From the NCBI GenBank assembly GCA_003222395.1, contig QHWB01000035.1, positions 62,001 through 126,000 of the forward strand: a stretch of DNA of 64,000 nucleotides, read 5' to 3'. A program made the position numbers and the translations under genes. The stretch comes from Acidobacteriota bacterium. Its GTDB lineage: Bacteria; Acidobacteriota; Vicinamibacteria; Vicinamibacterales; CAVVIG01. Shown piece by piece: positions 1-64,000 of the stretch. The first letter of the stretch is position 1. The number at the start of each line of letters is the position of its first letter. The notes beneath the pieces were generated by a model, which saw only the letters and a list, made by a program, of their open reading frames with translations, was not told where the DNA came from and made no database searches.

Positions 1-639
1 GTTCCGACGTTCAGCCAGTTGCTCGGCGGCGAGAGTCACGGCGGATTGCTGTTCCTCCGACACAAGTTGTCCGACCTCACGGCGCTCACGGTCGAGTACG
101 ACCGCCAATTCTCGAGCGTGGGCAGATCGGAAACCTTCGACATCGAGAACACCGCCGCCGGGTTCGAGCGCAAGCTGACCGTCGCGATGCGGATCTATGC
201 CGCCGGTGGCATATCGCACCTCGGCGAGAGCAGCCTCGCGCCGGCGCACACGAGCCCGCGCTATCACGCCGGCCTCGCCTATCAGATCCGGAAAGGGACT
301 CTGGACGTGATCTACGACCGGTCGTTCGCGCCATCGTTCGGATTCGCCGGCACGACCGACAGCAAGGAGTTCTCGGTGCGCGTGTACATGCCGCTGGATC
401 GCAAGGTGTACACGCGGTCGGCGGTTTCGTGGCGTACGAACAGTTATCTGCAGGCGGTCGACACGAGCCTCGACTCGAGATGGTTCGAAGCATCGATCGG
501 CTATCTGACGCAGCCGTGGATGCGCGTCGAAGGGTTTTATGCCAGCGCCCTGCAGACGACGACGTTGCCGGGCGGCACCCTCGACCGCAATCGATTCGGC
601 GTCCAAGTCATCACAGCCAAACCGGTGAGGATCCGCTGA
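1..639 (+). CDS. Outer-membrane beta-barrel protein of the EPS/exosortase locus, 5'-truncated
   Basis: The reading frame is open from base 1, so the start and any signal peptide lie outside the window; 212 C-terminal residues are visible. They alternate polar and hydrophobic residues in short strands separated by turns (for example around LTALTVEYDR, FERKLTVAMRIYAAGG and GTLDVIYDRSF), the pattern of a transmembrane beta-barrel. The position immediately before wzz, inside an exosortase-type EPS operon, matches the uncharacterised outer-membrane proteins usually found there (TIGR03016-like), which are presumed to help polymer exit. It does not end in the classic C-terminal Phe. Its stop overlaps the wzz start by one base (TGATG), so the two are probably translationally coupled. 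The barrel class is inferred from pattern only. Confidence 0.6.
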   Translation, partial: VPTFSQLLGGESHGGLLFLRHKLSDLTALTVEYDRQFSSVGRSETFDIENTAAGFERKLTVAMRIYAAGGISHLGESSLAPAHTSPRYHAGLAYQIRKGTLDVIYDRSFAPSFGFAGTTDSKEFSVRVYMPLDRKVYTRSAVSWRTNSYLQAVDTSLDSRWFEASIGYLTQPWMRVEGFYASALQTTTLPGGTLDRNRFGVQVITAKPVRIR

Positions 640-2081
640 TGGAAGAAACCCACGTTCATGCCCTCGATTACCTGTCGGTCGTCCGACGCCGCAAGTGGTG
701 GCTCGTCGCTCCCATCGTGTCGTCGGTGTTCGTGGGGCTCGCGCTCGTGCGCTTCCTGCCGAAGGAGTATCGCTCGACGACGACGCTCGGAGTCGCGGCG
801 CCGATCGTGTCTCCAAGTCTCGTCAACCAGACGACGCTGCTCGACAACCAGGAGCGCATGCGAGCGATGTCGCAGCAGCTCGTCAGCCTCCCCATTCTCG
901 CGCGCGTCGTGCGCGAGGAACGGCTTGGATCTGGCGCGCCGAACGATCCGCAGATTGCGAGGCTGCGCCGCTCTATCGACATCACGGTCCCCGAACCGGT
1001 CGCGAATACGAACGAAATCCGTCGTCTCGATACGTTCGTCGTGTCGTTCACCGACGGCGATCCAGCGCGGGCTCAGAGAATCGCGAATCGTCTTGCGACG
1101 GTGTTCGTCGACGAGAACTCGAAGCTCCGCGCCGAGCATGCGGAGGACACGTCTGCCTTTATCGCGACACAGTTCCGCGCCAGCCAGGTGAGGCTCGCCG
1201 ATCTCGAGGCGCGCCTCCGGAAAGCGAAGGAAGCGCACATGGGCCGCCTGCCGGAGCAGACGCCAGCCAATCTGCAGACGCTCTCCGGTCTTCGGCAGCA
1301 GCTCGAGGCGAACGCGACCGCGCTGCGCAGCGAGCAGGACCGCCTGTCGATGGTCGAGCGCCAACTCGAGGGGCTGAAACAGGGCAGCAGCGACGTCGTG
1401 TTCGTTCCGCGCGGCAACGAGGCGGCGCTGCCGCCCGAGAATCGGGTCGTCACACTGCAGCGGGAGCTTGCGGCGGCGCGCGCGGTGTACACGGACAAAC
1501 ACCCCGAAGTGCAGCGCCTCGAAGAAGAGCTGGCGAACGCGCGCAAGGACGTCATCGCGGAGCGCCAACGACCGGTAGCCGATCGGCTCGCCCAGCTGCA
1601 GACCGATCCGGCCTATCGCCAGCTGGTCGCCGACCGCGAAATGGCGCGGCTGCGCATCCGCGAGCTGCAGCGCGCCGTCAGCGACGCGCAGCGTCAGATT
1701 GGCCAGTATCAGGCGCGCGTCGAGGCGGCGCCGATGGTCGAGCAGCAGCTCGCGACGGTGCAGCGCGACTACGATCTCGAAAAGCAGCAGTACTCCGAGC
1801 TCTCGGCCAAGCTGCACGCGTCGACCATCGCGGAGAACGTCGAACGCAACCGCAGCGGCGAACAGTTCACGATTCTCTATCCCGCGTCCTACCCGACAGA
1901 ACCGACCAAGCCAGTGCCGTGGCGCGTGATGCTCATCGCGATAGCGAGCGGTATCTGCCTGGGGGGCGCGCTCACGCTCGGACGCGAGTATCTGGATCGT
2001 TCCGTCCACGACGTGCACGAGCTGAAGGATGAATTCGAAGTGCCCGTGCTCGGCGAAGTGACGCGTATCCAGCCGGTATAG
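639..2081 (+). CDS. Wzz/GNVR-type polysaccharide chain-length determinant (PCP) protein
   Basis: 480 residues with the standard co-polymerase layout: a short cytoplasmic N-terminus, a transmembrane helix at about residues 20-40 (WWLVAPIVSSVFVGLALVRF), a long periplasmic region rich in Gln/Glu/Arg coiled-coil heptads (about 190-410), a proline-rich motif (PTEPTKPVPW) and a second transmembrane helix at about 428-447, followed by a short cytoplasmic tail. These proteins set polymer length together with Wzy and a partner ATPase. Exosortase-locus members (TIGR03007 type) are similar in size and lack a fused kinase domain, as here; the kinase-like partner is the next gene. The ATG at 639 was chosen over far-upstream in-frame codons because it overlaps the previous stop and directly precedes the conserved N-terminal segment. 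Confidence 0.9.
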   Translation: MEETHVHALDYLSVVRRRKWWLVAPIVSSVFVGLALVRFLPKEYRSTTTLGVAAPIVSPSLVNQTTLLDNQERMRAMSQQLVSLPILARVVREERLGSGAPNDPQIARLRRSIDITVPEPVANTNEIRRLDTFVVSFTDGDPARAQRIANRLATVFVDENSKLRAEHAEDTSAFIATQFRASQVRLADLEARLRKAKEAHMGRLPEQTPANLQTLSGLRQQLEANATALRSEQDRLSMVERQLEGLKQGSSDVVFVPRGNEAALPPENRVVTLQRELAAARAVYTDKHPEVQRLEEELANARKDVIAERQRPVADRLAQLQTDPAYRQLVADREMARLRIRELQRAVSDAQRQIGQYQARVEAAPMVEQQLATVQRDYDLEKQQYSELSAKLHASTIAENVERNRSGEQFTILYPASYPTEPTKPVPWRVMLIAIASGICLGGALTLGREYLDRSVHDVHELKDEFEVPVLGEVTRIQPV

Positions 2082-2098
2082 GGTCAAGGAGCCACGTT

Positions 2099-2935
2099 AT
2101 GAGCCGAATCCAGAACATTCTCGAGAAGGCGGAACGCGAAGGCGCGGTTCGCCGCGTCCGGCCGCAGGTTGAGGACATGACGGCGGTGGGCACCGTTGAC
2201 GGACGGGCCGCGATGACGCCGCCGCTCGCCTCGCCGTCTGCCTTCGAAGCACCGGAGCCTGCGGCACCCATCGCAACGCCGGTGCCGTTGGTGCGTGTGG
2301 TCACAGGTACGCGTCTGAGTCCGCCGCTGCTCGCAGCGCTGTCGCCATCGACCGCCGCGGAGCAGTACCGCGCCCTTCGCACACGCATCGTGCACAGCGA
2401 GACCGGCGGACCGGTGAACGTCGTCCTGATTACCAGTCCAGGGCGCGGCGACGGCAAGAGCCTCACCGCTGCGAACCTGGGCCTCGCGATGGCGCAGGAA
2501 TATCAGCAGCGCATCTGCGTCGTCGATGCCGACTTTCGATCGCCGCAGCAGCGCCGACTGTTCGGGTTGCCGGAGACGCCTGGCCTCGCCGACGTGCTCC
2601 TGTCCCGCGCCACGATCGAAGAGGCAGTGATCGAGCTCGAGGAGCATCACATCTCGGTGCTGCCCGCCGGGAGTCAGTCCGCGCATCCGGCCGAGCTCTT
2701 CGGCACCACGACGATGCGCCGAACGCTCGAGACGCTGCGTTCACGGTTCGATCGCATCGTCATCGATTCGCCGGCGGCGACGCCGCTGGCCGACGTCGGG
2801 ATCCTCGCGCCGCTCGTCGACAGCATCGTCCTGATCGTCCGCGCCGGGTACACGTCGAAGCCGGCCATTCACGACGCCATCGCGGCCATCGATGCCGCGA
2901 AGCTGCTGGGCGTCGTCTTGAACGAAGCGGCGTAG
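2099..2935 (+). CDS. CpsD/CapB-family P-loop ATPase (BY-kinase-like), partner of Wzz
   Basis: 278 residues. After a variable Pro/Ala-rich stretch of about 80 residues comes a MinD/ParA-like ATPase with Walker A GRGDGKS (about 115-121), Walker A' CVVDADFRSP and Walker B IVIDSPAATPLADVG. This is the arrangement of bacterial tyrosine kinases and their exosortase-locus homologues, which control chain length and export through the Wzz partner. There is no C-terminal tyrosine cluster (the protein ends VVLNEAA), so classical autophosphorylation on a Tyr tail is unlikely. A good ribosome site (AAGGAG, 2086-2091) precedes the ATG. It lies 17 bp after wzz and 15 bp before the sugar-phosphate transferase. 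Confidence 0.88.
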   Translation: MSRIQNILEKAEREGAVRRVRPQVEDMTAVGTVDGRAAMTPPLASPSAFEAPEPAAPIATPVPLVRVVTGTRLSPPLLAALSPSTAAEQYRALRTRIVHSETGGPVNVVLITSPGRGDGKSLTAANLGLAMAQEYQQRICVVDADFRSPQQRRLFGLPETPGLADVLLSRATIEEAVIELEEHHISVLPAGSQSAHPAELFGTTTMRRTLETLRSRFDRIVIDSPAATPLADVGILAPLVDSIVLIVRAGYTSKPAIHDAIAAIDAAKLLGVVLNEAA

Positions 2936-2950
2936 CGGTCAGAAGGAGCC

Positions 2951-4375
2951 ATGCAGGTCTTCAACCGCAACGTGTCCGCCAGAGGTCTGACGGTGTTCAC
3001 CTTCGAGGTCGTGCTGATCTCGGGGTCGATGACGCTTGCGGCGAGCCTTCACGGTGGAGCGGGCGGCGTGGTCGCGACCGGCTGGAAGATCGCCATCGTC
3101 ACCGCGCTGTGTCAGCTGTGCTTCTATTACAACGACCTGTACGACCTGACGGTCGTACATTCCAATCGCGAGCTCGTCGTGCGGTTGCTACAGGCCGCGG
3201 GCGCGGCGGCAATCGTGCTCGCGGCGGCGTGTATCGCCGTTCCGTCGCTGATTCTCGATTCGGGCACCTTCGTGACGGCGCTCGGCGTCTTCGTAGTCGC
3301 CGTCCTTACCTGGCGCGTCACGTTCAATTACGTCGCGCGCGATCCGCACCTGGAAGAGCGGGTGCTGATCCTCGGCACGGGCCACACCGCGCGGATGCTC
3401 GCGCAGCAGATCGCCACCCAGCAGGATTTCGCGTACCGGCTCGTCGGGTTCCTGACGCACGACGCCGGCGACGGATCACGATCGAGATCGCAAAACGCGG
3501 GGAGCAGCGGGTCGTCCGACACGACCGAAATACACGTTCGCCGTCACGACATCATCGGCACCGCCACCGACATCGATCGGCTGGTTGCGAGCCGGCACGT
3601 CGATCGCATCATCGTCGGACTGTCCGATCGCCGCGGCCGCCTGCCGATTGAAGCGCTGTTGCGCGCGAAGCTCTCCGGCGTTCGCGTCGAAGACGCCACG
3701 ACGACGTACGAGCGGCTGACCGGCAAGATCCTCATCGACGACCTGAAACCGAGCTGGCTGATTTTCTCCGACGGCTTTCGGGCATCGCGCTGGACCCGCT
3801 TCGTGAAGCGGATGCTCGATCTCGCGCTGTCGATCATCCTCGGTGTCATCACCGCGCCGCTGATGGCGGCGACTGCGATTGCGATTCGGCTCGATTCGTC
3901 CGGGCCCGTCCTCTACCGCCAGGAACGGGTCGGAGAAGGTGGACGCACGTTCACGCTGTGCAAGTTCCGCTCGATGCGCGCCGATGCGGAGGCGGGCACG
4001 CCGATATGGGCGAAGGACAAGGACGATCGCGTCACGCGCGTGGGACGCTTCATAAGGCTGACTCGTCTCGACGAGCTGCCGCAGCTTTGGAACGTGCTGC
4101 GCGGCGACATGAGCTTCGTCGGCCCGCGACCCGAACGGCCGTACTTCGTGCAGCAGCTCGCCGCCGCGGTCCCCTTTTACATGCAACGGCACGCCGTCAA
4201 ACCCGGCGTCACCGGCTGGGCCCAGGTGAAGTACCGGTACGGCGCGTCGATCGAAGACGCGATGGAGAAGCTGCGCTACGACCTGTACTACATCAAGCAC
4301 CTGTCGATCGTTTTCGACCTCACGATCGTGATCGATACGGTCAGGGTCATCCTGTCAGGCAGGGGCGCCAAGTGA
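2951..4375 (+). CDS. Polyprenyl-phosphate sugar-1-phosphate transferase (WbaP/EpsE type)
   Basis: 474 residues. About four N-terminal membrane helices are followed by a nucleotide-binding-like region (VLILGTGHTARMLAQQI from about residue 138) and then a complete C-terminal bacterial sugar-transferase domain (about 288-474) with KRMLDL, GPVLYRQERVG, FTLCKFRSM, TRLDELPQLWNVL and MSFVGPRPERP. The family initiates repeat-unit synthesis by moving a sugar-1-phosphate from a UDP-sugar to undecaprenyl phosphate at the inner membrane. The donor sugar cannot be read from sequence. A linker of about 20 residues (SRSRSQNAGSSGSSD) interrupts the middle domain. Ribosome site AGAAGGAG lies just upstream of the ATG. 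Confidence 0.93.
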   Translation: MQVFNRNVSARGLTVFTFEVVLISGSMTLAASLHGGAGGVVATGWKIAIVTALCQLCFYYNDLYDLTVVHSNRELVVRLLQAAGAAAIVLAAACIAVPSLILDSGTFVTALGVFVVAVLTWRVTFNYVARDPHLEERVLILGTGHTARMLAQQIATQQDFAYRLVGFLTHDAGDGSRSRSQNAGSSGSSDTTEIHVRRHDIIGTATDIDRLVASRHVDRIIVGLSDRRGRLPIEALLRAKLSGVRVEDATTTYERLTGKILIDDLKPSWLIFSDGFRASRWTRFVKRMLDLALSIILGVITAPLMAATAIAIRLDSSGPVLYRQERVGEGGRTFTLCKFRSMRADAEAGTPIWAKDKDDRVTRVGRFIRLTRLDELPQLWNVLRGDMSFVGPRPERPYFVQQLAAAVPFYMQRHAVKPGVTGWAQVKYRYGASIEDAMEKLRYDLYYIKHLSIVFDLTIVIDTVRVILSGRGAK

Positions 4376-5952
4376 TGCGCACGACTGAGGGACAAATCGG
4401 GGCGCCGCAAGACGAAACGCTTGCGGTTGCCCGAAATGTCTCGACCCGCTATCTGGCCATCGCTGCCGAAATGGCCATCGGGATCCTCGTGCTTCCGTTC
4501 AACGTCGCGCACCTCGGCACGGCCGCCTACGGACTGTGGATGTTGACGACATCGATCACGGCGTATTTTTCGGTGCTCGACCTCGGATACTCCGGAGCAC
4601 TCGTGAAGTTCGTCGCCCAGTACCGGGCGCGGCGCGATCCGCGCGCACTCAACGAAATCCTGAGCACGACCTTTTATCTCTTCACTGCGTTCGGCATCAT
4701 CGCGTACCTCGTCGCCGTCGTCGTCGCATTGTTCCTCGGCCGCCTCTTTCATCTGTCCCCTGAGCAAATCCACCTCGGTCGAATTGTCTTGCTCATCGTA
4801 AGCGTCAATGTCGCAGCCGGGATGGCGTTCACCGTGTTCGGCGGTGTGATCAACGGCTTCCAGCGGTACGACGTGAACAATATCGTGGGCACGATCAGCG
4901 CGGTGGTCGCCGCCATCGTCAACGTGCTGGTGCTGATAAGCGGATACGGCCTCGTCGAGCTCGTTGCCGCGACGACGGCCGTACGGCTGCTCACCTATTG
5001 GGTGTACCGGGCGAACGCCTACCGCGTCTTCCCGGGGTTGCGTATCCAGTGGAAGCTGTCGAGCCTTGCGCGGCTTCGGGAGATGACCGGGTTCAGCATG
5101 TACATGGCGCTCATCACATGGGCGAACAAACTGAACTACTCGGTCGATGCGCTCGTCATCGGGGCATTCATGGACATCAGCGCCGTGGCGGTTTGGGCGG
5201 TAGGCCAGCGTCTGGCTGAAACCACGCAGCGAATGACGAATCAGCTGAACGATGTGCTCTTCCCCACGGTCGTTGACAACGACACGGCACGTCGACACGG
5301 CCGCCTGCAGCGAATTTTCCTCGTCGGCACGCGCCTGTCGCTCGCCACGGTGCTGTCGATTGGCGGCTCCCTCATCCTCATGGCGAAGCGACTCGTCCAC
5401 GCGTGGGTCGGCGCCGAATTCGACGGCAGCGCCGTGGTGGTCCAGTTGCTCACCTTGAGCGTGATCGCGCGGGTCGGGGGTGCCACGGCCGGCACCGTCC
5501 TCAAAGGCGCCGGACGCCACCGCCTGGTCGCGTTTGCGAACATCGTCACGGCCATCGCGAACCTCGTGCTGAGCATCGCCCTTGTCCGCCGGCTCGGACT
5601 TGAAGGCGTGGCAATCGGCACAGTGGTTCCGGTCGCGGCGCTCGCTACGTTCGTGCTGTTCCCGGCCGGATGTCGCCGAGTGCGGCTGACCGTCTGGCGC
5701 GGATTCGTCGAGGCCGTGTGGCCCGCCGTCTGGCCCGCGGCGTTGATGGCCATTTACGTCGCGGCGACGCACGTGTTCATCCCCGACTCACTCGTTGCCG
5801 TCGGCGCCGAGATGATCTCGGCTGTGGTGGTCTACGCGATTGCGTTCCTCCTCGGCATCAGCCACGACGAGCGTCGGTTCTACGTCTCGAAGCTCGCCCA
5901 GATGGGCGGACGGCTGCGTCCGCGCGCGGCGGCCGTGTCGGAGGGTGCATGA
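4375..5952 (+). CDS. Wzx-type oligosaccharide flippase (first of three)
   Basis: 525 residues, almost entirely hydrophobic, with about 12-14 predicted transmembrane helices and the N-terminal polysaccharide-synthase/MATE-like pattern (VLPFNVAHLGTAAYGLWMLTTSI, YFSVLDLGYSGALVKFVAQYRA). Family role: translocates the undecaprenyl-linked repeat unit across the inner membrane. The ATG at 4375 overlaps the TGA of the preceding gene (TGATG); the reading frame extends far upstream, but that part overlaps the sugar transferase and is not credible. Its stop overlaps the next start by 4 bases. Confidence 0.88.
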   Translation: MRTTEGQIGAPQDETLAVARNVSTRYLAIAAEMAIGILVLPFNVAHLGTAAYGLWMLTTSITAYFSVLDLGYSGALVKFVAQYRARRDPRALNEILSTTFYLFTAFGIIAYLVAVVVALFLGRLFHLSPEQIHLGRIVLLIVSVNVAAGMAFTVFGGVINGFQRYDVNNIVGTISAVVAAIVNVLVLISGYGLVELVAATTAVRLLTYWVYRANAYRVFPGLRIQWKLSSLARLREMTGFSMYMALITWANKLNYSVDALVIGAFMDISAVAVWAVGQRLAETTQRMTNQLNDVLFPTVVDNDTARRHGRLQRIFLVGTRLSLATVLSIGGSLILMAKRLVHAWVGAEFDGSAVVVQLLTLSVIARVGGATAGTVLKGAGRHRLVAFANIVTAIANLVLSIALVRRLGLEGVAIGTVVPVAALATFVLFPAGCRRVRLTVWRGFVEAVWPAVWPAALMAIYVAATHVFIPDSLVAVGAEMISAVVVYAIAFLLGISHDERRFYVSKLAQMGGRLRPRAAAVSEGA

Positions 5953-6746
5953 GAGCCGTCATCCTCGCGGCCGGCAGAGGAGGACGCCTGCGCGGCGTGA
6001 CCGGAGCGCTCCCGAAGTGTCTCGCCCGCGTCGGCTCGTCCACGCTGCTCGAACGGCAGGTTTCGACGTTGCGCGCGTGCGGCATCGAGGACGTGACCGT
6101 CGTGGCTGGATATCGCGCGAGCGACGTCCGCCGCGTCTGCGGCCGCCGCATCCGGCTGGTCGACAATCTCCGGTTCGCGTCCACCAACAGCTTGTACTCG
6201 TTGTGGCTCACGCGTGCCCTGCTCACCGACGGTTTCGTGGTTCTCAACAGCGACGTGCTCTTTTCACGCCAACTGCTCGAAGACCTATTGACGGCGCGCT
6301 ACGACGACGCACTTCTGGTGGCGGCTCGCGGCGCGCGGGAATATTCCGACGAAGAGATGAAAGTGCGAATCCGCGGCGGGCGGATCGTCGCGATTTCGAA
6401 GAGCCTCGAGCCCGCCGACGCGGACGGCGAGAACGTCGGCATCGGAAAATTCGGCCGCGACGGCGCTGGCGTGCTCATCGATGAGATGAACCGCCTGATT
6501 ACCCGCGGGGCCCTTCGCGAATGGTTGCCGGCCGCTTTCGCCGCGTTCGCCCGGCGCCGTGCGCTCTGGGCGGTCGAGAGTCGCGGCTTTCCGTGGATTG
6601 AAATCGATTTTCCTGAAGATTATTGGCGCGCGTGCGGAGAGGTCCTGCCCGCCATCGATGCGCTCGACAGCCCTCGGTCTCAAACGCCAATCGCTGCGCG
6701 CGGTGCGTCCACCGCCGCCACCGGGAGAACGGTCCATCATGTATGA
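5949..6746 (+). CDS. Sugar/phosphocholine-type nucleotidyltransferase (LicC-like)
   Basis: 265 residues with an N-terminal NTP-transferase fold: MRAVILAAGRGGRL is the nucleotide-binding loop, LPKCLARVG the conserved Lys region and LNSDVLF the metal-binding Asp. The segment RFASTNSLYSLWLTR and the ending GFPWIEIDFPEDYWRA resemble the phosphocholine cytidylyltransferase (LicC) branch rather than RmlA or GalU. The product may therefore be a CDP-linked alcohol such as CDP-choline or CDP-glycerol, which would fit the CDP-glycerol transferase domain encoded at 12465-14699; this link is an inference. It starts inside the flippase stop (ATGA) and overlaps the next gene by 8 bases. Confidence 0.75.
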   Translation: MRAVILAAGRGGRLRGVTGALPKCLARVGSSTLLERQVSTLRACGIEDVTVVAGYRASDVRRVCGRRIRLVDNLRFASTNSLYSLWLTRALLTDGFVVLNSDVLFSRQLLEDLLTARYDDALLVAARGAREYSDEEMKVRIRGGRIVAISKSLEPADADGENVGIGKFGRDGAGVLIDEMNRLITRGALREWLPAAFAAFARRRALWAVESRGFPWIEIDFPEDYWRACGEVLPAIDALDSPRSQTPIAARGASTAATGRTVHHV

Positions 6747-8112
6747 ACGGTTTTACAACCTGCGCGAGAGGCCCTTCTCGCTCAGTCCAGACCCTGACTA
6801 TCTCTATCTAAGCCGGGTTCATCGCGAGGCTCTGGGATACCTGCGTTACGGCATCGAAGGGCACGCCGGCTTCGTCGTGATCACCGGCGAGATCGGCTGC
6901 GGCAAAACAACGCTGCTGCAGACGATGCTGCGCAATCTCGACCGCCAAACGTCGGTCTCACGCCTGGTGAACACGATGCTCGACGCGCGCGAGCTGCTCG
7001 AGGCCGTCATGATCGACTTCGGCCTGGACCCCGGGCAGGGCCGCAGCAAACCGCTGCTGCTTCGCGATCTCGCCCAGTTCCTCGTGGATCAGCGAACGGC
7101 CGGCCGGCTCGCACTGCTCGTCATCGACGAGGCCCAAAATCTCAGCTTGTCTGCCCTCGAAGAAGTTCGCATGCTGTCGAACCTCGAAACGGAAAAGTCG
7201 AAGCTGATTCAAATTCTGCTGGTCGGACAACCGAACCTGCGCGAAGTGCTCGCACGTCCCGAGCTCGAGCAACTGCGGCAGCGCGTCACCGTGAGCTATC
7301 ACCTCCAGCCACTCGACATCGATGAAACAGCCGCGTACGTCAATCACCGGCTGCAGCGCGCCGCCATCGGCGCACCGCTCGAGTTCTCGCGCGCCGTCAC
7401 CGACGTCATCCATCAGTACAGCTGTGGGATTCCGCGAAAGATCAATATCATCGCCGACGCGATGCTGCTGTTCGGATACGGCGAGGAACGTCACGTGATC
7501 GACATCACGTTGACGAAGGAGGTCATCGACGAACTGACGTCGATGGGTGTACTCGCGGCCGCCACCCCCCCACGCGTTGGCGCGTCATCCGAGGCCACAG
7601 CACCAGCCGCCGAGCCGGTATCGCCGGGGGCGGCAACTCCAGCTCCTGCGGCGGCCGCATCCCTGGAAGGGGCAGCGCTCGCGACCCCTTCGATGTCGGC
7701 GGCGCCAGTTCAGGCTGGGGCCGCGGCCGCCGCCGCCCTGCCGGCGGCGACGATGACAGCACCACTTGCGCCGATGTTGCATGACGGGGAACTGCATGCG
7801 CGCGAGATCCGTCTGGCCGAGCGCGAGCGACAGATCGCCGAGAAGGAGCGGGTTCTGAAGGAGAGTTATCGGCTCCTTCGCGACGTCCGGACGGCTCCCG
7901 TCACGCAACCCCCATGGCCGCCGGCAAGGCCGGCAGCCGACGGCAAGGCTGCGGCCGCGGCTGCCGTGTCGCGTGCGAGCTACGAAGGCGCCACGTCATC
8001 GTCCCACAAAATATCCCACGAATCCTTGCGTGGTCCGGAAGGCTTCTGGACGCGCCTGCGCCGCGGTTTGTTCGGCGCGGCGAAACCTGTGGTCGAGGAC
8101 TGGAGGTTCTGA
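6739..8112 (+). CDS. Exosortase-locus AAA ATPase (ExeA-like, PEP-CTERM locus subfamily)
   Basis: 457 residues. The first 265 or so form an ExeA/GspA-type AAA ATPase: MYERFYNLRERPFSLSPDP is the diagnostic opening, Walker A is GEIGCGKTT (about 51-59), Walker B LLVIDEAQ (about 128-135), and ILLVGQPNLREVL and GIPRKINIIADAML are typical. Members in exosortase loci (TIGR03015) are regular companions of the EPS genes; their exact role is unproven, possibly peptidoglycan or export-site related. Unusually, the remainder is a long Ala/Pro-rich low-complexity tail (about 275-345), a short charged coiled segment (EIRLAERERQIAEKERVLK) and a basic C-terminus. The ATG at 6739 was chosen for the conserved opening; it overlaps the preceding gene by 8 bases. 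Confidence 0.88.
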   Translation: MYERFYNLRERPFSLSPDPDYLYLSRVHREALGYLRYGIEGHAGFVVITGEIGCGKTTLLQTMLRNLDRQTSVSRLVNTMLDARELLEAVMIDFGLDPGQGRSKPLLLRDLAQFLVDQRTAGRLALLVIDEAQNLSLSALEEVRMLSNLETEKSKLIQILLVGQPNLREVLARPELEQLRQRVTVSYHLQPLDIDETAAYVNHRLQRAAIGAPLEFSRAVTDVIHQYSCGIPRKINIIADAMLLFGYGEERHVIDITLTKEVIDELTSMGVLAAATPPRVGASSEATAPAAEPVSPGAATPAPAAAASLEGAALATPSMSAAPVQAGAAAAAALPAATMTAPLAPMLHDGELHAREIRLAERERQIAEKERVLKESYRLLRDVRTAPVTQPPWPPARPAADGKAAAAAAVSRASYEGATSSSHKISHESLRGPEGFWTRLRRGLFGAAKPVVEDWRF

Positions 8113-8118
8113 ATTTCC

Positions 8119-9498
8119 ATGTCATCACCTGCGCAACAGCTGTTGAATCACATTCAGACGCGACGCGCGCGCGTCGGCGTCATCGGCCTCGGATACGTCG
8201 GCCTGCCCCTCGCCGTCGAGTTTGCGCGAAACGGATTCGCCACGACGGGAATCGACCTCGACAGCCGCAAGATCGAGTCGATCGGCCGGGGGACGTCTTA
8301 CATCCCCGACGTCCCGAGCGCGGAGGTCGCTCGCCTCGTCAGCAATCGACAGCTTCGGGCGACGGCCGATTTCTCCGCCATCGCCACGCTCGACACGATC
8401 AACATCTGCGTGCCGACGCCGCTGCGGAAAACGAAAGACCCCGACATGTCCTACATCGTGTCGGCCGTCGAAGCCGTCGCGGCACACCTTCACGCGGGAA
8501 TGCTGATCGTCCTCGAATCCACCACCTATCCGGGGACGACAGAGGAACTGGTCCGGCCGATGCTCGAGGCAACTGGTCTCAGAGCCGGTGTCGATTTCTT
8601 TCTCGCGTTCTCGCCTGAGCGCGTCGATCCGGGCAATCCGAAATTCAACACGCACAACGTCCCGAAAGTCGTCGGCGGCATCGATGCGGAGTCGACCGAG
8701 CTCGCGGCGGCACTCTACGCTGCGGCGATCGCGACCATCGTGCCGGTCGGTTCCACCCAGGTCGCCGAGATGGTGAAGTTGCTCGAGAATACGTTCCGCG
8801 CCGTGAACATCGGCCTCGTCAACGAGATTGCGCTGATGTGCGACCGGCTCGGAATCGACGTGTGGGAAGTGGTGCGAGCGGCGGCGACCAAGCCGTTCGG
8901 CTTCATGCCGTTCTATCCCGGTCCGGGTCTGGGCGGTCACTGCATCCCGATCGATCCGTTCTACCTGTCATGGAAGGCAAAGCAGAGTGGATTCGATCCC
9001 AGGTTCATCGAGCTCGCCGGTCAGATCAACGCGTCGATGCCGCACTTCGTCGTCGACAAGATCGCGGACGCCCTGAACCGGCACCGCAAGCCGCTGAACG
9101 GGTCGACGGTGCTCGTGCTCGGCGTGGCGTACAAGCGAGACATCGACGACATCCGCGAGTCGCCGTCGCTCGACGTGATGACACTGCTTCACCGCAAGGG
9201 CGCAACGGTGCTGTACGCCGATCCGCACGTGCCGACGGTGTCGGCGCGCAGCTGGTCTGGCGGCTTCGAGCTGCACGGTGAGACGATCACGCCGGAATCG
9301 CTGACGCAGGCCGACTGCGTCGCGATTCTGACTGATCACCAGGCGGTGGACTACGGCATGGTGCTTCGGTCGGCACGGCTCATCGTGGATACACGCAACG
9401 CCGTTGCGGCTCAGCATCCGAAGGTCCTGAAGCTGGGGGCGCCGAGTGCGGCGCTCGATTCCGCTGCGGCCGTGCCGGTCGAGAAGGCGGTGGCGTAG
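8119..9498 (+). CDS. UDP-GlcNAc/UDP-ManNAc-type nucleotide-sugar 6-dehydrogenase (WbpA/WecC family)
   Basis: 459 residues, the usual length. N-terminal Rossmann fold GVIGLGYVGLPLAVEF (about 19-34), conserved ESTTYPGTTEE and FSPERVDPGN segments, and a C-terminal domain with the catalytic cysteine in GPGLGGHCIPIDPFY (Cys275). GVAYKRDIDDIRESP is the typical C-terminal NAD-domain motif. The family oxidises the C6 hydroxyl of a UDP-amino sugar with two NAD+ to a UDP-uronate. SPERVDPGN and the YKRDIDDIRESP motif favour the N-acetylated sugar branch over UDP-glucose dehydrogenase. The product would make the EPS acidic; amidation by the two amidotransferases at 58308 and 61476 may then mask the carboxylate (inference). 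Confidence 0.9.
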   Translation: MSSPAQQLLNHIQTRRARVGVIGLGYVGLPLAVEFARNGFATTGIDLDSRKIESIGRGTSYIPDVPSAEVARLVSNRQLRATADFSAIATLDTINICVPTPLRKTKDPDMSYIVSAVEAVAAHLHAGMLIVLESTTYPGTTEELVRPMLEATGLRAGVDFFLAFSPERVDPGNPKFNTHNVPKVVGGIDAESTELAAALYAAAIATIVPVGSTQVAEMVKLLENTFRAVNIGLVNEIALMCDRLGIDVWEVVRAAATKPFGFMPFYPGPGLGGHCIPIDPFYLSWKAKQSGFDPRFIELAGQINASMPHFVVDKIADALNRHRKPLNGSTVLVLGVAYKRDIDDIRESPSLDVMTLLHRKGATVLYADPHVPTVSARSWSGGFELHGETITPESLTQADCVAILTDHQAVDYGMVLRSARLIVDTRNAVAAQHPKVLKLGAPSAALDSAAAVPVEKAVA

Positions 9499-9503
9499 CG
9501 GCC

Positions 9504-10700
9504 ATGGTGTCGGTGTTCTGGATCTCGTTCGCGATCGTCGTCTATGTGTACGTCGGCTACCCGGCGCTGCTCTTGGCGTGGGCCCGGTTGCGTTCGCGCG
9601 ACGTCGTCCGCCTGCCGGGGGCCGCTGCGCCTGGTGTGTCGATCGTGATCGCGGCGCGCAACGAGGGACAGCGGCTCGCGAACCGGATCGACAATCTCCT
9701 GCAGCTCGAATATGGAGGCGACCGCCAGATCATCGTCGTGTCGGACGGCTCGACCGACAACACGCTCGAAGTGCTCGCCAACTACCGTGGTTCCGTCGAC
9801 ATCGTGGTGGTCGATGCGGGCGGCAAAGCTGTCGCGCTGAACGCCGGCGTCGCGCGCGCCCGGCACGACATCATTGTCTTCGCGGATGCGCGCCAGGCGT
9901 TCGCGAGCGATGCGCTCATCGAACTGACGGTACCGTTTGACAACCCGCGCGTGGGCGCGGTCACGGGCGAACTGCTCCTCGACTGCGAGTCGCCAGGCCG
10001 GCGACAAGCCGACCGGCGCACGAGCGGCGCAAACACGCCAACTGGCGCGGATCGACGCGCCACGGCCGATCGCCGTCTCACCGTCGAATCGACGATCGCC
10101 GACGGCGTCGGTCTGTATTGGCGGTACGAGAAGCAGATCCGCCGATACGAGAGCGCCGTCGGCTCGACGCTTGGTGCCACGGGCGCGATCTATGCGATGC
10201 GGCGGTCGTTGTGGCTGCCGTTGCCCCCCGACACGATCCTCGACGATGTGCTCGTGCCAATGCGCGTAGTGCTGGCGGGCTATCGGACGGTGTTCAACGA
10301 GAAAGCGCGTGCATTCGACCGCGTCGCGCCGGATGCCGAGGCGGAGATAACCCGGAAGGTGCGGACGCTTGCCGGGAATTTCCAGATCCTGACGCTGGAG
10401 CCGCGGCTGCTGCTGCCGTGGCTCAACCCCGTCTGGTTTCAGTACGTATCTCACAAGATCGGACGCCTCCTAGTGCCGTACGCAATGCTGGTGCTAATAG
10501 GGTCGAGCATCACGGTCGCGGATCGATCCAGTGTCTACGCCGTCGCCCTTGCCGCGCAGTGCGTGTTCTACCTGCTCGCCGCCTACGGTGCGTGGCTCGA
10601 GCGGCGGGACCGGGTTGCCGCCCGCCGCCTGGCGCCAGCGTGTGCGGCGTCGTGGTCGGCATCGGCGTCGCGCGATCGCGAAGGTGCGCTGAATGCGTGA
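9504..10700 (+). CDS. Membrane glycosyltransferase, family 2 (processive/HAS-like); C-terminus apparently out of frame
   Basis: 398 residues. An N-terminal membrane helix (FWISFAIVVYVYVGYPALLLAW) precedes a GT-A domain: VSIVIAARNEG, VVSDGSTDNT, KAVALNAGVARA, GATGAIYAMRR and the DDVLVPMRVV acceptor motif. A 40-residue Arg/Thr-rich insert follows VTGELLL (about 160-195). Two membrane helices follow (YAMLVLIGSSITVA, YAVALAAQCVFYLLAAYG). The last 30 residues (DRVAARRLAPACAASW...) look unlike the family, which normally ends in one more helix and a short TGRQ-x-TW-like motif. Just such a segment is encoded in the +1 frame at 10693-10827, so a frameshift or split is suspected. It is the last glycosyltransferase before the polymerase. 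Confidence 0.82.
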   Translation: MVSVFWISFAIVVYVYVGYPALLLAWARLRSRDVVRLPGAAAPGVSIVIAARNEGQRLANRIDNLLQLEYGGDRQIIVVSDGSTDNTLEVLANYRGSVDIVVVDAGGKAVALNAGVARARHDIIVFADARQAFASDALIELTVPFDNPRVGAVTGELLLDCESPGRRQADRRTSGANTPTGADRRATADRRLTVESTIADGVGLYWRYEKQIRRYESAVGSTLGATGAIYAMRRSLWLPLPPDTILDDVLVPMRVVLAGYRTVFNEKARAFDRVAPDAEAEITRKVRTLAGNFQILTLEPRLLLPWLNPVWFQYVSHKIGRLLVPYAMLVLIGSSITVADRSSVYAVALAAQCVFYLLAAYGAWLERRDRVAARRLAPACAASWSASASRDREGALNA

Positions 10701-10827
10701 ATCTCGCGCGCCGCGTCAGTCGCTGCTCGAACGCGCGGCCCGAATAGCGTTCACGTTCGTCGTGCTCAATTGCTCCGCCGTCATCGGTCTCTGGTCGGCG
10801 ATGACGCGGAAGAAAGTGTGGCGCTGA
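10693..10827 (+). CDS. 44-residue membrane segment: displaced C-terminus of the preceding GT2 or a small coupled protein
   Basis: ATG at 10693 opens 44 codons ending in TGA, overlapping the GT2 stop by 8 bases in the +1 frame. The product has one hydrophobic helix (IAFTFVVLNCSAVIGLWSAM) followed by TRKKVWR. This resembles the final helix and basic, Trp-containing end usual for HAS-like GT2 proteins, so the simplest explanation is a single extra base near 10693-10699 (for example one of the two A residues at 10692-10693) that split one gene. The alternative is a genuine small membrane subunit translated by coupling; an in-frame TGA sits immediately before the ATG. It ends 3 bases before the next gene. 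Confidence 0.5.
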   Translation: MRESRAPRQSLLERAARIAFTFVVLNCSAVIGLWSAMTRKKVWR

Positions 10828-10830
10828 AGG

Positions 10831-12363
10831 ATGGACTCCAGGCGACGCGTCCCGCCGCTCCGTGTCGTTCGCCCGGCCGAACGCGCGCAGGCATCGCGGG
10901 AGCGGCTCGCGTTCAACTATGGAAGGCCGTCGGTGCCGAGCCGCCAGCTCGTCGAGGCGGTACTGGCGAACGAGGCCGAACCGACCTTCGCAACGGCGGC
11001 TTATGCGGAGCCGCGCGATTGGGGGTATGTCGGTTTGTTCGCCTTCACGGCGGTCCTGCTGCTGCGCCCGCAGGATCAGTTTCCGGTGCTCAGGCCGCTG
11101 CACCTCGCCGAAGTCTGCGCGCTGATTGGCATCGGGCCCATGATGCTGCACCGCTTCGCGCGGCGGCTCCCCGTATTCCGCGTCACTCCGGAGACAGTCG
11201 GGCTCATCGCGTTCGGCCTCGTCATGCTCGCTACCGTGCCGTTCTCCATCTGGCCGGGTGGCGCGCTGTCGGAATTCACCGAGTCGTACCTCAAGATTCT
11301 CGTCGTGTTCGTCCTGATGATGAACACCCTGACGACGCCTCACCGTCTCGAGCGAATCACATGGCTGATCATTCTGTGCGTCGGCTACATCGCAGCGCGC
11401 GGTGTGGTTGACTACGCACGGGGTGTCAACATGGTCGAGAACGGGCGGCTCGCCGGCGCCGTGAGCGGGATTTTCGGCAATCCGAACGACCTCGCGATGA
11501 ACATGGTGACATTCATGCCGGCAGCGGCAATCGTCGCGATCTCGCGGCAGCAGGCGGCGTGGCGGCGTCTCATTGCGGCAGGCATCGTGGCGCTCATGCT
11601 GGCGACCATCGTGTTCACCAAGTCGCGCGGCGGCGTCGTGGGGCTCACGATGATGCTCGCCTCATTCATTGTCCTCGGCGGCAAGGTGCGACGCGGCTTC
11701 GGTGTCATCGCGGTTGCCTGCATCGTCGCCGCGACGCCGTTCATGCCGCCGGCGTTCTGGGCGCGCATGCAGTCGATGTTCGACGAAAAGACGGACAGAC
11801 AACAGTTCACGGGATCGAGCGAAGCGCGGCGCGTCGTGATGATGGAAGGGATCGCGACGTTCGTCGAGCGCCCATTTACAGGGGTGGGCGCCGGTCAGTT
11901 CAAGAACTACAACCCGTCAGGTCGGAAAGAGCGATGGCGCGAAACTCACAACGCGCTGATTCAGGCGGCCGCCGAAACCGGCATCTTCGGCCTTCTCACG
12001 TTCAGCTTCCTCATTTTCCGCGCCGCGGTTGCCGCGGCGGCGACCCGTCGGATGCTGAGCGCACCACGGCGCGCCCGCGCGCCGGATCCGCTCGCGGCCG
12101 TTCTCATGCCGCGCGATCGCGCGTCTTTATACAACCATACGGTCGCGATGACGGCTGGTTTGATCGGCTGGTTCGTGTGCTCGATGTTCGGCTCGATTGC
12201 CTACAATTGGACGTTCTATTACGTCCTCGCTCTTATCGTGGCCGCCCGGGAGATGACGCACGACCGCCTCGTCGCCGCTCACCTGCTCGGTTCGCCCGGT
12301 AAGAAGCCGACGTTCGTACCCGCGGCAAAGTTTTCGCGCAGAGTGGCATCGGGCGTGGCCTGA
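10831..12363 (+). CDS. Wzy/WaaL-type O-antigen polymerase/ligase family protein
   Basis: 510 residues with about 10-12 transmembrane helices after an 80-residue cytoplasmic start. Diagnostic features of the family are FGNPNDLAM, FTKSRGGVVGL, the large periplasmic loop and the RETHNALIQAAAETGIFG motif with its conserved histidine. In an exosortase/Wzx locus it most likely polymerises lipid-linked repeat units (Wzy role) rather than ligating to lipid A. The ATG at 10831 is preceded by GAAGG only a few bases away, so the start could be slightly downstream. It closes the first co-directional block. Confidence 0.86.
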   Translation: MDSRRRVPPLRVVRPAERAQASRERLAFNYGRPSVPSRQLVEAVLANEAEPTFATAAYAEPRDWGYVGLFAFTAVLLLRPQDQFPVLRPLHLAEVCALIGIGPMMLHRFARRLPVFRVTPETVGLIAFGLVMLATVPFSIWPGGALSEFTESYLKILVVFVLMMNTLTTPHRLERITWLIILCVGYIAARGVVDYARGVNMVENGRLAGAVSGIFGNPNDLAMNMVTFMPAAAIVAISRQQAAWRRLIAAGIVALMLATIVFTKSRGGVVGLTMMLASFIVLGGKVRRGFGVIAVACIVAATPFMPPAFWARMQSMFDEKTDRQQFTGSSEARRVVMMEGIATFVERPFTGVGAGQFKNYNPSGRKERWRETHNALIQAAAETGIFGLLTFSFLIFRAAVAAAATRRMLSAPRRARAPDPLAAVLMPRDRASLYNHTVAMTAGLIGWFVCSMFGSIAYNWTFYYVLALIVAAREMTHDRLVAAHLLGSPGKKPTFVPAAKFSRRVASGVA

Positions 12364-12387
12364 GGTCCGCGAACCGGCAAATTCCGA

Positions 12388-12409
12388 CGCAAACGACCGC
12401 GGCGTTGCG
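12388..12409 (+). terminator. Possible intrinsic terminator after the polymerase gene
   Basis: CGCAAACG and CGTTGCG form a 7-bp stem with one bulged A and a 7-base loop, followed by a T-rich stretch (CATTTTCCTT, 12411-12420). The T-rich stretch is also part of the promoter-like element that follows, so one of the two readings may be accidental. Confidence 0.35.
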
Positions 12410-12423
12410 GCATTTTCCTTGCT
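12408..12423 (+). promoter_or_regulatory. Sigma-54 (-24/-12) promoter-like element upstream of the GT2/CDP-glycerol fusion gene
   Basis: CGGCATTTTCCTTGCT has GG at 12409-12410 and GC at 12421-12422 separated by exactly 10 bases, with the TTGCT form of the -12 box. The -24 box is CGGCA instead of TGGCA. Expected transcription start about 12434, giving a 30-base leader to the ATG at 12465. Confidence 0.45.
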
Positions 12424-12464
12424 GACTTGGAAGTCCGTAAGGGTCTCGCAACGACCAAAGACGT

Positions 12465-14699
12465 ATGCCTAACGTTTCGATTTTGGTAACCGCATGTAAC
12501 GCAGGCCGTACCATTGTCGCGGCGCTCGAGTCGGCGTTCGCTCAGACCTACAGCGATTTCGAAGTCATCGTCGTCGACGACGCCTCTTCGGACGACACCG
12601 CACAGCGCGTTTCCGACTACGGCGACCGCGTCGTATATCTTTTTCAGCCCAACAGTGGTCCGTGGCGCGCGCGTAATGAAGCCATCAGGCACGCCCGCGG
12701 CAGGTTCGTGGCGTTCCTCGATGCCGACGATGTCTGGTTCCCAAGCAAGCTTCAACGGCAAGTCGCCTACCTCGAACAGCACCGTTCGGCCGCAGCCGTT
12801 CATACGTCGGCGATCGTCAGCGCCATGCCGACCACGGCGATGCGCGAGAACGCTGACCGCCTACCGCTCGATGTCGCTTCGCGGCCGCCGGCACGCATCT
12901 TCTGCGATCTGTTCCACGGCGACGTAGCGATCGACACGGCGACGGTGCTCGCGCGGCTCGACGCGCTGGTGGACGCCGGCGGCTTCGATGCCGACGGCGA
13001 GCAGCACATGGAAGAATGCGGACTCTGGCTGCGCGTCGCCGCCCGGTTCGCGATTGGACACCTCGAGGTGCCACTCGTCGTGCATCGGCCCAAGTCGCGA
13101 TCGAGTGCGGGCGATGAGACGTTCGCGACGCACGAACGAATCATTCAGAGGCACGCCGCAACGTGCGCGGTGGCCTGTACGCACCACTTGCACGACGCGG
13201 CGGCATGCGCGCGGCGCCGCCGGCATCGGCTGTACGTCGCTCTCGGACGTGAGCGTTTCTGGAGCGGCCATCTGGCCGCCGCGCGCGCAGCCTTGCGCGA
13301 AGCGATTCGCACGCGTCCCAGTGTGGCCGTCCCCTACGTGTACCACGGTGCGTCGCTGCTCGGGAGCCGCGTACTCGGACCGGTGATTCGCGTTCGGCAG
13401 AGGCTTCGGTCGAATGCGACCGAAGGCGCAGAGCGCGCGCCCGTATTCGATCCGTCCGACCTGCTCAACGGCACGTCCTACCGCCAGACGCGCCGGGCGA
13501 TCGTCCGATCCATTCACGCCGCAGACAACGTGCTGAGCCGTCTCGGACGGGCGGACGCACGCGTGCTCTTCGAGGCAGCATCTCCGATGAGCCTTGCGGT
13601 GTTCGGGCCCGTGCTCGAACGACTCCGTCATGACGAACGCATCGAGTTCTGGTTCATGACTTCCGACGACGCGTGGGACGGCGAACGGATTTTCCGACCG
13701 GCCGGCGTGAACGACCGGATCGTGACTCCCGATGCGGCGCGATGGATGAAATTCGACGCCTATGTGAACACTGACTTCTGGAACACGACGTGGTTGCCGC
13801 GACGGCCGCGGCGGGTTCACATGTTCCACGGCGTGGCCGGCAAGTACGGACTCGACGCGCCGATCCAGCTCGCCCCGACAATCGCGAGCTTCGATCGACT
13901 GCTGTTTCCCAACCGCGATCGGCTGCGACGGTACGCGGAGGCGGGCCTGATCGATGCCGACGGACCGCAGGCGGCGCTCGTCGGGTACCCGAAAGTGGAC
14001 TGCCTCGTCGACGGTTCTCTCGATCGACGGGCAATCGAGCGATCCCTCGGCATCGATCCATCGATACCGACCGTCTTGTATGCGCCGACCTGGTCGCCGT
14101 ACTCGTCGCTGCATTCGGTGGGCGTCGATGTGATCAGAGGGCTAAGCCGGCTCGGGATCAATGTGCTGGTCAAGCTCCACGATCGATCGTACGACCCTGG
14201 CGAGCGCGCGTCCGGCGGAGTGGACTGGCGGGCGACACTGGAACGGCTCAGCCGTCTAGGAAACGTCCATGTCGCCGGCGGGTCGGATGCCTCGCCGTAT
14301 CTATTCGTCTCGGACGCGCTCGTCACTGATCACAGCTCTGTCGGCTTCGAGTTCATGCTCTTGGATCGGCCCGTCATCGTGATCGATTGCCCACGGCTCA
14401 TCGAAAAGGCGCGTGTCAACCCCGACAAAGTGAACGAGCTCCGCGGCGCAGCCGCGGTCGCGCGCACTGCGGACGAGGTCGCCGCTCTCGTGCGGCGCGA
14501 ACTGGACGATCCGACCCGCCTGAGCTCCCGGCGCCGAAAAACCGCTGAGCAGCTGTTTTACGGCGCAGGACGAGCGACAGGACGCGCGGTACAATGCATC
14601 TACGATCTGCTCGCGCTGCCGGCGCCGATGACGGGGCCCGAACCCGAGCGACGGCCGGCACCGCAATCCACCGACATCCGCTCCGTTTTTATCAGCTAA
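12465..14699 (+). CDS. Bifunctional GT2 glycosyltransferase / CDP-glycerol glycerophosphotransferase-like protein
   Basis: 744 residues in two halves. The first (about 1-290) is a GT-A family 2 transferase (VSILVTACNAG, IVVDDASSDDTAQ, PWRARNEAIRHARG, FLDADDVW) plus a helical segment. The second (about 325-715) resembles the CDP-glycerol glycerophosphotransferase family (PF04464): VHMFHGVAGKYGLD, FDRLLFPNRD, LVGYPKVDCLVDG, VLYAPTWSPYSS, LVKLHDRSY and YLFVSDALVTDHSSVGFEFMLLDRPVIVIDCP, the last being the usual catalytic/CDP-binding region. Such enzymes add glycerol- or ribitol-phosphate in teichoic-acid and capsule synthesis. Here it would add a sugar and then a phospho-polyol, or decorate the EPS; substrate not determinable. 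It is followed after 20 bp by a secreted PLD-like gene. Confidence 0.85.
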   Translation: MPNVSILVTACNAGRTIVAALESAFAQTYSDFEVIVVDDASSDDTAQRVSDYGDRVVYLFQPNSGPWRARNEAIRHARGRFVAFLDADDVWFPSKLQRQVAYLEQHRSAAAVHTSAIVSAMPTTAMRENADRLPLDVASRPPARIFCDLFHGDVAIDTATVLARLDALVDAGGFDADGEQHMEECGLWLRVAARFAIGHLEVPLVVHRPKSRSSAGDETFATHERIIQRHAATCAVACTHHLHDAAACARRRRHRLYVALGRERFWSGHLAAARAALREAIRTRPSVAVPYVYHGASLLGSRVLGPVIRVRQRLRSNATEGAERAPVFDPSDLLNGTSYRQTRRAIVRSIHAADNVLSRLGRADARVLFEAASPMSLAVFGPVLERLRHDERIEFWFMTSDDAWDGERIFRPAGVNDRIVTPDAARWMKFDAYVNTDFWNTTWLPRRPRRVHMFHGVAGKYGLDAPIQLAPTIASFDRLLFPNRDRLRRYAEAGLIDADGPQAALVGYPKVDCLVDGSLDRRAIERSLGIDPSIPTVLYAPTWSPYSSLHSVGVDVIRGLSRLGINVLVKLHDRSYDPGERASGGVDWRATLERLSRLGNVHVAGGSDASPYLFVSDALVTDHSSVGFEFMLLDRPVIVIDCPRLIEKARVNPDKVNELRGAAAVARTADEVAALVRRELDDPTRLSSRRRKTAEQLFYGAGRATGRAVQCIYDLLALPAPMTGPEPERRPAPQSTDIRSVFIS

Positions 14700-14719
14700 G
14701 AAGCGAGGTCGAAATCATC

Positions 14720-17700
14720 GTGTGTCCTAGGATTGTCCGTTCCTGCTGGTCACGGGGCCGGATCTCCGCTATCGCGTTCGCGATCACATGCCTTGTTGCC
14801 ATCTCGACATCCGCATCAGCTGCGGAGCACATTTACTTTCCCGCCGTCGACAACGTGACTGACGTCCTGGTGGAAAAGATCAGGAACGAAACCGTCCGGG
14901 TCGATCTCTCGTGCTGGTATCTTACCGAGCACGCGATCTCGATCGCGCTGATCAACAAGTACAACCAGGGCGTGCCCGTGCGGCTCCTCGGCGACCGAGG
15001 CTCGATCTTCGAAATCGATCCGCGGACGAAGACCGAATTCTACTGGCTGGCGAGCCAGGGACTGCCGATCCGGCTCCGCTACTATCCGACGTGGTATCCG
15101 GAAATCAACCACTGGAAGATGTCGCTGTTCGTGGGCCAGAAGCTCGTCGCGTTTGGCTCGGCGAATTACACTCCGTTCGAGCTTGCGCCCGCATCGGCGA
15201 CGGATTTCAAGGACGAAACAGTCCTCCTCTCCGACGATTCCGCCCTCGTCGACGCGTTCAAGACGAAGTTCGACCGGATGTGGAACGACACGACGCTCGA
15301 GGCGGACAGCATCAGCGGCAACCCGCCGTACTTCAAGAATTGGGACGACGCATGCGCCAACGAATTTACGGGCAACTGCGCCGACTATCGGACGCTCTAC
15401 CCCAATCCGGTGCCGATGATCATCGACACGAGACGCCTGGAGCCCGACAACTTCACCGATTTGCCAGAAATGGTCTGGGGACAGGGGCCGAAGTTTAACG
15501 ACCGGCTCGTCCAGGAAATCAACCAAGAAACGAATCACGTCGACTTCGTCATCTACCGGCTCACCGTCGACAACATCACCGACGCGCTGCTCAACAGGTT
15601 CACCTCCGGTGTTCCCGTGCGAATCATCATGGAGCCGAACGAGTACTTGAACCGGAAGTGGCCGGAGTTCTGGCTCACGCACGCGAACATGGACAAGTTG
15701 TGGGCGGCGGGTGTCCAAATCAAACAACGTGTCCACAATGGCCTCACGCACATGAAGATGCTCGTCACCTCGACGGTGGCGACCAACGCATCATCGAACC
15801 TCGCCGCGGCGTGGCAGCGCGACCACGATTACTTCGTGCCGGCGGCCACCAAGCCCTTGATCTATCAGGCCATGGCGGACCGGTTCCAGTTCATGTGGAC
15901 CAATTCGGGATTCGGGGATTTCACGCCGCAGCCGCCCGATACGCCGACGCTCGCCTCACCTTCGTCGAACGCGACCAACGTGCCGACGACCACATCACTC
16001 GTCTGGAACCTGACGCCGTTCGCGGTCAGCTACGACGTGTATCTCGGCACGGCGCCGTCGAACATGACGCGCATCGGCAACGTGCCCGCGCAGATGGTGA
16101 ACAGCCCGCCGAGCACGTATTCGTTCACACCGGCGAGTGCGCTGCAACCCGGAACGACGTACTTTTGGAAAGTCGTCGCGCGAACGAACGCGACGCCGGT
16201 GAACCCCGCGCTCGTCGGCGTGTCGTCGGTGTTCACCTTCACGACGGCGGGCGCCGCCGGCCCGCCGGCGGCGCCAACGAGTCCCGCGCCATCGGACGGC
16301 GCAACTGCCGTCAGCACGACGCCGACACTCGGGTGGGCGCCTGGCGGCGTCGGGACGACGTACAACGTCGCCTTCGGCGTGGCGAATCCGCCGCCCACGA
16401 TCGCCACGGGCCTGTCCTCGTCGTCGTACGTGACCGGTTCACTCGCCAGCAAGACGACCTATTTTTGGCGAGTCACCTCGGTGACGAGCGGTGGAAGCAC
16501 TCCGGGTCCGGTCTGGTCATTCACGACCGGTGCCGCGAACGGATCGACGACCGCGTCCGACGTCGTGATTTATGCCTCCGACGTGAATGCGCTTCACGGC
16601 ACGTGGGCCAAGGCCGCCGATCCGACGGCCGCCGACGGCGTCAAGTTGACGAATCCCGACAACGGCGTCGCTGCGTTGGCGAACCCGCTCGCGGTGCCTC
16701 AGAACTACTTCGACGTGTCGTTCGTCGCTCCTGCCGGGACGCGTTATCGCGTGTGGCTGCGTATTCACGCGATCAATGACCTGAAATGGAACGATTCGGT
16801 GTTCGTGCAGTTCTCCGACAGCACGGACGTGACCGGAACACCGGTATACCAAATCGGCACCACGGGCGGACTGTTGGTGAATCTGTGGACGTGCTCCGCT
16901 TGCCAAAGCTTCGGCTGGGGCTGGCAGCGCAATGCCTACTGGCTCGCCGACACCGGAGACGTGTTCTTCCAGAACAGCGGAGCGCACACACTGCGCGTTC
17001 AGATTCGCGAAGACGGCGCGGAAATCGATCAGATCGTCATCAGCCCGACGACGTTCGCCACCAATTCTCCCGGGTCGGTGAGCAACGATTCGACGATTGT
17101 GCCGAAGGCGCCGAGCGCACCGACAGCGCCCTTCTCGCCCGCGCCGGCGAACGGCGCGACGGGCGTCGGGACCAATGCGACGCTGACGTGGAGCACCACA
17201 GGCGCAACGAGCTACGATGTCAACTTCGGCACCAGCAACCAGCCGCCGCAGGTGGTCAGCGGGATCTCCACGGCGTCGTACTCGCCGACGAGCCTTGCGA
17301 ACGGCACGACCTATTTCTGGCAGGTCGTCGCGCGCAATTCAGGCGGCGCGACGACCGGACCCGTGTGGTCGTTCACGACCGCGACCACACCCCCTGCTAC
17401 GCCGACGGCACCCAACCCAGCGACCGGAGCCACGAACGTCGCAACCGACGTGACCCTGACGTGGTCGTCCAGCGGCGCGACTTCGTACGACGTGCTCTTC
17501 GGGTCGAGCGATCCGCCGTCGCAGGTCGCGACCGCTCTGTCGACCGCGTCCTACACACCGGGTCTCGCTGCGGGCACGACGTATTTCTGGCAGATCGTCG
17601 CGCACAACAGCGGCGGCGCGGTCCAAGGCCCGGAGTGGACGTTTACGACCGTCGCCGCGGCGCAGCCGCCGACGGCGCCCGCGGCGCCGACGCCGCCTTC

Positions 17701-18787
17701 GGCGGCGACGGGTGTGAGCACGACGCCGACGCTCTCGTGGACGTCGAGCGGCGCGACGAGCTACGACGTTGCCTTTGGCATGAACAATCCACCACCAGCC
17801 GTCGCGACCAATCAGGCCGCTGCGACATATACGCCGGCGCCGCTCGCAAACGGCACGACGTACTTCTGGCAGATCGTGGCGCGCAACGCAGCGGGGACAA
17901 CGGCGGGACCTGTGTGGTCGTTCACGACAGCCGCAGCAACTCCGCCAGCCGTGCCCAATTCACCGCATCCGGCCGATGGCGCCCTCAACGTCGCTCTCAA
18001 CACAACGCTGACGTGGAGCTCAGCCGGCGCGACGACGTACGACGTAAATTTCGGCACGACAAACCCGCCCGCTCCAGCGGCCACAGCACAGTCGGCAGCG
18101 GCGTACTCGCCGTCGAGCCTTTCCAGCGGAACGACGTACTTCTGGCAGATCGTTGCTCACAGTGGCAGTACGACGACCACGGGACCAGTGTGGTCCTTTA
18201 CGACTTCTGCTTCAGCTACCGTAACTGATGTGGTGATCTACGCGACAGATCTCTCGCCGGATGCGCTCCATGGATCGTGGACAACGGCGAACGATCCGAC
18301 GTCGCCAAATTCAACCAAGCTCGTGACACCGGACAACGGCTGGGCAACGACGAGTGCTCCGCTCGCAGCGCCGGTGGACTACATCGACGTCACTTTCACG
18401 GCTCAAGCGGCCACGCCATATGCGCTGTGGCTGCGGATGAAAGCGTTGAACGACAACAAATTCAACGATTCCGTGTGGGTGCAGTACTCGGACGCGATCG
18501 CAAACGGTGCGCAAGCGTACCCGTTGAGCTCGACGTCGGGCTTGCTCGTGAATCTTGCGACTGACACATCCGCGGTCAGTCTGCACAACTGGGGATGGCA
18601 GAACGGCGCGTACTGGCTCTCACAGGCCACGACGGTGACGTTTGCGACGAGCGGTACGCATACGCTTCGCATACAGGTGCGCGAGGATGGTGTTCAGCTG
18701 GATCAAATTGTGCTCAGTCCCACGACGTATCTGAATACCGCACCCGGCGCTCCGACCTCCGACTCGACTATCGTGCCGAAGCCATGA
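14720..18787 (+). CDS. Secreted multidomain PLD-like protein with six FN3-like repeats and two copies of a recurrent beta module
   Basis: 1355 residues from a GTG at 14720, which has a GAGG ribosome site (14705-14708) and is followed by a signal peptide (ISAIAFAITCLVAISTSASA). Residues about 34-400 are two phospholipase-D-like halves: His131-x-Lys133 followed by FGSAN, and His344-x-Lys346 followed by ASSN. The Asp of HKD is Val138 and Ser351, so the active site is HxK-(G/S)SxN rather than strict HKD. Then come FN3-like domains (about 407-510, 514-607), recurrent module copy 1 (about 614-797), four further FN3-like repeats (798-1165) and module copy 2 (1167-1355). The first copy has a CSAC pair. 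The likely role is secreted phosphodiesterase or polymer-binding; the substrate is unknown. The next gene is its paralogue. Confidence 0.82.
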   Translation: MCPRIVRSCWSRGRISAIAFAITCLVAISTSASAAEHIYFPAVDNVTDVLVEKIRNETVRVDLSCWYLTEHAISIALINKYNQGVPVRLLGDRGSIFEIDPRTKTEFYWLASQGLPIRLRYYPTWYPEINHWKMSLFVGQKLVAFGSANYTPFELAPASATDFKDETVLLSDDSALVDAFKTKFDRMWNDTTLEADSISGNPPYFKNWDDACANEFTGNCADYRTLYPNPVPMIIDTRRLEPDNFTDLPEMVWGQGPKFNDRLVQEINQETNHVDFVIYRLTVDNITDALLNRFTSGVPVRIIMEPNEYLNRKWPEFWLTHANMDKLWAAGVQIKQRVHNGLTHMKMLVTSTVATNASSNLAAAWQRDHDYFVPAATKPLIYQAMADRFQFMWTNSGFGDFTPQPPDTPTLASPSSNATNVPTTTSLVWNLTPFAVSYDVYLGTAPSNMTRIGNVPAQMVNSPPSTYSFTPASALQPGTTYFWKVVARTNATPVNPALVGVSSVFTFTTAGAAGPPAAPTSPAPSDGATAVSTTPTLGWAPGGVGTTYNVAFGVANPPPTIATGLSSSSYVTGSLASKTTYFWRVTSVTSGGSTPGPVWSFTTGAANGSTTASDVVIYASDVNALHGTWAKAADPTAADGVKLTNPDNGVAALANPLAVPQNYFDVSFVAPAGTRYRVWLRIHAINDLKWNDSVFVQFSDSTDVTGTPVYQIGTTGGLLVNLWTCSACQSFGWGWQRNAYWLADTGDVFFQNSGAHTLRVQIREDGAEIDQIVISPTTFATNSPGSVSNDSTIVPKAPSAPTAPFSPAPANGATGVGTNATLTWSTTGATSYDVNFGTSNQPPQVVSGISTASYSPTSLANGTTYFWQVVARNSGGATTGPVWSFTTATTPPATPTAPNPATGATNVATDVTLTWSSSGATSYDVLFGSSDPPSQVATALSTASYTPGLAAGTTYFWQIVAHNSGGAVQGPEWTFTTVAAAQPPTAPAAPTPPSAATGVSTTPTLSWTSSGATSYDVAFGMNNPPPAVATNQAAATYTPAPLANGTTYFWQIVARNAAGTTAGPVWSFTTAAATPPAVPNSPHPADGALNVALNTTLTWSSAGATTYDVNFGTTNPPAPAATAQSAAAYSPSSLSSGTTYFWQIVAHSGSTTTTGPVWSFTTSASATVTDVVIYATDLSPDALHGSWTTANDPTSPNSTKLVTPDNGWATTSAPLAAPVDYIDVTFTAQAATPYALWLRMKALNDNKFNDSVWVQYSDAIANGAQAYPLSSTSGLLVNLATDTSAVSLHNWGWQNGAYWLSQATTVTFATSGTHTLRIQVREDGVQLDQIVLSPTTYLNTAPGAPTSDSTIVPKP
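17110..18215 (+). repeat. Four tandem FN3-like domain repeats inside the first PLD-like gene
   Basis: Four units of about 265-280 bp repeat the pattern NGATGV..TLTWSS.GATSYDV.FGT..PP, then YTP..LANGTTYFWQIVAR and GPVWSFTT. Units run approximately 17110-17385, 17390-17655, 17660-17930 and 17935-18215. Their high mutual similarity suggests recent internal duplication or gene conversion. Confidence 0.8.
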
Positions 18788-18821
18788 CGTAACGGCCCGG
18801 CAGGAGGAACGAGGCCACAAC

Positions 18822-18857
18822 GCCTGACCGGCGCACGGGGCGGAACGCCGGTCGGGC
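18822..18857 (+). terminator. Strong hairpin between the two PLD-like genes
   Basis: GCCTGACCGGCG and CGCCGGTCGGGC pair over 12 bp with one G-U wobble around a 12-base loop. No U-tract follows, and it ends only 6 bases before the ribosome site of the next gene, so it could terminate, attenuate or stabilise the transcript. Confidence 0.45.
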
Positions 18858-18875
18858 ATATGTGGAGGCGTACTC

Positions 18876-21614
18876 GTGGGACCGATCATCCGCCCAACCG
18901 CAGGTCGCCTTGGATCCTGGCGAACGCTGCTCGGAGTTCTGTTTTGCGCGACGGTCGCATCAACCGCAGCTGCCGCCGATCAGATTTACTTTCCAGCCGT
19001 CGATAACGTCGCAAACATCCTCGTACAGAAAATCAACGCGGAGACGGTGCGCGTGGACCTGTCGTGCTGGTACCTCACCGAGCACGCGATCTCGATCGCG
19101 CTGATCAATAAGTACAAGTCTGGCGTTCCCGTCCGCCTCCTCGGAGACCGCGGATCCATTTTCGAGATCGATCCGCGCACCAAGAATGAGTTCTATTGGC
19201 TCGCCAGCCAAGGACTTCCCATTCGCCTGCGGTTCAATCCGATTTGGTACCCGGAGATCGATCACTGGAAGGCATCGATCTTCGTCGGCCAGAACACCGT
19301 GTCGTTCGGATCAGCGAACTACACGCCCTTCGAGCTCGCGCCGGCGTCGTCGGTCGACTACAAGGACGAGACGGTGCTCTTTACGGACGATCCGGTGATC
19401 GTCAATGCCCTCAAGACGAAGTTCGATCGATTCTGGAACGACACGACTCCCGAACCCGAGAGCATCGCCGGCAACCCACCCTACTTCAAGAACTGGAACG
19501 ATGCCTGTACGGCGGAGCCGACTGGCAACTGTTCCGACTACCGGACTCTCTATCCGAATCCGACGCCGATGGTCATCGACACACGGCGCCTCGAGCCCGA
19601 CAACTTCACCGACGTGCCGGACATCGTCTGGGGACAGGGGCCGAAGTTCAACGACCGGCTCGTACAGGAGATCGACAACGAATCTTCGCTAATCCAGTTC
19701 GTCATCTATCGGCTGACGGTCGACAACATCACGCAGGCACTGCTCAACCGGTTTCATGCAGGAGTTCCGGTCCGCCTCATCATCGAACCGAACGAGTACT
19801 TGAATCGAAAGTGGCCGGAGTTCTGGATCAGCCACGCGAACTTCGACAAGTTGTACGCGGCCGGCGTTCCAATGAAGCAGCGTAAGCACAGTGGCCTGAC
19901 GCACATGAAGACGCTGGTCACGTCGACGGTCGCGAGCAATGCGTCGTCGAATTACGCGGCCGCATGGCAGCGCGACATCGACTACTTCGTACCGGCGGCG
20001 ACGAAGCCCACCATCTACAACGCGCTCAAGAACCGCGTGACGTTCATGTGGAACGACACGGTCGGGTTCGAACCGTTCAAGCCGCTGCCTCCGGACGATC
20101 CGACGCTCGCGAGCCCGGCCTCCGGCACGACCGCCGTCGCAACGACGTCGAGCCTCGTGTGGAACATCACCGTGTTCGCGGTCAGCTACGACGTGTACCT
20201 CGGGACGTCGCAGTCGAACATGACGCTCGTCGGCAACGTGCCGGCGCAACTGGTCAACAGTCCACCGAGCACGTATTCGTGGACGCCGTCGACGCCGCTT
20301 CAGACGGGCACGACGTATTTCTGGAGAGTGATCGCACGTACGAATGCGACACCGGTGAACCCGTCGCTAGTCGGCACATCGCCGATCTGGTCATTCACGA
20401 CGGCCGGCACGGCAGCGAACCCACCACCGCCGCCGCCGCCGCCGCCGCCGCCCCCCAGCGGAACGCTGCCGTCGCCATGGACAACGCAAGACGTCGGCTC
20501 GACGGGCATCGCCGGTAGCGCCTCGGCATCGAACGGCACATTCACGGTCAGCGGATCCGGCGCCGATATTTGGGGCACGAGCGATGCGTTCCGGTATGTC
20601 TTCCAGCCGATGAACGGCAGCGTCCAAGTTGTCGCGCGTGTCACGTCGCTGCAGAACACGCACGCGTGGGCGAAGGCTGGCGTCATGATGCGCGAATCGC
20701 TCTCCGCAACGGCGGCCCACGTGATTCTGGACGTGACGCCGAGCGGGACGATCGAGTTCATGACGCGGTCATCGACCGGGGCAGCGACGACGCTGATCAC
20801 GTACGGATCACAAGCGCCGCCGGCATGGCTGAAGCTCTCGCGCAGCGGAACGATCGTGAGCGCGTCCGTCTCGGCGAACGGCTCGACGTGGACGGCACTC
20901 GGCACGACGACCTTCGCGCCGGCCAGCGCGAACATCGGGTTGATCGTGACCAGCCACGACACCACGACGTTGAACACGGCGACGTTTGACAATATTTCCG
21001 TCGGCACCGTCTCGTCGCCACCGCCACCACCACCGCCGCCGTCGTCGAGCGGCAACATCGTGATTTATGCGAGCGACATCGCGGCGGCGGCGCGCCACGG
21101 CTCCTGGACCATTGCGTCCGATCCGGCGTCACCGAACGGAACGAAGCTCGTGACGCCAGACAACGGTGTGGCGAACACGAGCAGCGCCCTCGCGGCGCCG
21201 GCCGATTACGTCGACGTGACCTTCAACGCGAGCGCTGGAACGCCGTACACGCTATGGCTTCGGCTGCAGGCGCTCGGCAGCTCGAAGCTCAACGACTCGT
21301 TGTGGGTGCAATTCTCCGATGCGTCGACGAACGGTGCGCCCGTGTACCCGCTGAACAGCGCTTCTGCATTGCTTGTGAATCTGGCGACCGACTCCACCGC
21401 CGGTAGCCTGTCCGGGTGGGGATGGCAGAACACCGCCTACTGGCTGCAACAACCGGTGACAGTCACGTTCTCTACGGCAGGCAGCCACACAATGCGCATT
21501 CAGGTTCGGGAGGACGGCGTTCAACTGGATCAGATCGTGTTGAGCCCGTCGCAATATCTCACGACGGCACCCGGGACGGTATCCAACGACCGAACGATCG
21601 TGCCCAAGCAGTAA
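18876..21614 (+). CDS. Secreted PLD-like protein, paralogue of the preceding gene, with FN3, a LamG/DUF1349-like domain and the recurrent module
   Basis: 912 residues from a GTG with GGAGG at 18864-18868 and a signal peptide (LLGVLFCATVASTAAA). Residues about 35-405 match the preceding protein almost segment for segment: His130-x-Lys132 with FGSAN and His343-x-Lys345 with ASSN, again without the HKD aspartates. Next are one FN3-like domain (about 406-510), a poly-proline linker, a concanavalin-like domain of DUF1349 type (about 529-711; AWAKAGVMMRESL is typical), a second proline linker and one copy of the recurrent module (about 725-912). The tandem pair clearly arose by duplication, with the C-terminal accessory domains later exchanged. 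Probably secreted to act on or bind the EPS or a phosphodiester-containing polymer. Confidence 0.82.
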   Translation: MGPIIRPTAGRLGSWRTLLGVLFCATVASTAAAADQIYFPAVDNVANILVQKINAETVRVDLSCWYLTEHAISIALINKYKSGVPVRLLGDRGSIFEIDPRTKNEFYWLASQGLPIRLRFNPIWYPEIDHWKASIFVGQNTVSFGSANYTPFELAPASSVDYKDETVLFTDDPVIVNALKTKFDRFWNDTTPEPESIAGNPPYFKNWNDACTAEPTGNCSDYRTLYPNPTPMVIDTRRLEPDNFTDVPDIVWGQGPKFNDRLVQEIDNESSLIQFVIYRLTVDNITQALLNRFHAGVPVRLIIEPNEYLNRKWPEFWISHANFDKLYAAGVPMKQRKHSGLTHMKTLVTSTVASNASSNYAAAWQRDIDYFVPAATKPTIYNALKNRVTFMWNDTVGFEPFKPLPPDDPTLASPASGTTAVATTSSLVWNITVFAVSYDVYLGTSQSNMTLVGNVPAQLVNSPPSTYSWTPSTPLQTGTTYFWRVIARTNATPVNPSLVGTSPIWSFTTAGTAANPPPPPPPPPPPPSGTLPSPWTTQDVGSTGIAGSASASNGTFTVSGSGADIWGTSDAFRYVFQPMNGSVQVVARVTSLQNTHAWAKAGVMMRESLSATAAHVILDVTPSGTIEFMTRSSTGAATTLITYGSQAPPAWLKLSRSGTIVSASVSANGSTWTALGTTTFAPASANIGLIVTSHDTTTLNTATFDNISVGTVSSPPPPPPPPSSSGNIVIYASDIAAAARHGSWTIASDPASPNGTKLVTPDNGVANTSSALAAPADYVDVTFNASAGTPYTLWLRLQALGSSKLNDSLWVQFSDASTNGAPVYPLNSASALLVNLATDSTAGSLSGWGWQNTAYWLQQPVTVTFSTAGSHTMRIQVREDGVQLDQIVLSPSQYLTTAPGTVSNDRTIVPKQ

Positions 21615-21634
21615 AATCGTGCCCAAGCAGTAAA
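21597..21634 (+). repeat. 19-bp perfect tandem duplication across a stop codon
   Basis: ATCGTGCCCAAGCAGTAAA occurs at 21597-21615 and again at 21616-21634. The first copy contains the last codons (IVPKQ) and the TAA of the PLD-like gene; the second copy is untranslated. It looks like a recent slippage duplication. Confidence 0.9.
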
Positions 21635-21890
21635 GATGTTCGGCAAACTGATGGGACAGCGGGCATTGCGCCGCCGTTCCCCTCAGCGGCCTATGTTTTC
21701 TGTTCGATCGACTTCGTCCATGGAGTGCTCAGCAAGAGATTTGCAGTAAGACTCGGCAGGACGGGATCGTGAGGCTGCCGAAAGAACTGCTGTGTCGTTT
21801 ATCAGTCATCGATTGCACGAACTATGACCCTGGCCGACGCGCTCGCCGCAACATCGCCGCGCCGCGAAACAACCGGACGATTCACCAACC

Positions 21891-22856
21891 ATGATGCCCG
21901 CGTTCGTGTCGGTCGTCGTCGCCACGCGCAACCGCGCATCGTTGCTGGCGCAGACGCTCGATGCGCTTTGCGCGCAGTCCTGGCCCGTCGAGCGGCTCGA
22001 AATCATCGTCGGAGACAACGGATCGACTGACGACTCACGTCGTGTGGTCGAGGCGGCTGCCCGGCGCTCGGACGTCCCAGCCGTCCGGTATTTGTACGTT
22101 CCGGATCCGGGTAAATCGAACGCGGTCAACGCGGCCGTGCAATGGGCGCGCGGCGACCTCATCGCCTTTACGGATGACGACGTCGTGCCGGAGGCGCGCT
22201 GGATTGAATGCCTAGCCCACGCCGTCGCCGAAACGAACTGCGATTTCGTGACGGGCCGCATTCTGCCGCGGTGGGAAATCGATCCGCCACGCTGGTTGTC
22301 GCGCCAGCTCTACGGCGCGTTGTCAGTCTTCGACAATGGCGAAGCGCGTCTTTCCATCGGCGCAAACGGCAGCAGCAACGTGATGGCGCTCGGTGGCAAT
22401 ACCGCCGTGCGATCTGAAGTGATTCAGAGGATCGGTGGTCTCAGAACGGACCTCGGGAGCCTCGACGGTACGTTGCGAACCGGAGAGGACCACGAGTTCT
22501 TTCTCCGGATGGTCCACGCCGGCTGTCGCGGCGTGTACGAGCCGGCGGCGATTGTGCGGCATTGGGTGCCGCAAGAGCGGCTGAGACGGCGCTATTTCTC
22601 GCGATGGCTCTATCAGAATGGCCGCGCGGTCGCGCGGGTGGAGTCGTCATATCCGCCCGCGGTTGCGCGGCTGTTCAGGGTCCCGCGATATCTCTGGCGC
22701 GAGACCGCCGTCAACGCATGGCGCGCTGTTCGGTATGTGATTAGCGGCGATCGGCCCTCGGGGTTCGCCGCCGCGTTGCGGGTGGTGTGGTTTGGCGGGT
22801 ACATCCGCGAAGCGTGGCTGGGCCGGTTGCACATCCTATCGGGCACTCGCCTATGA
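21891..22856 (+). CDS. Glycosyltransferase family 2 (first of three overlapping GT2 genes)
   Basis: 321 residues with a GT-A fold: FVSVVVATRNRASLLAQTL opening, GDNGSTDDSRRVV, PGKSNAVNAAVQWARGD, the metal-binding FTDDDVVPEA (DDD) and the catalytic-base region RTGEDHEFFLRM. No strong membrane helix. ATG ATG at 21891/21894 gives two possible starts. The gene follows a 256-bp gap after the PLD-like gene in which only a weak 5-bp hairpin (21670-21690, then CTATGTTTTC) was seen. Its stop overlaps the next start by 4 bases (ATGA), so the three GT2 genes and the ABC exporter behind them are likely one operon. Confidence 0.87.
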   Translation: MMPAFVSVVVATRNRASLLAQTLDALCAQSWPVERLEIIVGDNGSTDDSRRVVEAAARRSDVPAVRYLYVPDPGKSNAVNAAVQWARGDLIAFTDDDVVPEARWIECLAHAVAETNCDFVTGRILPRWEIDPPRWLSRQLYGALSVFDNGEARLSIGANGSSNVMALGGNTAVRSEVIQRIGGLRTDLGSLDGTLRTGEDHEFFLRMVHAGCRGVYEPAAIVRHWVPQERLRRRYFSRWLYQNGRAVARVESSYPPAVARLFRVPRYLWRETAVNAWRAVRYVISGDRPSGFAAALRVVWFGGYIREAWLGRLHILSGTRL

Positions 22857-23818
22857 GCATCAGCGTCATCATCGCCACGCACAACCGCTGCAACCTGCTG
22901 GACGACTGTCTCACGCATCTCGCGCGCCAGGCGTTTATCCCTGGCGACGAGATCGTTGTCGTCAACAACGGATCGATCGACGGCACTCCAGCCGTCGTCG
23001 CGCGCCACGCACGCGGTTCCGCCGTGCCGCTTGTGTATGTCGAGGAGCCGGTCCCGGGCAAATCGTACGCGGTCGCCGCAGCGGTACGGGTGGCGAAAGG
23101 CGACGTGCTCGCGTTCACCGATGACGACGTGAACGTCGCGCCGACATGGCTCGACTCGATACGCAGAGCGATGGCCGACCAGCTGACGGCGCTCGTCGGC
23201 GGTCCTGTCGAGCCAAGGTGGGAACGGCGTCCGCCGGCATGGCTGCGGCTGCCGGCGGAAAACTGCGGCAGGCTCACAGCGCCGCTCGCCCTCCTGAATT
23301 ACGGCGTCGACACGATCGACCTCGGACCCCGCACCGTGCTCGGCGCAAACCTTGCCGTGCGGCGTGACGTGTTCGTGCGCGTCGGCGGGTTCGCGCCGCA
23401 TCTTGGAAAGCTGCGCGGCACGCTGCTGGGCGGAGAGGATCACGAGTTGTGCCGCCGCGTACAGGATGCCGGTCTACGCGCGGTGTATCGTCCAGACGTA
23501 CGAGTGCGCCACTGGGTCCCGGTGGATCGGATGCGCGTCGGATATTACCTGTCGTGGTACTTCTGGTCGGGCATCACGAACGCCGCGATGGACGCTGAGC
23601 AGCCGCCGCGCGGCCGCACAGTCCTTGGGGTTCCGCTGTACCTTTTCAGACGGGGCGCGAGCGCTGGGATCGGTGCGATTGCAGCCGCGGTTGCCGGCAA
23701 CCTGACCGGTGCGATTGAGCGGGCGATCGATGTCGCATTCGCCGCGGGATACGCCGCATGGCGATGGCGCCTTGTGATGGCGCGCCCGATGACGCCACCG
23801 GCAAAGGGCGCCTTGTGA
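22853..23818 (+). CDS. Glycosyltransferase family 2 (second of three)
   Basis: 321 residues, closely related in layout to both neighbours: ISVIIATHNRCNLLDD, VVVNNGSIDGTP, VPGKSYAVAAAVRVAKGD, FTDDDVNVAPTW and LLGGEDHELCRRVQ. The C-terminus has a Gly/Ala-rich hydrophobic helix (GASAGIGAIAAAVAGNLTGA) that may touch the membrane. The start was set at the ATG in the ATGA overlap with the previous stop, which places the first beta-strand four residues in. Substrate unknown. Confidence 0.87.
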   Translation: MSISVIIATHNRCNLLDDCLTHLARQAFIPGDEIVVVNNGSIDGTPAVVARHARGSAVPLVYVEEPVPGKSYAVAAAVRVAKGDVLAFTDDDVNVAPTWLDSIRRAMADQLTALVGGPVEPRWERRPPAWLRLPAENCGRLTAPLALLNYGVDTIDLGPRTVLGANLAVRRDVFVRVGGFAPHLGKLRGTLLGGEDHELCRRVQDAGLRAVYRPDVRVRHWVPVDRMRVGYYLSWYFWSGITNAAMDAEQPPRGRTVLGVPLYLFRRGASAGIGAIAAAVAGNLTGAIERAIDVAFAAGYAAWRWRLVMARPMTPPAKGAL

Positions 23819-24837
23819 ACGTCTCTTCGGTCACCGTGCTCGTCTGCACGTATAACCGCGCGCAGCTGCTGCGTGAAACGCTCGCTGCGATGCAGGCGAT
23901 GCAATCGCCGTCGGACTGCTCGGTCGAAATCATCGTCGTCGACAACAACTCGACCGACAACACTGCGCTCGTCATCGCCGAATTGGCGTGGGGACGCTTT
24001 CCGATCGTCCTCCTCCACGAGCGCCAGCAGGGTAAGAGCTTCGCGCTGAACCACGGGCTGTCGCACGCCGGCGGCGACATCCTCGCGCTCACCGACGATG
24101 ACGTCATCCCGAGCGCCGACTGGCTGCATCGCATCGTAGAAGATTTTCGCGCGCGCGACGTGACGTTCGTATGCGGGAAGGTGCTTCCCCGCTGGGCTCG
24201 CTTGCCGCCGCCCGAGCTGCTCACTGCGAAAGCGAAGCACATCTGGGGGCCGATCGCGATCATCGATTATGGCGATCGGCCGATCGACTACGTCGCCGAA
24301 AACCGGAAGCAGTGGCTGCCGATCGGCGCGAACCTGGCATTCTCACGCACGGCGCTGCTCACCATCGGCGGCTGGCGTACCGACCTCGGCAAAGTGAACA
24401 ACACGCTGATTTCCGGCGAGGATCACGAGATTTTCATGCGGCTGCGCCGCTTCAACCTGTACGCAGGGTACTACGACCCGAACCTGATCGTGCGGCATTA
24501 CGTGCCGGCGCAGCGGCTGACGCGCCAGTACTTCCGGCAATGGTTCTTCTGGCACGGGAAGACGCGCGCATTGATGATGGACGATCTTTATCCCGATGTG
24601 GACCTCGCACAGGTTCCGCGCGTCGCAGGCGTGCCTCGATTCCTGTACCGCGAGGCCCTCGCGCAGCTGTGGCGGTGGTTGCGCACACGCTGCAGTCGCG
24701 ACGCGCTGACGGCGCTCAACGAGGAGTTGCGGCTGCTGCAGTTCGCCGGTCTGATGGTCGAATGCTGGCGGCGCCGGCGCGTTCGCAGTGGATCGGCGAT
24801 TGCAGAAAGGCTCAGCAAGACTCATGCTGCGCGATGA
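23815..24837 (+). CDS. Glycosyltransferase family 2 (third of three)
   Basis: 340 residues. TVLVCTYNRAQLLRETL, IIVVDNNSTDNTALV, QQGKSFALNHGLSHAGGD, LTDDDVIPSADW and ISGEDHEIFMRL give the complete GT-A signature set. GTG at 23815 was preferred: it overlaps the previous stop (GTGA) and directly precedes the first strand; an upstream in-frame start would add residues overlapping the previous gene. Its end overlaps the predicted start of the Wzm gene by 14 bases. Placement immediately before an ABC exporter suggests it helps build the glycan that Wzm/Wzt exports. Confidence 0.86.
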   Translation: MNVSSVTVLVCTYNRAQLLRETLAAMQAMQSPSDCSVEIIVVDNNSTDNTALVIAELAWGRFPIVLLHERQQGKSFALNHGLSHAGGDILALTDDDVIPSADWLHRIVEDFRARDVTFVCGKVLPRWARLPPPELLTAKAKHIWGPIAIIDYGDRPIDYVAENRKQWLPIGANLAFSRTALLTIGGWRTDLGKVNNTLISGEDHEIFMRLRRFNLYAGYYDPNLIVRHYVPAQRLTRQYFRQWFFWHGKTRALMMDDLYPDVDLAQVPRVAGVPRFLYREALAQLWRWLRTRCSRDALTALNEELRLLQFAGLMVECWRRRRVRSGSAIAERLSKTHAAR

Positions 24838-25618
24838 TCTTCGTGAAATGGTGCACGAGCAGTTGGATTTCCGCGAGCTGTTGTATCAGTTGACGGCGCG
24901 CGATCTATTGCTGCGCTACAAACAGACGGCGATGGGCTTCGCGTGGGCGGTGCTGATGCCGCTGATGAACACTGCCATCTTCTCGGTGGTGTTCATGCGC
25001 GTGGCACCCGTGCAGACCCGCGTACCGTACCCCCTGTTCGCGTTCTGCGGACTGCTCGTCTGGAATTTCACGGCGTCGGCGCTCCGATTTTCGGTGACGT
25101 CGCTCACGACCAACACGAATCTCGTCACCAAGGTGTACTTCCCGCGCGAGATCTTTCCGTTCTCGGCCGTCGCGGTGTCGTTCGTCGATTACGCGGTCGC
25201 GGCCACGGCGCTCGTAGCGATGATGATCTACTACGGCGTCGCGCCAACGGCGGCAATCCTCCTGCTCCCGACGATCGTCGCGATCCACGCGATGTTCACG
25301 GCTGCGCTCGCTCTCCTCCTCGCGATGGCCAACCTCTTCTACCGCGACGTCAAGTATCTCTTCGATGTGTTCCTGACCGTCTGGATGTTCGCGAGCGCGG
25401 TCGTCTACCCCGTCGATGGCATCGGCGGCTGGGCCGGCGCGCTGATTCGCGCGAATCCGATGACCGGCATCGTCGAGGCCTACCGCAGCGTGCTCTTGTA
25501 CGGCACGACGCCGGAGCCGATCGCCTTCGGATGGACCACCGCATTGACTCTGATCCTCCTTCCCGCGGCGTGGCTGCTGTTTCACCGCTGCGAGTTCCGC
25601 TTCGCGGAGAACATCTGA
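24824..25618 (+). CDS. wzm: ABC-2 polysaccharide exporter permease (Wzm/TagG family)
   Basis: 264 residues with six predicted membrane helices and the family's N-terminal LLYQLTARDLLLRYKQTAMGFAWAVLMPLMN segment (an amphipathic gate helix then TM1), plus the NLFYRDVKYLFDV and NPMTGIVEAYRSVLL motifs. Exports an undecaprenyl-linked polymer together with the ATPase encoded two bases downstream. The ATG at 24824 was chosen; an in-frame GTG at 24788 would lengthen the overlap with the GT2 gene. Confidence 0.9.
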   Translation: MLRDDLREMVHEQLDFRELLYQLTARDLLLRYKQTAMGFAWAVLMPLMNTAIFSVVFMRVAPVQTRVPYPLFAFCGLLVWNFTASALRFSVTSLTTNTNLVTKVYFPREIFPFSAVAVSFVDYAVAATALVAMMIYYGVAPTAAILLLPTIVAIHAMFTAALALLLAMANLFYRDVKYLFDVFLTVWMFASAVVYPVDGIGGWAGALIRANPMTGIVEAYRSVLLYGTTPEPIAFGWTTALTLILLPAAWLLFHRCEFRFAENI

Positions 25619-25620
25619 CC

Positions 25621-26850
25621 ATGTCGACGCGACGGGTCCTGTTTAACGGTGTCTGGAAGGCGTTCCGTCGCGGGCAACGTCACGACTCGCTTCGCGATTT
25701 GCTACCGTCGCTGGTGCGGCGCGCCTTCGGTCGGAGCCGCCAGGTTGACGACAACGTGTTCTGGGCATTGAAGGGCATCGACTTCGAGGTGCACGCCGGC
25801 GAAGCGCTCGGCATCGTCGGCCGCAACGGCGCGGGCAAGTCCACGATATTGAAGCTGCTGACGCGCATCCTCAAACCGACGCGTGGATCGTGCACTGTCA
25901 TCGGGCGCTCCGGAGCGCTCATCGAGATCGCCGCAGGGTTTCACCCCGATTTGACAGGACGCGAAAACGTGTATCTGCAGGGCGCGATCATGGGTATGCG
26001 GCGGACGGAAATCACCGCGCGCTTCGACGACATTATCGAGTTCGCTGGAATCGAGCGGTTCGTCGACACGCAGGTGAAGCGCTACTCGAGCGGGATGAAC
26101 GCGCGGCTGGGATTTTCGATCGCGGCCCACCTGAACCCCGACGTGTTGCTCATCGACGAAGTGCTGTCGGTCGGCGACCTGGCGTTCCAGGAAAAGTGTC
26201 AGGCGCGCATGAAGCGCTTCCGCGACGATGGCGTCGCGATCGTATTCGTGTCGCACCATCTGCCCGCTGTCGCGCAATTGTGCAACAAAGTGTTGCTCCT
26301 CGATCAGGGCGAGCCGGTCCGGCTGGGAGCGCCCGCGGAGGTGATCGCGGAGTATTGCAGCGGCAGCCGCGCCAGCGACGAGCAGGACGTGGCGATCACC
26401 GCTCGGCTCCGTCGCAACGATACAGAGCGCCCCGATTACCTGTTCGACGTCGTTCCGGGCGAGCAGCTGAATCTCGACGTCAAGATCGAATTCCGCAGTG
26501 ACGTGTTGCAGGCGACAGTCGGCGTGGTCGTGTGGGATCTGGCTATCGAACGATACGTATACGGCGCGAGCTCGGACTTCGTCGGCGTGCCGCCGATCCG
26601 CGCGCGCCGCGGCGACCTGCGTACGTTCAGCTTCACGTTCGACGCGAACCTGACGCGCGGCCTTTACGCGATCGAGGTGAACGTCGTCGACACCGACCGA
26701 CATCGGTTTCTTGGCATCGCGCGCGGGATTACGCACTTTCAGGTCGTGGAGCACATCTCCTATGACGGCGTCGCGAACCTATATCTTGTCGGCCGGGAAG
26801 GCGCGTCGGTCCACGATCTTCGACAGGCTCAACCGGCTGTCGGCCGTTAA
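25621..26850 (+). CDS. wzt: ABC polysaccharide exporter ATPase with C-terminal glycan-binding domain (Wzt family)
   Basis: 409 residues. The ABC domain has Walker A GRNGAGKST, the Wzt/TagH-type signature YSSGMNARLGFS in place of LSGGQ, Walker B DVLLIDEVLSVGD and the switch His in VFVSHH. An unusually long insert of about 60 residues precedes Walker A. Residues about 260-400 form a beta-rich Wzt_C-like domain (DYLFDVVPGEQLNLDVKIEFRSD...), which in studied systems recognises the non-reducing end of the polymer before export. This protein and Wzm give the locus an ABC export route in addition to Wzx/Wzy. Confidence 0.9.
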   Translation: MSTRRVLFNGVWKAFRRGQRHDSLRDLLPSLVRRAFGRSRQVDDNVFWALKGIDFEVHAGEALGIVGRNGAGKSTILKLLTRILKPTRGSCTVIGRSGALIEIAAGFHPDLTGRENVYLQGAIMGMRRTEITARFDDIIEFAGIERFVDTQVKRYSSGMNARLGFSIAAHLNPDVLLIDEVLSVGDLAFQEKCQARMKRFRDDGVAIVFVSHHLPAVAQLCNKVLLLDQGEPVRLGAPAEVIAEYCSGSRASDEQDVAITARLRRNDTERPDYLFDVVPGEQLNLDVKIEFRSDVLQATVGVVVWDLAIERYVYGASSDFVGVPPIRARRGDLRTFSFTFDANLTRGLYAIEVNVVDTDRHRFLGIARGITHFQVVEHISYDGVANLYLVGREGASVHDLRQAQPAVGR

Positions 26851-26956
26851 CAGGCTCACGCATGAAGGACGCGATGTACTTGAGCTGCCGGCGTCGCCGT
26901 ATTCGCCGTCTATCGTCGCGCGGCCGCGTCCTCACATCGACCACGGCGTCAGCGGC

Positions 26957-26972
26957 TGGCTTCAACTTTGCG
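26957..26972 (+). promoter_or_regulatory. Sigma-54 (-24/-12) promoter-like element upstream of the PEP-CTERM gene
   Basis: TGGCTTCAACTTTGCG has TGGC and TTGC boxes with exactly 10 bases between GG (26958-26959) and GC (26970-26971). The predicted start near 26983 leaves a leader of about 77 bases that contains a 6-bp hairpin (GTGGAA/TTCCAC, 27009-27026). The rest of the 26851-27059 gap shows nothing else. Confidence 0.6.
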
Positions 26973-27059
26973 GATGACCCTCGCGACGGCCCGGAAGTGG
27001 GCTCAGCGGTGGAACGCCGCTTCCACTAAGTGGCACGACGGCCGAGCAGAAAGGCGACT

Positions 27060-27785
27060 ATGTTGACGCATCGAGACTTCATCGCAGGAGTAACGGGACT
27101 GGCATTATCGGTCGCGCTGGTCACGACCGCCTCAGCCGGCGAGAAACGGAGTGGCAGCTCGCGGCATGGCGGCTCGCGCGACGAAGATTCGTCGCGTTTC
27201 GCCACCGCTGTCTGCGAGGTTTCGCGCGACGGCCACGTGCAGTTCGTCAGCGATCGGAACCCGTTCCGCGGCAGTTCCCGCGGCGCGTACGGCGGCATCT
27301 TCTTCGCGGGCGGCGGCACGACGGTGCCGGCCGCGCACACATCCACGTCAGCGGTCGCCACCTCCCCGAGCGCTAATGCAGCCGGCCCGGGGGCCACGGC
27401 ACCTGCAACGCCTGCAGCGCCTGCAGCGCCTGCAACGCCTGCAGCGCCTGCAACGCCTGCAGCGCCTGCAGCACCGTCAGCGGGTGGCGGCTCGGCTGAT
27501 CATGGCGGAACGACGGGACCAGGATCGTCGGTGGCTCCGGTACGGCCGCACGAAGCGGACGACCATCAAGATTCGCCGGCAGAGGGCGAGGCCTCGTCGC
27601 ACGGACATGACGATGCCACTGCTGATGCGCCTCCGAATACTGCGCCCGGTGGCAGCGTCACCGGGACAGCTGCGGCCGCGCGTCCTCTGGCAGCGAATCC
27701 GGAACCGGCCAGCCTGTTGCTGATCGGCACTGGTCTCGGGAGCGTCCTCTTCGCCCGTCGCCGCGCGCGGAAGCAGCGAGACTAG
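27060..27785 (+). CDS. PEP-CTERM sorting-domain protein (exosortase substrate)
   Basis: 241 residues. An N-terminal signal peptide (FIAGVTGLALSVALVTTASA) is followed by a low-complexity mature region with a PAA/PAT tandem tract (about 115-138) and His/Asp-rich stretches. The C-terminus is a clear sorting signal: NPEPASLLLIGTGL (PEP at 214-216), a transmembrane segment and the basic RRRARKQRD. XrtA recognises and processes this signal at the inner membrane. There are few hydrophobic core residues, so the protein is probably extended or glycosylated rather than globular. The ATG at 27060 is preceded by AAAGG; an upstream GTG at 27030 is less likely. It lies 4 bp before the exosortase gene. Confidence 0.85.
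   Translation: MLTHRDFIAGVTGLALSVALVTTASAGEKRSGSSRHGGSRDEDSSRFATAVCEVSRDGHVQFVSDRNPFRGSSRGAYGGIFFAGGGTTVPAAHTSTSAVATSPSANAAGPGATAPATPAAPAAPATPAAPATPAAPAAPSAGGGSADHGGTTGPGSSVAPVRPHEADDHQDSPAEGEASSHGHDDATADAPPNTAPGGSVTGTAAAARPLAANPEPASLLLIGTGLGSVLFARRRARKQRD
27402..27473 (+). repeat. Eight 9-bp tandem units in the PEP-CTERM gene
   Basis: Units CCTGCARCG (last one CCTGCAGCA) repeat eight times head to tail and encode alternating Pro-Ala-Ala and Pro-Ala-Thr. Because the unit is a multiple of three, copy-number change by slippage would lengthen or shorten the exposed stalk without a frameshift. Confidence 0.9.
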
Positions 27786-27789
27786 GCAC

Positions 27790-28626
27790 ATGATCGGCAT
27801 CGGCGCCTGGGTATTCTCGGCGGGATTGCTCTACGCCGGAGTACTTCTCAAGCTCGTACAGCAGTGGGCGGCCGATCCGACTTATTCGCATGGATTCGTC
27901 GTCGCTCCGATCGCACTGTTCCTTGTGTGGCAGCAGCGCGATCGGCTGCGGCGGACCACCTCACGGCCGTCGGGATTCGGGCTCGTCGTGATCGTCGTCA
28001 GCTTGGCCATTTATGTGCTCGGCTCGCTCGGAGCCGAGCTCTTCCTCACACGCATTTCGCTGCTCGGCGTGATTGCGGGCACCGTGCTGTACGTCTTCGG
28101 GTCGCAATACCTCCGCGTCCTGGCTTTTCCGCTCGCGTTCCTCGTGTTCATGATTCCGCTTCCCGCAATCGTCTTCGACCGCGCGACGGTGTCGCTGCAG
28201 TTGGTCGCATCACGGATGGGCGAGGAGTTGCTGCGCGCTGCTGACGTACCAGTGCTGCGCGACGGAAACATCCTGACGCTGCCGGCGATCACACTCGAGG
28301 TGAACGACGCGTGCAGCGGGATCCGATCGTTGATGGCGTTGCTGAGCGTCGCCGCGCTCGTCGGGTACTTTTCGGATGTGCCGCCATGGCAGCGCGTCCT
28401 CCTCACGTGTGCTGCCCTCCCTATTGCCATCGTGCTGAACGGCGTCAGAATCGCCGCGACAGGTCTGGCGGCGTCGCGCTTTGGTCCGGTCGCGGCAAGT
28501 GGCGCGATTCACGCGACGTCCGGCTGGATTGTCTTCATGTTGGCGCTGGCAGCCGTCTGGTTGCTGGAGAAGACGCTCGGGTCCCGCGTCCGCCGCGCCG
28601 CTCGGCGACGCCTGGAGACGGCATGA
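27790..28626 (+). CDS. xrtA: Exosortase A (XrtA/EpsH), PEP-CTERM sorting transpeptidase-like enzyme
   Basis: 278 residues, eight or so membrane helices. All three catalytic residues of the exosortase family are present: Cys175 in NDACSGIRS, Arg220 in LNGVRIAATG and His241 in GAIHATSGW. TYSHGFVVAPIALFLVW near the N-terminus is also diagnostic. The enzyme is thought to cleave PEP-CTERM proteins at the membrane and pass them to an acceptor in the EPS/envelope. It sits between a cargo gene and EpsI, the classical arrangement; its TGA overlaps the EpsI start. The family's usual C-terminal EpsI fusion is absent because EpsI is separate here. Confidence 0.93.
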   Translation: MIGIGAWVFSAGLLYAGVLLKLVQQWAADPTYSHGFVVAPIALFLVWQQRDRLRRTTSRPSGFGLVVIVVSLAIYVLGSLGAELFLTRISLLGVIAGTVLYVFGSQYLRVLAFPLAFLVFMIPLPAIVFDRATVSLQLVASRMGEELLRAADVPVLRDGNILTLPAITLEVNDACSGIRSLMALLSVAALVGYFSDVPPWQRVLLTCAALPIAIVLNGVRIAATGLAASRFGPVAASGAIHATSGWIVFMLALAAVWLLEKTLGSRVRRAARRRLETA

Positions 28627-29252
28627 TGGCGCGGCGATTGGCCATCGTGGCCGCGCTGATGCTTGCCGTTGGAGCATTTCTGCGCGTCGTATCTGCAGCG
28701 GACCTCGTGCCGGACGCGTCAGGGCTCAATGCCCTGCCGATGCGAATCGACCAGTGGCACGGCCGGGATCTCGGCCGATTCGATCACGACATCGAGGCGG
28801 TTCTGCAGGCCGACACGTACACAATGCGAAGGTATACGCGCGATGCGATTCCCGTGGACCTCTTCGTCGCGTACTACGCGACGCAACGCACCGGTCACAC
28901 GATCCACTCGCCGCTCAATTGCCTCCCCGGCACCGGGTGGGAATGGGTCGACCGGCGGCGCGAGCGAATCCGCATTGGACCAGGGCGTGACATCGAGGTC
29001 AACCGCAACATCGCGAGGAAGAACGGGGAACAGGATCTCGTCTACTACTGGTATCAGAGTCACGGCCGCACGATCGCGAGTGAGTACCGGAACCGGCTGA
29101 TGCTCGTTCACGACGCGCTGACGCTTCACCGCAGCGACGGCGCGCTCGTCCGAGTCACGGCGCCGATCATCGTGGGCGCGACGCGCGCAGCAGATCTTCC
29201 GGCATTCATCCGCGCGCTGTATCCGGTCCTCACGCGACATCTTCCGGAGTAA
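28623..29252 (+). CDS. epsI: EpsI family protein (DUF3485), exosortase-associated
   Basis: 209 residues: an N-terminal membrane anchor (LAIVAALMLAVGAFLRVVSA) and a periplasmic domain with the family landmarks VDLFVAYYATQR, HSPLNCLPGTGWEW and DLVYYWYQSHGR, then NRLMLVHDALTLHRSDGALVRV. EpsI accompanies exosortase A and is needed for EPS production in some hosts, but its biochemical role is not established. The ATG at 28623 overlaps the exosortase stop; a second ATG follows at 28626. Confidence 0.92.
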   Translation: MMARRLAIVAALMLAVGAFLRVVSAADLVPDASGLNALPMRIDQWHGRDLGRFDHDIEAVLQADTYTMRRYTRDAIPVDLFVAYYATQRTGHTIHSPLNCLPGTGWEWVDRRRERIRIGPGRDIEVNRNIARKNGEQDLVYYWYQSHGRTIASEYRNRLMLVHDALTLHRSDGALVRVTAPIIVGATRAADLPAFIRALYPVLTRHLPE

Positions 29253-29257
29253 ATTGC

Positions 29258-30382
29258 ATGCGCACGCGGATTGTGTCACTCATCATCGTCGCCATCGCTG
29301 CCGCCGGCTGTTCCCGGCAGTCGTTCGAGCGTTTCTTCACGCGCGGTGAGCGCTTTCTGACGGCCAAGCGGTACGCGGAGGCCGCGATCGAATTCGAGAA
29401 TGCCGCTCGCGCGAATCCACAGTCGATTGCCTCGCAGATGAAGCTGGGCGACGCCTACGCGGCGCTCGGCGAGCGAACCAACGCCGCCGCCGCTTATCAG
29501 CGGGCCTGCGCCCTCGACCAGCGTGACGTCGCTGCCTGCGTGCATTCGGCGGCGGCGCTTCTCAACATCGGCGACTACGACACGGCGGCGTCGGAAGCGC
29601 GCGGAGTGCTCGCGGCCGATCGCTTCAACCTCGACGCGCAGTTGATCCTTGCGAGCGCCCTGTCGGGGGTTCGCCGGTTCGCGGATGCGGAAGAACGTCT
29701 GCAGGCGGCGATCGCCACGGCGCCGCAGGATCCGCGGGTGTACAAAGCGCTCTCGACGGTTCAGTTGCGGCGCGGCAACGCGAAAGCGGCGGAAGCATCG
29801 CTGATCCAGACCATCAAGCTCGATCCGGCAGCTACCGACGCGCGAGTAAGCCTCGCGCAACTGTACCTGCAGATGGGCCGCGCCGCAGACGGCGAGAAGC
29901 AGCTCCGCGACGCGCTCGCGATTGCTCCGGACGACCTCGAGGCGAACAAGACATACGCGAGCTATCTCGTAACCACCAATGATTGCGCCGACGCCGAGAA
30001 GTACTGGCAGACGGTCGCAGCGAAATCCCCCGATGACTCGGGATATCTGTCACTGGCCGACTACTACGTCTGGAGCGGACGCCCCGACGACGCGCTGCGC
30101 GTGCTTTCGAAGGTGGCAGCGAAAGATCAGGGAGGGGCGGCAAGGGTCCGCGTGGCCTCGATCCTCTACGACCGCGGCGAACGATCGAAGGCGGCGGAGA
30201 TGGTCGACGAAGTACTGACGCACGACCAGTCCAGCCTCAACGGCCTGCTGCTGAAAGCGCGGATCTCGCTCGACAACGGCGATGCGGCTGCGGCGCGCGA
30301 CTACACTCACCGGGCCGCAGAGGTGGATCCCGACGCGCCTGCCGTGCGGGAGATGCTAGCGCACGTGAACGCGCAGCCGTAG
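29258..30382 (+). CDS. TPR-repeat lipoprotein of the exosortase locus (PrsT-like)
   Basis: 374 residues. A lipobox with Cys18 (IAAAGC) predicts an acylated, envelope-anchored protein. The rest is a string of about nine tetratricopeptide repeats (for example RYAEAAIEFENAARANPQS, GNAKAAEASLIQTIKLDPAA). Much shorter than the ~900-residue PrsT proteins typical of these loci, so it may be a reduced version or a BcsC/PelB-like scaffold contacting the export machinery. It is 5 bp downstream of epsI and probably in the same transcript. Confidence 0.85.
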   Translation: MRTRIVSLIIVAIAAAGCSRQSFERFFTRGERFLTAKRYAEAAIEFENAARANPQSIASQMKLGDAYAALGERTNAAAAYQRACALDQRDVAACVHSAAALLNIGDYDTAASEARGVLAADRFNLDAQLILASALSGVRRFADAEERLQAAIATAPQDPRVYKALSTVQLRRGNAKAAEASLIQTIKLDPAATDARVSLAQLYLQMGRAADGEKQLRDALAIAPDDLEANKTYASYLVTTNDCADAEKYWQTVAAKSPDDSGYLSLADYYVWSGRPDDALRVLSKVAAKDQGGAARVRVASILYDRGERSKAAEMVDEVLTHDQSSLNGLLLKARISLDNGDAAAARDYTHRAAEVDPDAPAVREMLAHVNAQP

Positions 30383-30419
30383 GCGAGTCGATTGGCAACC
30401 GAGATTCGGACGACGTGAA

Positions 30420-31088
30420 ATGAGCCGAAGAATCGCGTTCACGCTTGTCGTCGTCTGGATGGCAGCCGTGACGATTTCAGCAGCAGCTCCGGGTGTGCAG
30501 CTGTCAATCCGCGACGGGCGGGTGTGGCTCAACGCCACGAACGCGACCCCGCGCGAGATCCTCGGCGAGTGGACTCGCGTTGGCGGCACGCGCATCGTCA
30601 ACGCCGAGCGGATTCCTGGCGGTCCGCTGACGTTGCAGCTCGACGGCGTTCCCGAGCTGCAGGCGCTCGACGTGCTATTGCGGTCAGCGGGCGGCTTCAT
30701 CGCCGCGTCGCGGGCGGACGCGACGGCAGGTCAGTCGCGCGTCGATCGGATCGTCATCGTTCCCCCCAAGTTAGTAGTGGCCGTTCTTCCGGCGCCGCCG
30801 GCCGCGACCGCGAACGTCGTCACGATCACGGGCGTTCAGCGTGTCATCGGCGCCGACGGTATTCCCGTCCCGGACGATCAGGAAGACACGCCGGACGCTC
30901 CACGGGCGCGACCGACGTTCACCTCGATCCCGCCCGGATTCTCAGCGCCACCAGACGAGCCATCGCCGCCGATGGCGCCGAGCGCCACGCCGACGGCGAG
31001 ACCGACGGCGCCCGTTGGCGTTCTGGTCCCGGGGACCGTCGTCCCGCCGGCTGCGCCTTCCGGCCAGCCGCGGCCACCACGGCCCTGA
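30420..31088 (+). CDS. Exported hypothetical protein with an STN/secretin-like domain and Pro-rich tail
   Basis: 222 residues. Signal peptide (FTLVVVWMAAVTISAAA), then a small domain of about 100 residues (VQLSIRDGRVWLNATNATPREILGEWTRVGG... ELQALDVLLRSAGGFIAA) whose pattern resembles the STN/secretin short domains of outer-membrane channels. A flexible tail (about 135-222) with more than 25% proline follows. No catalytic motif is visible. A periplasmic adaptor touching the exporter or the TPR lipoprotein is possible but unproven. Confidence 0.7.
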   Translation: MSRRIAFTLVVVWMAAVTISAAAPGVQLSIRDGRVWLNATNATPREILGEWTRVGGTRIVNAERIPGGPLTLQLDGVPELQALDVLLRSAGGFIAASRADATAGQSRVDRIVIVPPKLVVAVLPAPPAATANVVTITGVQRVIGADGIPVPDDQEDTPDAPRARPTFTSIPPGFSAPPDEPSPPMAPSATPTARPTAPVGVLVPGTVVPPAAPSGQPRPPRP

Positions 31089-31117
31089 TATCGCGCTCGG
31101 TTTTTCGAGGTGGCCCT

Positions 31118-31951
31118 ATGACGGTTTCTGCCGAAAAAGCGTCCGGACTGAATGGAATGCTCAAAGCTTTGTATCGGTCGCCACTGTCGAAGCCAATGCG
31201 ACCGGCGCTGCGCCGGTTCCGCCGCACGCGGCTGATGCCGGCACACTGGCTGAAGGCCTGGCGGGTGTTCCAGATTCTGAACTTCAGGTACGGATACCTC
31301 CGTTCCGTCGCAACCGAGACGCCGCTCGACGGGGATCTGAACCCGAATCCCTGGTACACCTATCCAGCGCTCGAGTATTTGAAACAACTCGACTTTCGGG
31401 ACAAGACCGTCTTCGAGTACGGCTGTGGCCATTCGACGCTGTTCTGGGCGGCGCGTGCGGCGCACGTTGTCAGCGTCGAACACGATCACCGGTGGTATCA
31501 GAGCATGGCCACGCGCGTACCGGGCACGTGCGAGCTGATTTTCGAATGTGACTCGGACGCGTACGCGTCCACGATCGAGCGGTTTCGCGACGGCTTCGAT
31601 GTGATCGTGGTCGACGGACTCGTGACCGGACGAACGCGCCTGAAGTGCGCGAAGGCGGCGGTCAGGCACCTGCGTGAAGGCGGAATGATCATTCTCGACA
31701 ATTCCGACTGGCTGCCCGAGTCGTCGAGATATCTGCGCGAGTCGGGTTTGATCGAGGTGGACCTGACCGGCTTCGCGCCGATCAACGACTACACGTGTAC
31801 GACGTCCTTCTACCTTCACCGCTCGTTCGCGTTCAAACCGCTTCGCGATCGCCAGCCGATGCCGGGCGTCGGCGCGCAACCCTACAACTGGGAGGCGGGC
31901 GCGATGGCGGAGCGGCAGGCAGCCGAAGCACGGGCTGTCACCGCCGCATGA
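31118..31951 (+). CDS. Class I SAM-dependent methyltransferase
   Basis: 277 residues. The SAM-binding motif I appears as TVFEYGCGHSTLFWAARA, followed by VVSVEHDHRW (motif II acidic residue) and DVIVVDGL. EGGMIILDNSDWLPES resembles the post-motif region of sugar or FkbM-like O-methyltransferases. The ATG at 31118 has GAGG (31107-31110) seven bases upstream. First of three methyltransferases in a row of EPS-modifying genes; substrate unknown. Confidence 0.8.
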   Translation: MTVSAEKASGLNGMLKALYRSPLSKPMRPALRRFRRTRLMPAHWLKAWRVFQILNFRYGYLRSVATETPLDGDLNPNPWYTYPALEYLKQLDFRDKTVFEYGCGHSTLFWAARAAHVVSVEHDHRWYQSMATRVPGTCELIFECDSDAYASTIERFRDGFDVIVVDGLVTGRTRLKCAKAAVRHLREGGMIILDNSDWLPESSRYLRESGLIEVDLTGFAPINDYTCTTSFYLHRSFAFKPLRDRQPMPGVGAQPYNWEAGAMAERQAAEARAVTAA

Positions 31952-31967
31952 TGGGATCACGTCGTTG

Positions 31968-33017
31968 ATGGAATCTTCAGCCGGCGTTCTCAAGAAGATC
32001 AAAAAGGGCGTGCTGGGTTCGGCGAGAGGCTGTGGGGTCTTTTCGCTCGTCCAGAACAGCAAGTGGCGCCGCGATCGTCTGCTCATCCTCGGTTATCACG
32101 GCGTCGCGATCGATGACGAGCACTGCTGGAAGCCGACGTTGTTCCTCCATCCGGAGTATTTCCGCGACCGGCTGCGGCGGATCGGGCGGTGCGGGTGTAC
32201 GGTGCTGCCGCTTGGCGAGGCGCTCGAACGGCTGTACGCCAGCGACCTGCCCGAGCGAAGCGTCGCGCTGACGTTCGACGATGGGACGTACGACTTCTAC
32301 AAGCACGCCTACCCGATGCTGAAAGAGTTCGGTTTTCCGGCGACGGTGTACCTCACCACGTTCTACGCCGACTACAACCGACCTGTGTTCGACGTAATCG
32401 TGTCGTACATCCTGTGGAAACGTCGCTGTGCATTTCTGAACCTGAAGGAACTCATCGGCGAGAATCTCCGGTTCGAGCTGAACAGCGAAGCGGCGCGGCT
32501 CCGTGCGACGAGAACGCTGCTCGCGTTTTCGTCGCGCCGGAAGCTGTCGGCCGAAGACAAGGACGATCTCGTCGTCCGGTTGGCCGATGCGGTCGGCGTC
32601 GATCATCAAGAGATACTCGCGAAGCGGATTCTCCACATCATGACGCCTCGGGAGATCGGGGCCGTCGCGTCGAACGGCATAAACGTCCAGCTTCACACCC
32701 ACCGCCACCGCACACCGTCCGACAGAACGCTGTTTCTGCGTGAGATACAAGACAACCGCACACGCATCGAGGCGCTGACCGGCTCGCGTCCGACCCACTT
32801 CTGCTATCCAAGCGGGGTGTACGACGACGCGTTCCTTCCGTGGCTGCGTGATGCGGGTGTCGAATCCGCAACGACCTGCGATCCTGCGATCGCCACGCGC
32901 AGCTGCGAACCGCTGCTGCTACCCCGTCTCGTCGACAGCTCCACGCTTTCTGCGCTGGAGTTCGAAGGGTGGCTGACCGGAGTCGCCGACATGCTGCCGC
33001 ACCGCGCGAGAGCCTGA
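31968..33017 (+). CDS. Polysaccharide deacetylase (NodB/CE4 family)
   Basis: 349 residues. CE4 motif 1 is ALTFDDGTYDF (Asp104-Asp105) and motif 2 is QLHTHRHRTP with the metal-binding histidines; the arginine and final motifs are less clear (HFCYPSGVYDD fits motif 3). A 65-residue helical insert lies between motifs 1 and 2. No signal peptide is apparent, so it may act on the lipid-linked intermediate in the cytoplasm, removing N-acetyl groups before export. Exosortase loci usually carry a deacetylase of this kind. The ATG at 31968 was preferred to a TTG one codon earlier. Confidence 0.86.
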   Translation: MESSAGVLKKIKKGVLGSARGCGVFSLVQNSKWRRDRLLILGYHGVAIDDEHCWKPTLFLHPEYFRDRLRRIGRCGCTVLPLGEALERLYASDLPERSVALTFDDGTYDFYKHAYPMLKEFGFPATVYLTTFYADYNRPVFDVIVSYILWKRRCAFLNLKELIGENLRFELNSEAARLRATRTLLAFSSRRKLSAEDKDDLVVRLADAVGVDHQEILAKRILHIMTPREIGAVASNGINVQLHTHRHRTPSDRTLFLREIQDNRTRIEALTGSRPTHFCYPSGVYDDAFLPWLRDAGVESATTCDPAIATRSCEPLLLPRLVDSSTLSALEFEGWLTGVADMLPHRARA

Positions 33018-33028
33018 CTGGAGTGCAG

Positions 33029-33856
33029 ATGAATCCGATTCAGGCTCTGAGATCGTTCCGTCGCCATTGGACTGCCGAATCGCCGTGGACGCTGCGGAGC
33101 AAACAGTTCATCGCGACTGTCGTGCCCGACCGCGTGCTGATGGAGCTCAAGAAGCGCTACTACCTGAGCTTGTTGCGCGCCGACGCCGACGAGCTGATGG
33201 AAATAGACGTTCGAGCCCTTCCGCGGTTGATCAAATCGGGCGACTTTGCGATCGATGTCGGTGCATTCGTGGGCTTCTACTCCCAGCGGCTGTCGCGACT
33301 GGTCGGACCCGGAGGGCAAGTATGGAGCTTCGAGCCGGTGCCGGCAACTTTCGAAATTCTCACCGCATCGCTGCGTGGTCTCGGCCTGACGAACGTCTGC
33401 GCGTTCCCGTACGCGCTCAGCGATCGCGACGGCACGGCGACGATGGAAGTTCCGCGGTTTACCGGCGGCGGTGAATCCTGGTGGGACGCTCGAATCGTAG
33501 ATGAAGATCGGCGCGACGGACTCAGGCGTTTCGCAGTCACGAGGAAACGGCTCGATTCGCTGCTCGCGACGAATGACCGCGCTGTGGCGTTCGTGAAAAT
33601 CGACGCCGAGTACCACGAGCTGCACTGCATTCACGGTGCGCTCGACACGCTCCGGCGCTGGCACCCGGTCGTTCAGGTGGAAACGCTCGGCGACGTCGAC
33701 GCACCGGGATCAGACCTGAACGCGCTTGCATCAGTGCTGTGCGGCCTTGGGTACTCACCGCACCGTTTCGACGGCGATCGCTTCCATCTGCGACGACCGG
33801 GAGAGCACCAGCAGAATCTGTTCTTCATGTGTGGTCATCACACGGACGCGCTGTAG
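33029..33856 (+). CDS. FkbM-family methyltransferase
   Basis: 275 residues. AIDVGAFVGFYSQRLSRLVGPGGQVWSFEPVPATFEIL is the typical FkbM SAM-binding region, and FVKIDAEYHELHCIHGA with VQVETLG matches the family's C-terminal half. Members O-methylate sugars or polyketides. GGAG at 33020-33023 precedes the ATG. Between this and the next gene is a 112-bp gap in which nothing was recognised. Confidence 0.85.
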   Translation: MNPIQALRSFRRHWTAESPWTLRSKQFIATVVPDRVLMELKKRYYLSLLRADADELMEIDVRALPRLIKSGDFAIDVGAFVGFYSQRLSRLVGPGGQVWSFEPVPATFEILTASLRGLGLTNVCAFPYALSDRDGTATMEVPRFTGGGESWWDARIVDEDRRDGLRRFAVTRKRLDSLLATNDRAVAFVKIDAEYHELHCIHGALDTLRRWHPVVQVETLGDVDAPGSDLNALASVLCGLGYSPHRFDGDRFHLRRPGEHQQNLFFMCGHHTDAL

Positions 33857-33968
33857 CGCGGGTCATCGACGCGTTCCTTTCCATGGAGCGGTCCGCGAGA
33901 ATTGGACGCGGCTGAGGTTGCAGCGAAGGGCTAAGGGCAGGGATTTTGCTCTACCGTAATCGGGTCTT

Positions 33969-34601
33969 ATGAACACCTCGCCCGTCTCGTATCACGATGA
34001 CGAATTCAGGATCGCGCTCGACTCGACGAGTCCTCACCGCGTCGTCCCGGACACTGGCAGCGCCGAGGCAGTTCTCGACATCGGTTGCGGTGCGGGCCAG
34101 ACGCTCGTGACGCTGGGAAACCACAAGCGGCGCGTGGGGGTCGACGTCGACATCGAAGCGTTGAGATTCGGATTGCACCGAACGACGACGGAAGGGATTC
34201 GCGTCGCCGCCGCGCAAGGGGAACACCTGCCCTTCGCCGAAAGCACGTTCGATTTCGTCTATTCGCGTGTCGCGCTGCCATACATGGATATTCCAGCCGC
34301 ATTGAGCGAAATGCATCGCGTTCTGCGGCCGCGCGGCCGCCTGTGGCTGACGCTTCACACGATCGACATTCCGGCGACGCAGTTCCGACGCGGCAATCTC
34401 AAAGGGCGGATCTATGCGCTGTACACGATCCTGAACGGTGCATGGTTTCACATCAGCGGCCGCACGTTCCCGTTCGTCCGCGGCCTATGCGAGTCGATTC
34501 AAACAGAGCGGGGCATGCGCGTCGCGCTCGGGCGCGCAGGATTCTCGAAGATCGAATTTTGCCAGACCTCGCGGCATTTCGCGGTGACCGCGGAACGATG
34601 A
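33969..34601 (+). CDS. Class I SAM-dependent methyltransferase (UbiE/Methyltransf_11 type)
   Basis: 210 residues. VLDIGCGAGQTLVTLG (motif I), VGVDVDIEALRFG (motif II), GEHLPFAESTFDFVYSRVALPYMD (motif III) and EMHRVLRPRGRLWLTLH (post-motif) make a textbook small-molecule methyltransferase. Its stop overlaps the following start (ATGA), so it is coupled to the FemAB-like gene. Confidence 0.86.
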   Translation: MNTSPVSYHDDEFRIALDSTSPHRVVPDTGSAEAVLDIGCGAGQTLVTLGNHKRRVGVDVDIEALRFGLHRTTTEGIRVAAAQGEHLPFAESTFDFVYSRVALPYMDIPAALSEMHRVLRPRGRLWLTLHTIDIPATQFRRGNLKGRIYALYTILNGAWFHISGRTFPFVRGLCESIQTERGMRVALGRAGFSKIEFCQTSRHFAVTAER

Positions 34602-36469
34602 TGCCCGAAGCCGTTGTACTAACCCCGCCGCCCTCCGAGGACACGACCGGCGAAGCGCGCACAGCAACCCCCACAGCGCCGCGCGTCGCTCGCGCCGCCC
34701 TCGAGATGCTGACGCCGCCCGAAAAGACCGAAACGCATTGCCTTACGTGTCTCGCCTCCCTCGAAGCGGCGCTGTCGGACGGGCTCCTCGGCGAATGGCA
34801 GCACGTCGTCGACGAAGACCCGCTCGCAAGCCTGTTTCAGTCGCCCGGCTGGTGCATGGCGTGGTATCGCTGCTACGCGGACGCGTACCAGCCGTATGTG
34901 ATTGTCGTGCGCGCGCGACGTGGCGTCGTTGGCGTCGTACCGATGGCCGTCGATCGCCGTACCGGCGATTTCGCATTTGCCAGCAACACGATGGCGGACT
35001 ACCGCGACATCGTCGCGCTGCCACGATACCGCGCGAAAGTCGTCTCGGAACTGATTCGGTGCTACTTCGCCGCCGGCTTTCGAAATCGGCTCGAGGTCGG
35101 ATGGATCGACCCTGCGTCCAACACTCCGGCGTTGATCGCGAACGCCTGCCGCGAACGCGCGTTGAAGTACACGGTCCGACATCATCCGTGCTGGCGCTGG
35201 TTCCCGCCGGCGCCGCAAAAACCGAGCGCGCAGAAGTTCCTGAATTGGTACAAGCGCCACGGCAACGTCTCGTTCGACGTGGTCCGGTCGGCGGCAGAAT
35301 GGGAGCGATTCCGCGAAGAATACTACCGTCAGCACTCGCTTCGTCAGGTTCACGCAGGCCGTCCGATTGCGTTCGATGCCCGCAAAACTGACCTGTACGA
35401 CCGCCTGTTTCGATCAGCCGACGTTCAGAGTCATGTCACCGCGTTCCGTGTCGACGGCACGATGCTCGCCGGGCATTTCGGATACGTGTGGCGCGGCGTG
35501 TTACTTCTGGGCCCGCCTTCGATCCGTCTCGAAGATGAGCAGCGATCGCCGGCAGTCATCCTGTTCTCCTGGATTATTCAGAATGCATCCGACCTCGGTC
35601 TCTCCGGCTTCGATCTGACGATTGGCGACAGCGATTTCAAGAAACGGCTTGGGAACACGTGCGTCGAGCTGACGATCGTCGAGGTCTACCCGGGACCAGT
35701 CGCATATTACGTGCGGTCGGTGCGCAGCGGTGCCGTGTCGGCCGCGAAGACCGTGGTGAAGAAGATCGGCGGCGAAGACGCGTGGAAGACGACGGTCAAG
35801 TCTGCCGCCGCGTGGCTCGATTACAAGCGGCAGCGCCTCCGCGAGATGGGGGGTTGGACCGCAGCCCGCGCGGCCGTTACCGCCGCGTTGTCTCGCGTCT
35901 ACGAGAAGCGGACTGGGCTGGTGTATGCGATGACGCCGGAACAACTCCATCCGCTCGAGCCGAGGCTTGTCGCCGGGGAGCAGTACGAGGTCCACGACAA
36001 CTGCGTCGCGGATCTGCTGCTCTGGACCGGATCCTCACCAAGCACTACCAGCGCCATCACCGCCTGCGCGCGTGCCTACGCTCGGGTGCGCAATGACAAC
36101 CGTTTGCTTCATACACTCGTCATCGACGGCAAGCTGGCCGCGTGGGGGTTCTCGTACCAGCCGACGCAGCCGGCGAACCTGACCGAAACGCCGGGCGCGG
36201 TCCTCGACTTCGAGGCGAATGCGGTCTCGCTTTACGATTTCCACACCATCCCTGAATTTCGCGGCCGTCGAGTCTATCAGGCGCTTCTGTCGCGCATCCT
36301 GGCTCGTCGATTCGCCCAGGGAGCGGCCCGCGCGTACATCACCGTCCTGCTGTCGAACACGCCGTCCCGAGTAGCAATCGAGCGCGTAGGATTTCAGCTG
36401 ATACGGGAGCACCACTACCGGCGTCTGCTGAAGCGAGCGTCGGTGACGTCGCGCGTTCCACAGCGCTAA
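34598..36469 (+). CDS. Fusion of two GNAT acetyltransferase domains (FemAB/BioF2-like + GNAT)
   Basis: 623 residues. Residues about 60-370 form a CelD/BioF2-type GNAT (PF13480-like; FQSPGWCMAWYRCYADAYQ, GFDLTIGDSDFKKRLG), similar to the FemAB-related proteins of exosortase loci (TIGR03019). A basic helical linker (about 385-440) connects to a second, ordinary GNAT domain (about 445-610) with the CoA-binding loop IPEFRGRRVYQALL and LLSNTPSRVAIERVGF. The two-domain fusion is unusual. Likely N-acylates an amino sugar or amino-acid substituent of the EPS. The ATG lies inside the previous stop; a second ATG follows directly. It ends 55 bp before a convergent gene. Confidence 0.78.
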   Translation: MMPEAVVLTPPPSEDTTGEARTATPTAPRVARAALEMLTPPEKTETHCLTCLASLEAALSDGLLGEWQHVVDEDPLASLFQSPGWCMAWYRCYADAYQPYVIVVRARRGVVGVVPMAVDRRTGDFAFASNTMADYRDIVALPRYRAKVVSELIRCYFAAGFRNRLEVGWIDPASNTPALIANACRERALKYTVRHHPCWRWFPPAPQKPSAQKFLNWYKRHGNVSFDVVRSAAEWERFREEYYRQHSLRQVHAGRPIAFDARKTDLYDRLFRSADVQSHVTAFRVDGTMLAGHFGYVWRGVLLLGPPSIRLEDEQRSPAVILFSWIIQNASDLGLSGFDLTIGDSDFKKRLGNTCVELTIVEVYPGPVAYYVRSVRSGAVSAAKTVVKKIGGEDAWKTTVKSAAAWLDYKRQRLREMGGWTAARAAVTAALSRVYEKRTGLVYAMTPEQLHPLEPRLVAGEQYEVHDNCVADLLLWTGSSPSTTSAITACARAYARVRNDNRLLHTLVIDGKLAAWGFSYQPTQPANLTETPGAVLDFEANAVSLYDFHTIPEFRGRRVYQALLSRILARRFAQGAARAYITVLLSNTPSRVAIERVGFQLIREHHYRRLLKRASVTSRVPQR

Positions 36470-36524
36470 CATCGAACCCGGTTCGACGCGGGGCGCGACG
36501 CGAGTCCGTACTCCGCTTCGGCGA

Positions 36525-38096
36525 TTAGGCCAATTCGCCCCGCAGCCGTTCGGATCCAGGCACACGCATCAGAATCAGTTTCCGCGACGCAGGATCCAGC
36601 ACCGCGAAGAAGGCGACGCTGAAGTACACACCGGAGATAATCGCCCCCGCCACAATCAAGTCGAACCAGTTGCGCCCGGGAAGGATCGTGAATCTGAGCA
36701 TCGCCGCCACGGCGGCTGCCGGAACGGCACATAACAGCGGACGGGAATAGATCGCGTCGATGTACTCGTAGACCGAGAATCGATTGATGCGGCACATGAT
36801 CGCCGCGAGATACACGCATCGGCTCAGCATGAGCGACGCCGCAACGACGCAGGCCGCGCCGAAAGCACCATACCGCGGCACCACGACGAACATCGCCGCG
36901 ATCGAGCCGATCACCTCGACCAGGATGCCGTACGCGTATAGCGCATGACGCCCTTGACCCATAAGAACCGCGCCCGAGTTGAACTGGCCGGCGATTGCGA
37001 ACAGAAACGGAATCGCCAATATCGGAAGCAGCGGACCGCTCGCGCGCCCGAGCACCGGCGACACCCACACGGTCAGCAATGGCGTTCCATAAAACGCCAG
37101 AAACACGGCGAGCGGCATGAACAGCGCCAGGCAATGTCTGTTGGTCACGACCGCCATGTTCCAGACGTTCCGCGAGTCGCGTTTCTCGTCGAACTCCGCT
37201 GTGACCGACGCGGTGATGTAGCCCACCTTCGCGAACGCCTCGGTCGTGTACATCAACAACCGCCAGGGCAGCGCGAAAAAAGCGACGTCGCTGGGTCCGC
37301 GCAGGTATCCGAGCATTGTCGAGGGTGATTGAATCGAAACGAGGTTCGCCGCCGCCATCACCGACGAATGCTTGCCGTAATGGAACATGCCCTTGAGCGC
37401 CTCGACCCGCACCATCTGCGGGGACAGCCTGAGCTGCGGGAACACGCGCTTCAGATTGATGATGTTCCAGAGATCTTCGCCGATTTGAACGCAGACGGTG
37501 AGCACGGCCAGGCCGATCAGACCGTACCCCGACATCAGCAGCGCAATCGATCCGATTGCGCGCGTCGTCAGCGCGGCAATGTACGCGCGATTGATGAGAT
37601 CGAACCGTTGGAACGCTTCGAGAGCGCCGGTTATCGGGGACACGGTGAGCCGCTCCGAGATCGAGAATGCGATGATCACGATCAGCAGTCGCCCATCCGG
37701 CTGCAGCGCGGGTTGGATCTTGAAGAAGCCCATCGCCGCATACCGACTGAGGAATGCGATCACGAAGCAAGGCGTCGACATCAGCAGGAAGTAGAGCACC
37801 GCGGTTGCGAGCGTTTCGTTGATCGCGGGCCACTCCCGCCGGGCTTTGTGCCGCGCGCACCGGTTGATCACCGCCGAACGAAACCCGAAATCGAGCAGAC
37901 GCAGATAGTCCATTGTCGAAAACAGAAGTACCCATACGCCGTATCGTTCGACGCCAAGCCGGCGAACGATGATCGGCGAGAGCACGATGCCGAGCACCAG
38001 GTTTACGGCTACGCCGATCCAGCTCCAGACAACGTTGACGAGAAAACGCCTCTTCTGGGATAAGGACTCGGAAACCGGCGGATCCACGGGGTTCAT
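36525..38096 (-). CDS. Wzx-type oligosaccharide flippase (second)
   Basis: 523 residues, about 14 predicted membrane helices, with VWSWIGVAVNLVLGIVLSPIIVRRLGVERYGVWVLLFST as the typical polysaccharide-synthase/MATE-like opening. The ATG at 38096 was preferred over an in-frame TTG at 38117; neither has a clear ribosome site. It lies on the opposite strand to the main cluster with the acyltransferase and the two secreted CBM6/EEP genes. It is clearly distinct from the flippases at 4375 and 49267, so it is not a simple recent duplicate. May flip a differently decorated unit. Confidence 0.84.
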   Translation of the reverse strand: MNPVDPPVSESLSQKRRFLVNVVWSWIGVAVNLVLGIVLSPIIVRRLGVERYGVWVLLFSTMDYLRLLDFGFRSAVINRCARHKARREWPAINETLATAVLYFLLMSTPCFVIAFLSRYAAMGFFKIQPALQPDGRLLIVIIAFSISERLTVSPITGALEAFQRFDLINRAYIAALTTRAIGSIALLMSGYGLIGLAVLTVCVQIGEDLWNIINLKRVFPQLRLSPQMVRVEALKGMFHYGKHSSVMAAANLVSIQSPSTMLGYLRGPSDVAFFALPWRLLMYTTEAFAKVGYITASVTAEFDEKRDSRNVWNMAVVTNRHCLALFMPLAVFLAFYGTPLLTVWVSPVLGRASGPLLPILAIPFLFAIAGQFNSGAVLMGQGRHALYAYGILVEVIGSIAAMFVVVPRYGAFGAACVVAASLMLSRCVYLAAIMCRINRFSVYEYIDAIYSRPLLCAVPAAAVAAMLRFTILPGRNWFDLIVAGAIISGVYFSVAFFAVLDPASRKLILMRVPGSERLRGELA

Positions 38097-38204
38097 TCGG
38101 CAGTAGGGTTCGAGCAAGAAGCCGCGCCGACCAGCTGGACCAACATCATGCGCTACGGCAGAGCACAGCGCGTGCCACTTATGGACGAGCGCCCGCGGTC
38201 GAGC

Positions 38205-39377
38205 TCACCCTCGCCGACGCGGGAACAGCCGCACTTCGAGCCGATGGCGCGTCGCGAGCGACGGGCGCTCGACGAGGTAGAACGAGGCCAGCGATGCAAT
38301 TGCCATGAGGATGATGTTCAAGGGAAACGTCGCGAGCGCGGACTGTGAATACCGGTTGAGAAAGAGCTGCTGCCACAAATAGATCGAATAGCTGATCACG
38401 CCGACGAAGGCGACCGGACGCGCGTTCAGGAATCGGCCGACGACGCCTTTGTGATACATCACTGCCCAATGGACGCATAACGCGGCGCCGACGTTCATCA
38501 GCGTGAAGCTCGCGAAGAAGTAAACGCGCGGATGTTCGTGAAACGCGCTCGCTGCGAGCACTATGAGCGGCACGAGCAGGAACGCGGGCGACGCAAGCAT
38601 GCGGCGGTACCACGACTGGGCGATAAGCCAGCTCGCAAGGCCCGCGAGCAGGCATCCGATCGCCAGAGAATCGGCGACCGTCTCGAAGCCGTGGCCGATG
38701 CCGTTCGTGTTCGACGCTGCGAAGTGCCACAGGACGAGGCGGACGAACGGCGAGATCACGACCACGGCCGTCGCGACCGCGAATGCCCCGCGTCGCCCGG
38801 CCAGCAACAGCACCGCGGGCCAGAGAAGATAAAACTGCTCTTCCACTGCCAGCGACCAGGTATGCCCGACCCACCAAGAACGCTGCGCGTAGTAATTCGA
38901 CGAATACGTGACGGCATGGACGAGATCAGCCGGCGCAAGCCGGATGAGTTGCAGAAATGCCCCGATCGCCACGACCAGAATGAGCGTGTAGTACGGCGGG
39001 AGGATGCGGAAGGTTCGTCGGAAATAAAACCGCGAAAGGCTGATGGTGCCGTAACGATTCCACTCGTCCAGCAGGAGATTCGTGATCAGAAAGCCCGAGA
39101 TGACGAAAAACACGCGCACGCCAAGCTCGCCGAGCGGCAGAATGTCGGCGACACGACCGTTTATCGGAGACCGCTCCGTGCCGGCCAGGTGGCTCAAGAC
39201 GACCAATCCGATGGAGATAGCCCTCAGACCGTCGAGCGAGGGTATACGCCGGTCGGCAGCCGGAGAAAGCGGCCGTTGCGCGCGAAGCTCCGCCGGTGTG
39301 ACGCGACGGCCGGCATCGGAAATGGATTCGTTGAGCGTTTCGTGGCGAGGCGCCCGTTCGAGCGTTGCTTGAGCCAA
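38205..39377 (-). CDS. Acyltransferase family 3 membrane O-acyltransferase (OafA/YrhL type)
   Basis: About 390 residues with ten predicted membrane helices. Family motifs: IPSLDGLRAISIGLVVLSH (catalytic His and Arg region), RVFFVISGFLIT, FYFRRTFRILPPYY and TWSLAVEEQFYLLWP. These enzymes transfer acetyl or similar groups to extracellular or lipid-linked polysaccharide. The start is uncertain: the frame stays open to 39566, but that part runs through a strong hairpin (39494-39540) and lacks family sequence. A TTG at 39377 gives the usual family length and is used here; no good ribosome site was found. Confidence 0.8.
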   Translation of the reverse strand: MAQATLERAPRHETLNESISDAGRRVTPAELRAQRPLSPAADRRIPSLDGLRAISIGLVVLSHLAGTERSPINGRVADILPLGELGVRVFFVISGFLITNLLLDEWNRYGTISLSRFYFRRTFRILPPYYTLILVVAIGAFLQLIRLAPADLVHAVTYSSNYYAQRSWWVGHTWSLAVEEQFYLLWPAVLLLAGRRGAFAVATAVVVISPFVRLVLWHFAASNTNGIGHGFETVADSLAIGCLLAGLASWLIAQSWYRRMLASPAFLLVPLIVLAASAFHEHPRVYFFASFTLMNVGAALCVHWAVMYHKGVVGRFLNARPVAFVGVISYSIYLWQQLFLNRYSQSALATFPLNIILMAIASLASFYLVERPSLATRHRLEVRLFPRRRG

Positions 39378-39493
39378 CGCCGCCGCTCGAAGCAAAACGA
39401 ACGCCGATACGGTCGAGCGGGGAATTCCGCCGGTTCTTAACGAAAAGGACAGCCGACTCGGCGGGATGCGTTCCGAGAAACGGAACGGCGGCA

Positions 39494-39540
39494 CCCACAA
39501 ACGTCCTGTTCGCGGCAAACCCGCGACGGACGTTTGTGGG
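39494..39540 (-). terminator. Long two-part hairpin, probable terminator of the CBM6/EEP gene
   Basis: CCCACAAACGTCC pairs perfectly with GGACGTTTGTGGG (13 bp), and inside it TCGCGG pairs with CCGCGA (6 bp) around a CAAAC loop. It lies 60 bp past the stop of the gene at 39600-41831. No U-tract is seen, as is common in GC-rich genomes. Confidence 0.7.
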
Positions 39541-39599
39541 TCCGCCGAGCGAACGGCCTGCGACACGACGCCGCAGGCCGTCCCTCGATCAGAGAGACA

Positions 39600-41831
39600 T
39601 CACCGGAAGATCCGCAGCGCGGTCTGAACGGGCAGATGGTCGGAGACGGTACCGGTGCTCGTCGGGATCATCGTCCAGAGCGCCTGCGCCCTACCGCCCG
39701 CGTCGGCGAAGCAGAAGTCGATCTTCATGTTCGGGTTCGGCATGAAGGCGGAGTACGGATTGCCGCTGCCGACGAGCGGCCAGGTATCGACGAAGTTCGG
39801 CCTCATGCCGCTCGTGGTGTTCACCTCGTCGGCGCCCGCATTGAAATCGCCCATCGCGATTTGAGGCGCGGAATAGTTACTGGCCCACGACTTCAACACC
39901 GACATCGACGCGGCGCGCGTAGCCACGACGTTGGTGCAGCCGCCGGTCTGTAGATGCGTGCCGAAGACCTGCAGCGGAGTGCCGCCGACGCTCACCGCCA
40001 GACGCGCAGCCGCCCGCGCCGAGTGATAGCAGTCCGCATATGGCAGATACGCGACGCTGCTGCCGAGAACCGGCAGCGACGAGAAGATCGCCACGCCCTC
40101 GTCCTCGCCCCGCGTGCACGTGCCATTCCACGCGCCCGACGGACAGTGCGTCTGGAACACCCCTTGCCATGTCTGTCCAGTGACCGCCGCCAACCGATTC
40201 AGATAGTCCGTGTAGTGGAAGGCGTAAGCTTCCTCCATCACGATGATCTGCGGCCGCGGGCTGAGCGCCATCAGCGCCTCGATCACCCGCTGCGCGTGCG
40301 CCACCGACGAGTCGTTCACCTGGATATTCCAGTCGGCAACCACGATGTCCGTGAAGGATCCTGTGCTGGGCGGCGGCGGTGGCGGGGGAAGCGGGGGCAG
40401 TGTGGCGCCCTCCGTCGTGAACGACCAGATCGGTCCTGTCGTCGACCCGGCCGCGTTTTTCGCGATCACCTGCCAGTAGTACTTAGTTCCGGAGCTCAAT
40501 CCTGACGCTTCGTAATAGACGGGAGTCAGGTCATTGATGAACGCCGCTGGCGGATTCGAGGCCGAGAACCGCAGATCGAACGAAGTGGCGCCGGTCGACT
40601 GCCAGCTGAGGGTGGGCGCTACCGTGACCCCGACCGCTCCGTTCGTCGCCGATGTCGTCGGCACGGACGGCAATGTTCCCGTCGACGGCGGCGTAACGCT
40701 CGACGCGGCATTCACGGATATCGATCCGACATTGAATCCCGCGCTGTCGAACGACAAGGTCATCTGCTGCCGTCCCGCACCGAGCGCGACCGGCACGCTG
40801 ACTGTCGTCCAATTCTGCCATCCACCCGTCGCCGGAATCGCGACCGCCATCCACACGTTGCTCGCCGTGTTGAATCCCAGATGCAGCGAGCCTCCCCCGC
40901 TCGGCGACGCGACGCGCAACTGCACGGTATAGCTGCCCGCGCTCGCCACGTTCACCGTGTAATTGACCCATTCGCCCGCCAAGATCCAGCCGATATCGTA
41001 GCCGCCGTCGGCGCAGCGTTCGAGATCGACGTCGGTCGAGCGATACGCGCCGCCGAGGTTGCCCGCGGTCGTATCGTGGTACGCCACGCCTTCGCCGCCG
41101 TTATCGAAATTTGCCGCCGCGATGACGCCAGGGATCGCCGCCGGCGTACCTGTGTATGGCGTCATGCCGCCGCTCGGCGGCGCTGCGGAAGCGGGCTTCG
41201 CCACGATCGTGCTGTCCCGGGTCACCTGGCCGGGCGCGCGCGAGAGATACGTCGAAGCGCTGAGCACGATCTGATCGAGCTGGACGCCGTCTTCACGCGT
41301 CTGAATACGAATCGTGTGAGTGCCACTGGTCGCGAACTTGACCGTGTTCACCTGATTCAGCCAGTACGCTTTGTCCTGCCAACCCCACCCTGAGACGCCG
41401 CAGCCGCTGCAGTTCTCGAGGTTGACGAGGAGAGCGCTCGTGGTGGCCATCCGGTAGATCGCCGATCCGTTCAGGTCGGTTGCGTCGCTGAACTGGACCC
41501 AGACCGAGTCGTTGTACTTCGAGCTCGCCGTCGCGCGCAGCCGCAGCCACACGTGATACGCCGTATTCGCAGGTGCATCGAACGTGGCGTCGACGAAGTA
41601 CGTCGGCGAGGCCAGAGGGGAATTGGCGGTGGACCATCCGTTGTCTGGTGTCGTCAGAATCTGCGCGCCCGCTGCGCTGCCATCGCCAGCCCTGACCCAG
41701 TTGCCTTGCAGCGACCGAACGTCCGACGCGTACAACACTACATCCGGAACCGCTGCCGATGGAGCCGCGAGCAGGCCCGCCGCCAGCGTCAGCGCCACCG
41801 CAATCGTCCGATCCAACCGACGAATCTTCAT
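39600..41831 (-). CDS. Secreted endonuclease/exonuclease/phosphatase (EEP) family protein with recurrent module, CBM6 and FN3
   Basis: 743 residues. The ATG at 41831 has GGAGG five bases upstream and starts a signal peptide (TIAVALTLAAGLLAAPSAA). Order: recurrent module (about 28-210), a CBM6-type carbohydrate-binding domain (about 222-370; IPGVIAAANFDNGGEGVAYHD, STDVDLE, IGWILAGEWVNYTVNV), an FN3-like domain (about 390-480), a poly-Pro linker, and an EEP domain (about 495-743). The EEP domain shows DWNIQV, IIVMEE, FGTHLQTG, MGDFNAG and the terminal SDHLPVQ, that is, the metal and catalytic residues of the DNase I/sphingomyelinase fold. A secreted phosphodiesterase that binds glycan is likely; whether DNA, lipid or polymer is cut is unknown. 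Paralogue of the next gene on the same strand. Confidence 0.85.
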   Translation of the reverse strand: MKIRRLDRTIAVALTLAAGLLAAPSAAVPDVVLYASDVRSLQGNWVRAGDGSAAGAQILTTPDNGWSTANSPLASPTYFVDATFDAPANTAYHVWLRLRATASSKYNDSVWVQFSDATDLNGSAIYRMATTSALLVNLENCSGCGVSGWGWQDKAYWLNQVNTVKFATSGTHTIRIQTREDGVQLDQIVLSASTYLSRAPGQVTRDSTIVAKPASAAPPSGGMTPYTGTPAAIPGVIAAANFDNGGEGVAYHDTTAGNLGGAYRSTDVDLERCADGGYDIGWILAGEWVNYTVNVASAGSYTVQLRVASPSGGGSLHLGFNTASNVWMAVAIPATGGWQNWTTVSVPVALGAGRQQMTLSFDSAGFNVGSISVNAASSVTPPSTGTLPSVPTTSATNGAVGVTVAPTLSWQSTGATSFDLRFSASNPPAAFINDLTPVYYEASGLSSGTKYYWQVIAKNAAGSTTGPIWSFTTEGATLPPLPPPPPPPSTGSFTDIVVADWNIQVNDSSVAHAQRVIEALMALSPRPQIIVMEEAYAFHYTDYLNRLAAVTGQTWQGVFQTHCPSGAWNGTCTRGEDEGVAIFSSLPVLGSSVAYLPYADCYHSARAAARLAVSVGGTPLQVFGTHLQTGGCTNVVATRAASMSVLKSWASNYSAPQIAMGDFNAGADEVNTTSGMRPNFVDTWPLVGSGNPYSAFMPNPNMKIDFCFADAGGRAQALWTMIPTSTGTVSDHLPVQTALRIFR

Positions 41832-42347
41832 CTGTCCTCCATTCGAATGCGCGACCGTATCGACTCGGACGCGAAGGAACGATCGACGCGTCCACACACT
41901 TATTGCCTTGGGGCCGCGCGACGCTCGGCGCGGCCGAACCGCAGCCGCATCGCATCGCGTGTGAGTTAAGAACCTTGAAAGGGATTGGCGCGGTCCGGTA
42001 TCTCCGGGCGCGCCGGCCGTCTCATGGGCAAGAGTTCGGCCAATTCCTGACTTGTGTGGAAATGCTGAAGTTTCGGCGCTCTGTCTGTTCAAGGCTCATG
42101 AGGCGCCTTGGACGACAACTCAACAGTATGGCAAGAATTACACGTCGCCGCAGCATGGCACCGAAGAATGCGAGCGAATTCTAACGTCCTTGATGGTCTA
42201 ACTCGTAAAGCATGAGTTCGCAATTGGTACATCGGGGCGACTTGTGAGCGCGAGACGCGACCGGAAGTGAGGTCCCGTGTCGGCGGCGGCGACAGCTGAT
42301 CGACCCGGGCGAACTCGGTTCTGACGAGCCCTGGTTCCTCCCGGCCA
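41832..42347 (-). promoter_or_regulatory. 516-bp intergenic region: regulatory region of the 39600-41831 gene
   Basis: No credible gene. On the minus strand, TGGCCGAACTCTTGCC (42042 down to 42027) is a sigma-54 -24/-12 match with exact GG-N10-GC spacing. Upstream are two blocks that align without gaps with blocks upstream of the paralogue at 45035: 42116-42142 (21 of 27 bases identical to 45274-45300) and 42205-42234 (21 of 30 identical to 45360-45389). Their distances from the -24 box agree within a few bases in the two regions (about 75 and 163). They are candidate enhancer-binding-protein sites. The predicted leader is about 185 bases. Confidence 0.6.
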
Positions 42348-45035
42348 TTACCGGAAGATACGCAACCCCGTTTGGACAGGGAGGTGATCGGAGATGTTGC
42401 CCGTGCTCGTCGGTAGAACGGTCCAGACCGGCTGCGCCCTTCCGCTCGAGTCGGCAAAGCAGTAATCGATTTTCATGTTCGGGTTCGGCAGGAAGGCGGA
42501 GTACGGATTGCCGCTCCCGACGAGCGTCCAGGTATCGAGGAAGTTCGGGCTCATACCCTTCGTGGTGTCCACTTCGTCAGAACCAGCATTGAAGTCGCCC
42601 ATCATGATCTGCGGCGCCGAGTAGTTGGCCGCCCACGACTTCAACACGGACATCGAGGCTGCCCGCGCGGCAACGACGTTCGTGCAGTTACCGGTTTGAA
42701 GATGGGTACCGAAGACCTGAACTGGAACGCCACCGACGCTCACGGCCAGACGAGCGGCTGCGCGCGCCGAGTGATAGCAGTCCGCATACGGCAGATAGCC
42801 CACGCTGCTGTCGAGAACCGGCAGCGAAGAAAAAATCGCCACGCCTTCATCTTCCCCGCGCGTGCAGCTGCCATTCCATGCGCCCGACGGACAATGCGTC
42901 TGGAACACCCCCTGCCACGTCTGACCCGTCACCGCCGCCAGGCGATTCAAGTAGTCTCCATAGCGGAAGTCCCAGGCTTCCTCCAGCACGATGATCTGAG
43001 GCCGCGGACTGAGTGCCATCAACGCGTCGATCGCCTGCTGTGCGTGCGCCACCGATGCGTCGTTCACCTGAATGTTCCAGTCGGCTACAACGATGTCGGT
43101 GAACGCTCCGGTCGCGGGCGGAGGCGGCGGTGCCGTTGCGCCTTCCGTGGTGAAGGACCAAACAGGTCCCGGCGTCGATCCAGCGGCGTTCTTGGCGATC
43201 ACCTGCCAGTAGTATTTCGTCCCGCGGCTCAAGCCCGAAACCTCGTAGTACAACCGCGTGACGTCGCTCGCGAAGGCGGCTGGTGGATTCGACGCCGAAA
43301 TCCGGATCTCGAACGATGTCGCGCCGGCCGACTGCCAGATAAGGGTCGGCGCAACCGTAACGTCTACCTGACCATCTACAGCTGTTGTCGTCGGCGTCGC
43401 CGGCAACGGAGCCGTTGGACCGGTTGACGGCGGTGCGCTGCTCGCGCCGATGGTGATCGAGGTCACATTGAAGCCTGCTGTGTCGAAGAGAAGCGTCATC
43501 TGCTGGCGCCCGGCGGCAAGCGTCAGCGGCACGCTGACCGTCGTCCAGTTCTGCCACCCACCAGTCGCCGGAACCGGCACCGATGTCCAGACGTTGCTCG
43601 CCATGTTGAACCCGAGGTGTAGCGAGCCGCTTCCGCTTGGTGACGCAACCCGCAGCTGCGCGGTGTAGCTGCCGGCGCTCGCGACGTTTACCGTGTAATT
43701 CACCCATTCGCCCGCTGCGATCCACCCGATGTCGAACCCGCCGTCGGCGCTCGGCTCCAGGTCGACGTCGGTCGAGCGATACGCGCCGCCGTTGTTGCCC
43801 GCGCTCGTGTCGTGATACGCCACCCCTTCCCCGCCGTTGTCGAAATTCGCGGCCGCGATAACGCCGGGAATCGGCGCGGGCGTACCTGAATACGGGGTCA
43901 TGACTGCGGATGGTGCGAACTGAATCGAATTGATGTTACCGACCGGACCAGCAGGACCACCGCTGTCCGCCACGAGGCGTGCTTTCTGCTGGCCTGCCTG
44001 GAGAGTCACGGTTTGCCCGACGCTCTGCCAGTTCTGCCACGATCCGGTATCGGGGATTGTGATCGCACCGGAGACGTTCACACCGTTCATCTCCAGATGG
44101 AACGTGCCGCCCTGTCCGAGCGACGCCACCCGGAAGGTGACGACATATGAGCCTGCCGCACTGACATTGACGGTGTAGTTCAGCCACTCGCCCGCCGCGA
44201 TCCAACCGACATCGTTGCCGCCGTCGGTGCTTGGCTCCAGATCGACATCGGTGGATCGATACGCGCCGCCGCTGTTGCCAGGCGTGGTGTCGTGGTACGC
44301 GACGGACTCGCCGCCGTTGTCGAAATCCTGCGCCAAGATCGTTCCCGGAATCGACGCGGGCGATCCGGAGAACGGCGTCGAGATTGGCCGTGCAACCGGC
44401 TTGGGAACGACCGTGGCGTCGTTCGTCGATTGACCTGGCGCGGTCGTCAGGTACGTCGAGGCGCTCAGGACGATTTGATCCACGTGGACCCCGTCCTCTC
44501 GCGTTTGCACGCGGATCGTATGCGCACCGCTCGCGACGAATTGAACCGTCGTGGTCTGCGGCAACCAATACGTGCCGTCCTGCCAGCCCCAGCCCGAATC
44601 GCCGCATCCGGAGCAGCGCTCGAGATTGACGAGCAGTGCGCTCGTCGAGGACACGCGGTAGATGACCGATCCGTTCGGGTCGAGCGAGTCGCTGAACTGC
44701 ACCCAGACCGAGTCGTTGTATTTCGAGTTCGCCGACGCACGCAGACGCAGCCACACGTGATACGGCGTGTTCGCGTCGGCGTTGAATGTCATCTCGAAAT
44801 AATCGGTTGGCGCCGGGGACGGTGACTGTATCGTCGACGATCCGAAGTCTGCGCTGGCGAGATACTGGTCGCCAGCGCCAACACCCGGTATCGCAGCCCA
44901 GTTGCCGCGCACCGTCGTCACATCCGATGTGTACAGCACGATGTCCGGAGTGGCCGCGAAGGCTCGCGCGCACTGGCCGAGCACGAAAACCAACACCGCG
45001 GGCGCGAACCACCACCGCACTATCTGCCGTCTCAT
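42348..45035 (-). CDS. Secreted EEP-family protein with recurrent module, two CBM6 domains and FN3
   Basis: 895 residues. GAGGAGG just upstream of the ATG; signal peptide (FAPAVLVFVLGQCARAFA). Order: recurrent module (about 28-212), CBM6-1 (about 215-370), CBM6-2 (about 375-525), FN3-like (about 535-635), EEP domain (about 650-895) with DWNIQV, VLEE, FGTHLQTG, MGDFNAG and SDHLPVQ. The EEP, FN3 and second CBM6 parts are nearly identical to the neighbour at 39600; the extra CBM6 is the main difference. Tandem duplication with domain gain or loss is the obvious history. Conserved GWGWQ and REDGV segments of the module are intact. Confidence 0.86.
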   Translation of the reverse strand: MRRQIVRWWFAPAVLVFVLGQCARAFAATPDIVLYTSDVTTVRGNWAAIPGVGAGDQYLASADFGSSTIQSPSPAPTDYFEMTFNADANTPYHVWLRLRASANSKYNDSVWVQFSDSLDPNGSVIYRVSSTSALLVNLERCSGCGDSGWGWQDGTYWLPQTTTVQFVASGAHTIRVQTREDGVHVDQIVLSASTYLTTAPGQSTNDATVVPKPVARPISTPFSGSPASIPGTILAQDFDNGGESVAYHDTTPGNSGGAYRSTDVDLEPSTDGGNDVGWIAAGEWLNYTVNVSAAGSYVVTFRVASLGQGGTFHLEMNGVNVSGAITIPDTGSWQNWQSVGQTVTLQAGQQKARLVADSGGPAGPVGNINSIQFAPSAVMTPYSGTPAPIPGVIAAANFDNGGEGVAYHDTSAGNNGGAYRSTDVDLEPSADGGFDIGWIAAGEWVNYTVNVASAGSYTAQLRVASPSGSGSLHLGFNMASNVWTSVPVPATGGWQNWTTVSVPLTLAAGRQQMTLLFDTAGFNVTSITIGASSAPPSTGPTAPLPATPTTTAVDGQVDVTVAPTLIWQSAGATSFEIRISASNPPAAFASDVTRLYYEVSGLSRGTKYYWQVIAKNAAGSTPGPVWSFTTEGATAPPPPPATGAFTDIVVADWNIQVNDASVAHAQQAIDALMALSPRPQIIVLEEAWDFRYGDYLNRLAAVTGQTWQGVFQTHCPSGAWNGSCTRGEDEGVAIFSSLPVLDSSVGYLPYADCYHSARAAARLAVSVGGVPVQVFGTHLQTGNCTNVVAARAASMSVLKSWAANYSAPQIMMGDFNAGSDEVDTTKGMSPNFLDTWTLVGSGNPYSAFLPNPNMKIDYCFADSSGRAQPVWTVLPTSTGNISDHLPVQTGLRIFR

Positions 45036-45182
45036 CGGGCAACCTCCTCACGCCTCGCGCGCTCGCGCGGCGCACCGTCTTCGCGGCACAAAGTTTCGTC
45101 GGCGCAGATCTGCCGCTGCGATTTGGATTACCGGAACAACTTTGGGAAACGGCGGCCGTGCGCAGGCCGACGTGTCGCGACA

Positions 45183-45198
45183 GGCAAGCCTTCGGCCA
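45183..45198 (-). promoter_or_regulatory. Sigma-54 (-24/-12) promoter-like element for the 42348-45035 gene
   Basis: Minus strand TGGCCGAAGGCTTGCC with exactly 10 bases between GG and GC; 13 of 16 bases match the element of the paralogous gene at 42042-42027. The predicted start near 45071 gives a leader of about 36 bases to the ATG at 45035. Confidence 0.65.
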
Positions 45199-45751
45199 CT
45201 CGAGGTCGTTGCGCGAATTGCTCAGCACTTTGCCGGCTTTGCAGTGAAAGGCCTCACAATCTCGTCCGAAATCCAACTGACCAATATGGAAGAAATTACA
45301 TGGCGATGATAGGTAGAGGCCGAAACTCTTAGCGAAATCGCCGAGCTGACATTCCCAAATCGTAATTGATGTGTTCTGAACTAATACATTGTTCGGCGGC
45401 GCGGGAGGTCCACCAAATCACGTTAATGTCAGGTATGTCCTCTGTGGCGATGTCAGGAACCGCAACTTCCGTAATCAAAGTCACAATTCCGCCAGGACGA
45501 GACGGACGCGGGCCTCTAACTGTCGTGTTGTCAAATACGACAACCTCCACTTAATGATGTGTTTGCGATTCCAACGCGTCGGTCACTGCTTGAGCAGGGA
45601 CGATTCGAACGATTTCGTCAGCGCCTCTCGCGTTTTGTAACCGACACGGCGGAATCGTCCCGGCTCGCGTAACTGCTCGTTCGCGCATTGCCGACGAAAT
45701 TTCCGCCGGAAAACCGACTAAACCTTCGGGCCTCGTCGCAAAACACGACCG

Positions 45752-45767
45752 TGGTACCGCCATTGCC
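45752..45767 (+). promoter_or_regulatory. Sigma-54 (-24/-12) promoter-like element for the CBM6/propeller gene
   Basis: TGGTACCGCCATTGCC has GG at 45753-45754 and GC at 45765-45766, exactly 10 bases apart, with a TTGC -12 box. The predicted start near 45778 leaves a leader of about 59 bases. Confidence 0.55.
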
Positions 45768-45836
45768 CCATGCTCGCCCGGCCACGTTCGCAACGCGCGA
45801 ACGTTCTGGCTCCCCGAAAAAAGCGAGCTGATCGTG

Positions 45837-48800
45837 ATGGGAAAGAAAGCCCTTATGGGGCTGTGGGCGACGTGTGCCTTGTTGGCCCTCGACACAATCG
45901 GAACGAGCGCGACGACTCCAGACGTCGTGTTGTACGCCTCGGATGCCTCGAATCTTCACGGGAACTGGGCCCGCGTCTCGGACGGCACCGCCGCCGATGG
46001 GCAACTCCTGTCCAGCGCGGATAAAGGGTGGGCGTCGACCGCGGCGCCGCTTACGGCGCCCGCAGACTATTTCGAGTTCAGTTTCGCGGCTTCCGCGAAC
46101 ACGCCGTACCACGTGTGGGCGCGCGCGCGCGCGACCGCGGATTCGAAATACAACGACTCGGTCTACCTCCAGTTCTCCGATGGCGTAGATCCGAGCGGCG
46201 CCGCGGTCTACGCGATCGGCACGACCGGCGCGCTCCTGGTGAACCTGGCAACCGACGCTACCGCGACGAGCGTGAACGGATGGGGATGGCAGGACGGCGC
46301 CTACTGGATCACGCAGGCAACCACGATTAGCTTCAAGTCGACCGGCAACCACACCCTTCGGATCCAGACGCGCGAAGACGGCGTACAGATCGACCAGGTC
46401 GTTCTCAGCGCCTCCACCTACCTCACCAGCTCGCCAGGTTCCGTGACTGTCGACACGAAAATTGTCCCTAAGCCGCTTGCGCCGTCATTTCCTTACACGG
46501 GCAGTCCTTTCGCAGTTCCAGGAACGATCGAAGCGGAGAACTTCGATAACGGCGGCGAAGGCGTCGCGTACCACGACGCGACCGCCGCGAACGCGGGCGG
46601 CGCCTATCGCCAGACCGACGTCGACATCGAACCGGCGACTGAAGGCGCGTACGACGTAGGCTGGATCGCCGCCGGCGAGTGGTTGAACTACTCTGTCACC
46701 GTCGCGGCGTCAGGCAATTACACCCTCAGTGCTCGCGTTGCTTCGACGGGGCCGGGCGGTACCTTCCATGTCGAGTTCGCGGGCAAAGACGTGACCGGCG
46801 CTCTAATCATTCCCGACACGGCGGGGTGGCAGAACTGGACGACCTTGTCGACGACGGTGGCGCTCACCGCCGGACCCCAGGTCATGCGCGTGGTGTTCGA
46901 CAAGCCGGGGCTGAACGCCGTCGGCAATTTGAACTGGGTGCGGCTGGCGCCGTTGACATCAGCGCCGTTTACGGGGACCGCGGCACCCGTACCCGGCACC
47001 CTTCACGCCGAGAACTTCGACAACGGCGGCGAGGGGCTCGCGTATCACGATCTCACGGCTGGGAACTATGGCGGACAGTACCGCACGAGCGATGTCGATA
47101 TCGAGGCTTGCAGCCTCGGCGGATACGATGTCGGATGGATGGACAGCGGCGAGTGGCTCGCATACACCGTGAACGTCGCCACTGCTGGCGCATACACACT
47201 GCAGTTCCAGGTTGCATCGGCCGTCGGCGGTGGCCAACTCCACGCGAGCTTTGGATCGACGAATACGGCCGTCATTCTTGTGCCGAATACAGGCGGCTGG
47301 CAGACGTGGACGACGGTGAGCACCGCGGCGAACCTTGTCGCCGGGCAGCAGGTGATGAAGCTCGTGATTGACATCGGCGGTCTGAACGTCGCGGGCATGA
47401 CGTTCGCACTGACGCCGGCCGCGCCCCCGACGCCGCCGCCATCCGTGCCTCCGCCTGCCGTACCCACAACGATTGCCGTTGATGGAGCCGTTGATGTAAC
47501 CGTCTCGCCGACCCTGCCGTGGCAATCCGTGGGCGCGACGTCCTTCGACCTGCGTTTCGGCACGACGAATCCGCCGCCGATGTTCGTCGCCGACACGACG
47601 CGGTCCTATTACGAAGCGTCGGCGCTGAGCACTGCGACGAAATATTACTGGCAGGTGATTGCGAAGAACGCCAGCGGTTCGACGTCAGGTCCCGTCTGGT
47701 CGTTCACGACGGAGCAGGGGTCGGCGCCGGCACCGGTTCCGCCGCCGCCCCCACCGCCAATTTCGCCCGACGTTCCGCTGACCTATCACGCCATCAGCGA
47801 TCGTGTGACGCGGATGAAGCCGGCACTTCCGGTCCTGGGACCCGCCGGATCTTCGATCGTCGATCCGTCGTTCGGTACGAGGATCGTGCGCGTGACTGAC
47901 GCCAACACGAGACCTAACCGCATCAACATGTCGTACCGCACACCGTCGGCGGGCCACACTGTCGGCTGGAACGCGACATCGACGATGTTCTATGTAACGA
48001 GCACGGATGGCACGATCGTTCCGTATACGCTCGACGCGAGCACTGGCACCGGGTCTAGGATACCGGGCAGCGGTGACGGCGGCCTCACGCTCAACTTCAT
48101 CAACGATCCGGAATTCAGCACCACGAATGCGAACGTCATTTACGGCGTCACGAGCACCATCCACACGGTGTCGCAGTACGATTTTGCTGCGAAGGTCTAC
48201 GCGCCCGTTGTCAATCTCGATACGATCGTCTCCGGTCTCTCCGGTTATGTCGGCGGGCAGGCCGCGGGCGGGACATCGTCGGACAACCTCATGACGTTCT
48301 TCGGAGGCGCCACGCAGGACCTGCATCACTACGCGCTGTGGTTTCCGGTCAACAATCTCGGCGCGAAAAAACTGCTCGACACGCAGGCATCCACGGTGAA
48401 CGGCGTTCCGACGAACATCGCGCTGAATTTCAACCTGCACTCGGCGTCGATCGATCGGAGCGGCCGATACGTGCTGCTCTACCCCACGGCTGTCGATCAG
48501 GCGGCGCCGCGTCACGCGTCGCAGGAATACATCTGGGATACAGCGACTGACTTGTTCACGGCAATGACGTCGGGCGGGCTGGACGGCGGCCCCGATTCGC
48601 ATCCGTGGGGACACGATGCGCCGGGGTTCGGTTACAACATCAACAAGGACTGCTGCACGACATCGTGGTGGGATGCGGCCCAGTGGCAAATCCGTTCGCT
48701 CGCGACTCCATTGGTCACATCGGATCTCATAACCCCGGTGCTGACGCCGAAAGAGGTGTACATGGCCGACCACACGTCCTGGAACAACGCGCAGCCAAAC

Positions 48801-49130
48801 GTGCTCGTCCCGGTCATCAGCGGAATGTATCGCGCACCGGATAACATCGACACCACGCCGTGGCGGCCCTGGGATGATGAAATCATCGCGGTGGAGACGG
48901 GCGCTCCTGCGGGAGCGGGCGCGACGGTGTGGCGATTCGCGCATCACCGGAGCCTGATTACGTCGGATTCGCCGACGACGAACACCAATACGTTCTGGTA
49001 TACGCCGCGGCCGAACGTTTCGCGAAATGGCCGCTGGGTCGTCTTCACCTCTAACTGGGAGAAAACCCTGGGCAGCGAACCGGCGCCCGGCGTCTTCCGA
49101 CAGGACGTGTTCCTGATACAGCTTCAGTAA
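45837..49130 (+). CDS. Secreted protein with recurrent module, two CBM6 domains, FN3 and a propeller-like C-terminal domain
   Basis: 1097 residues from the ATG at 45837 (a GTG lies one codon earlier). Signal peptide LMGLWATCALLALDTIGTSA, then recurrent module (about 26-213), CBM6-1 (about 215-365), CBM6-2 (about 380-525), FN3-like (about 540-620), a Pro-rich linker and a C-terminal domain of about 450 residues. That domain has repeated Asp-rich beta-strand blocks (FGTRIVRVTDANTRPN, HTVGWNATSTMFYVTSTDGT, SIDRSGRYVLLYPT, VSRNGRWVVFTSNW), the look of a beta-propeller such as TolB- or oligogalacturonate-lyase-like folds; several His/Asp residues (DSHPWGHDAPG, ADHTSWNN) could bind metal. Function not assigned. 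It shares the N-terminal half with the EEP genes across the divergent promoter. Confidence 0.82.
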   Translation: MGKKALMGLWATCALLALDTIGTSATTPDVVLYASDASNLHGNWARVSDGTAADGQLLSSADKGWASTAAPLTAPADYFEFSFAASANTPYHVWARARATADSKYNDSVYLQFSDGVDPSGAAVYAIGTTGALLVNLATDATATSVNGWGWQDGAYWITQATTISFKSTGNHTLRIQTREDGVQIDQVVLSASTYLTSSPGSVTVDTKIVPKPLAPSFPYTGSPFAVPGTIEAENFDNGGEGVAYHDATAANAGGAYRQTDVDIEPATEGAYDVGWIAAGEWLNYSVTVAASGNYTLSARVASTGPGGTFHVEFAGKDVTGALIIPDTAGWQNWTTLSTTVALTAGPQVMRVVFDKPGLNAVGNLNWVRLAPLTSAPFTGTAAPVPGTLHAENFDNGGEGLAYHDLTAGNYGGQYRTSDVDIEACSLGGYDVGWMDSGEWLAYTVNVATAGAYTLQFQVASAVGGGQLHASFGSTNTAVILVPNTGGWQTWTTVSTAANLVAGQQVMKLVIDIGGLNVAGMTFALTPAAPPTPPPSVPPPAVPTTIAVDGAVDVTVSPTLPWQSVGATSFDLRFGTTNPPPMFVADTTRSYYEASALSTATKYYWQVIAKNASGSTSGPVWSFTTEQGSAPAPVPPPPPPPISPDVPLTYHAISDRVTRMKPALPVLGPAGSSIVDPSFGTRIVRVTDANTRPNRINMSYRTPSAGHTVGWNATSTMFYVTSTDGTIVPYTLDASTGTGSRIPGSGDGGLTLNFINDPEFSTTNANVIYGVTSTIHTVSQYDFAAKVYAPVVNLDTIVSGLSGYVGGQAAGGTSSDNLMTFFGGATQDLHHYALWFPVNNLGAKKLLDTQASTVNGVPTNIALNFNLHSASIDRSGRYVLLYPTAVDQAAPRHASQEYIWDTATDLFTAMTSGGLDGGPDSHPWGHDAPGFGYNINKDCCTTSWWDAAQWQIRSLATPLVTSDLITPVLTPKEVYMADHTSWNNAQPNVLVPVISGMYRAPDNIDTTPWRPWDDEIIAVETGAPAGAGATVWRFAHHRSLITSDSPTTNTNTFWYTPRPNVSRNGRWVVFTSNWEKTLGSEPAPGVFRQDVFLIQLQ

Positions 49131-49143
49131 GCATCTCGACGGA

Positions 49144-49178
49144 GCGATCAGCGGGACGACCAGCGTCCCGCTGATCGC
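49144..49178 (+). terminator. Perfect 15-bp hairpin after the CBM6/propeller gene
   Basis: GCGATCAGCGGGACG and CGTCCCGCTGATCGC are exact complements around an ACCAG loop, 14 bp after the stop. No U-tract, but stem strength and position make a terminator likely. Confidence 0.75.
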
Positions 49179-49266
49179 CTCCCTACCGTCTGAGGCGTTG
49201 CACCTGAGCCGTTCGGTTCAGGAACGGCTCGTGCTTAACCAATCGTGACGGCCGCCGCCTGGACCG

Positions 49267-50781
49267 ATGCCTTCGCTCTCCCCGACCAGCAGTCTTACGG
49301 TCCGCACCTGCTGGCTTGTCTCGGCGAAAACGACGGCCCTTGCGTTCACGATCGCGATTCCGCTGCTCCTGGTCCGGCGGATGCCGCAGGATGCGTTCGG
49401 GCTTTACAAGCAGATCTTTCTTGTCGTGGGTACGGCCGTCGACCTGCTGCCGCTCGGCTTTGGTCTGACCGCGTATTACTTCCTGCCCCGCGACGAAGCC
49501 CATCGCAATCAAACGGTCTTGAACGTTGTGCTGTTCACCACGGGCGTGGCAGCACTGTTTGCTGCGATGCTGTCGTTGTTCCCGTCGGTCCTCGTATTGA
49601 TCTTCAGCGAGCCGACGGCCGCACGATATGCCCCATGGGTCGGCGTAATCGTCGTACTCTGGGTGCTCGGGTCCTTCTTCGAAATCGTCGCCATCGCCGA
49701 GCAGGACTTCAAAATCGCCTCGGCCGCGATACTGGCGATTCAGGCGACGCGGGCTGCATTCTTTCTCGCCGCGGCCGTATTCGGCGGCACGGTCGGCGCA
49801 CTCGTGTCCGCCGCCATCGCGCAGGGCGTCGTGCAGGTCACCGCACTGATGGCGTATCTGTCGAGACGCTTCCCGGGCTTCTGGCGCGCAATCGATGCGT
49901 CGTTCTTCCGGAAACAATTTGCGTACGCCCTTCCATTCGGCGTCGCGGGCACGCTCTGGACGCTGCAGATGGATCTCCACAGCTACTTCGTCTCGCACCA
50001 GTTCGGCGCGGCGGCGTACGCGGTCTATGCGATCGGATGCTTCCAACTGCCGCTGGTGGCCATCGTCGGGGATTCGGTCGGTTCGGTCATGATTCCGAGG
50101 ATCAGCCTGTTCCAGCACGAGCGACGCACTCGCGAAATTCTGCTTCTGACCGCGCGTGTGATGCGCAAGCTCGCCGCTGTTCATTTTCCGGCGTACGCGT
50201 TCCTGCTCGTGATGCGGCGCGAGTTCATCGTCGCGCTCTTCACACATCGTTATGTCGACAGCGTTCCTATATTCGCCGTCAACCTGACGCTGATACCGCT
50301 TGCGATTGTGCTGGTCGATCCGATCATGCGCGCGTATGCCGAGCATCGGCATTTCCTGATGAAACTGCATGGCGTGTTGTTCGTCGGTCTCACGGTCGCG
50401 CTCTATTTTGGCGTCAGACGGTTCGGCCTCCTCGGCGCCATCACGCTGATGGTCATCTCCAATTACGTGGGTCGTATCGTTACGGTCACGAGAGTGATAC
50501 GAATCCTAGATGTGGCGATCCGCGACATCGCGCTGTTCGGTGACCTCGGGAAAATCGCCATTGCCTCCGCTGCCGCCGGACTGTTGACGAATATCGTCCG
50601 GCCGCTGCTCGTCGAGGCGTCGCCGCTGATGGCACTGGTGGTATGCGGCGTCTGGTTCGTCGCTGTGTACGCGACGACGCTCCTGGCGACCGGAATCTTG
50701 ACACCTGACGAGCGCGTCCTGATCCACAACGCTGTCCTGCATGTGACAGGTCGTTCCCCGCATCCTCTTATACAAGGGTGA
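49267..50781 (+). CDS. Wzx/MATE-like polysaccharide flippase (third)
   Basis: 504 residues, about 13 predicted membrane helices: VSAKTTALAFTIAIPLLLVRRMPQDAFGLYKQIFLVVGTAVDLLPLGFGLTAYYFLPR opens like the polysaccharide biosynthesis flippases. Diverged from the other two in the window. It starts a new co-directional block after the strong terminator and is followed by a GT2 and a methyltransferase, so it may serve a second repeat unit. The ATG at 49267 is the only reasonable start seen; the ribosome site is weak. Confidence 0.82.
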   Translation: MPSLSPTSSLTVRTCWLVSAKTTALAFTIAIPLLLVRRMPQDAFGLYKQIFLVVGTAVDLLPLGFGLTAYYFLPRDEAHRNQTVLNVVLFTTGVAALFAAMLSLFPSVLVLIFSEPTAARYAPWVGVIVVLWVLGSFFEIVAIAEQDFKIASAAILAIQATRAAFFLAAAVFGGTVGALVSAAIAQGVVQVTALMAYLSRRFPGFWRAIDASFFRKQFAYALPFGVAGTLWTLQMDLHSYFVSHQFGAAAYAVYAIGCFQLPLVAIVGDSVGSVMIPRISLFQHERRTREILLLTARVMRKLAAVHFPAYAFLLVMRREFIVALFTHRYVDSVPIFAVNLTLIPLAIVLVDPIMRAYAEHRHFLMKLHGVLFVGLTVALYFGVRRFGLLGAITLMVISNYVGRIVTVTRVIRILDVAIRDIALFGDLGKIAIASAAAGLLTNIVRPLLVEASPLMALVVCGVWFVAVYATTLLATGILTPDERVLIHNAVLHVTGRSPHPLIQG

Positions 50782-51043
50782 CAGGTGGCCAGCGACAGCT
50801 GGGCTCCGCTCCTGTTGGGGTCGGTATGCAGTATGCTTCGCGACCTTTCGTCATGCTCGATCGACTCTCGACTTCCGGTCCTCCTTCTATCGAACGCCTC
50901 GTTTTGACCATCAGTGTTCCTCGACGGCCGAGCCATTCCACTAATGTGGAGTTGTTTTCCGATGGGACCGGCGCACACGAACAGGTCGGTTGCCAATCCA
51001 TATCCAGCTCATCACGTACCGCGATGGCGGCTGCGGAGGCTCC
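50782..51043 (+). other. 262-bp gap between flippase and GT2
   Basis: A frame of 89 codons spans the gap with GTGA overlaps at both ends (50778-51047), but its codon third positions are much richer in A/T than all neighbours and it has no recognisable domain. No promoter element, hairpin or repeat was recognised. Confidence 0.4.
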
Positions 51044-52072
51044 GTGACCGCCCCGCCGACGATCAGCATCATCACGCCGGCGTACAACGCGTCGGAATTC
51101 CTGTCGCAGACCGTCGCGTCGGCGCTGGCGCAGACATTCCGCGATTTCGAGCTCCTGATCGTCGACGATGGGTCGACCGACGACACGAGGAACATCGCTC
51201 TCACCTGGGCGCGCACCGATCCGCGGATCCGGATCCTCACACGACCGCACGGCGGACCTTCGGCCGCGCGCAATACGGCGATCGCTGACGCCCGTGGCCA
51301 GTACTTCGCGCTGCTCGACAGCGACGATCTGTGGCACCCGACGTTCCTCGACGCGCAGATGAGCATCCTCACCAGTTCGCGCACGGTCGACATCGTCACC
51401 GGCAACGCGTACAACCTCGGTGGCGCCAGGGACGGCGAGCCGATCAACCCGATCAGCAAATCGTGCCCGCAGCTGTCGTTGCGAGACATCCTGGAGCGCG
51501 AGAATTCAGTGTTCATCATGTCGGTGTTCCGACGCGCCGTAGTCGAACGCATCACGGGATTCGACGAGCGTCTGCCGCTGAACGAGGACTACGACTTCTG
51601 GATCCGCGCCGCGCACGCGGGCTTCGTGTTCGTGCGCAACCCGGTTCCGCTCGGACATTACCGCCGCCGGCCCGACAGCATTTCGGCCAACGAGATTGAA
51701 ATGATCACCGGCATCCTGCGCGTGTTCAGAAACGCGCGCGAACTCTGCGCCGATCGCCCTCGCGAGCTGGCGGTGATTCGGAAACAGCTCGCGCGATTCG
51801 AGGAGGAGCGATTGCTCGCCAGCGCCAAAGCGAATCTCGTGGGCCGCAATTTCGCGGCGGCCAGCGATGATTTCAACTCTCTTCTCGACGTCAGACGTGA
51901 CTTGATGACTGCGACGGTCGCGCGTCTGAGCAGATACGCCCCCGTGATGCTGTTGTGGGCGTACCGCCTCAAGCGCGCGCTAAGGAGGCGCGGCGCAGCG
52001 AGTGCGCCGGCGGCTTCTCCGGCCTTCCATTCATGGCATTCCGCTGAGGTCCACCATGATCACCGCGCCTGA
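51044..52072 (+). CDS. Glycosyltransferase family 2
   Basis: 342 residues. PTISIITPAYNASEFLSQTV, LIVDDGSTDDTRNI, GPSAARNTAIADARGQYFALLDSDDLWHP and PLNEDYDFWIRAA are the GT-A landmarks (nucleotide loop, DxD-type metal motif, catalytic acidic pair). A helical C-terminal region of about 110 residues (about 225-342) carries basic residues near VMLLWAYRLKRALRRR and may be membrane-associated. GTG at 51044 was chosen: GGAGG lies four bases upstream and the first strand follows directly. Overlaps the next gene by 17 bases. Confidence 0.84.
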   Translation: MTAPPTISIITPAYNASEFLSQTVASALAQTFRDFELLIVDDGSTDDTRNIALTWARTDPRIRILTRPHGGPSAARNTAIADARGQYFALLDSDDLWHPTFLDAQMSILTSSRTVDIVTGNAYNLGGARDGEPINPISKSCPQLSLRDILERENSVFIMSVFRRAVVERITGFDERLPLNEDYDFWIRAAHAGFVFVRNPVPLGHYRRRPDSISANEIEMITGILRVFRNARELCADRPRELAVIRKQLARFEEERLLASAKANLVGRNFAAASDDFNSLLDVRRDLMTATVARLSRYAPVMLLWAYRLKRALRRRGAASAPAASPAFHSWHSAEVHHDHRA

Positions 52073-52934
52073 GCTGCGCACTTCCTCCGGCGCGGGTGAC
52101 CTGCACCCATCGGCGAGTGTGCTCGAAGCGGACCGGTTCGCCTTCGGGAGGAACTGGCTTCGCTTCCTGACAGTACTCGACGACGAGCGCATCCGGCGGG
52201 CGGAAATGTCGCTGCTATCGATGCTGAAGGAGCGGACGCTCGAAGGACGCCGCTTTCTCGATATCGGCAGCGGGTCGGGCCTCTTCAGCCTCGCAGCGCG
52301 CCGGCTTGGCGCGCACGTGCATTCATTCGACCTCGACCGCGAATGCGTTCGCTGCGCGCTCGAACTACGGCGCCGATATTTTCCGGCCGACGTCAATTGG
52401 CGGATTGAACAGGGATCGGCACTCGACCGCGAATATCTGACCTCGCTCGGCAAGTTCGACGTGGTCTACTCGTGGGGCGTGCTGCACCATACCGGCAAGA
52501 TGTACGACGCCCTCGAGAACGCGATCCTCCCGACCGCGCCGCTGGGGAAGCTGTTCATCGCGATTTACAACGATCTCGGCACCCGAACCGAGCGCTGGCG
52601 CGTCATCAAGCGCACGTACAACCGGCTGCCGCACGCGCTGCGTCCTGTATTCACGGCGATCGCTGCCGCGCCAAACGAGGCGAGAGCCTTCGCTGGCGCG
52701 TGCCTGCGAGGAGAGGCCCTCAGCCACCTCCGCAGCTGGACCGCGGTCGGGGAACGTGGGATGAGCCACTGGCGCGACATCGTCGACTGGGTCGGCGGTT
52801 ATCCGTACGAGGCCGCCACACCGGAAGCGATCTTCGACTTCTACGAGAGGCGCGGATTTCGACTGGTGACGCTGAAATGCGGCGGTGTCGGACTCGGATG
52901 CAACGAGTTCGTGTTCGTCCGGGAGGCGGATTGA
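52056..52934 (+). CDS. Class I SAM-dependent methyltransferase (UbiG/Methyltransf_23 type)
   Basis: 292 residues. LEGRRFLDIGSGSGLFSLAARRLGAHVHSFDLDRECV contains SAM motifs I and II; FDVVYSWGVLHHTGKMYDALENA is the motif III/post region; MSHWRDIVDWVGGYPYEAATPEAIFDFYERRGF is characteristic of a sugar-modifying subfamily found in EPS and O-antigen loci. GAGG precedes the ATG by seven bases. Translationally coupled on both sides (17-base overlap upstream, TTGA downstream). Confidence 0.83.
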   Translation: MITAPELRTSSGAGDLHPSASVLEADRFAFGRNWLRFLTVLDDERIRRAEMSLLSMLKERTLEGRRFLDIGSGSGLFSLAARRLGAHVHSFDLDRECVRCALELRRRYFPADVNWRIEQGSALDREYLTSLGKFDVVYSWGVLHHTGKMYDALENAILPTAPLGKLFIAIYNDLGTRTERWRVIKRTYNRLPHALRPVFTAIAAAPNEARAFAGACLRGEALSHLRSWTAVGERGMSHWRDIVDWVGGYPYEAATPEAIFDFYERRGFRLVTLKCGGVGLGCNEFVFVREAD

Positions 52935-54472
52935 GCCTTCGGCGGCCTCGCCCCGCCGCGAAGGCGGCGCTCGCAGCGATCTGCCTCTGGGCGTCGCCAC
53001 TCTCGGCGGCAACGATAGTGGTTCCGGCCGGTGGCGATCTGCACATGGCGCTCACCAATGCGCGGCCCGGCGACACCATCGCACTTGCGCGGGGCGAGAC
53101 CTATGTCGGCAACTTCACGCTCCCGCAGAAAGATGGCGCGCAGTACATCACGATCACCACCGAGGGGCCCGACACGGTTGCTGAGAACGAACGGATGACC
53201 CCAGAGGCGGCGCGTCAGCTCGCGAAGCTGCGGTCGCCGAACAACCAATCCGTGATCCAGACGGCTTCCGGTGCACAGCACTGGCGCCTCGCCCTGCTCG
53301 AGTTGCAGGGCGCGGCGAGCGGCAGCGGCACGGACCAAATCCTGGCGCTCGGCAGCTCCGGGCCTTCGCAGAACGCGGTCGCGCAGGTGCCGCGCGATCT
53401 CGTCGTCGACAGGTGTTACATCCACGGCGACAGCCTCGTCGGGGCCAAACGGTGCGTCGCGCTGGACAGCGCGGCGACGACCGTGACCGGTTCCTACATC
53501 TCCGACTGTAAGCGGATCGGCCAGGATGCACAGGCGATCGCCGGATTCAACGGCCCGGGTCCGTTCACCGTCAGCAACAACTACCTCGAGGGCTCGGGCG
53601 AAAACATCATGTTCGGCGGCGCCGACCCGGCGATTCCGAACCTCGTGCCCGCCGACATCCGCATCACCGGGAATCTGATCTCGAAGCCGGTGAGCTGGCG
53701 GAATGAGAGGTGGACCGTCAAGAACCTGGTCGAACTGAAAAACGCGCGCCGGGTCACGATCAGTCACAACATCATTCAGTTCAACTGGTCGGGCGGGCAA
53801 TCGGGCGTCGGCGTCCTCTTCACGGTTCGCAACCAGGACGGCGGCTGCCCGTGGTGTCAGGTCGAGGACGTCGTATTCGAATACAACCTGCTCCAGCATG
53901 CAGGCGGCGGGTTTTCGATTCTCGGGTTCGACGACAATCACCCCAGTCAGCAGACGCGCAACATCACGATTCGCAACAACGTGCTGGCCGATATCGACGA
54001 GAAGAATTGGGGAGGCAACGGGTATGCGTTCCTCCTGGTTGGAGGCGCGCGCGACATCACGATCGATCACAACACGATCGTGCAGGAGCATGCGCACGGC
54101 GTCGTCCTCGCCGACGGTCCAAGGGTGCTCGGCTTGTCGTTCACGAACAACGTCGCGCGTCACAACGACTACGGGATCATGGGCAGCGATCATTCACCAG
54201 GGGCCGACACGATCTCGGCGTACTTTCCGGCGGCGGAGATTGTCGCGAACGTGATCGCCGACGGCGACCCCGCGCGATATCCGCGCGGCAACCGGTTCCC
54301 GTCGTCCGCCGAATTCCGCGCACAGTTCGTGTCGTACGAAACCGGCGACTATCGCCTGGTTCCAACCAGCGCATGGAAGCGCGCAGGCAGTGACGGTGAG
54401 GATCTTGGAGCCTCACCCGTGATTGCGGCAGGCTTGCCCAAAGACCCGCGCAGCTCGCGGCCCCAGCCCTGA
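52931..54472 (+). CDS. Exported right-handed parallel beta-helix protein
   Basis: 513 residues from a TTG at 52931 that overlaps the previous stop and has GGGAGG four bases upstream; it starts a signal peptide (KAALAAICLWASPLSAA). The body has beta-helix coils with Asn ladders (VTISHNIIQFNW, ITIRNNVLADID, ITIDHNTIVQEHAHGVVL, LSFTNNVARHNDYGI) as in pectate lyases, alginate epimerases and polysaccharide-processing PelX/AlgG-like proteins. PGDTIALARGETYVGNFTLPQ is the usual N-terminal cap. No catalytic set could be fixed. Placed directly before a GT4 and a lyase-like gene, it may trim or epimerise the polymer in the periplasm. Confidence 0.78.
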   Translation: MSLRRPRPAAKAALAAICLWASPLSAATIVVPAGGDLHMALTNARPGDTIALARGETYVGNFTLPQKDGAQYITITTEGPDTVAENERMTPEAARQLAKLRSPNNQSVIQTASGAQHWRLALLELQGAASGSGTDQILALGSSGPSQNAVAQVPRDLVVDRCYIHGDSLVGAKRCVALDSAATTVTGSYISDCKRIGQDAQAIAGFNGPGPFTVSNNYLEGSGENIMFGGADPAIPNLVPADIRITGNLISKPVSWRNERWTVKNLVELKNARRVTISHNIIQFNWSGGQSGVGVLFTVRNQDGGCPWCQVEDVVFEYNLLQHAGGGFSILGFDDNHPSQQTRNITIRNNVLADIDEKNWGGNGYAFLLVGGARDITIDHNTIVQEHAHGVVLADGPRVLGLSFTNNVARHNDYGIMGSDHSPGADTISAYFPAAEIVANVIADGDPARYPRGNRFPSSAEFRAQFVSYETGDYRLVPTSAWKRAGSDGEDLGASPVIAAGLPKDPRSSRPQP

Positions 54473-54487
54473 AGCGCGGAGACCGTC

Positions 54488-55714
54488 GTGTCACCTGTGA
54501 ACAAGCTTCGAGTGGCAATCGTCGCGCCGTCCCTGCGCATCCTCGGAGGACAGGCGGTCCAGGCCGACAGGCTCCTTCGGGCGTGGCGGAACGATCCTGA
54601 CGTTGACGCATGGCTCGTGCCCGTCAACCCGACGCCATCGCAGGCTCTGGAATGGGTCACACGCGTCAAGTACCTGCGCACCATTGTCACCGAGCTGACA
54701 TACGGCCCGCAGCTGCTGCGCCAGCTGGCGCAGGCCGACATCGTGCACGTGTTCTCGGCGTCGTATTCGTCATTCCTGCTCGCGCCGCTGCCGGCTCTGA
54801 TCGTCGCGCGTCTGCTCGGCCGCCCGGTGATCCTCAACTATCGCAGCGGCGAGGCGCGCGATCATCTGCGCCGATCGGCAATTGCGCGATGGGCGATCAG
54901 CCGGGCCGACCGCAACATCGTACCGTCGCGCTTTCTCGTCGATGTCTTTCGCACGTTCGGTATCGACGCGACAGTCATCCCGAACATCGTCGATCTGGAG
55001 CACTTCCGCTACCACGTCCGCGACCCGCTGCGGCCGCGCCTGGTGTCGACGCGGAATTTCGACGCCCACTACAACGTCGCCTGCACAATCCGTGCGTTCC
55101 GGCTCGTGCAGAACCGCTGGCCCGAGGCACGGCTTACCCTCGTCGGCGGCGGCCCGCAGGAGCAGCCGTTGCGAGCGCTCGTCGATCGGCTCGAGCTGCG
55201 CCACGTCACATTCGCGGGACGCGTGATGCCAGACGAGATTGCGGATTTCTATGCAGCCGCAGACATCTTCATTCAGAGCCCAGTCGTCGACAACATGCCG
55301 ACGTCGGTCATCGAGGCATACGCGAGCGGCCTTCCGGTCGTCTCGACCGAAGCTGGCGGCGTACCCGCGATCCTCACGCACGGCCAGCACGGGCTGCTCG
55401 CGCCGCTCGACGATCACGAACGGCTCGCAGCGCACGTGGTGACACTGCTCGACCGTCCGGCGTACGCCCGTCATCTCGCGGAGAACGGGTACGCGTTCGC
55501 GCGCACGTGCACGTGGCCTGCGGTCCGCGCACAGTGGCTGAACGCGTACCGGAGCGTTCTCGATGCAAGCGACGAGGTCGCTGGACCGGTCGCCGCGCTT
55601 GCTCGACCCGCCCCCGAACTGGCTCGACCCGAATCCGCTCCAGCGCCTGTCGCGCAGGGCGGCGCACGTTTACGGGACGGAACAAGCTCCGCTCCTACGC
55701 TGAAGGCCTCATGA
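54488..55714 (+). CDS. Glycosyltransferase family 4 (paralogue of the gene at the right edge)
   Basis: 408 residues, GT-B fold. RVAIVAPSLRILGGQAVQADRLLRAW is the acceptor-side opening, FHASYS-like HVFSASYSSF the second strand, RNIVPSRFLVDVFRTFGI and VSTRNFDAHYNV the domain switch, TLVGGGPQEQPLR the donor domain and PTSVIEAYASGLPVVSTEAGGVP the EX7E motif. The last 35 residues are Ala/Pro-rich and absent from the family. Starts possible at GTG 54488 or GTG 54497; the latter aligns with the start of the paralogue at 63437. Overlaps the next gene by 4 bases. Confidence 0.87.
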   Translation: MSPVNKLRVAIVAPSLRILGGQAVQADRLLRAWRNDPDVDAWLVPVNPTPSQALEWVTRVKYLRTIVTELTYGPQLLRQLAQADIVHVFSASYSSFLLAPLPALIVARLLGRPVILNYRSGEARDHLRRSAIARWAISRADRNIVPSRFLVDVFRTFGIDATVIPNIVDLEHFRYHVRDPLRPRLVSTRNFDAHYNVACTIRAFRLVQNRWPEARLTLVGGGPQEQPLRALVDRLELRHVTFAGRVMPDEIADFYAAADIFIQSPVVDNMPTSVIEAYASGLPVVSTEAGGVPAILTHGQHGLLAPLDDHERLAAHVVTLLDRPAYARHLAENGYAFARTCTWPAVRAQWLNAYRSVLDASDEVAGPVAALARPAPELARPESAPAPVAQGGARLRDGTSSAPTLKAS

Positions 55715-58257
55715 AGGGTCGCTCGCTCGCACGGCTCGCGCGCATGGACAAAACAGAGCTCGCCTGGCGGAGTCGCGCGAAGGCACGGACGCTCTTCGAT
55801 CGCACCGCCGCGGCGGTCGTGAGGCCTCGATGGAATCGGCGCGATCTGGCATCGCGCCTCTCGCGCTCGGCTGCGAGCCTCTGCAAAACGGCTGAAAGCC
55901 TCGCGCTGCAAGACTTCGACGAGGCGCATCGCGCGCTGTCGCGTCATTTTGCCGACGCGCCGCAGCGATTCCCTATCGCGCGTGCGATTCGGCGGGCGCT
56001 AGTCGAACGGGTCGTGCGCGAGTTCCCGGCGAGCCCTTCGGAGGCAGCCGCGCGTGCCGATCGTGTGTTGTCGGGGCACTACGACCTGCTTGGCTATCGC
56101 GGCCTCCGCTTCGACGGTCGGGGACGATTCGAATGGAACTACGACCCAGTTCACGATCGGCGCGCGCCTGACGTCTTCTGGACCAGCGTGCCATACCTGG
56201 ATGCCTCCTGCGGCGACCACAAGATCATCTGGCAGTTGAATCGGCACCAGCACTGGCTGGCGCTGGGCCGCGCGTACTGGCTGACTGGTGAGGCGAAGTA
56301 CCGACACCATTGTCTCGACGAGCTCGCGAGCTGGCTCGAACGCAATCCGCCCCTGCTCGGCATGAACTGGACGAGCATGCTCGAGCTCGCGTTGCGATCC
56401 CTGTCGTGGCTGTGGGCGCTTCACTTCTTCGTCGATCCCGACAGCGAAGACGCGTCGCCGTGGACGGTCGATCTGCTGCTCGGCGTCGACCGTCAGCTGA
56501 CGCACGTCGAGCGCTACCTGTCGTACTACTTCAGTCCGAACACGCATTTGCTCGGTGAGGCGCTCGCGTTGTACGTCGCCGGCCGCACGCTGCCCGAGCT
56601 CGCGGCGAGCCCCCGGCGCGAGGCGGTCGGACGTCGTGTGCTCGTCGACGAAATCGAACGCCAGATCGCCGCCGACGGCGGGCACCGCGAGCGGTCGACG
56701 CATTACCATCGCTACACACTCGATTTCTACACGCTCGCGCTCGTCGTCGCGCGAATCACGCGCGATCCTGTGGCCGACACGTTCGAGCGCACCGTCGGCC
56801 GTCTCGCGCTCGCCGCGCGGCTGCTCGCCGACGACCGCGGCCGGCTGCCGCACCTCGGGGACGACGACGGCGGCGTCCTGCGCCCCTTGACGGCGCGGTG
56901 CGTGGATGATGTTCGCGACAGCCTCGGCGTCGCCGCCGCACTCGTCGACCGCGACGACCTCCGCGTCGGCGCGCTGCCGGAAGAAGCACTGTGGATGCTC
57001 GCGCATCCGATTTTCGCCGCTGCCACTGAATCCCGATTGAAAGGCGAGGGGGCCGTCGCTGAAAAGCCTGCCCGACGAAGAAGGCAAACCCCACGAACAG
57101 GGTGGACGTCGGCCGCGCTGCCGGAGACTGGCTATTACGTTTCGCGATCCGGCGACGGCACGCATCTCGTGATCGACGGCGGTCCGCACGGATATCAGAA
57201 CTGCGGTCACGCGCACGCCGACGCGCTGTCGCTGACGCTGACGGTTCGCGGACTGCCGCTGCTGATCGATCCCGGTACCGCGTGTTATACGAGCGATCTC
57301 GCCCTGCGAAACCGCATGCGGTCAACGGCGATGCACAACACGGTGACGATCGATCGCCGGCCGCAATCGACGCCGACAGGGCCGTTCCACTGGTCACAGA
57401 TCGCGCACGCGCGCGTCGAGCGGTGGAGGACCAACGACGGGTTCGACTACTTCGGCGGCGTCCATGACGGGTACGCGCCGCTTGCGCATCGACGTCACGT
57501 GCTCGCGATCCATCGCGATCTGCTGATCGTGGCCGACTGCATCGCGGGCACGGACGCGCACGACGTGGCGGTCCACTGGCATCTGGATCCCCGCTGGAAG
57601 GTCGAGATCCTCGGCAATCGGGCATCGCTTACCTCGATGATCGAACGCGTCGGGTTCTTCGCGCCGCGCGGATCGATTGATCTCCTCCTCGCCGATTCGG
57701 AGTCGGGCCTCGGATGGTACTCGCCGGTGTACGGCCGCGTGGAGCCGACTAGGACGATGCGAGTGCGTCACGAGGATGTCGTGCCGTTCTGGATGGTCAG
57801 TGTGTTCGATCTGACTCCCGACAACGCCGTCACGGATGTCGACTGGGCGCCGGTCTGGGCCGAGGCCGGCACGCTCGACCAGAGCATGGCGTTGCGAATC
57901 TCCCGCAAGCAATCGACCGATTACTTCGCGATTGCGGACGTCAAAGTCGGAGCGAGGTCCGACGCGAGCGTGACACCGAGCTGGCGTATCGCGGAGTTCG
58001 AGACCGACGCGCACATGCTCTTCTGCCGCACAGGGGGCCAGCGACAGCTGCTGCGGCTCGCGCTCGTCGACGGATCGTCGGTGAGAACTCCAGGACGCCG
58101 CGGCGTGCAGCTGGTGCTGCCGCAGGTAGCGCCCGATCTTCATCTCGACCTTTCAGGCGCAGTACGCATCGCCGGTCCGGCCTTCGGTGCGCAGCTGATT
58201 GTCAACGGGCGCGAATGTGGAGTGTCGCCCGAGCGTCGGGGCGTGCCGAGAAGCTAG
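55711..58257 (+). CDS. Heparinase II/III-family protein (polysaccharide lyase-like)
   Basis: 848 residues. The alpha-helical toroid half (about 100-420) carries EWNYDP, WQLNRHQHW, SPNTHLLGEALALY and GGHRERSTHYHRYTLDFY (catalytic Tyr/His candidates). The beta-sandwich half (about 470-830) starts with YYVSRSGDGTHLVIDGGPHG and has HAHADALSLTLTVRGLPLLIDPGT, the family's best-conserved segment. Such proteins are regular members of exosortase EPS loci, and are presumed to cleave uronic-acid-containing glycans, which fits the UDP-sugar dehydrogenase in this window. No signal peptide is seen, so its compartment is unclear. The ATG lies in the previous stop (ATGA). Confidence 0.85.
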   Translation: MKGRSLARLARMDKTELAWRSRAKARTLFDRTAAAVVRPRWNRRDLASRLSRSAASLCKTAESLALQDFDEAHRALSRHFADAPQRFPIARAIRRALVERVVREFPASPSEAAARADRVLSGHYDLLGYRGLRFDGRGRFEWNYDPVHDRRAPDVFWTSVPYLDASCGDHKIIWQLNRHQHWLALGRAYWLTGEAKYRHHCLDELASWLERNPPLLGMNWTSMLELALRSLSWLWALHFFVDPDSEDASPWTVDLLLGVDRQLTHVERYLSYYFSPNTHLLGEALALYVAGRTLPELAASPRREAVGRRVLVDEIERQIAADGGHRERSTHYHRYTLDFYTLALVVARITRDPVADTFERTVGRLALAARLLADDRGRLPHLGDDDGGVLRPLTARCVDDVRDSLGVAAALVDRDDLRVGALPEEALWMLAHPIFAAATESRLKGEGAVAEKPARRRRQTPRTGWTSAALPETGYYVSRSGDGTHLVIDGGPHGYQNCGHAHADALSLTLTVRGLPLLIDPGTACYTSDLALRNRMRSTAMHNTVTIDRRPQSTPTGPFHWSQIAHARVERWRTNDGFDYFGGVHDGYAPLAHRRHVLAIHRDLLIVADCIAGTDAHDVAVHWHLDPRWKVEILGNRASLTSMIERVGFFAPRGSIDLLLADSESGLGWYSPVYGRVEPTRTMRVRHEDVVPFWMVSVFDLTPDNAVTDVDWAPVWAEAGTLDQSMALRISRKQSTDYFAIADVKVGARSDASVTPSWRIAEFETDAHMLFCRTGGQRQLLRLALVDGSSVRTPGRRGVQLVLPQVAPDLHLDLSGAVRIAGPAFGAQLIVNGRECGVSPERRGVPRS

Positions 58258-58307
58258 CAGGAGCTCGAAGTTCGGATTTCAGGATCCGGTATCAGGGAAT
58301 TACGCCT

Positions 58308-60245
58308 ATGTGTGGAATTGCCGGCTTCGTCGAGTCGTCTCGCAGTGCGATGCCGTTGAGCGTCGAGGCGAGCGGGGCGCTGGTGCATCGGATGTGCGAC
58401 GTGATTCGTCATCGCGGACCTGATGACGAAGGCGTATGGGTAGAGCCAGGCGTCGCACTCGGGATGCGGCGCCTGAGCATCATCGATTTGTCCACCGGCC
58501 ATCAGCCGATCCACAACGAAGACGAGACGGTCTGGATCGTGTTCAACGGCGAAATCTACAACTTCCGGGAATTGCGCCGCGCGCTCGAACTCGCCGGCCA
58601 CCGCTTCTACACGTCGACCGACACCGAAACGATCGTGCACGCGTACGAGGAGTGGGGCACCCGAGCCGTCGGACGGTTGCGCGGGATGTTTGGGCTCGCC
58701 ATCTGGGACACGCGGTCGCGAACACTGCTCATCGCACGCGATCGCATCGGCATCAAGCCACTGCACTACGCCACTGTCGGCGGGCGGCTGTATTTCGGAT
58801 CCGAGATCAAGTCGCTGCTCGAAGCGCCGGACCTGCTGCGTGAGCTCGACCTGGACGCGCTCGATCACTACCTGTCGTTCCTCTACACGCCGCGGGACGG
58901 ATCGATCTTCAAGCACGTGCGGAAGCTGCCGCCCGGTCATCTGCTGACGTGGCACGACGGCGACGTTTCGATCGAACAGTACTGGCAGCTTCCGGTCGAC
59001 GAGGACTATCGCGGATCGGAAAGCGATGCAATCGCTGACCTACGTGGTGTGATCGCCGACGCCGTGAAATCGCACTTGGTCAGCGACGTGCCCCTGGGCG
59101 CGTTCCTCTCCGGCGGGATCGACTCGAGCACCATCGTCGGTCTGATGGCGCAGGAGTCCGGCAGCCGCGTCAAGACGTTCTCGATCGGGTTCGACGTGCC
59201 CGAGTTCGACGAGCTCGAACATGCGCGTCGCGTGGCGCGCCATTTCGGCACCGAGCATCACGAATTCGTCGTGAAGCCCGACGCGGTCGACATCCTCGAC
59301 GCGCTCGTCTCGCATTTCGACGAGCCGTTCGCCGACTCCTCGGCGATTCCGACGTGGTACGTGTCGCAGATGGCGAGGCGTCACGTGACCGTCGTGCTGT
59401 CTGGCGACGGAGGCGACGAGCTGTTCGGCGGCTACGATCGGTACGTGCCGCATCCGCGCGTGGTCGCCTTCGATCGATACAGTCCCCGCGCGTTGCGGCG
59501 GGTGGCGGCGATCGCTGCCGCGCGACTGCCGCACGGAGCGCGCGGCAAGAATTTCCTTCGCCACGTGTCGCGCGACGATCACGGGCGGTACGTCGATTCG
59601 ATTCGCTTCTTCGGATCGGACGAAAAGCCTGCGCTGCTGACGCGCGACGTGCAGGAAGGTCTTACCTCAGGCGTCGATCCCGAGACGCGCCTTGCCACGC
59701 ACTTCGACCGCTACGCGCACCTGGCCTGGCCAAGCCAGATGATGCGCTTCGACGCGGAGACATATCTGCCCGAGGACGTGCTGACCAAAGTCGATCGCAT
59801 GAGCATGGCTCACTCGATCGAGTCGCGCGTGCCGCTGCTCGATAACGAGGTCATCGCGTTCGCCTCCCGCCTGCCGTCCTCAATGAAGATCAGGAACGGG
59901 CGCCGCAAGCACGTGCTCAAAGAGGTGGCCGCGACGCTGCTGTCGCGCGAGATCCTCGAACGGCGCAAGCAGGGTTTCGGCGTCCCGCTCGGCGTCTGGT
60001 TTCGCGGCAACCTGCGCGAACTGTTCGCGGACACACTGCTGTCCGCCTCGACGCTTCAGCGAGGTTATTTTCAGCCTGCGTTCGTGCGGCAGATCCTGAA
60101 CGAGCATCTGTCGGGCAAGCGCGACCACACACTGCGGTTGTGGCAGCTCGTCGTGTTCGAGCGGTGGCATCGCGCTTACGTGGACAATTCCTTTCCATTC
60201 TCGACACCCGCGTTTCCGTTGGACGTCGCGTTACCGACGCGCTGA
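58308..60245 (+). CDS. asnB: Asparagine synthase-type glutamine amidotransferase of the EPS locus (first copy)
   Basis: 645 residues. The N-terminal class II glutaminase begins MCGIAGF with Cys2 as the nucleophile, followed by RHRGPDDEG, RLSIIDLSTGHQPI and NGEIYNF. The synthetase half has the PP-loop FLSGGIDSS, SGDGGDELFGGYDRY and KQGFGVPLGVWFR. In exosortase loci this family (TIGR03108 type) is thought to amidate a carboxylated sugar rather than make asparagine. The start is fixed by the required Cys at position 2. 50 bp separate it from the lyase gene. Confidence 0.88.
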   Translation: MCGIAGFVESSRSAMPLSVEASGALVHRMCDVIRHRGPDDEGVWVEPGVALGMRRLSIIDLSTGHQPIHNEDETVWIVFNGEIYNFRELRRALELAGHRFYTSTDTETIVHAYEEWGTRAVGRLRGMFGLAIWDTRSRTLLIARDRIGIKPLHYATVGGRLYFGSEIKSLLEAPDLLRELDLDALDHYLSFLYTPRDGSIFKHVRKLPPGHLLTWHDGDVSIEQYWQLPVDEDYRGSESDAIADLRGVIADAVKSHLVSDVPLGAFLSGGIDSSTIVGLMAQESGSRVKTFSIGFDVPEFDELEHARRVARHFGTEHHEFVVKPDAVDILDALVSHFDEPFADSSAIPTWYVSQMARRHVTVVLSGDGGDELFGGYDRYVPHPRVVAFDRYSPRALRRVAAIAAARLPHGARGKNFLRHVSRDDHGRYVDSIRFFGSDEKPALLTRDVQEGLTSGVDPETRLATHFDRYAHLAWPSQMMRFDAETYLPEDVLTKVDRMSMAHSIESRVPLLDNEVIAFASRLPSSMKIRNGRRKHVLKEVAATLLSREILERRKQGFGVPLGVWFRGNLRELFADTLLSASTLQRGYFQPAFVRQILNEHLSGKRDHTLRLWQLVVFERWHRAYVDNSFPFSTPAFPLDVALPTR

Positions 60246-60276
60246 AGAAGAAATAGGCGCATTTTGCGAACTCGAC

Positions 60277-60292
60277 TGGCACCTGCCTTGCT
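60277..60292 (+). promoter_or_regulatory. Sigma-54 (-24/-12) promoter-like element before the second GT4
   Basis: TGGCACCTGCCTTGCT is the closest consensus match in the window (TGGCAC, TTGCT, exact GG-N10-GC). The predicted start falls within two bases of the GTG at 60305, so the transcript would be leaderless or this element may be chance. Confidence 0.5.
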
Positions 60293-60304
60293 CAGATAGC
60301 GCGC

Positions 60305-61474
60305 GTGCCGTCGTCGGCTGTTCCAGTCGCTATCGTGATGACCAGCTTCGAGCCGGGCGGCACGGAGCGGCAGATGATCGAGCTGGTGCGGCGGCTGGAT
60401 CCGGCGAGATGGTTGGTTCACGTGCCGTGCTTTCACGCACGTGGCACGTGGTTAGAACGCGTCGTCACAGCGGCGGCATCCGTCGTCGAGTTCCCGATCG
60501 AAAGCTTCCGCACGCCTGACGCGCTGCGTCACGTGTGGGCTTTCGCGCGCTGGTGCCGAGACCGGAAAATCGCTATCGTCCACAGCACAGAGCTCTACTC
60601 GAACATCTTCGCTCTGCCGGCCGCGGCGCTCGCCCGCGTACCGGTCCGGATCGGCAACCGCCGCGAGATCAACCCCGACAAGACGGCGGCTCAGATCGCG
60701 ATGCAGCGCGCGGCGTACGGCGCTGCACACAAGATTGTCGCGAATTCGCGCGCCGCCGCCGAGCGCCTCCGGCTCGAACGCGTGCCGCCGCGGAAGATCA
60801 CAATCGTACCGAACGGACTCGATCTCGAACCGTTTCAACGACGTCGCCAGCGGGGAAGGCGGCGCACGGTCGTCGTCGTCGCGAACCTGCGCCGCGAAAA
60901 GGGACACGACGTGCTGCTCCACGCGGCCGTCGACGTGCTCCGGCAGTTCCCCGACGTCGTGTTCGAGCTCGTCGGCGGCGGTCCCGAACGCGAAGCGTTG
61001 CAAGCGCGCGCGCGCGCGCTGAACGTCGCGCACGCGGTCACCTTTGCCGGGCACCAGGACGAGGTCGCGGGGCGGCTCGCCGCGGCGGACCTGTTTGTCC
61101 TCCCCTCTCGATCGGAGGCATTCCCCAACGCGGTGCTCGAAGCGATGGCGGCTGGACTGCCGATTGTCGCGTCGGCCGTGGGGGGCATCCTCGAACTCAT
61201 CGACGACGGCAGAACCGGGCTGCTGGCCCCGGTGGGCGACCCGCATGCGCTCGCGGACCGCATCGTGCGCGTCATGTCCGACGCGACGCTCGGCGAGCGG
61301 CTCGGCGCGGCCGCGCGCGCCGAGGCGCATTCGCGCTATTCGTTCGACCGGATGGTGGCCGCGTTCGAGGACGTATATCTGATGGAGCTGAGTCGCTCGG
61401 CCAAAGCCTCCCGCATTGGTCCGTCATCATGTGCAAGTCGTCAGTCGTCAGTCGAGCGAGGCGCGAGCGCGTGA
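60305..61474 (+). CDS. Glycosyltransferase family 4 (exosortase-locus sugar transferase type)
   Basis: 389 residues, GT-B fold: PVAIVMTSFEPGGTERQMIELVRRL opens like the TIGR03088-type transferases of these loci; KIVANSRAAAERL, ITIVPNGLDLEPF, VVVVANLRREKGHDVLLHA, FELVGGGPEREAL and LFVLPSRSEAFPNAVLEAMAAGLPIVAS give the donor-domain signature with the EX7E motif. GTG at 60305 is needed to include the first strand; no ribosome site is evident. It is clearly different from the GT4 pair at 54488 and 63437. Ends one base before the next start. Confidence 0.86.
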   Translation: MPSSAVPVAIVMTSFEPGGTERQMIELVRRLDPARWLVHVPCFHARGTWLERVVTAAASVVEFPIESFRTPDALRHVWAFARWCRDRKIAIVHSTELYSNIFALPAAALARVPVRIGNRREINPDKTAAQIAMQRAAYGAAHKIVANSRAAAERLRLERVPPRKITIVPNGLDLEPFQRRRQRGRRRTVVVVANLRREKGHDVLLHAAVDVLRQFPDVVFELVGGGPEREALQARARALNVAHAVTFAGHQDEVAGRLAAADLFVLPSRSEAFPNAVLEAMAAGLPIVASAVGGILELIDDGRTGLLAPVGDPHALADRIVRVMSDATLGERLGAAARAEAHSRYSFDRMVAAFEDVYLMELSRSAKASRIGPSSCASRQSSVERGASA

Positions 61475-61475
61475 C

Positions 61476-63422
<1,947 letters not shown>

Positions 63423-63436
63423 TGGAATCGTGTCGA

Positions 63437-64000
63437 TGCGCAAGCTTCACGTCGCGATCGTCGCCCCGTCGCTGCAGACCCTCGGTGGCCAGGCGGTACA
63501 GGCAGACCGTCTCGTGCGTGCCTGGTGTTCGGATCTGGACGTGAATGCCTGGTTCGTGGCCTCGAATCCGGCGCCGCCGCGGTGGATGGCGCCCGCGGTG
63601 CGTTTCAAGTGGGCGCGCAACGCGGTGATGCTGGCGCAGTACGTCCCTCGTCTGCCATCGGCGCTTGCGGGTGCCGATTTGGTACACGTCTTTGCCGCGC
63701 CGTACGCACGCTTTTGGCTCGCGCCGTTGCCGGCCGTGGCCGCCTCGCGGACGTTTGCGCGTCCGGTCGTGCTGAACTATCGCAACGGCGAGGCTGCGGA
63801 TCATCTGCAGCGTTCGCCGATCGCCCGGGCGGTAATGGCGAGCGCCGATCGTATCGTGGTGCCGTCTCAGTACCTGGTCGACGTGCTGATGGGATTCGGC
63901 CTGCACGCGACGGCGATTGCCAACGTCATCGACCTCGATCGGTTCCGCTTTCGCGACCGCGAGCCGTTACGACCGCGCGTGCTGTCGACGAGGAATTTCC
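63437..64000 (+). CDS. Glycosyltransferase family 4, 3'-truncated by the window edge
   Basis: 188 N-terminal residues are visible: RKLHVAIVAPSLQTLGGQAVQADRLVRAW, DLVHVFAAPYARFWLAPLP, LNYRNGEAADHLQRSPIARA and RIVVPSQYLVDVLMGFGL. These match the GT4 at 54488 almost throughout, including VLSTRNF at the edge, so this is its close paralogue. An in-frame GTG at 63431 is an alternative start. It continues beyond base 64000; the donor domain is not visible. Confidence 0.86.

Follow-up and report, generated by a model that had tools for sequence, protein, structure and literature searches.

The window analysed here, a stretch of 64,000 nucleotides, is an XrtA-type (PEP-CTERM) Wzx/Wzy exopolysaccharide (EPS) locus of an Acidobacterium, in which a LicC-like nucleotidyltransferase gene and a gene for a TagF-like (Glyphos) phosphotransferase stand together with genes for secreted PLD-like and EEP-fold proteins. 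Other genomes keep these genes and have them together, which is more than chance. The best explanation of these observations, to which we give slightly better than an even chance, is a Wzx/Wzy EPS with a phosphate-linked small alcohol that is cut by the secreted PLD and EEP enzymes. Comparison of genomes supports the synthesis half of this idea; the remodelling half is plausible and its genes are linked, the action of the hydrolases on the EPS being putative.

The source genome (7.74 Mb, 99.26% complete, 2.97% contamination) carries the window, whose G+C content is 64.2%, in contig C98. The locus was also found in relatives; those with a name are MAGs of Acidobacteria, and two bear the label gp6. 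The EPS assembly core around the LicC-like gene (639..12363, forward strand) encodes Wzz, a ParA-type ATPase, an EpsB-type sugar transferase, Wzx, a nucleotide-sugar dehydrogenase, a GT2 and Wzy; the EpsB-type protein is the priming transferase, and amidotransferases are also encoded in the locus. The locus type is marked by a PEP-CTERM protein, an XrtA-like exosortase and a DUF3485 protein (27030..29252, forward strand), and the locus context by the XrtA/PEP-CTERM system-associated ATPase (6739..8112, forward strand), which scored 341.6 bits with TIGR03015 (cut-off 324.5). The exosortase scored 197.9 bits with TIGR02602, over the cut-off of 105.55, and 204.8 bits with TIGR03109 (XrtA), just below 208, while the chain-length protein and an amidotransferase matched XrtA models, both below their cut-offs. 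By NCBIfam profiles, the window has both the XrtA-associated ATPase and the exosortase that define an XrtA locus, and it shares these, together with the EpsB-type transferase and the PEP-CTERM protein, with the known XrtA/PEP-CTERM EPS loci. To our knowledge, the usual gene content of such loci does not include LicC-like, Glyphos, PLD or EEP genes.

The LicC-like gene (5949..6746, forward strand) encodes a COG1213-type nucleotidyltransferase of 265 aa, which we propose as a CTP:alcohol-phosphate cytidylyltransferase. It matched NTP_transf_3, a Pfam call made on the longer ORF 5670-6746, and its best solved relative in the PDB search was LicC (1jyk, E 2.5e-15), followed by the aminoethylphosphonate cytidylyltransferase PntC and then, in the profile search, by inositol-phosphate cytidylyltransferases (IPCT). 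The presence of a LicC-like gene at this place, claimed in an earlier sequence-only reading of the same DNA, was thus confirmed. In the window, the gene sits between the genes of Wzx and the XrtA ATPase, and the same position was observed in all ten further loci of this type for which that flank was read (G007, G019, G049, G099, G103, G092, which is cut on the Wzx side, G058, G025, G094, and L090), with a YvcK gene intervening in some of them. In several loci, a PF01933 ("CofD") match between LicC and the XrtA ATPase suggested F420-type chemistry; this candidate was dropped, as NCBIfam identified the protein as YvcK. An alignment of 30 LicC-like proteins of this locus type and related ones, from Acidobacteria, archaea, and Gammaproteobacteria, showed the catalytic D102 kept in all 30, and R13 and K23 in 29, the remaining protein being truncated there. 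The protein has the NTP transferase fold with the catalytic Arg, Lys, and Asp of LicC/COG1213 cytidylyltransferases. Furthermore, N80, N100, D102, M137, and K151 are spaced like the residues of CpgD that contact CTP/glycerate (PMC13228409), and the same mapping by spacing found no counterpart of CpgD T93 and S170. The CpgD-CDP-glycerate structures (10WI-10WK; PMC13228409) were not among the PDB matches of the LicC-like protein. These CpgD-like pocket residues are a hint only, because most of them are common to the wider group and the mapping was made by spacing, not by structure.

The second central gene (12465..14699, forward strand) encodes a 744 aa protein in which a GT2 domain is fused to a TagF-like (Glyphos) phosphotransferase domain. 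Both Pfam domains were over cut-off (Glycos_transf_2, 3e-32; Glyphos_transf, 2e-18), in agreement with the GT2/CDP-glycerol phosphotransferase fusion named in the sequence-only reading. Glyphos_transf (PF04464) scored 66.8 bits against a cut-off of 22.1, and 68.9 bits in the search of the protein's own genome. Among PDB sequences at E up to 1, only TagF and Cps3D were found for the second half of the fusion, the similarity to TagF being remote (E 1e-5, with a single sequence). The HG, KLH, and TDHS residues were invariant in nine of nine relatives of the Glyphos domain. Read as motifs, FHG and KLH resemble WHG and RMH of TagF, which hold its two catalytic histidines, H444 and H584 (PMC5974469). 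In three unforced MAFFT alignments, TagF His444 never met FHG and His584 met KLH once; the profile search also placed FHG elsewhere than at His444, and FHG was matched with WHG only in an alignment for which the two sequences had been trimmed to start from this motif. The equation of FHG and KLH with His444 and His584 is one of motif only. The domain is part of a GT2 fusion in the window and in G007, G103, G096, and G104. In G019, G020, G009, G049, G092, G097, G099, and G100 it forms a protein of its own, with two copies in six of these eight genomes.

The pairing of the two genes was followed in a comparison set of 193 genomes of the window's class. Relatives of the fusion protein's Glyphos domain, taken with profile A2 at E below 1e-140 and separated by a wide gap from the next matches at 1e-13, were present in 13 of the 193 genomes. 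The co-occurrence counts exclude weak Glyphos matches (E 1e-11 to 1e-13; G038, G039, G060, G066, and G090) and LicC-like matches weaker than E 1e-90. An exception was made for G092, whose copy is truncated by the end of its contig but belongs to the same locus. Of the 13 Glyphos genomes, 11 have a LicC-like gene of this locus type, versus 3 of the 180 others. In two of these three LicC-only genomes, the gene is on contigs of 4.6 and 8.5 kb, and in the third, the sequence reads N beyond the locus. G058 was considered as a LicC locus without Glyphos and rejected as such: its contig reads N from position 64001 on, as far as fetched, and because of this masking the locus counts neither way, G058 staying among the three LicC-only genomes in the counts. 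In the seven genomes with both genes on one contig, the distance between them is 4.4-6.9 kb. Among the other six Glyphos genomes, the contig ends before the expected place in five (G009, G020, G097, G100, and G104), and the gene order differs in G096, which is also without PLD.

The pairing recurs outside the class. The two genes are 1.7 kb apart in a gammaproteobacterial MAG (L095) and directly adjacent on an Acidobacteriales scaffold (L092), where one open frame runs across both. Since this frame crosses an assembly gap of 38 N, L092 was rejected as a LicC-Glyphos fusion, and adjacency alone is claimed for genes that are possibly fused. A further pair suggested by BLAST in Aquificota (L107) was discarded, as Pfam calls the neighbor a GT4. 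The loci L088, L089, L091, L093, and L094 were taken as G007, G019, G099, G103, and G092, respectively, and counted once.

We also searched the 13 Glyphos genomes for other donor synthases. TagD (TIGR01518) was over cut-off in none of them (best match 50 of 165 bits). One strong IspD (at least 179 bits) was present in ten and none in three, other matches to the IspD profile reached at most 42 bits, and this profile detected a second strong IspD-type gene (IspD/TarI-type CDP-ribitol synthase) in none of the 13. Thus, neither a TagD-type synthase over cut-off nor an extra IspD/TarI-type synthase, which are expected of diderm TagF-like capsule systems, was found in these genomes. Distant LicC-like genes adjoin CDP-OH_P_transf genes in nine of ten archaeal loci, the tenth (L106) starting inside the gene, and CDP-OH_P_transf also lies beside the LicC-like gene in all five loci L165-L169, with one ORF between them in L169. 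On plasmids, a CDP-alcohol phosphatidyltransferase next door or a LicD one gene away was observed in three of the four records inspected among the 18 matched. Literature searches found nothing that links the archaeal LicC/CDP-OH_P_transf pairs to diglycerol phosphate. Taken together, the pairing, the phospho-alcohol-transferase neighbors of distant relatives, the lack of TagD over cut-off and the IspD counts suggest that the donor used by Glyphos is probably made by the LicC-like protein. As for the alcohol of the decoration, a polyol would be one option, and glycerate or inositol would fit equally well; an inositol-1-phosphate synthase was found in 12 of the 13 Glyphos genomes, so CDP-inositol is possible. 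The Pfam scan of the 45 window translations detected no member of the LicD, choline kinase, or PEP mutase families.

Directly behind the fusion gene lie two genes for PLD-like proteins, and two genes for EEP-fold proteins lie farther along the window, both pairs as described in the sequence-only reading. PLD-like protein 1 (14594..18787, forward strand) contains two PLDc_2 stretches, fn3-type repeats, and two copies of a shared module; as 106 bases of this ORF also belong to the fusion gene, the start codon is uncertain. PLD-like protein 2 (18876..21614, forward strand) contains two PLDc_2 stretches, a DUF1349-like region, and one shared module. Read by eye, both have a signal-peptide-like N-terminus. 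In an alignment of nine PLD sequences, both HxK pairs were kept in all nine, and the Asp of the HKD motif was present in one of nine at the first motif and in none at the second. The AlphaFold model of PLD-like protein 1 (pLDDT 86) matched PLD structures (E 3e-19), including phospholipases (phospholipase D), PssA, the exonucleases PLD3/4, and viral F13, and a weak match to NucT was also obtained. On the reverse strand, secreted EEP-fold protein 1 (39600..42092, with the likely start nearer 41831) consists of a shared module, CBM6, and EEP (Exo_endo_phos), and secreted EEP-fold protein 2 (42348..45035) has a shared module, two CBM6, and EEP (Exo_endo_phos). In the EEP domain (PF03372), E42, H134, G169, D170, N172, S238, D239, and H240, which we take to be the catalytic Glu, His, GDxN, and SDH, were invariant in eight of eight sequences. 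Solved EEP relatives include sphingomyelinases and DNA-end enzymes, with TDP2 and exonuclease III among the relatives.

PLD relatives (E below 1e-15) occurred in 17 of the 193 genomes, 12 of the 13 with Glyphos versus 5 of the 180 others, and strong EEP relatives (E up to 1.8e-41) in 24 genomes, all 13 with Glyphos versus 11 of the 180 others; weaker EEP matches are common, with at least 100 of the 193 genomes at 1e-12. An EEP gene is on the Glyphos contig, at 1.0-24.9 kb, in nine of the 13 Glyphos genomes. PLD genes are near Glyphos in only four of the 13, within 0.2 kb in three and at 4.1 kb in the fourth. On a contig of G099 other than that of the EPS core (L171), Glyphos, two GT2, EEP, and PLD genes stand in a row. 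In the G019 locus, an additional protein combines a calcineurin-like phosphoesterase domain with the shared module and CBM6.

The shared module, which had escaped the sequence-only reading, comprises about 185 residues and occurs in seven copies in the genome, six of them in the window. It is common to PLD-like protein 1 (16562..17107 and 18230..18784, forward strand, the second copy being the one modelled as a jelly roll), PLD-like protein 2 (21057..21608, forward strand), EEP-fold proteins 1 (41193..41741) and 2 (44397..44942, both reverse strand), and a further secreted protein (45834..49130, forward strand; module at 45924..46475, forward strand), which has two CBM6 and a C-terminal region without a Pfam match. 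The seventh copy belongs to a protein similar to the beta-helix protein of the window. The model of the module (pLDDT 89.5) is a jelly roll; Foldseek matches started at E 2e-5, with TM values of about 0.4-0.5, and mixed CBM6, CBM35, and CBM36 with domains of glucanotransferase, Cry proteins, and others. The module was found in 19 of the 193 genomes, namely all 13 with Glyphos versus 6 of the 180 others. Elsewhere, it is joined to subtilase, beta-helix, and FG-GAP proteins and is therefore not specific to phosphoesterases. Among 20 module proteins scanned, chosen mostly for the absence of PLD/EEP profile hits and hence giving no base rate, two nevertheless had an Exo_endo_phos match, under the curated cut-off in L217 and over it in L211. 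The most likely role of the module is to direct proteins to a surface glycan, not to take part in the phosphodiester chemistry.

Among the Glyphos genomes of the class, the LicC-like (11/13), PLD (12/13), and EEP (13/13) genes thus co-occur with Glyphos. One-sided Fisher tests against Glyphos gave approximately 1e-13 for LicC, 2e-14 for PLD, 5e-14 for EEP, and 5e-16 for the module, values that treat related genomes as independent and rest on profiles (A1-A5) built from some of the genomes counted. Without strong Glyphos, five genomes have PLD, six the module, 11 strong EEP, and three the LicC-like gene. In three genera in which the system is present (G019, G020, and G007), another genome (G003, G005, and G021; 96% complete each) is without it: no Glyphos, LicC-like, PLD, or module match was detected in these three at the thresholds used, and weaker EEP matches were present in G003 and G021. 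This within-genus contrast is less open to bias from kinship or profile source than the Fisher values.

From these genes we infer the following course. The LicC-like enzyme would join CTP and an alcohol phosphate into a CDP-alcohol, most likely using a three-carbon substrate, e.g., glycerol-3-phosphate or phosphoglycerate. In the cytoplasm, the TagF-like half would move the phospho-alcohol onto one of the sugars in the lipid-linked repeat, perhaps the one just added by the GT2 half of the fusion. Wzx would then flip the repeat and Wzy polymerize it, leading to export, which is the established route for such gene sets. With less support, the secreted PLD- and EEP-fold enzymes may cut phosphodiesters on the polysaccharide, held there by the shared jelly-roll module and the CBM6 domains, and the purpose could be coat trimming, cell release, or phosphate recovery. 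The phospho-polyol-decorated EPS with its own phosphodiesterases put forward in the sequence-only reading is thus upheld in part: the gene pairing, linkage, and modules speak for it, whereas the PLD proteins without the HKD Asp and the TagF histidines placed by motif only do not.

Other explanations of the synthesis genes were considered. The Glyphos half might be an ordinary GT-B sugar transferase without a CDP-alcohol, the co-occurrence merely marking one EPS locus type. Such a reading would agree with the remoteness of the TagF similarity, with catalytic histidines that stayed unaligned in the unforced runs except the second in one of three, and with co-occurring genes that mostly represent one locus type in related genomes; however, the Pfam Glyphos match is over cut-off, the three motifs are invariant in nine relatives, the LicC-like pairing recurs outside the class, and Glyphos has EEP and PLD genes beside it even in a locus away from the EPS core (L171), and we regard this reading as quite improbable. 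It is also unlikely, though less so, that a different CDP or NDP compound is the product of the LicC-like enzyme, be it CDP-choline, CDP-aminoethylphosphonate, CDP-inositol, or a nucleotide sugar, in which case the decoration, if any, would not be a polyol phosphate. The absence of LicD, choline kinase, and PEP mutase families from the window translations and the CpgD-like residue spacing, with T93 and S170 unmatched, argue against this, but the best PDB relatives are LicC, PntC, and IPCT, inositol-1-phosphate synthase is found in 12 of the 13 Glyphos genomes, and LicC-like proteins elsewhere lie near LicD or PEP mutase (L105).

A further alternative, which we hold to be rather unlikely, accepts only the synthesis half: the LicC-like and TagF-like proteins would decorate the EPS with a phospho-alcohol, and the PLD and EEP proteins would act outside the cell as nucleases (or phospholipases) in a biofilm matrix rich in DNA, merely sharing the EPS-binding modules. 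The PLD3/PLD4 exonucleases among the fold matches, the weak NucT match and the relatedness of EEP to TDP2 and exonuclease III are consistent with it, as are the 11 genomes that have strong EEP without strong Glyphos and the location of most PLD genes away from Glyphos. Nevertheless, PLD, EEP, and the module are linked to and co-occur with the Glyphos gene, the L171 locus combines Glyphos, GT2, GT2, EEP, and PLD in a compact arrangement, and a third, unrelated phosphoesterase fold carries the same module in G019, all of which favor a decorated EPS cut by its own enzymes.

A more specific form of the decorated-EPS explanation is offered tentatively, as we consider it possible but doubtful. It describes a diderm EPS system that both builds and removes its own phosphodiester decoration. 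The CDP-activated three-carbon compound would come from a CpgD/LicC-type enzyme instead of TagD, a TagF-like enzyme would attach it to the repeat unit, and co-inherited secreted phosphodiesterases of unrelated folds (PLD, EEP, and, in one relative, calcineurin-like), tethered by the module, would turn the decoration over outside the cell; it might, for example, store phosphate or allow the matrix to be released in a controlled way. If true, this would extend teichoic-acid-like chemistry to the exosortase-type EPS of Acidobacteria, which are a large soil phylum; the donor enzyme would belong to a different family from TagD, the system would have extracellular turnover enzymes of its own, and a phosphate pool in biofilms would be suggested. 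It would also provide testable substrates for large sets of proteins annotated as "phosphocholine cytidylyltransferase family," "PLD-like," and "endonuclease/exonuclease/phosphatase."

Parts of this arrangement resemble known systems. Pneumococcal LicC and LicD decorate teichoic acids with phosphocholine. The window's LicC-like protein has LicC as its nearest solved relative, whereas no LicD was found among the window translations scanned and the window transferase is TagF-like. Group 2 capsules are ABC-exported. TagF-like, teichoic-acid-like capsules of diderms have already been published, and their polymerases in Gram-negative pathogens, among them Cps1B and Cps3D, build a phosphate-linked glycan with a TagF-like domain joined to a glycosyltransferase domain (PMC5974469; PMC8262930). 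The window shares with them the diderm setting and this joining of domains, and its putative product would be of the same kind. Cps3D is also one of the two solved relatives of the window's Glyphos half. The Cps1B/Cps3D-type systems are group 2 capsule polymerases, with TagD-type GCT enzymes for the glycerol ones (PMC5974469; PMC8262930). In contrast, the window locus is of the Wzx/Wzy and exosortase type, has no TagD over cut-off, and its candidate donor gene is LicC-like. The formation of CDP-glycerate by a LicC-like enzyme has been published for a lipid, with CpgD of Caulobacter (PMC12275187). CpgD is a COG1213/LicC-like enzyme that makes a CDP-activated C3 donor of a phospho-group, a role proposed here for the candidate of the window, and several of the pocket residues match by spacing; CpgD, however, serves a sphingolipid headgroup, not a polysaccharide (PMC12275187; PMC13228409).

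The sequence-only reading, which did not recognise such a combination as described, goes too far where the chemistry is concerned. TagF-like diderm capsules are published (PMC5974469), but the literature searched, as far as its accessible text extends (including PMC11340318 and PMC1569441), contained neither an exosortase EPS locus in which a LicC-type donor gene goes with a TagF-like transferase nor phosphodiesterases co-encoded with this pair. The new parts are the LicC-type donor gene and the linked phosphodiesterases, TagF-like diderm polymers being already known. GlpQ and PhoD are hydrolases of wall teichoic acid. As extracellular phosphodiesterases that a cell itself encodes and directs at a phosphate polymer of its own, they would be the functional counterparts of the putative hydrolases of the window. 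They are other proteins, whereas here PLD, EEP, and, in G019, calcineurin-like domains are joined to modules of the carbohydrate-binding type.

In G090, a genome with a weak match to the TagF-like phosphotransferase domain (Glyphos, PF04464), a single run of genes (L179, contig C103, 2599-10351) encodes a PPDK-type kinase, a glutamine amidotransferase, a LicC-like nucleotidyltransferase, a Glyphos-like protein and a methyltransferase. This run resembles the Campylobacter phosphoramidate activation genes, accompanied in this case by a TagF-like partner. The second PF04464 protein of the source genome G000 (C111:9228-10037; L073:9168-10652) lies in a separate surface-polysaccharide cluster. Wzt-type ABC genes belong to that cluster, but none of the genes in the 40 kb read there was called LicC-like.

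LicC-like genes were also located beside or close to CDP-alcohol transferase genes. The same four-gene set was present in five genomes of the class (L165-L169) and comprised genes for a 315-aa protein with no Pfam match, a CDP-alcohol transferase with an N-terminal extension, the LicC-like protein and an LPG-synthase-type membrane protein. At nine archaeal loci, mostly from Archaeoglobales (L096-L104), a CDP-OH_P_transf gene is divergent from the LicC-like gene; these pairs may serve to make solutes or lipids by way of a CDP-alcohol.

In one subset of the EPS loci, a YvcK-type (UDP-GlcNAc-binding) gene separates the LicC-like gene from that of the XrtA ATPase (L091:10813-11892, L072:4029-5117, L173:8680-9789 and L162:9618-10946; L090:4551-5633, assigned on position and length only).

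The window also encodes a heparinase II/III-type protein (54610-58257) and two asparagine-synthase-type amidotransferases (58215-60245 and 61416-63422), and because of these genes its EPS may contain amidated uronic acids. In the protein at 45834-49130, the shared jelly-roll module and two CBM6 domains are followed by C-terminal ~420 residues that had no match in the Pfam scan; a relative of its N-terminal part is encoded in the G007 locus.
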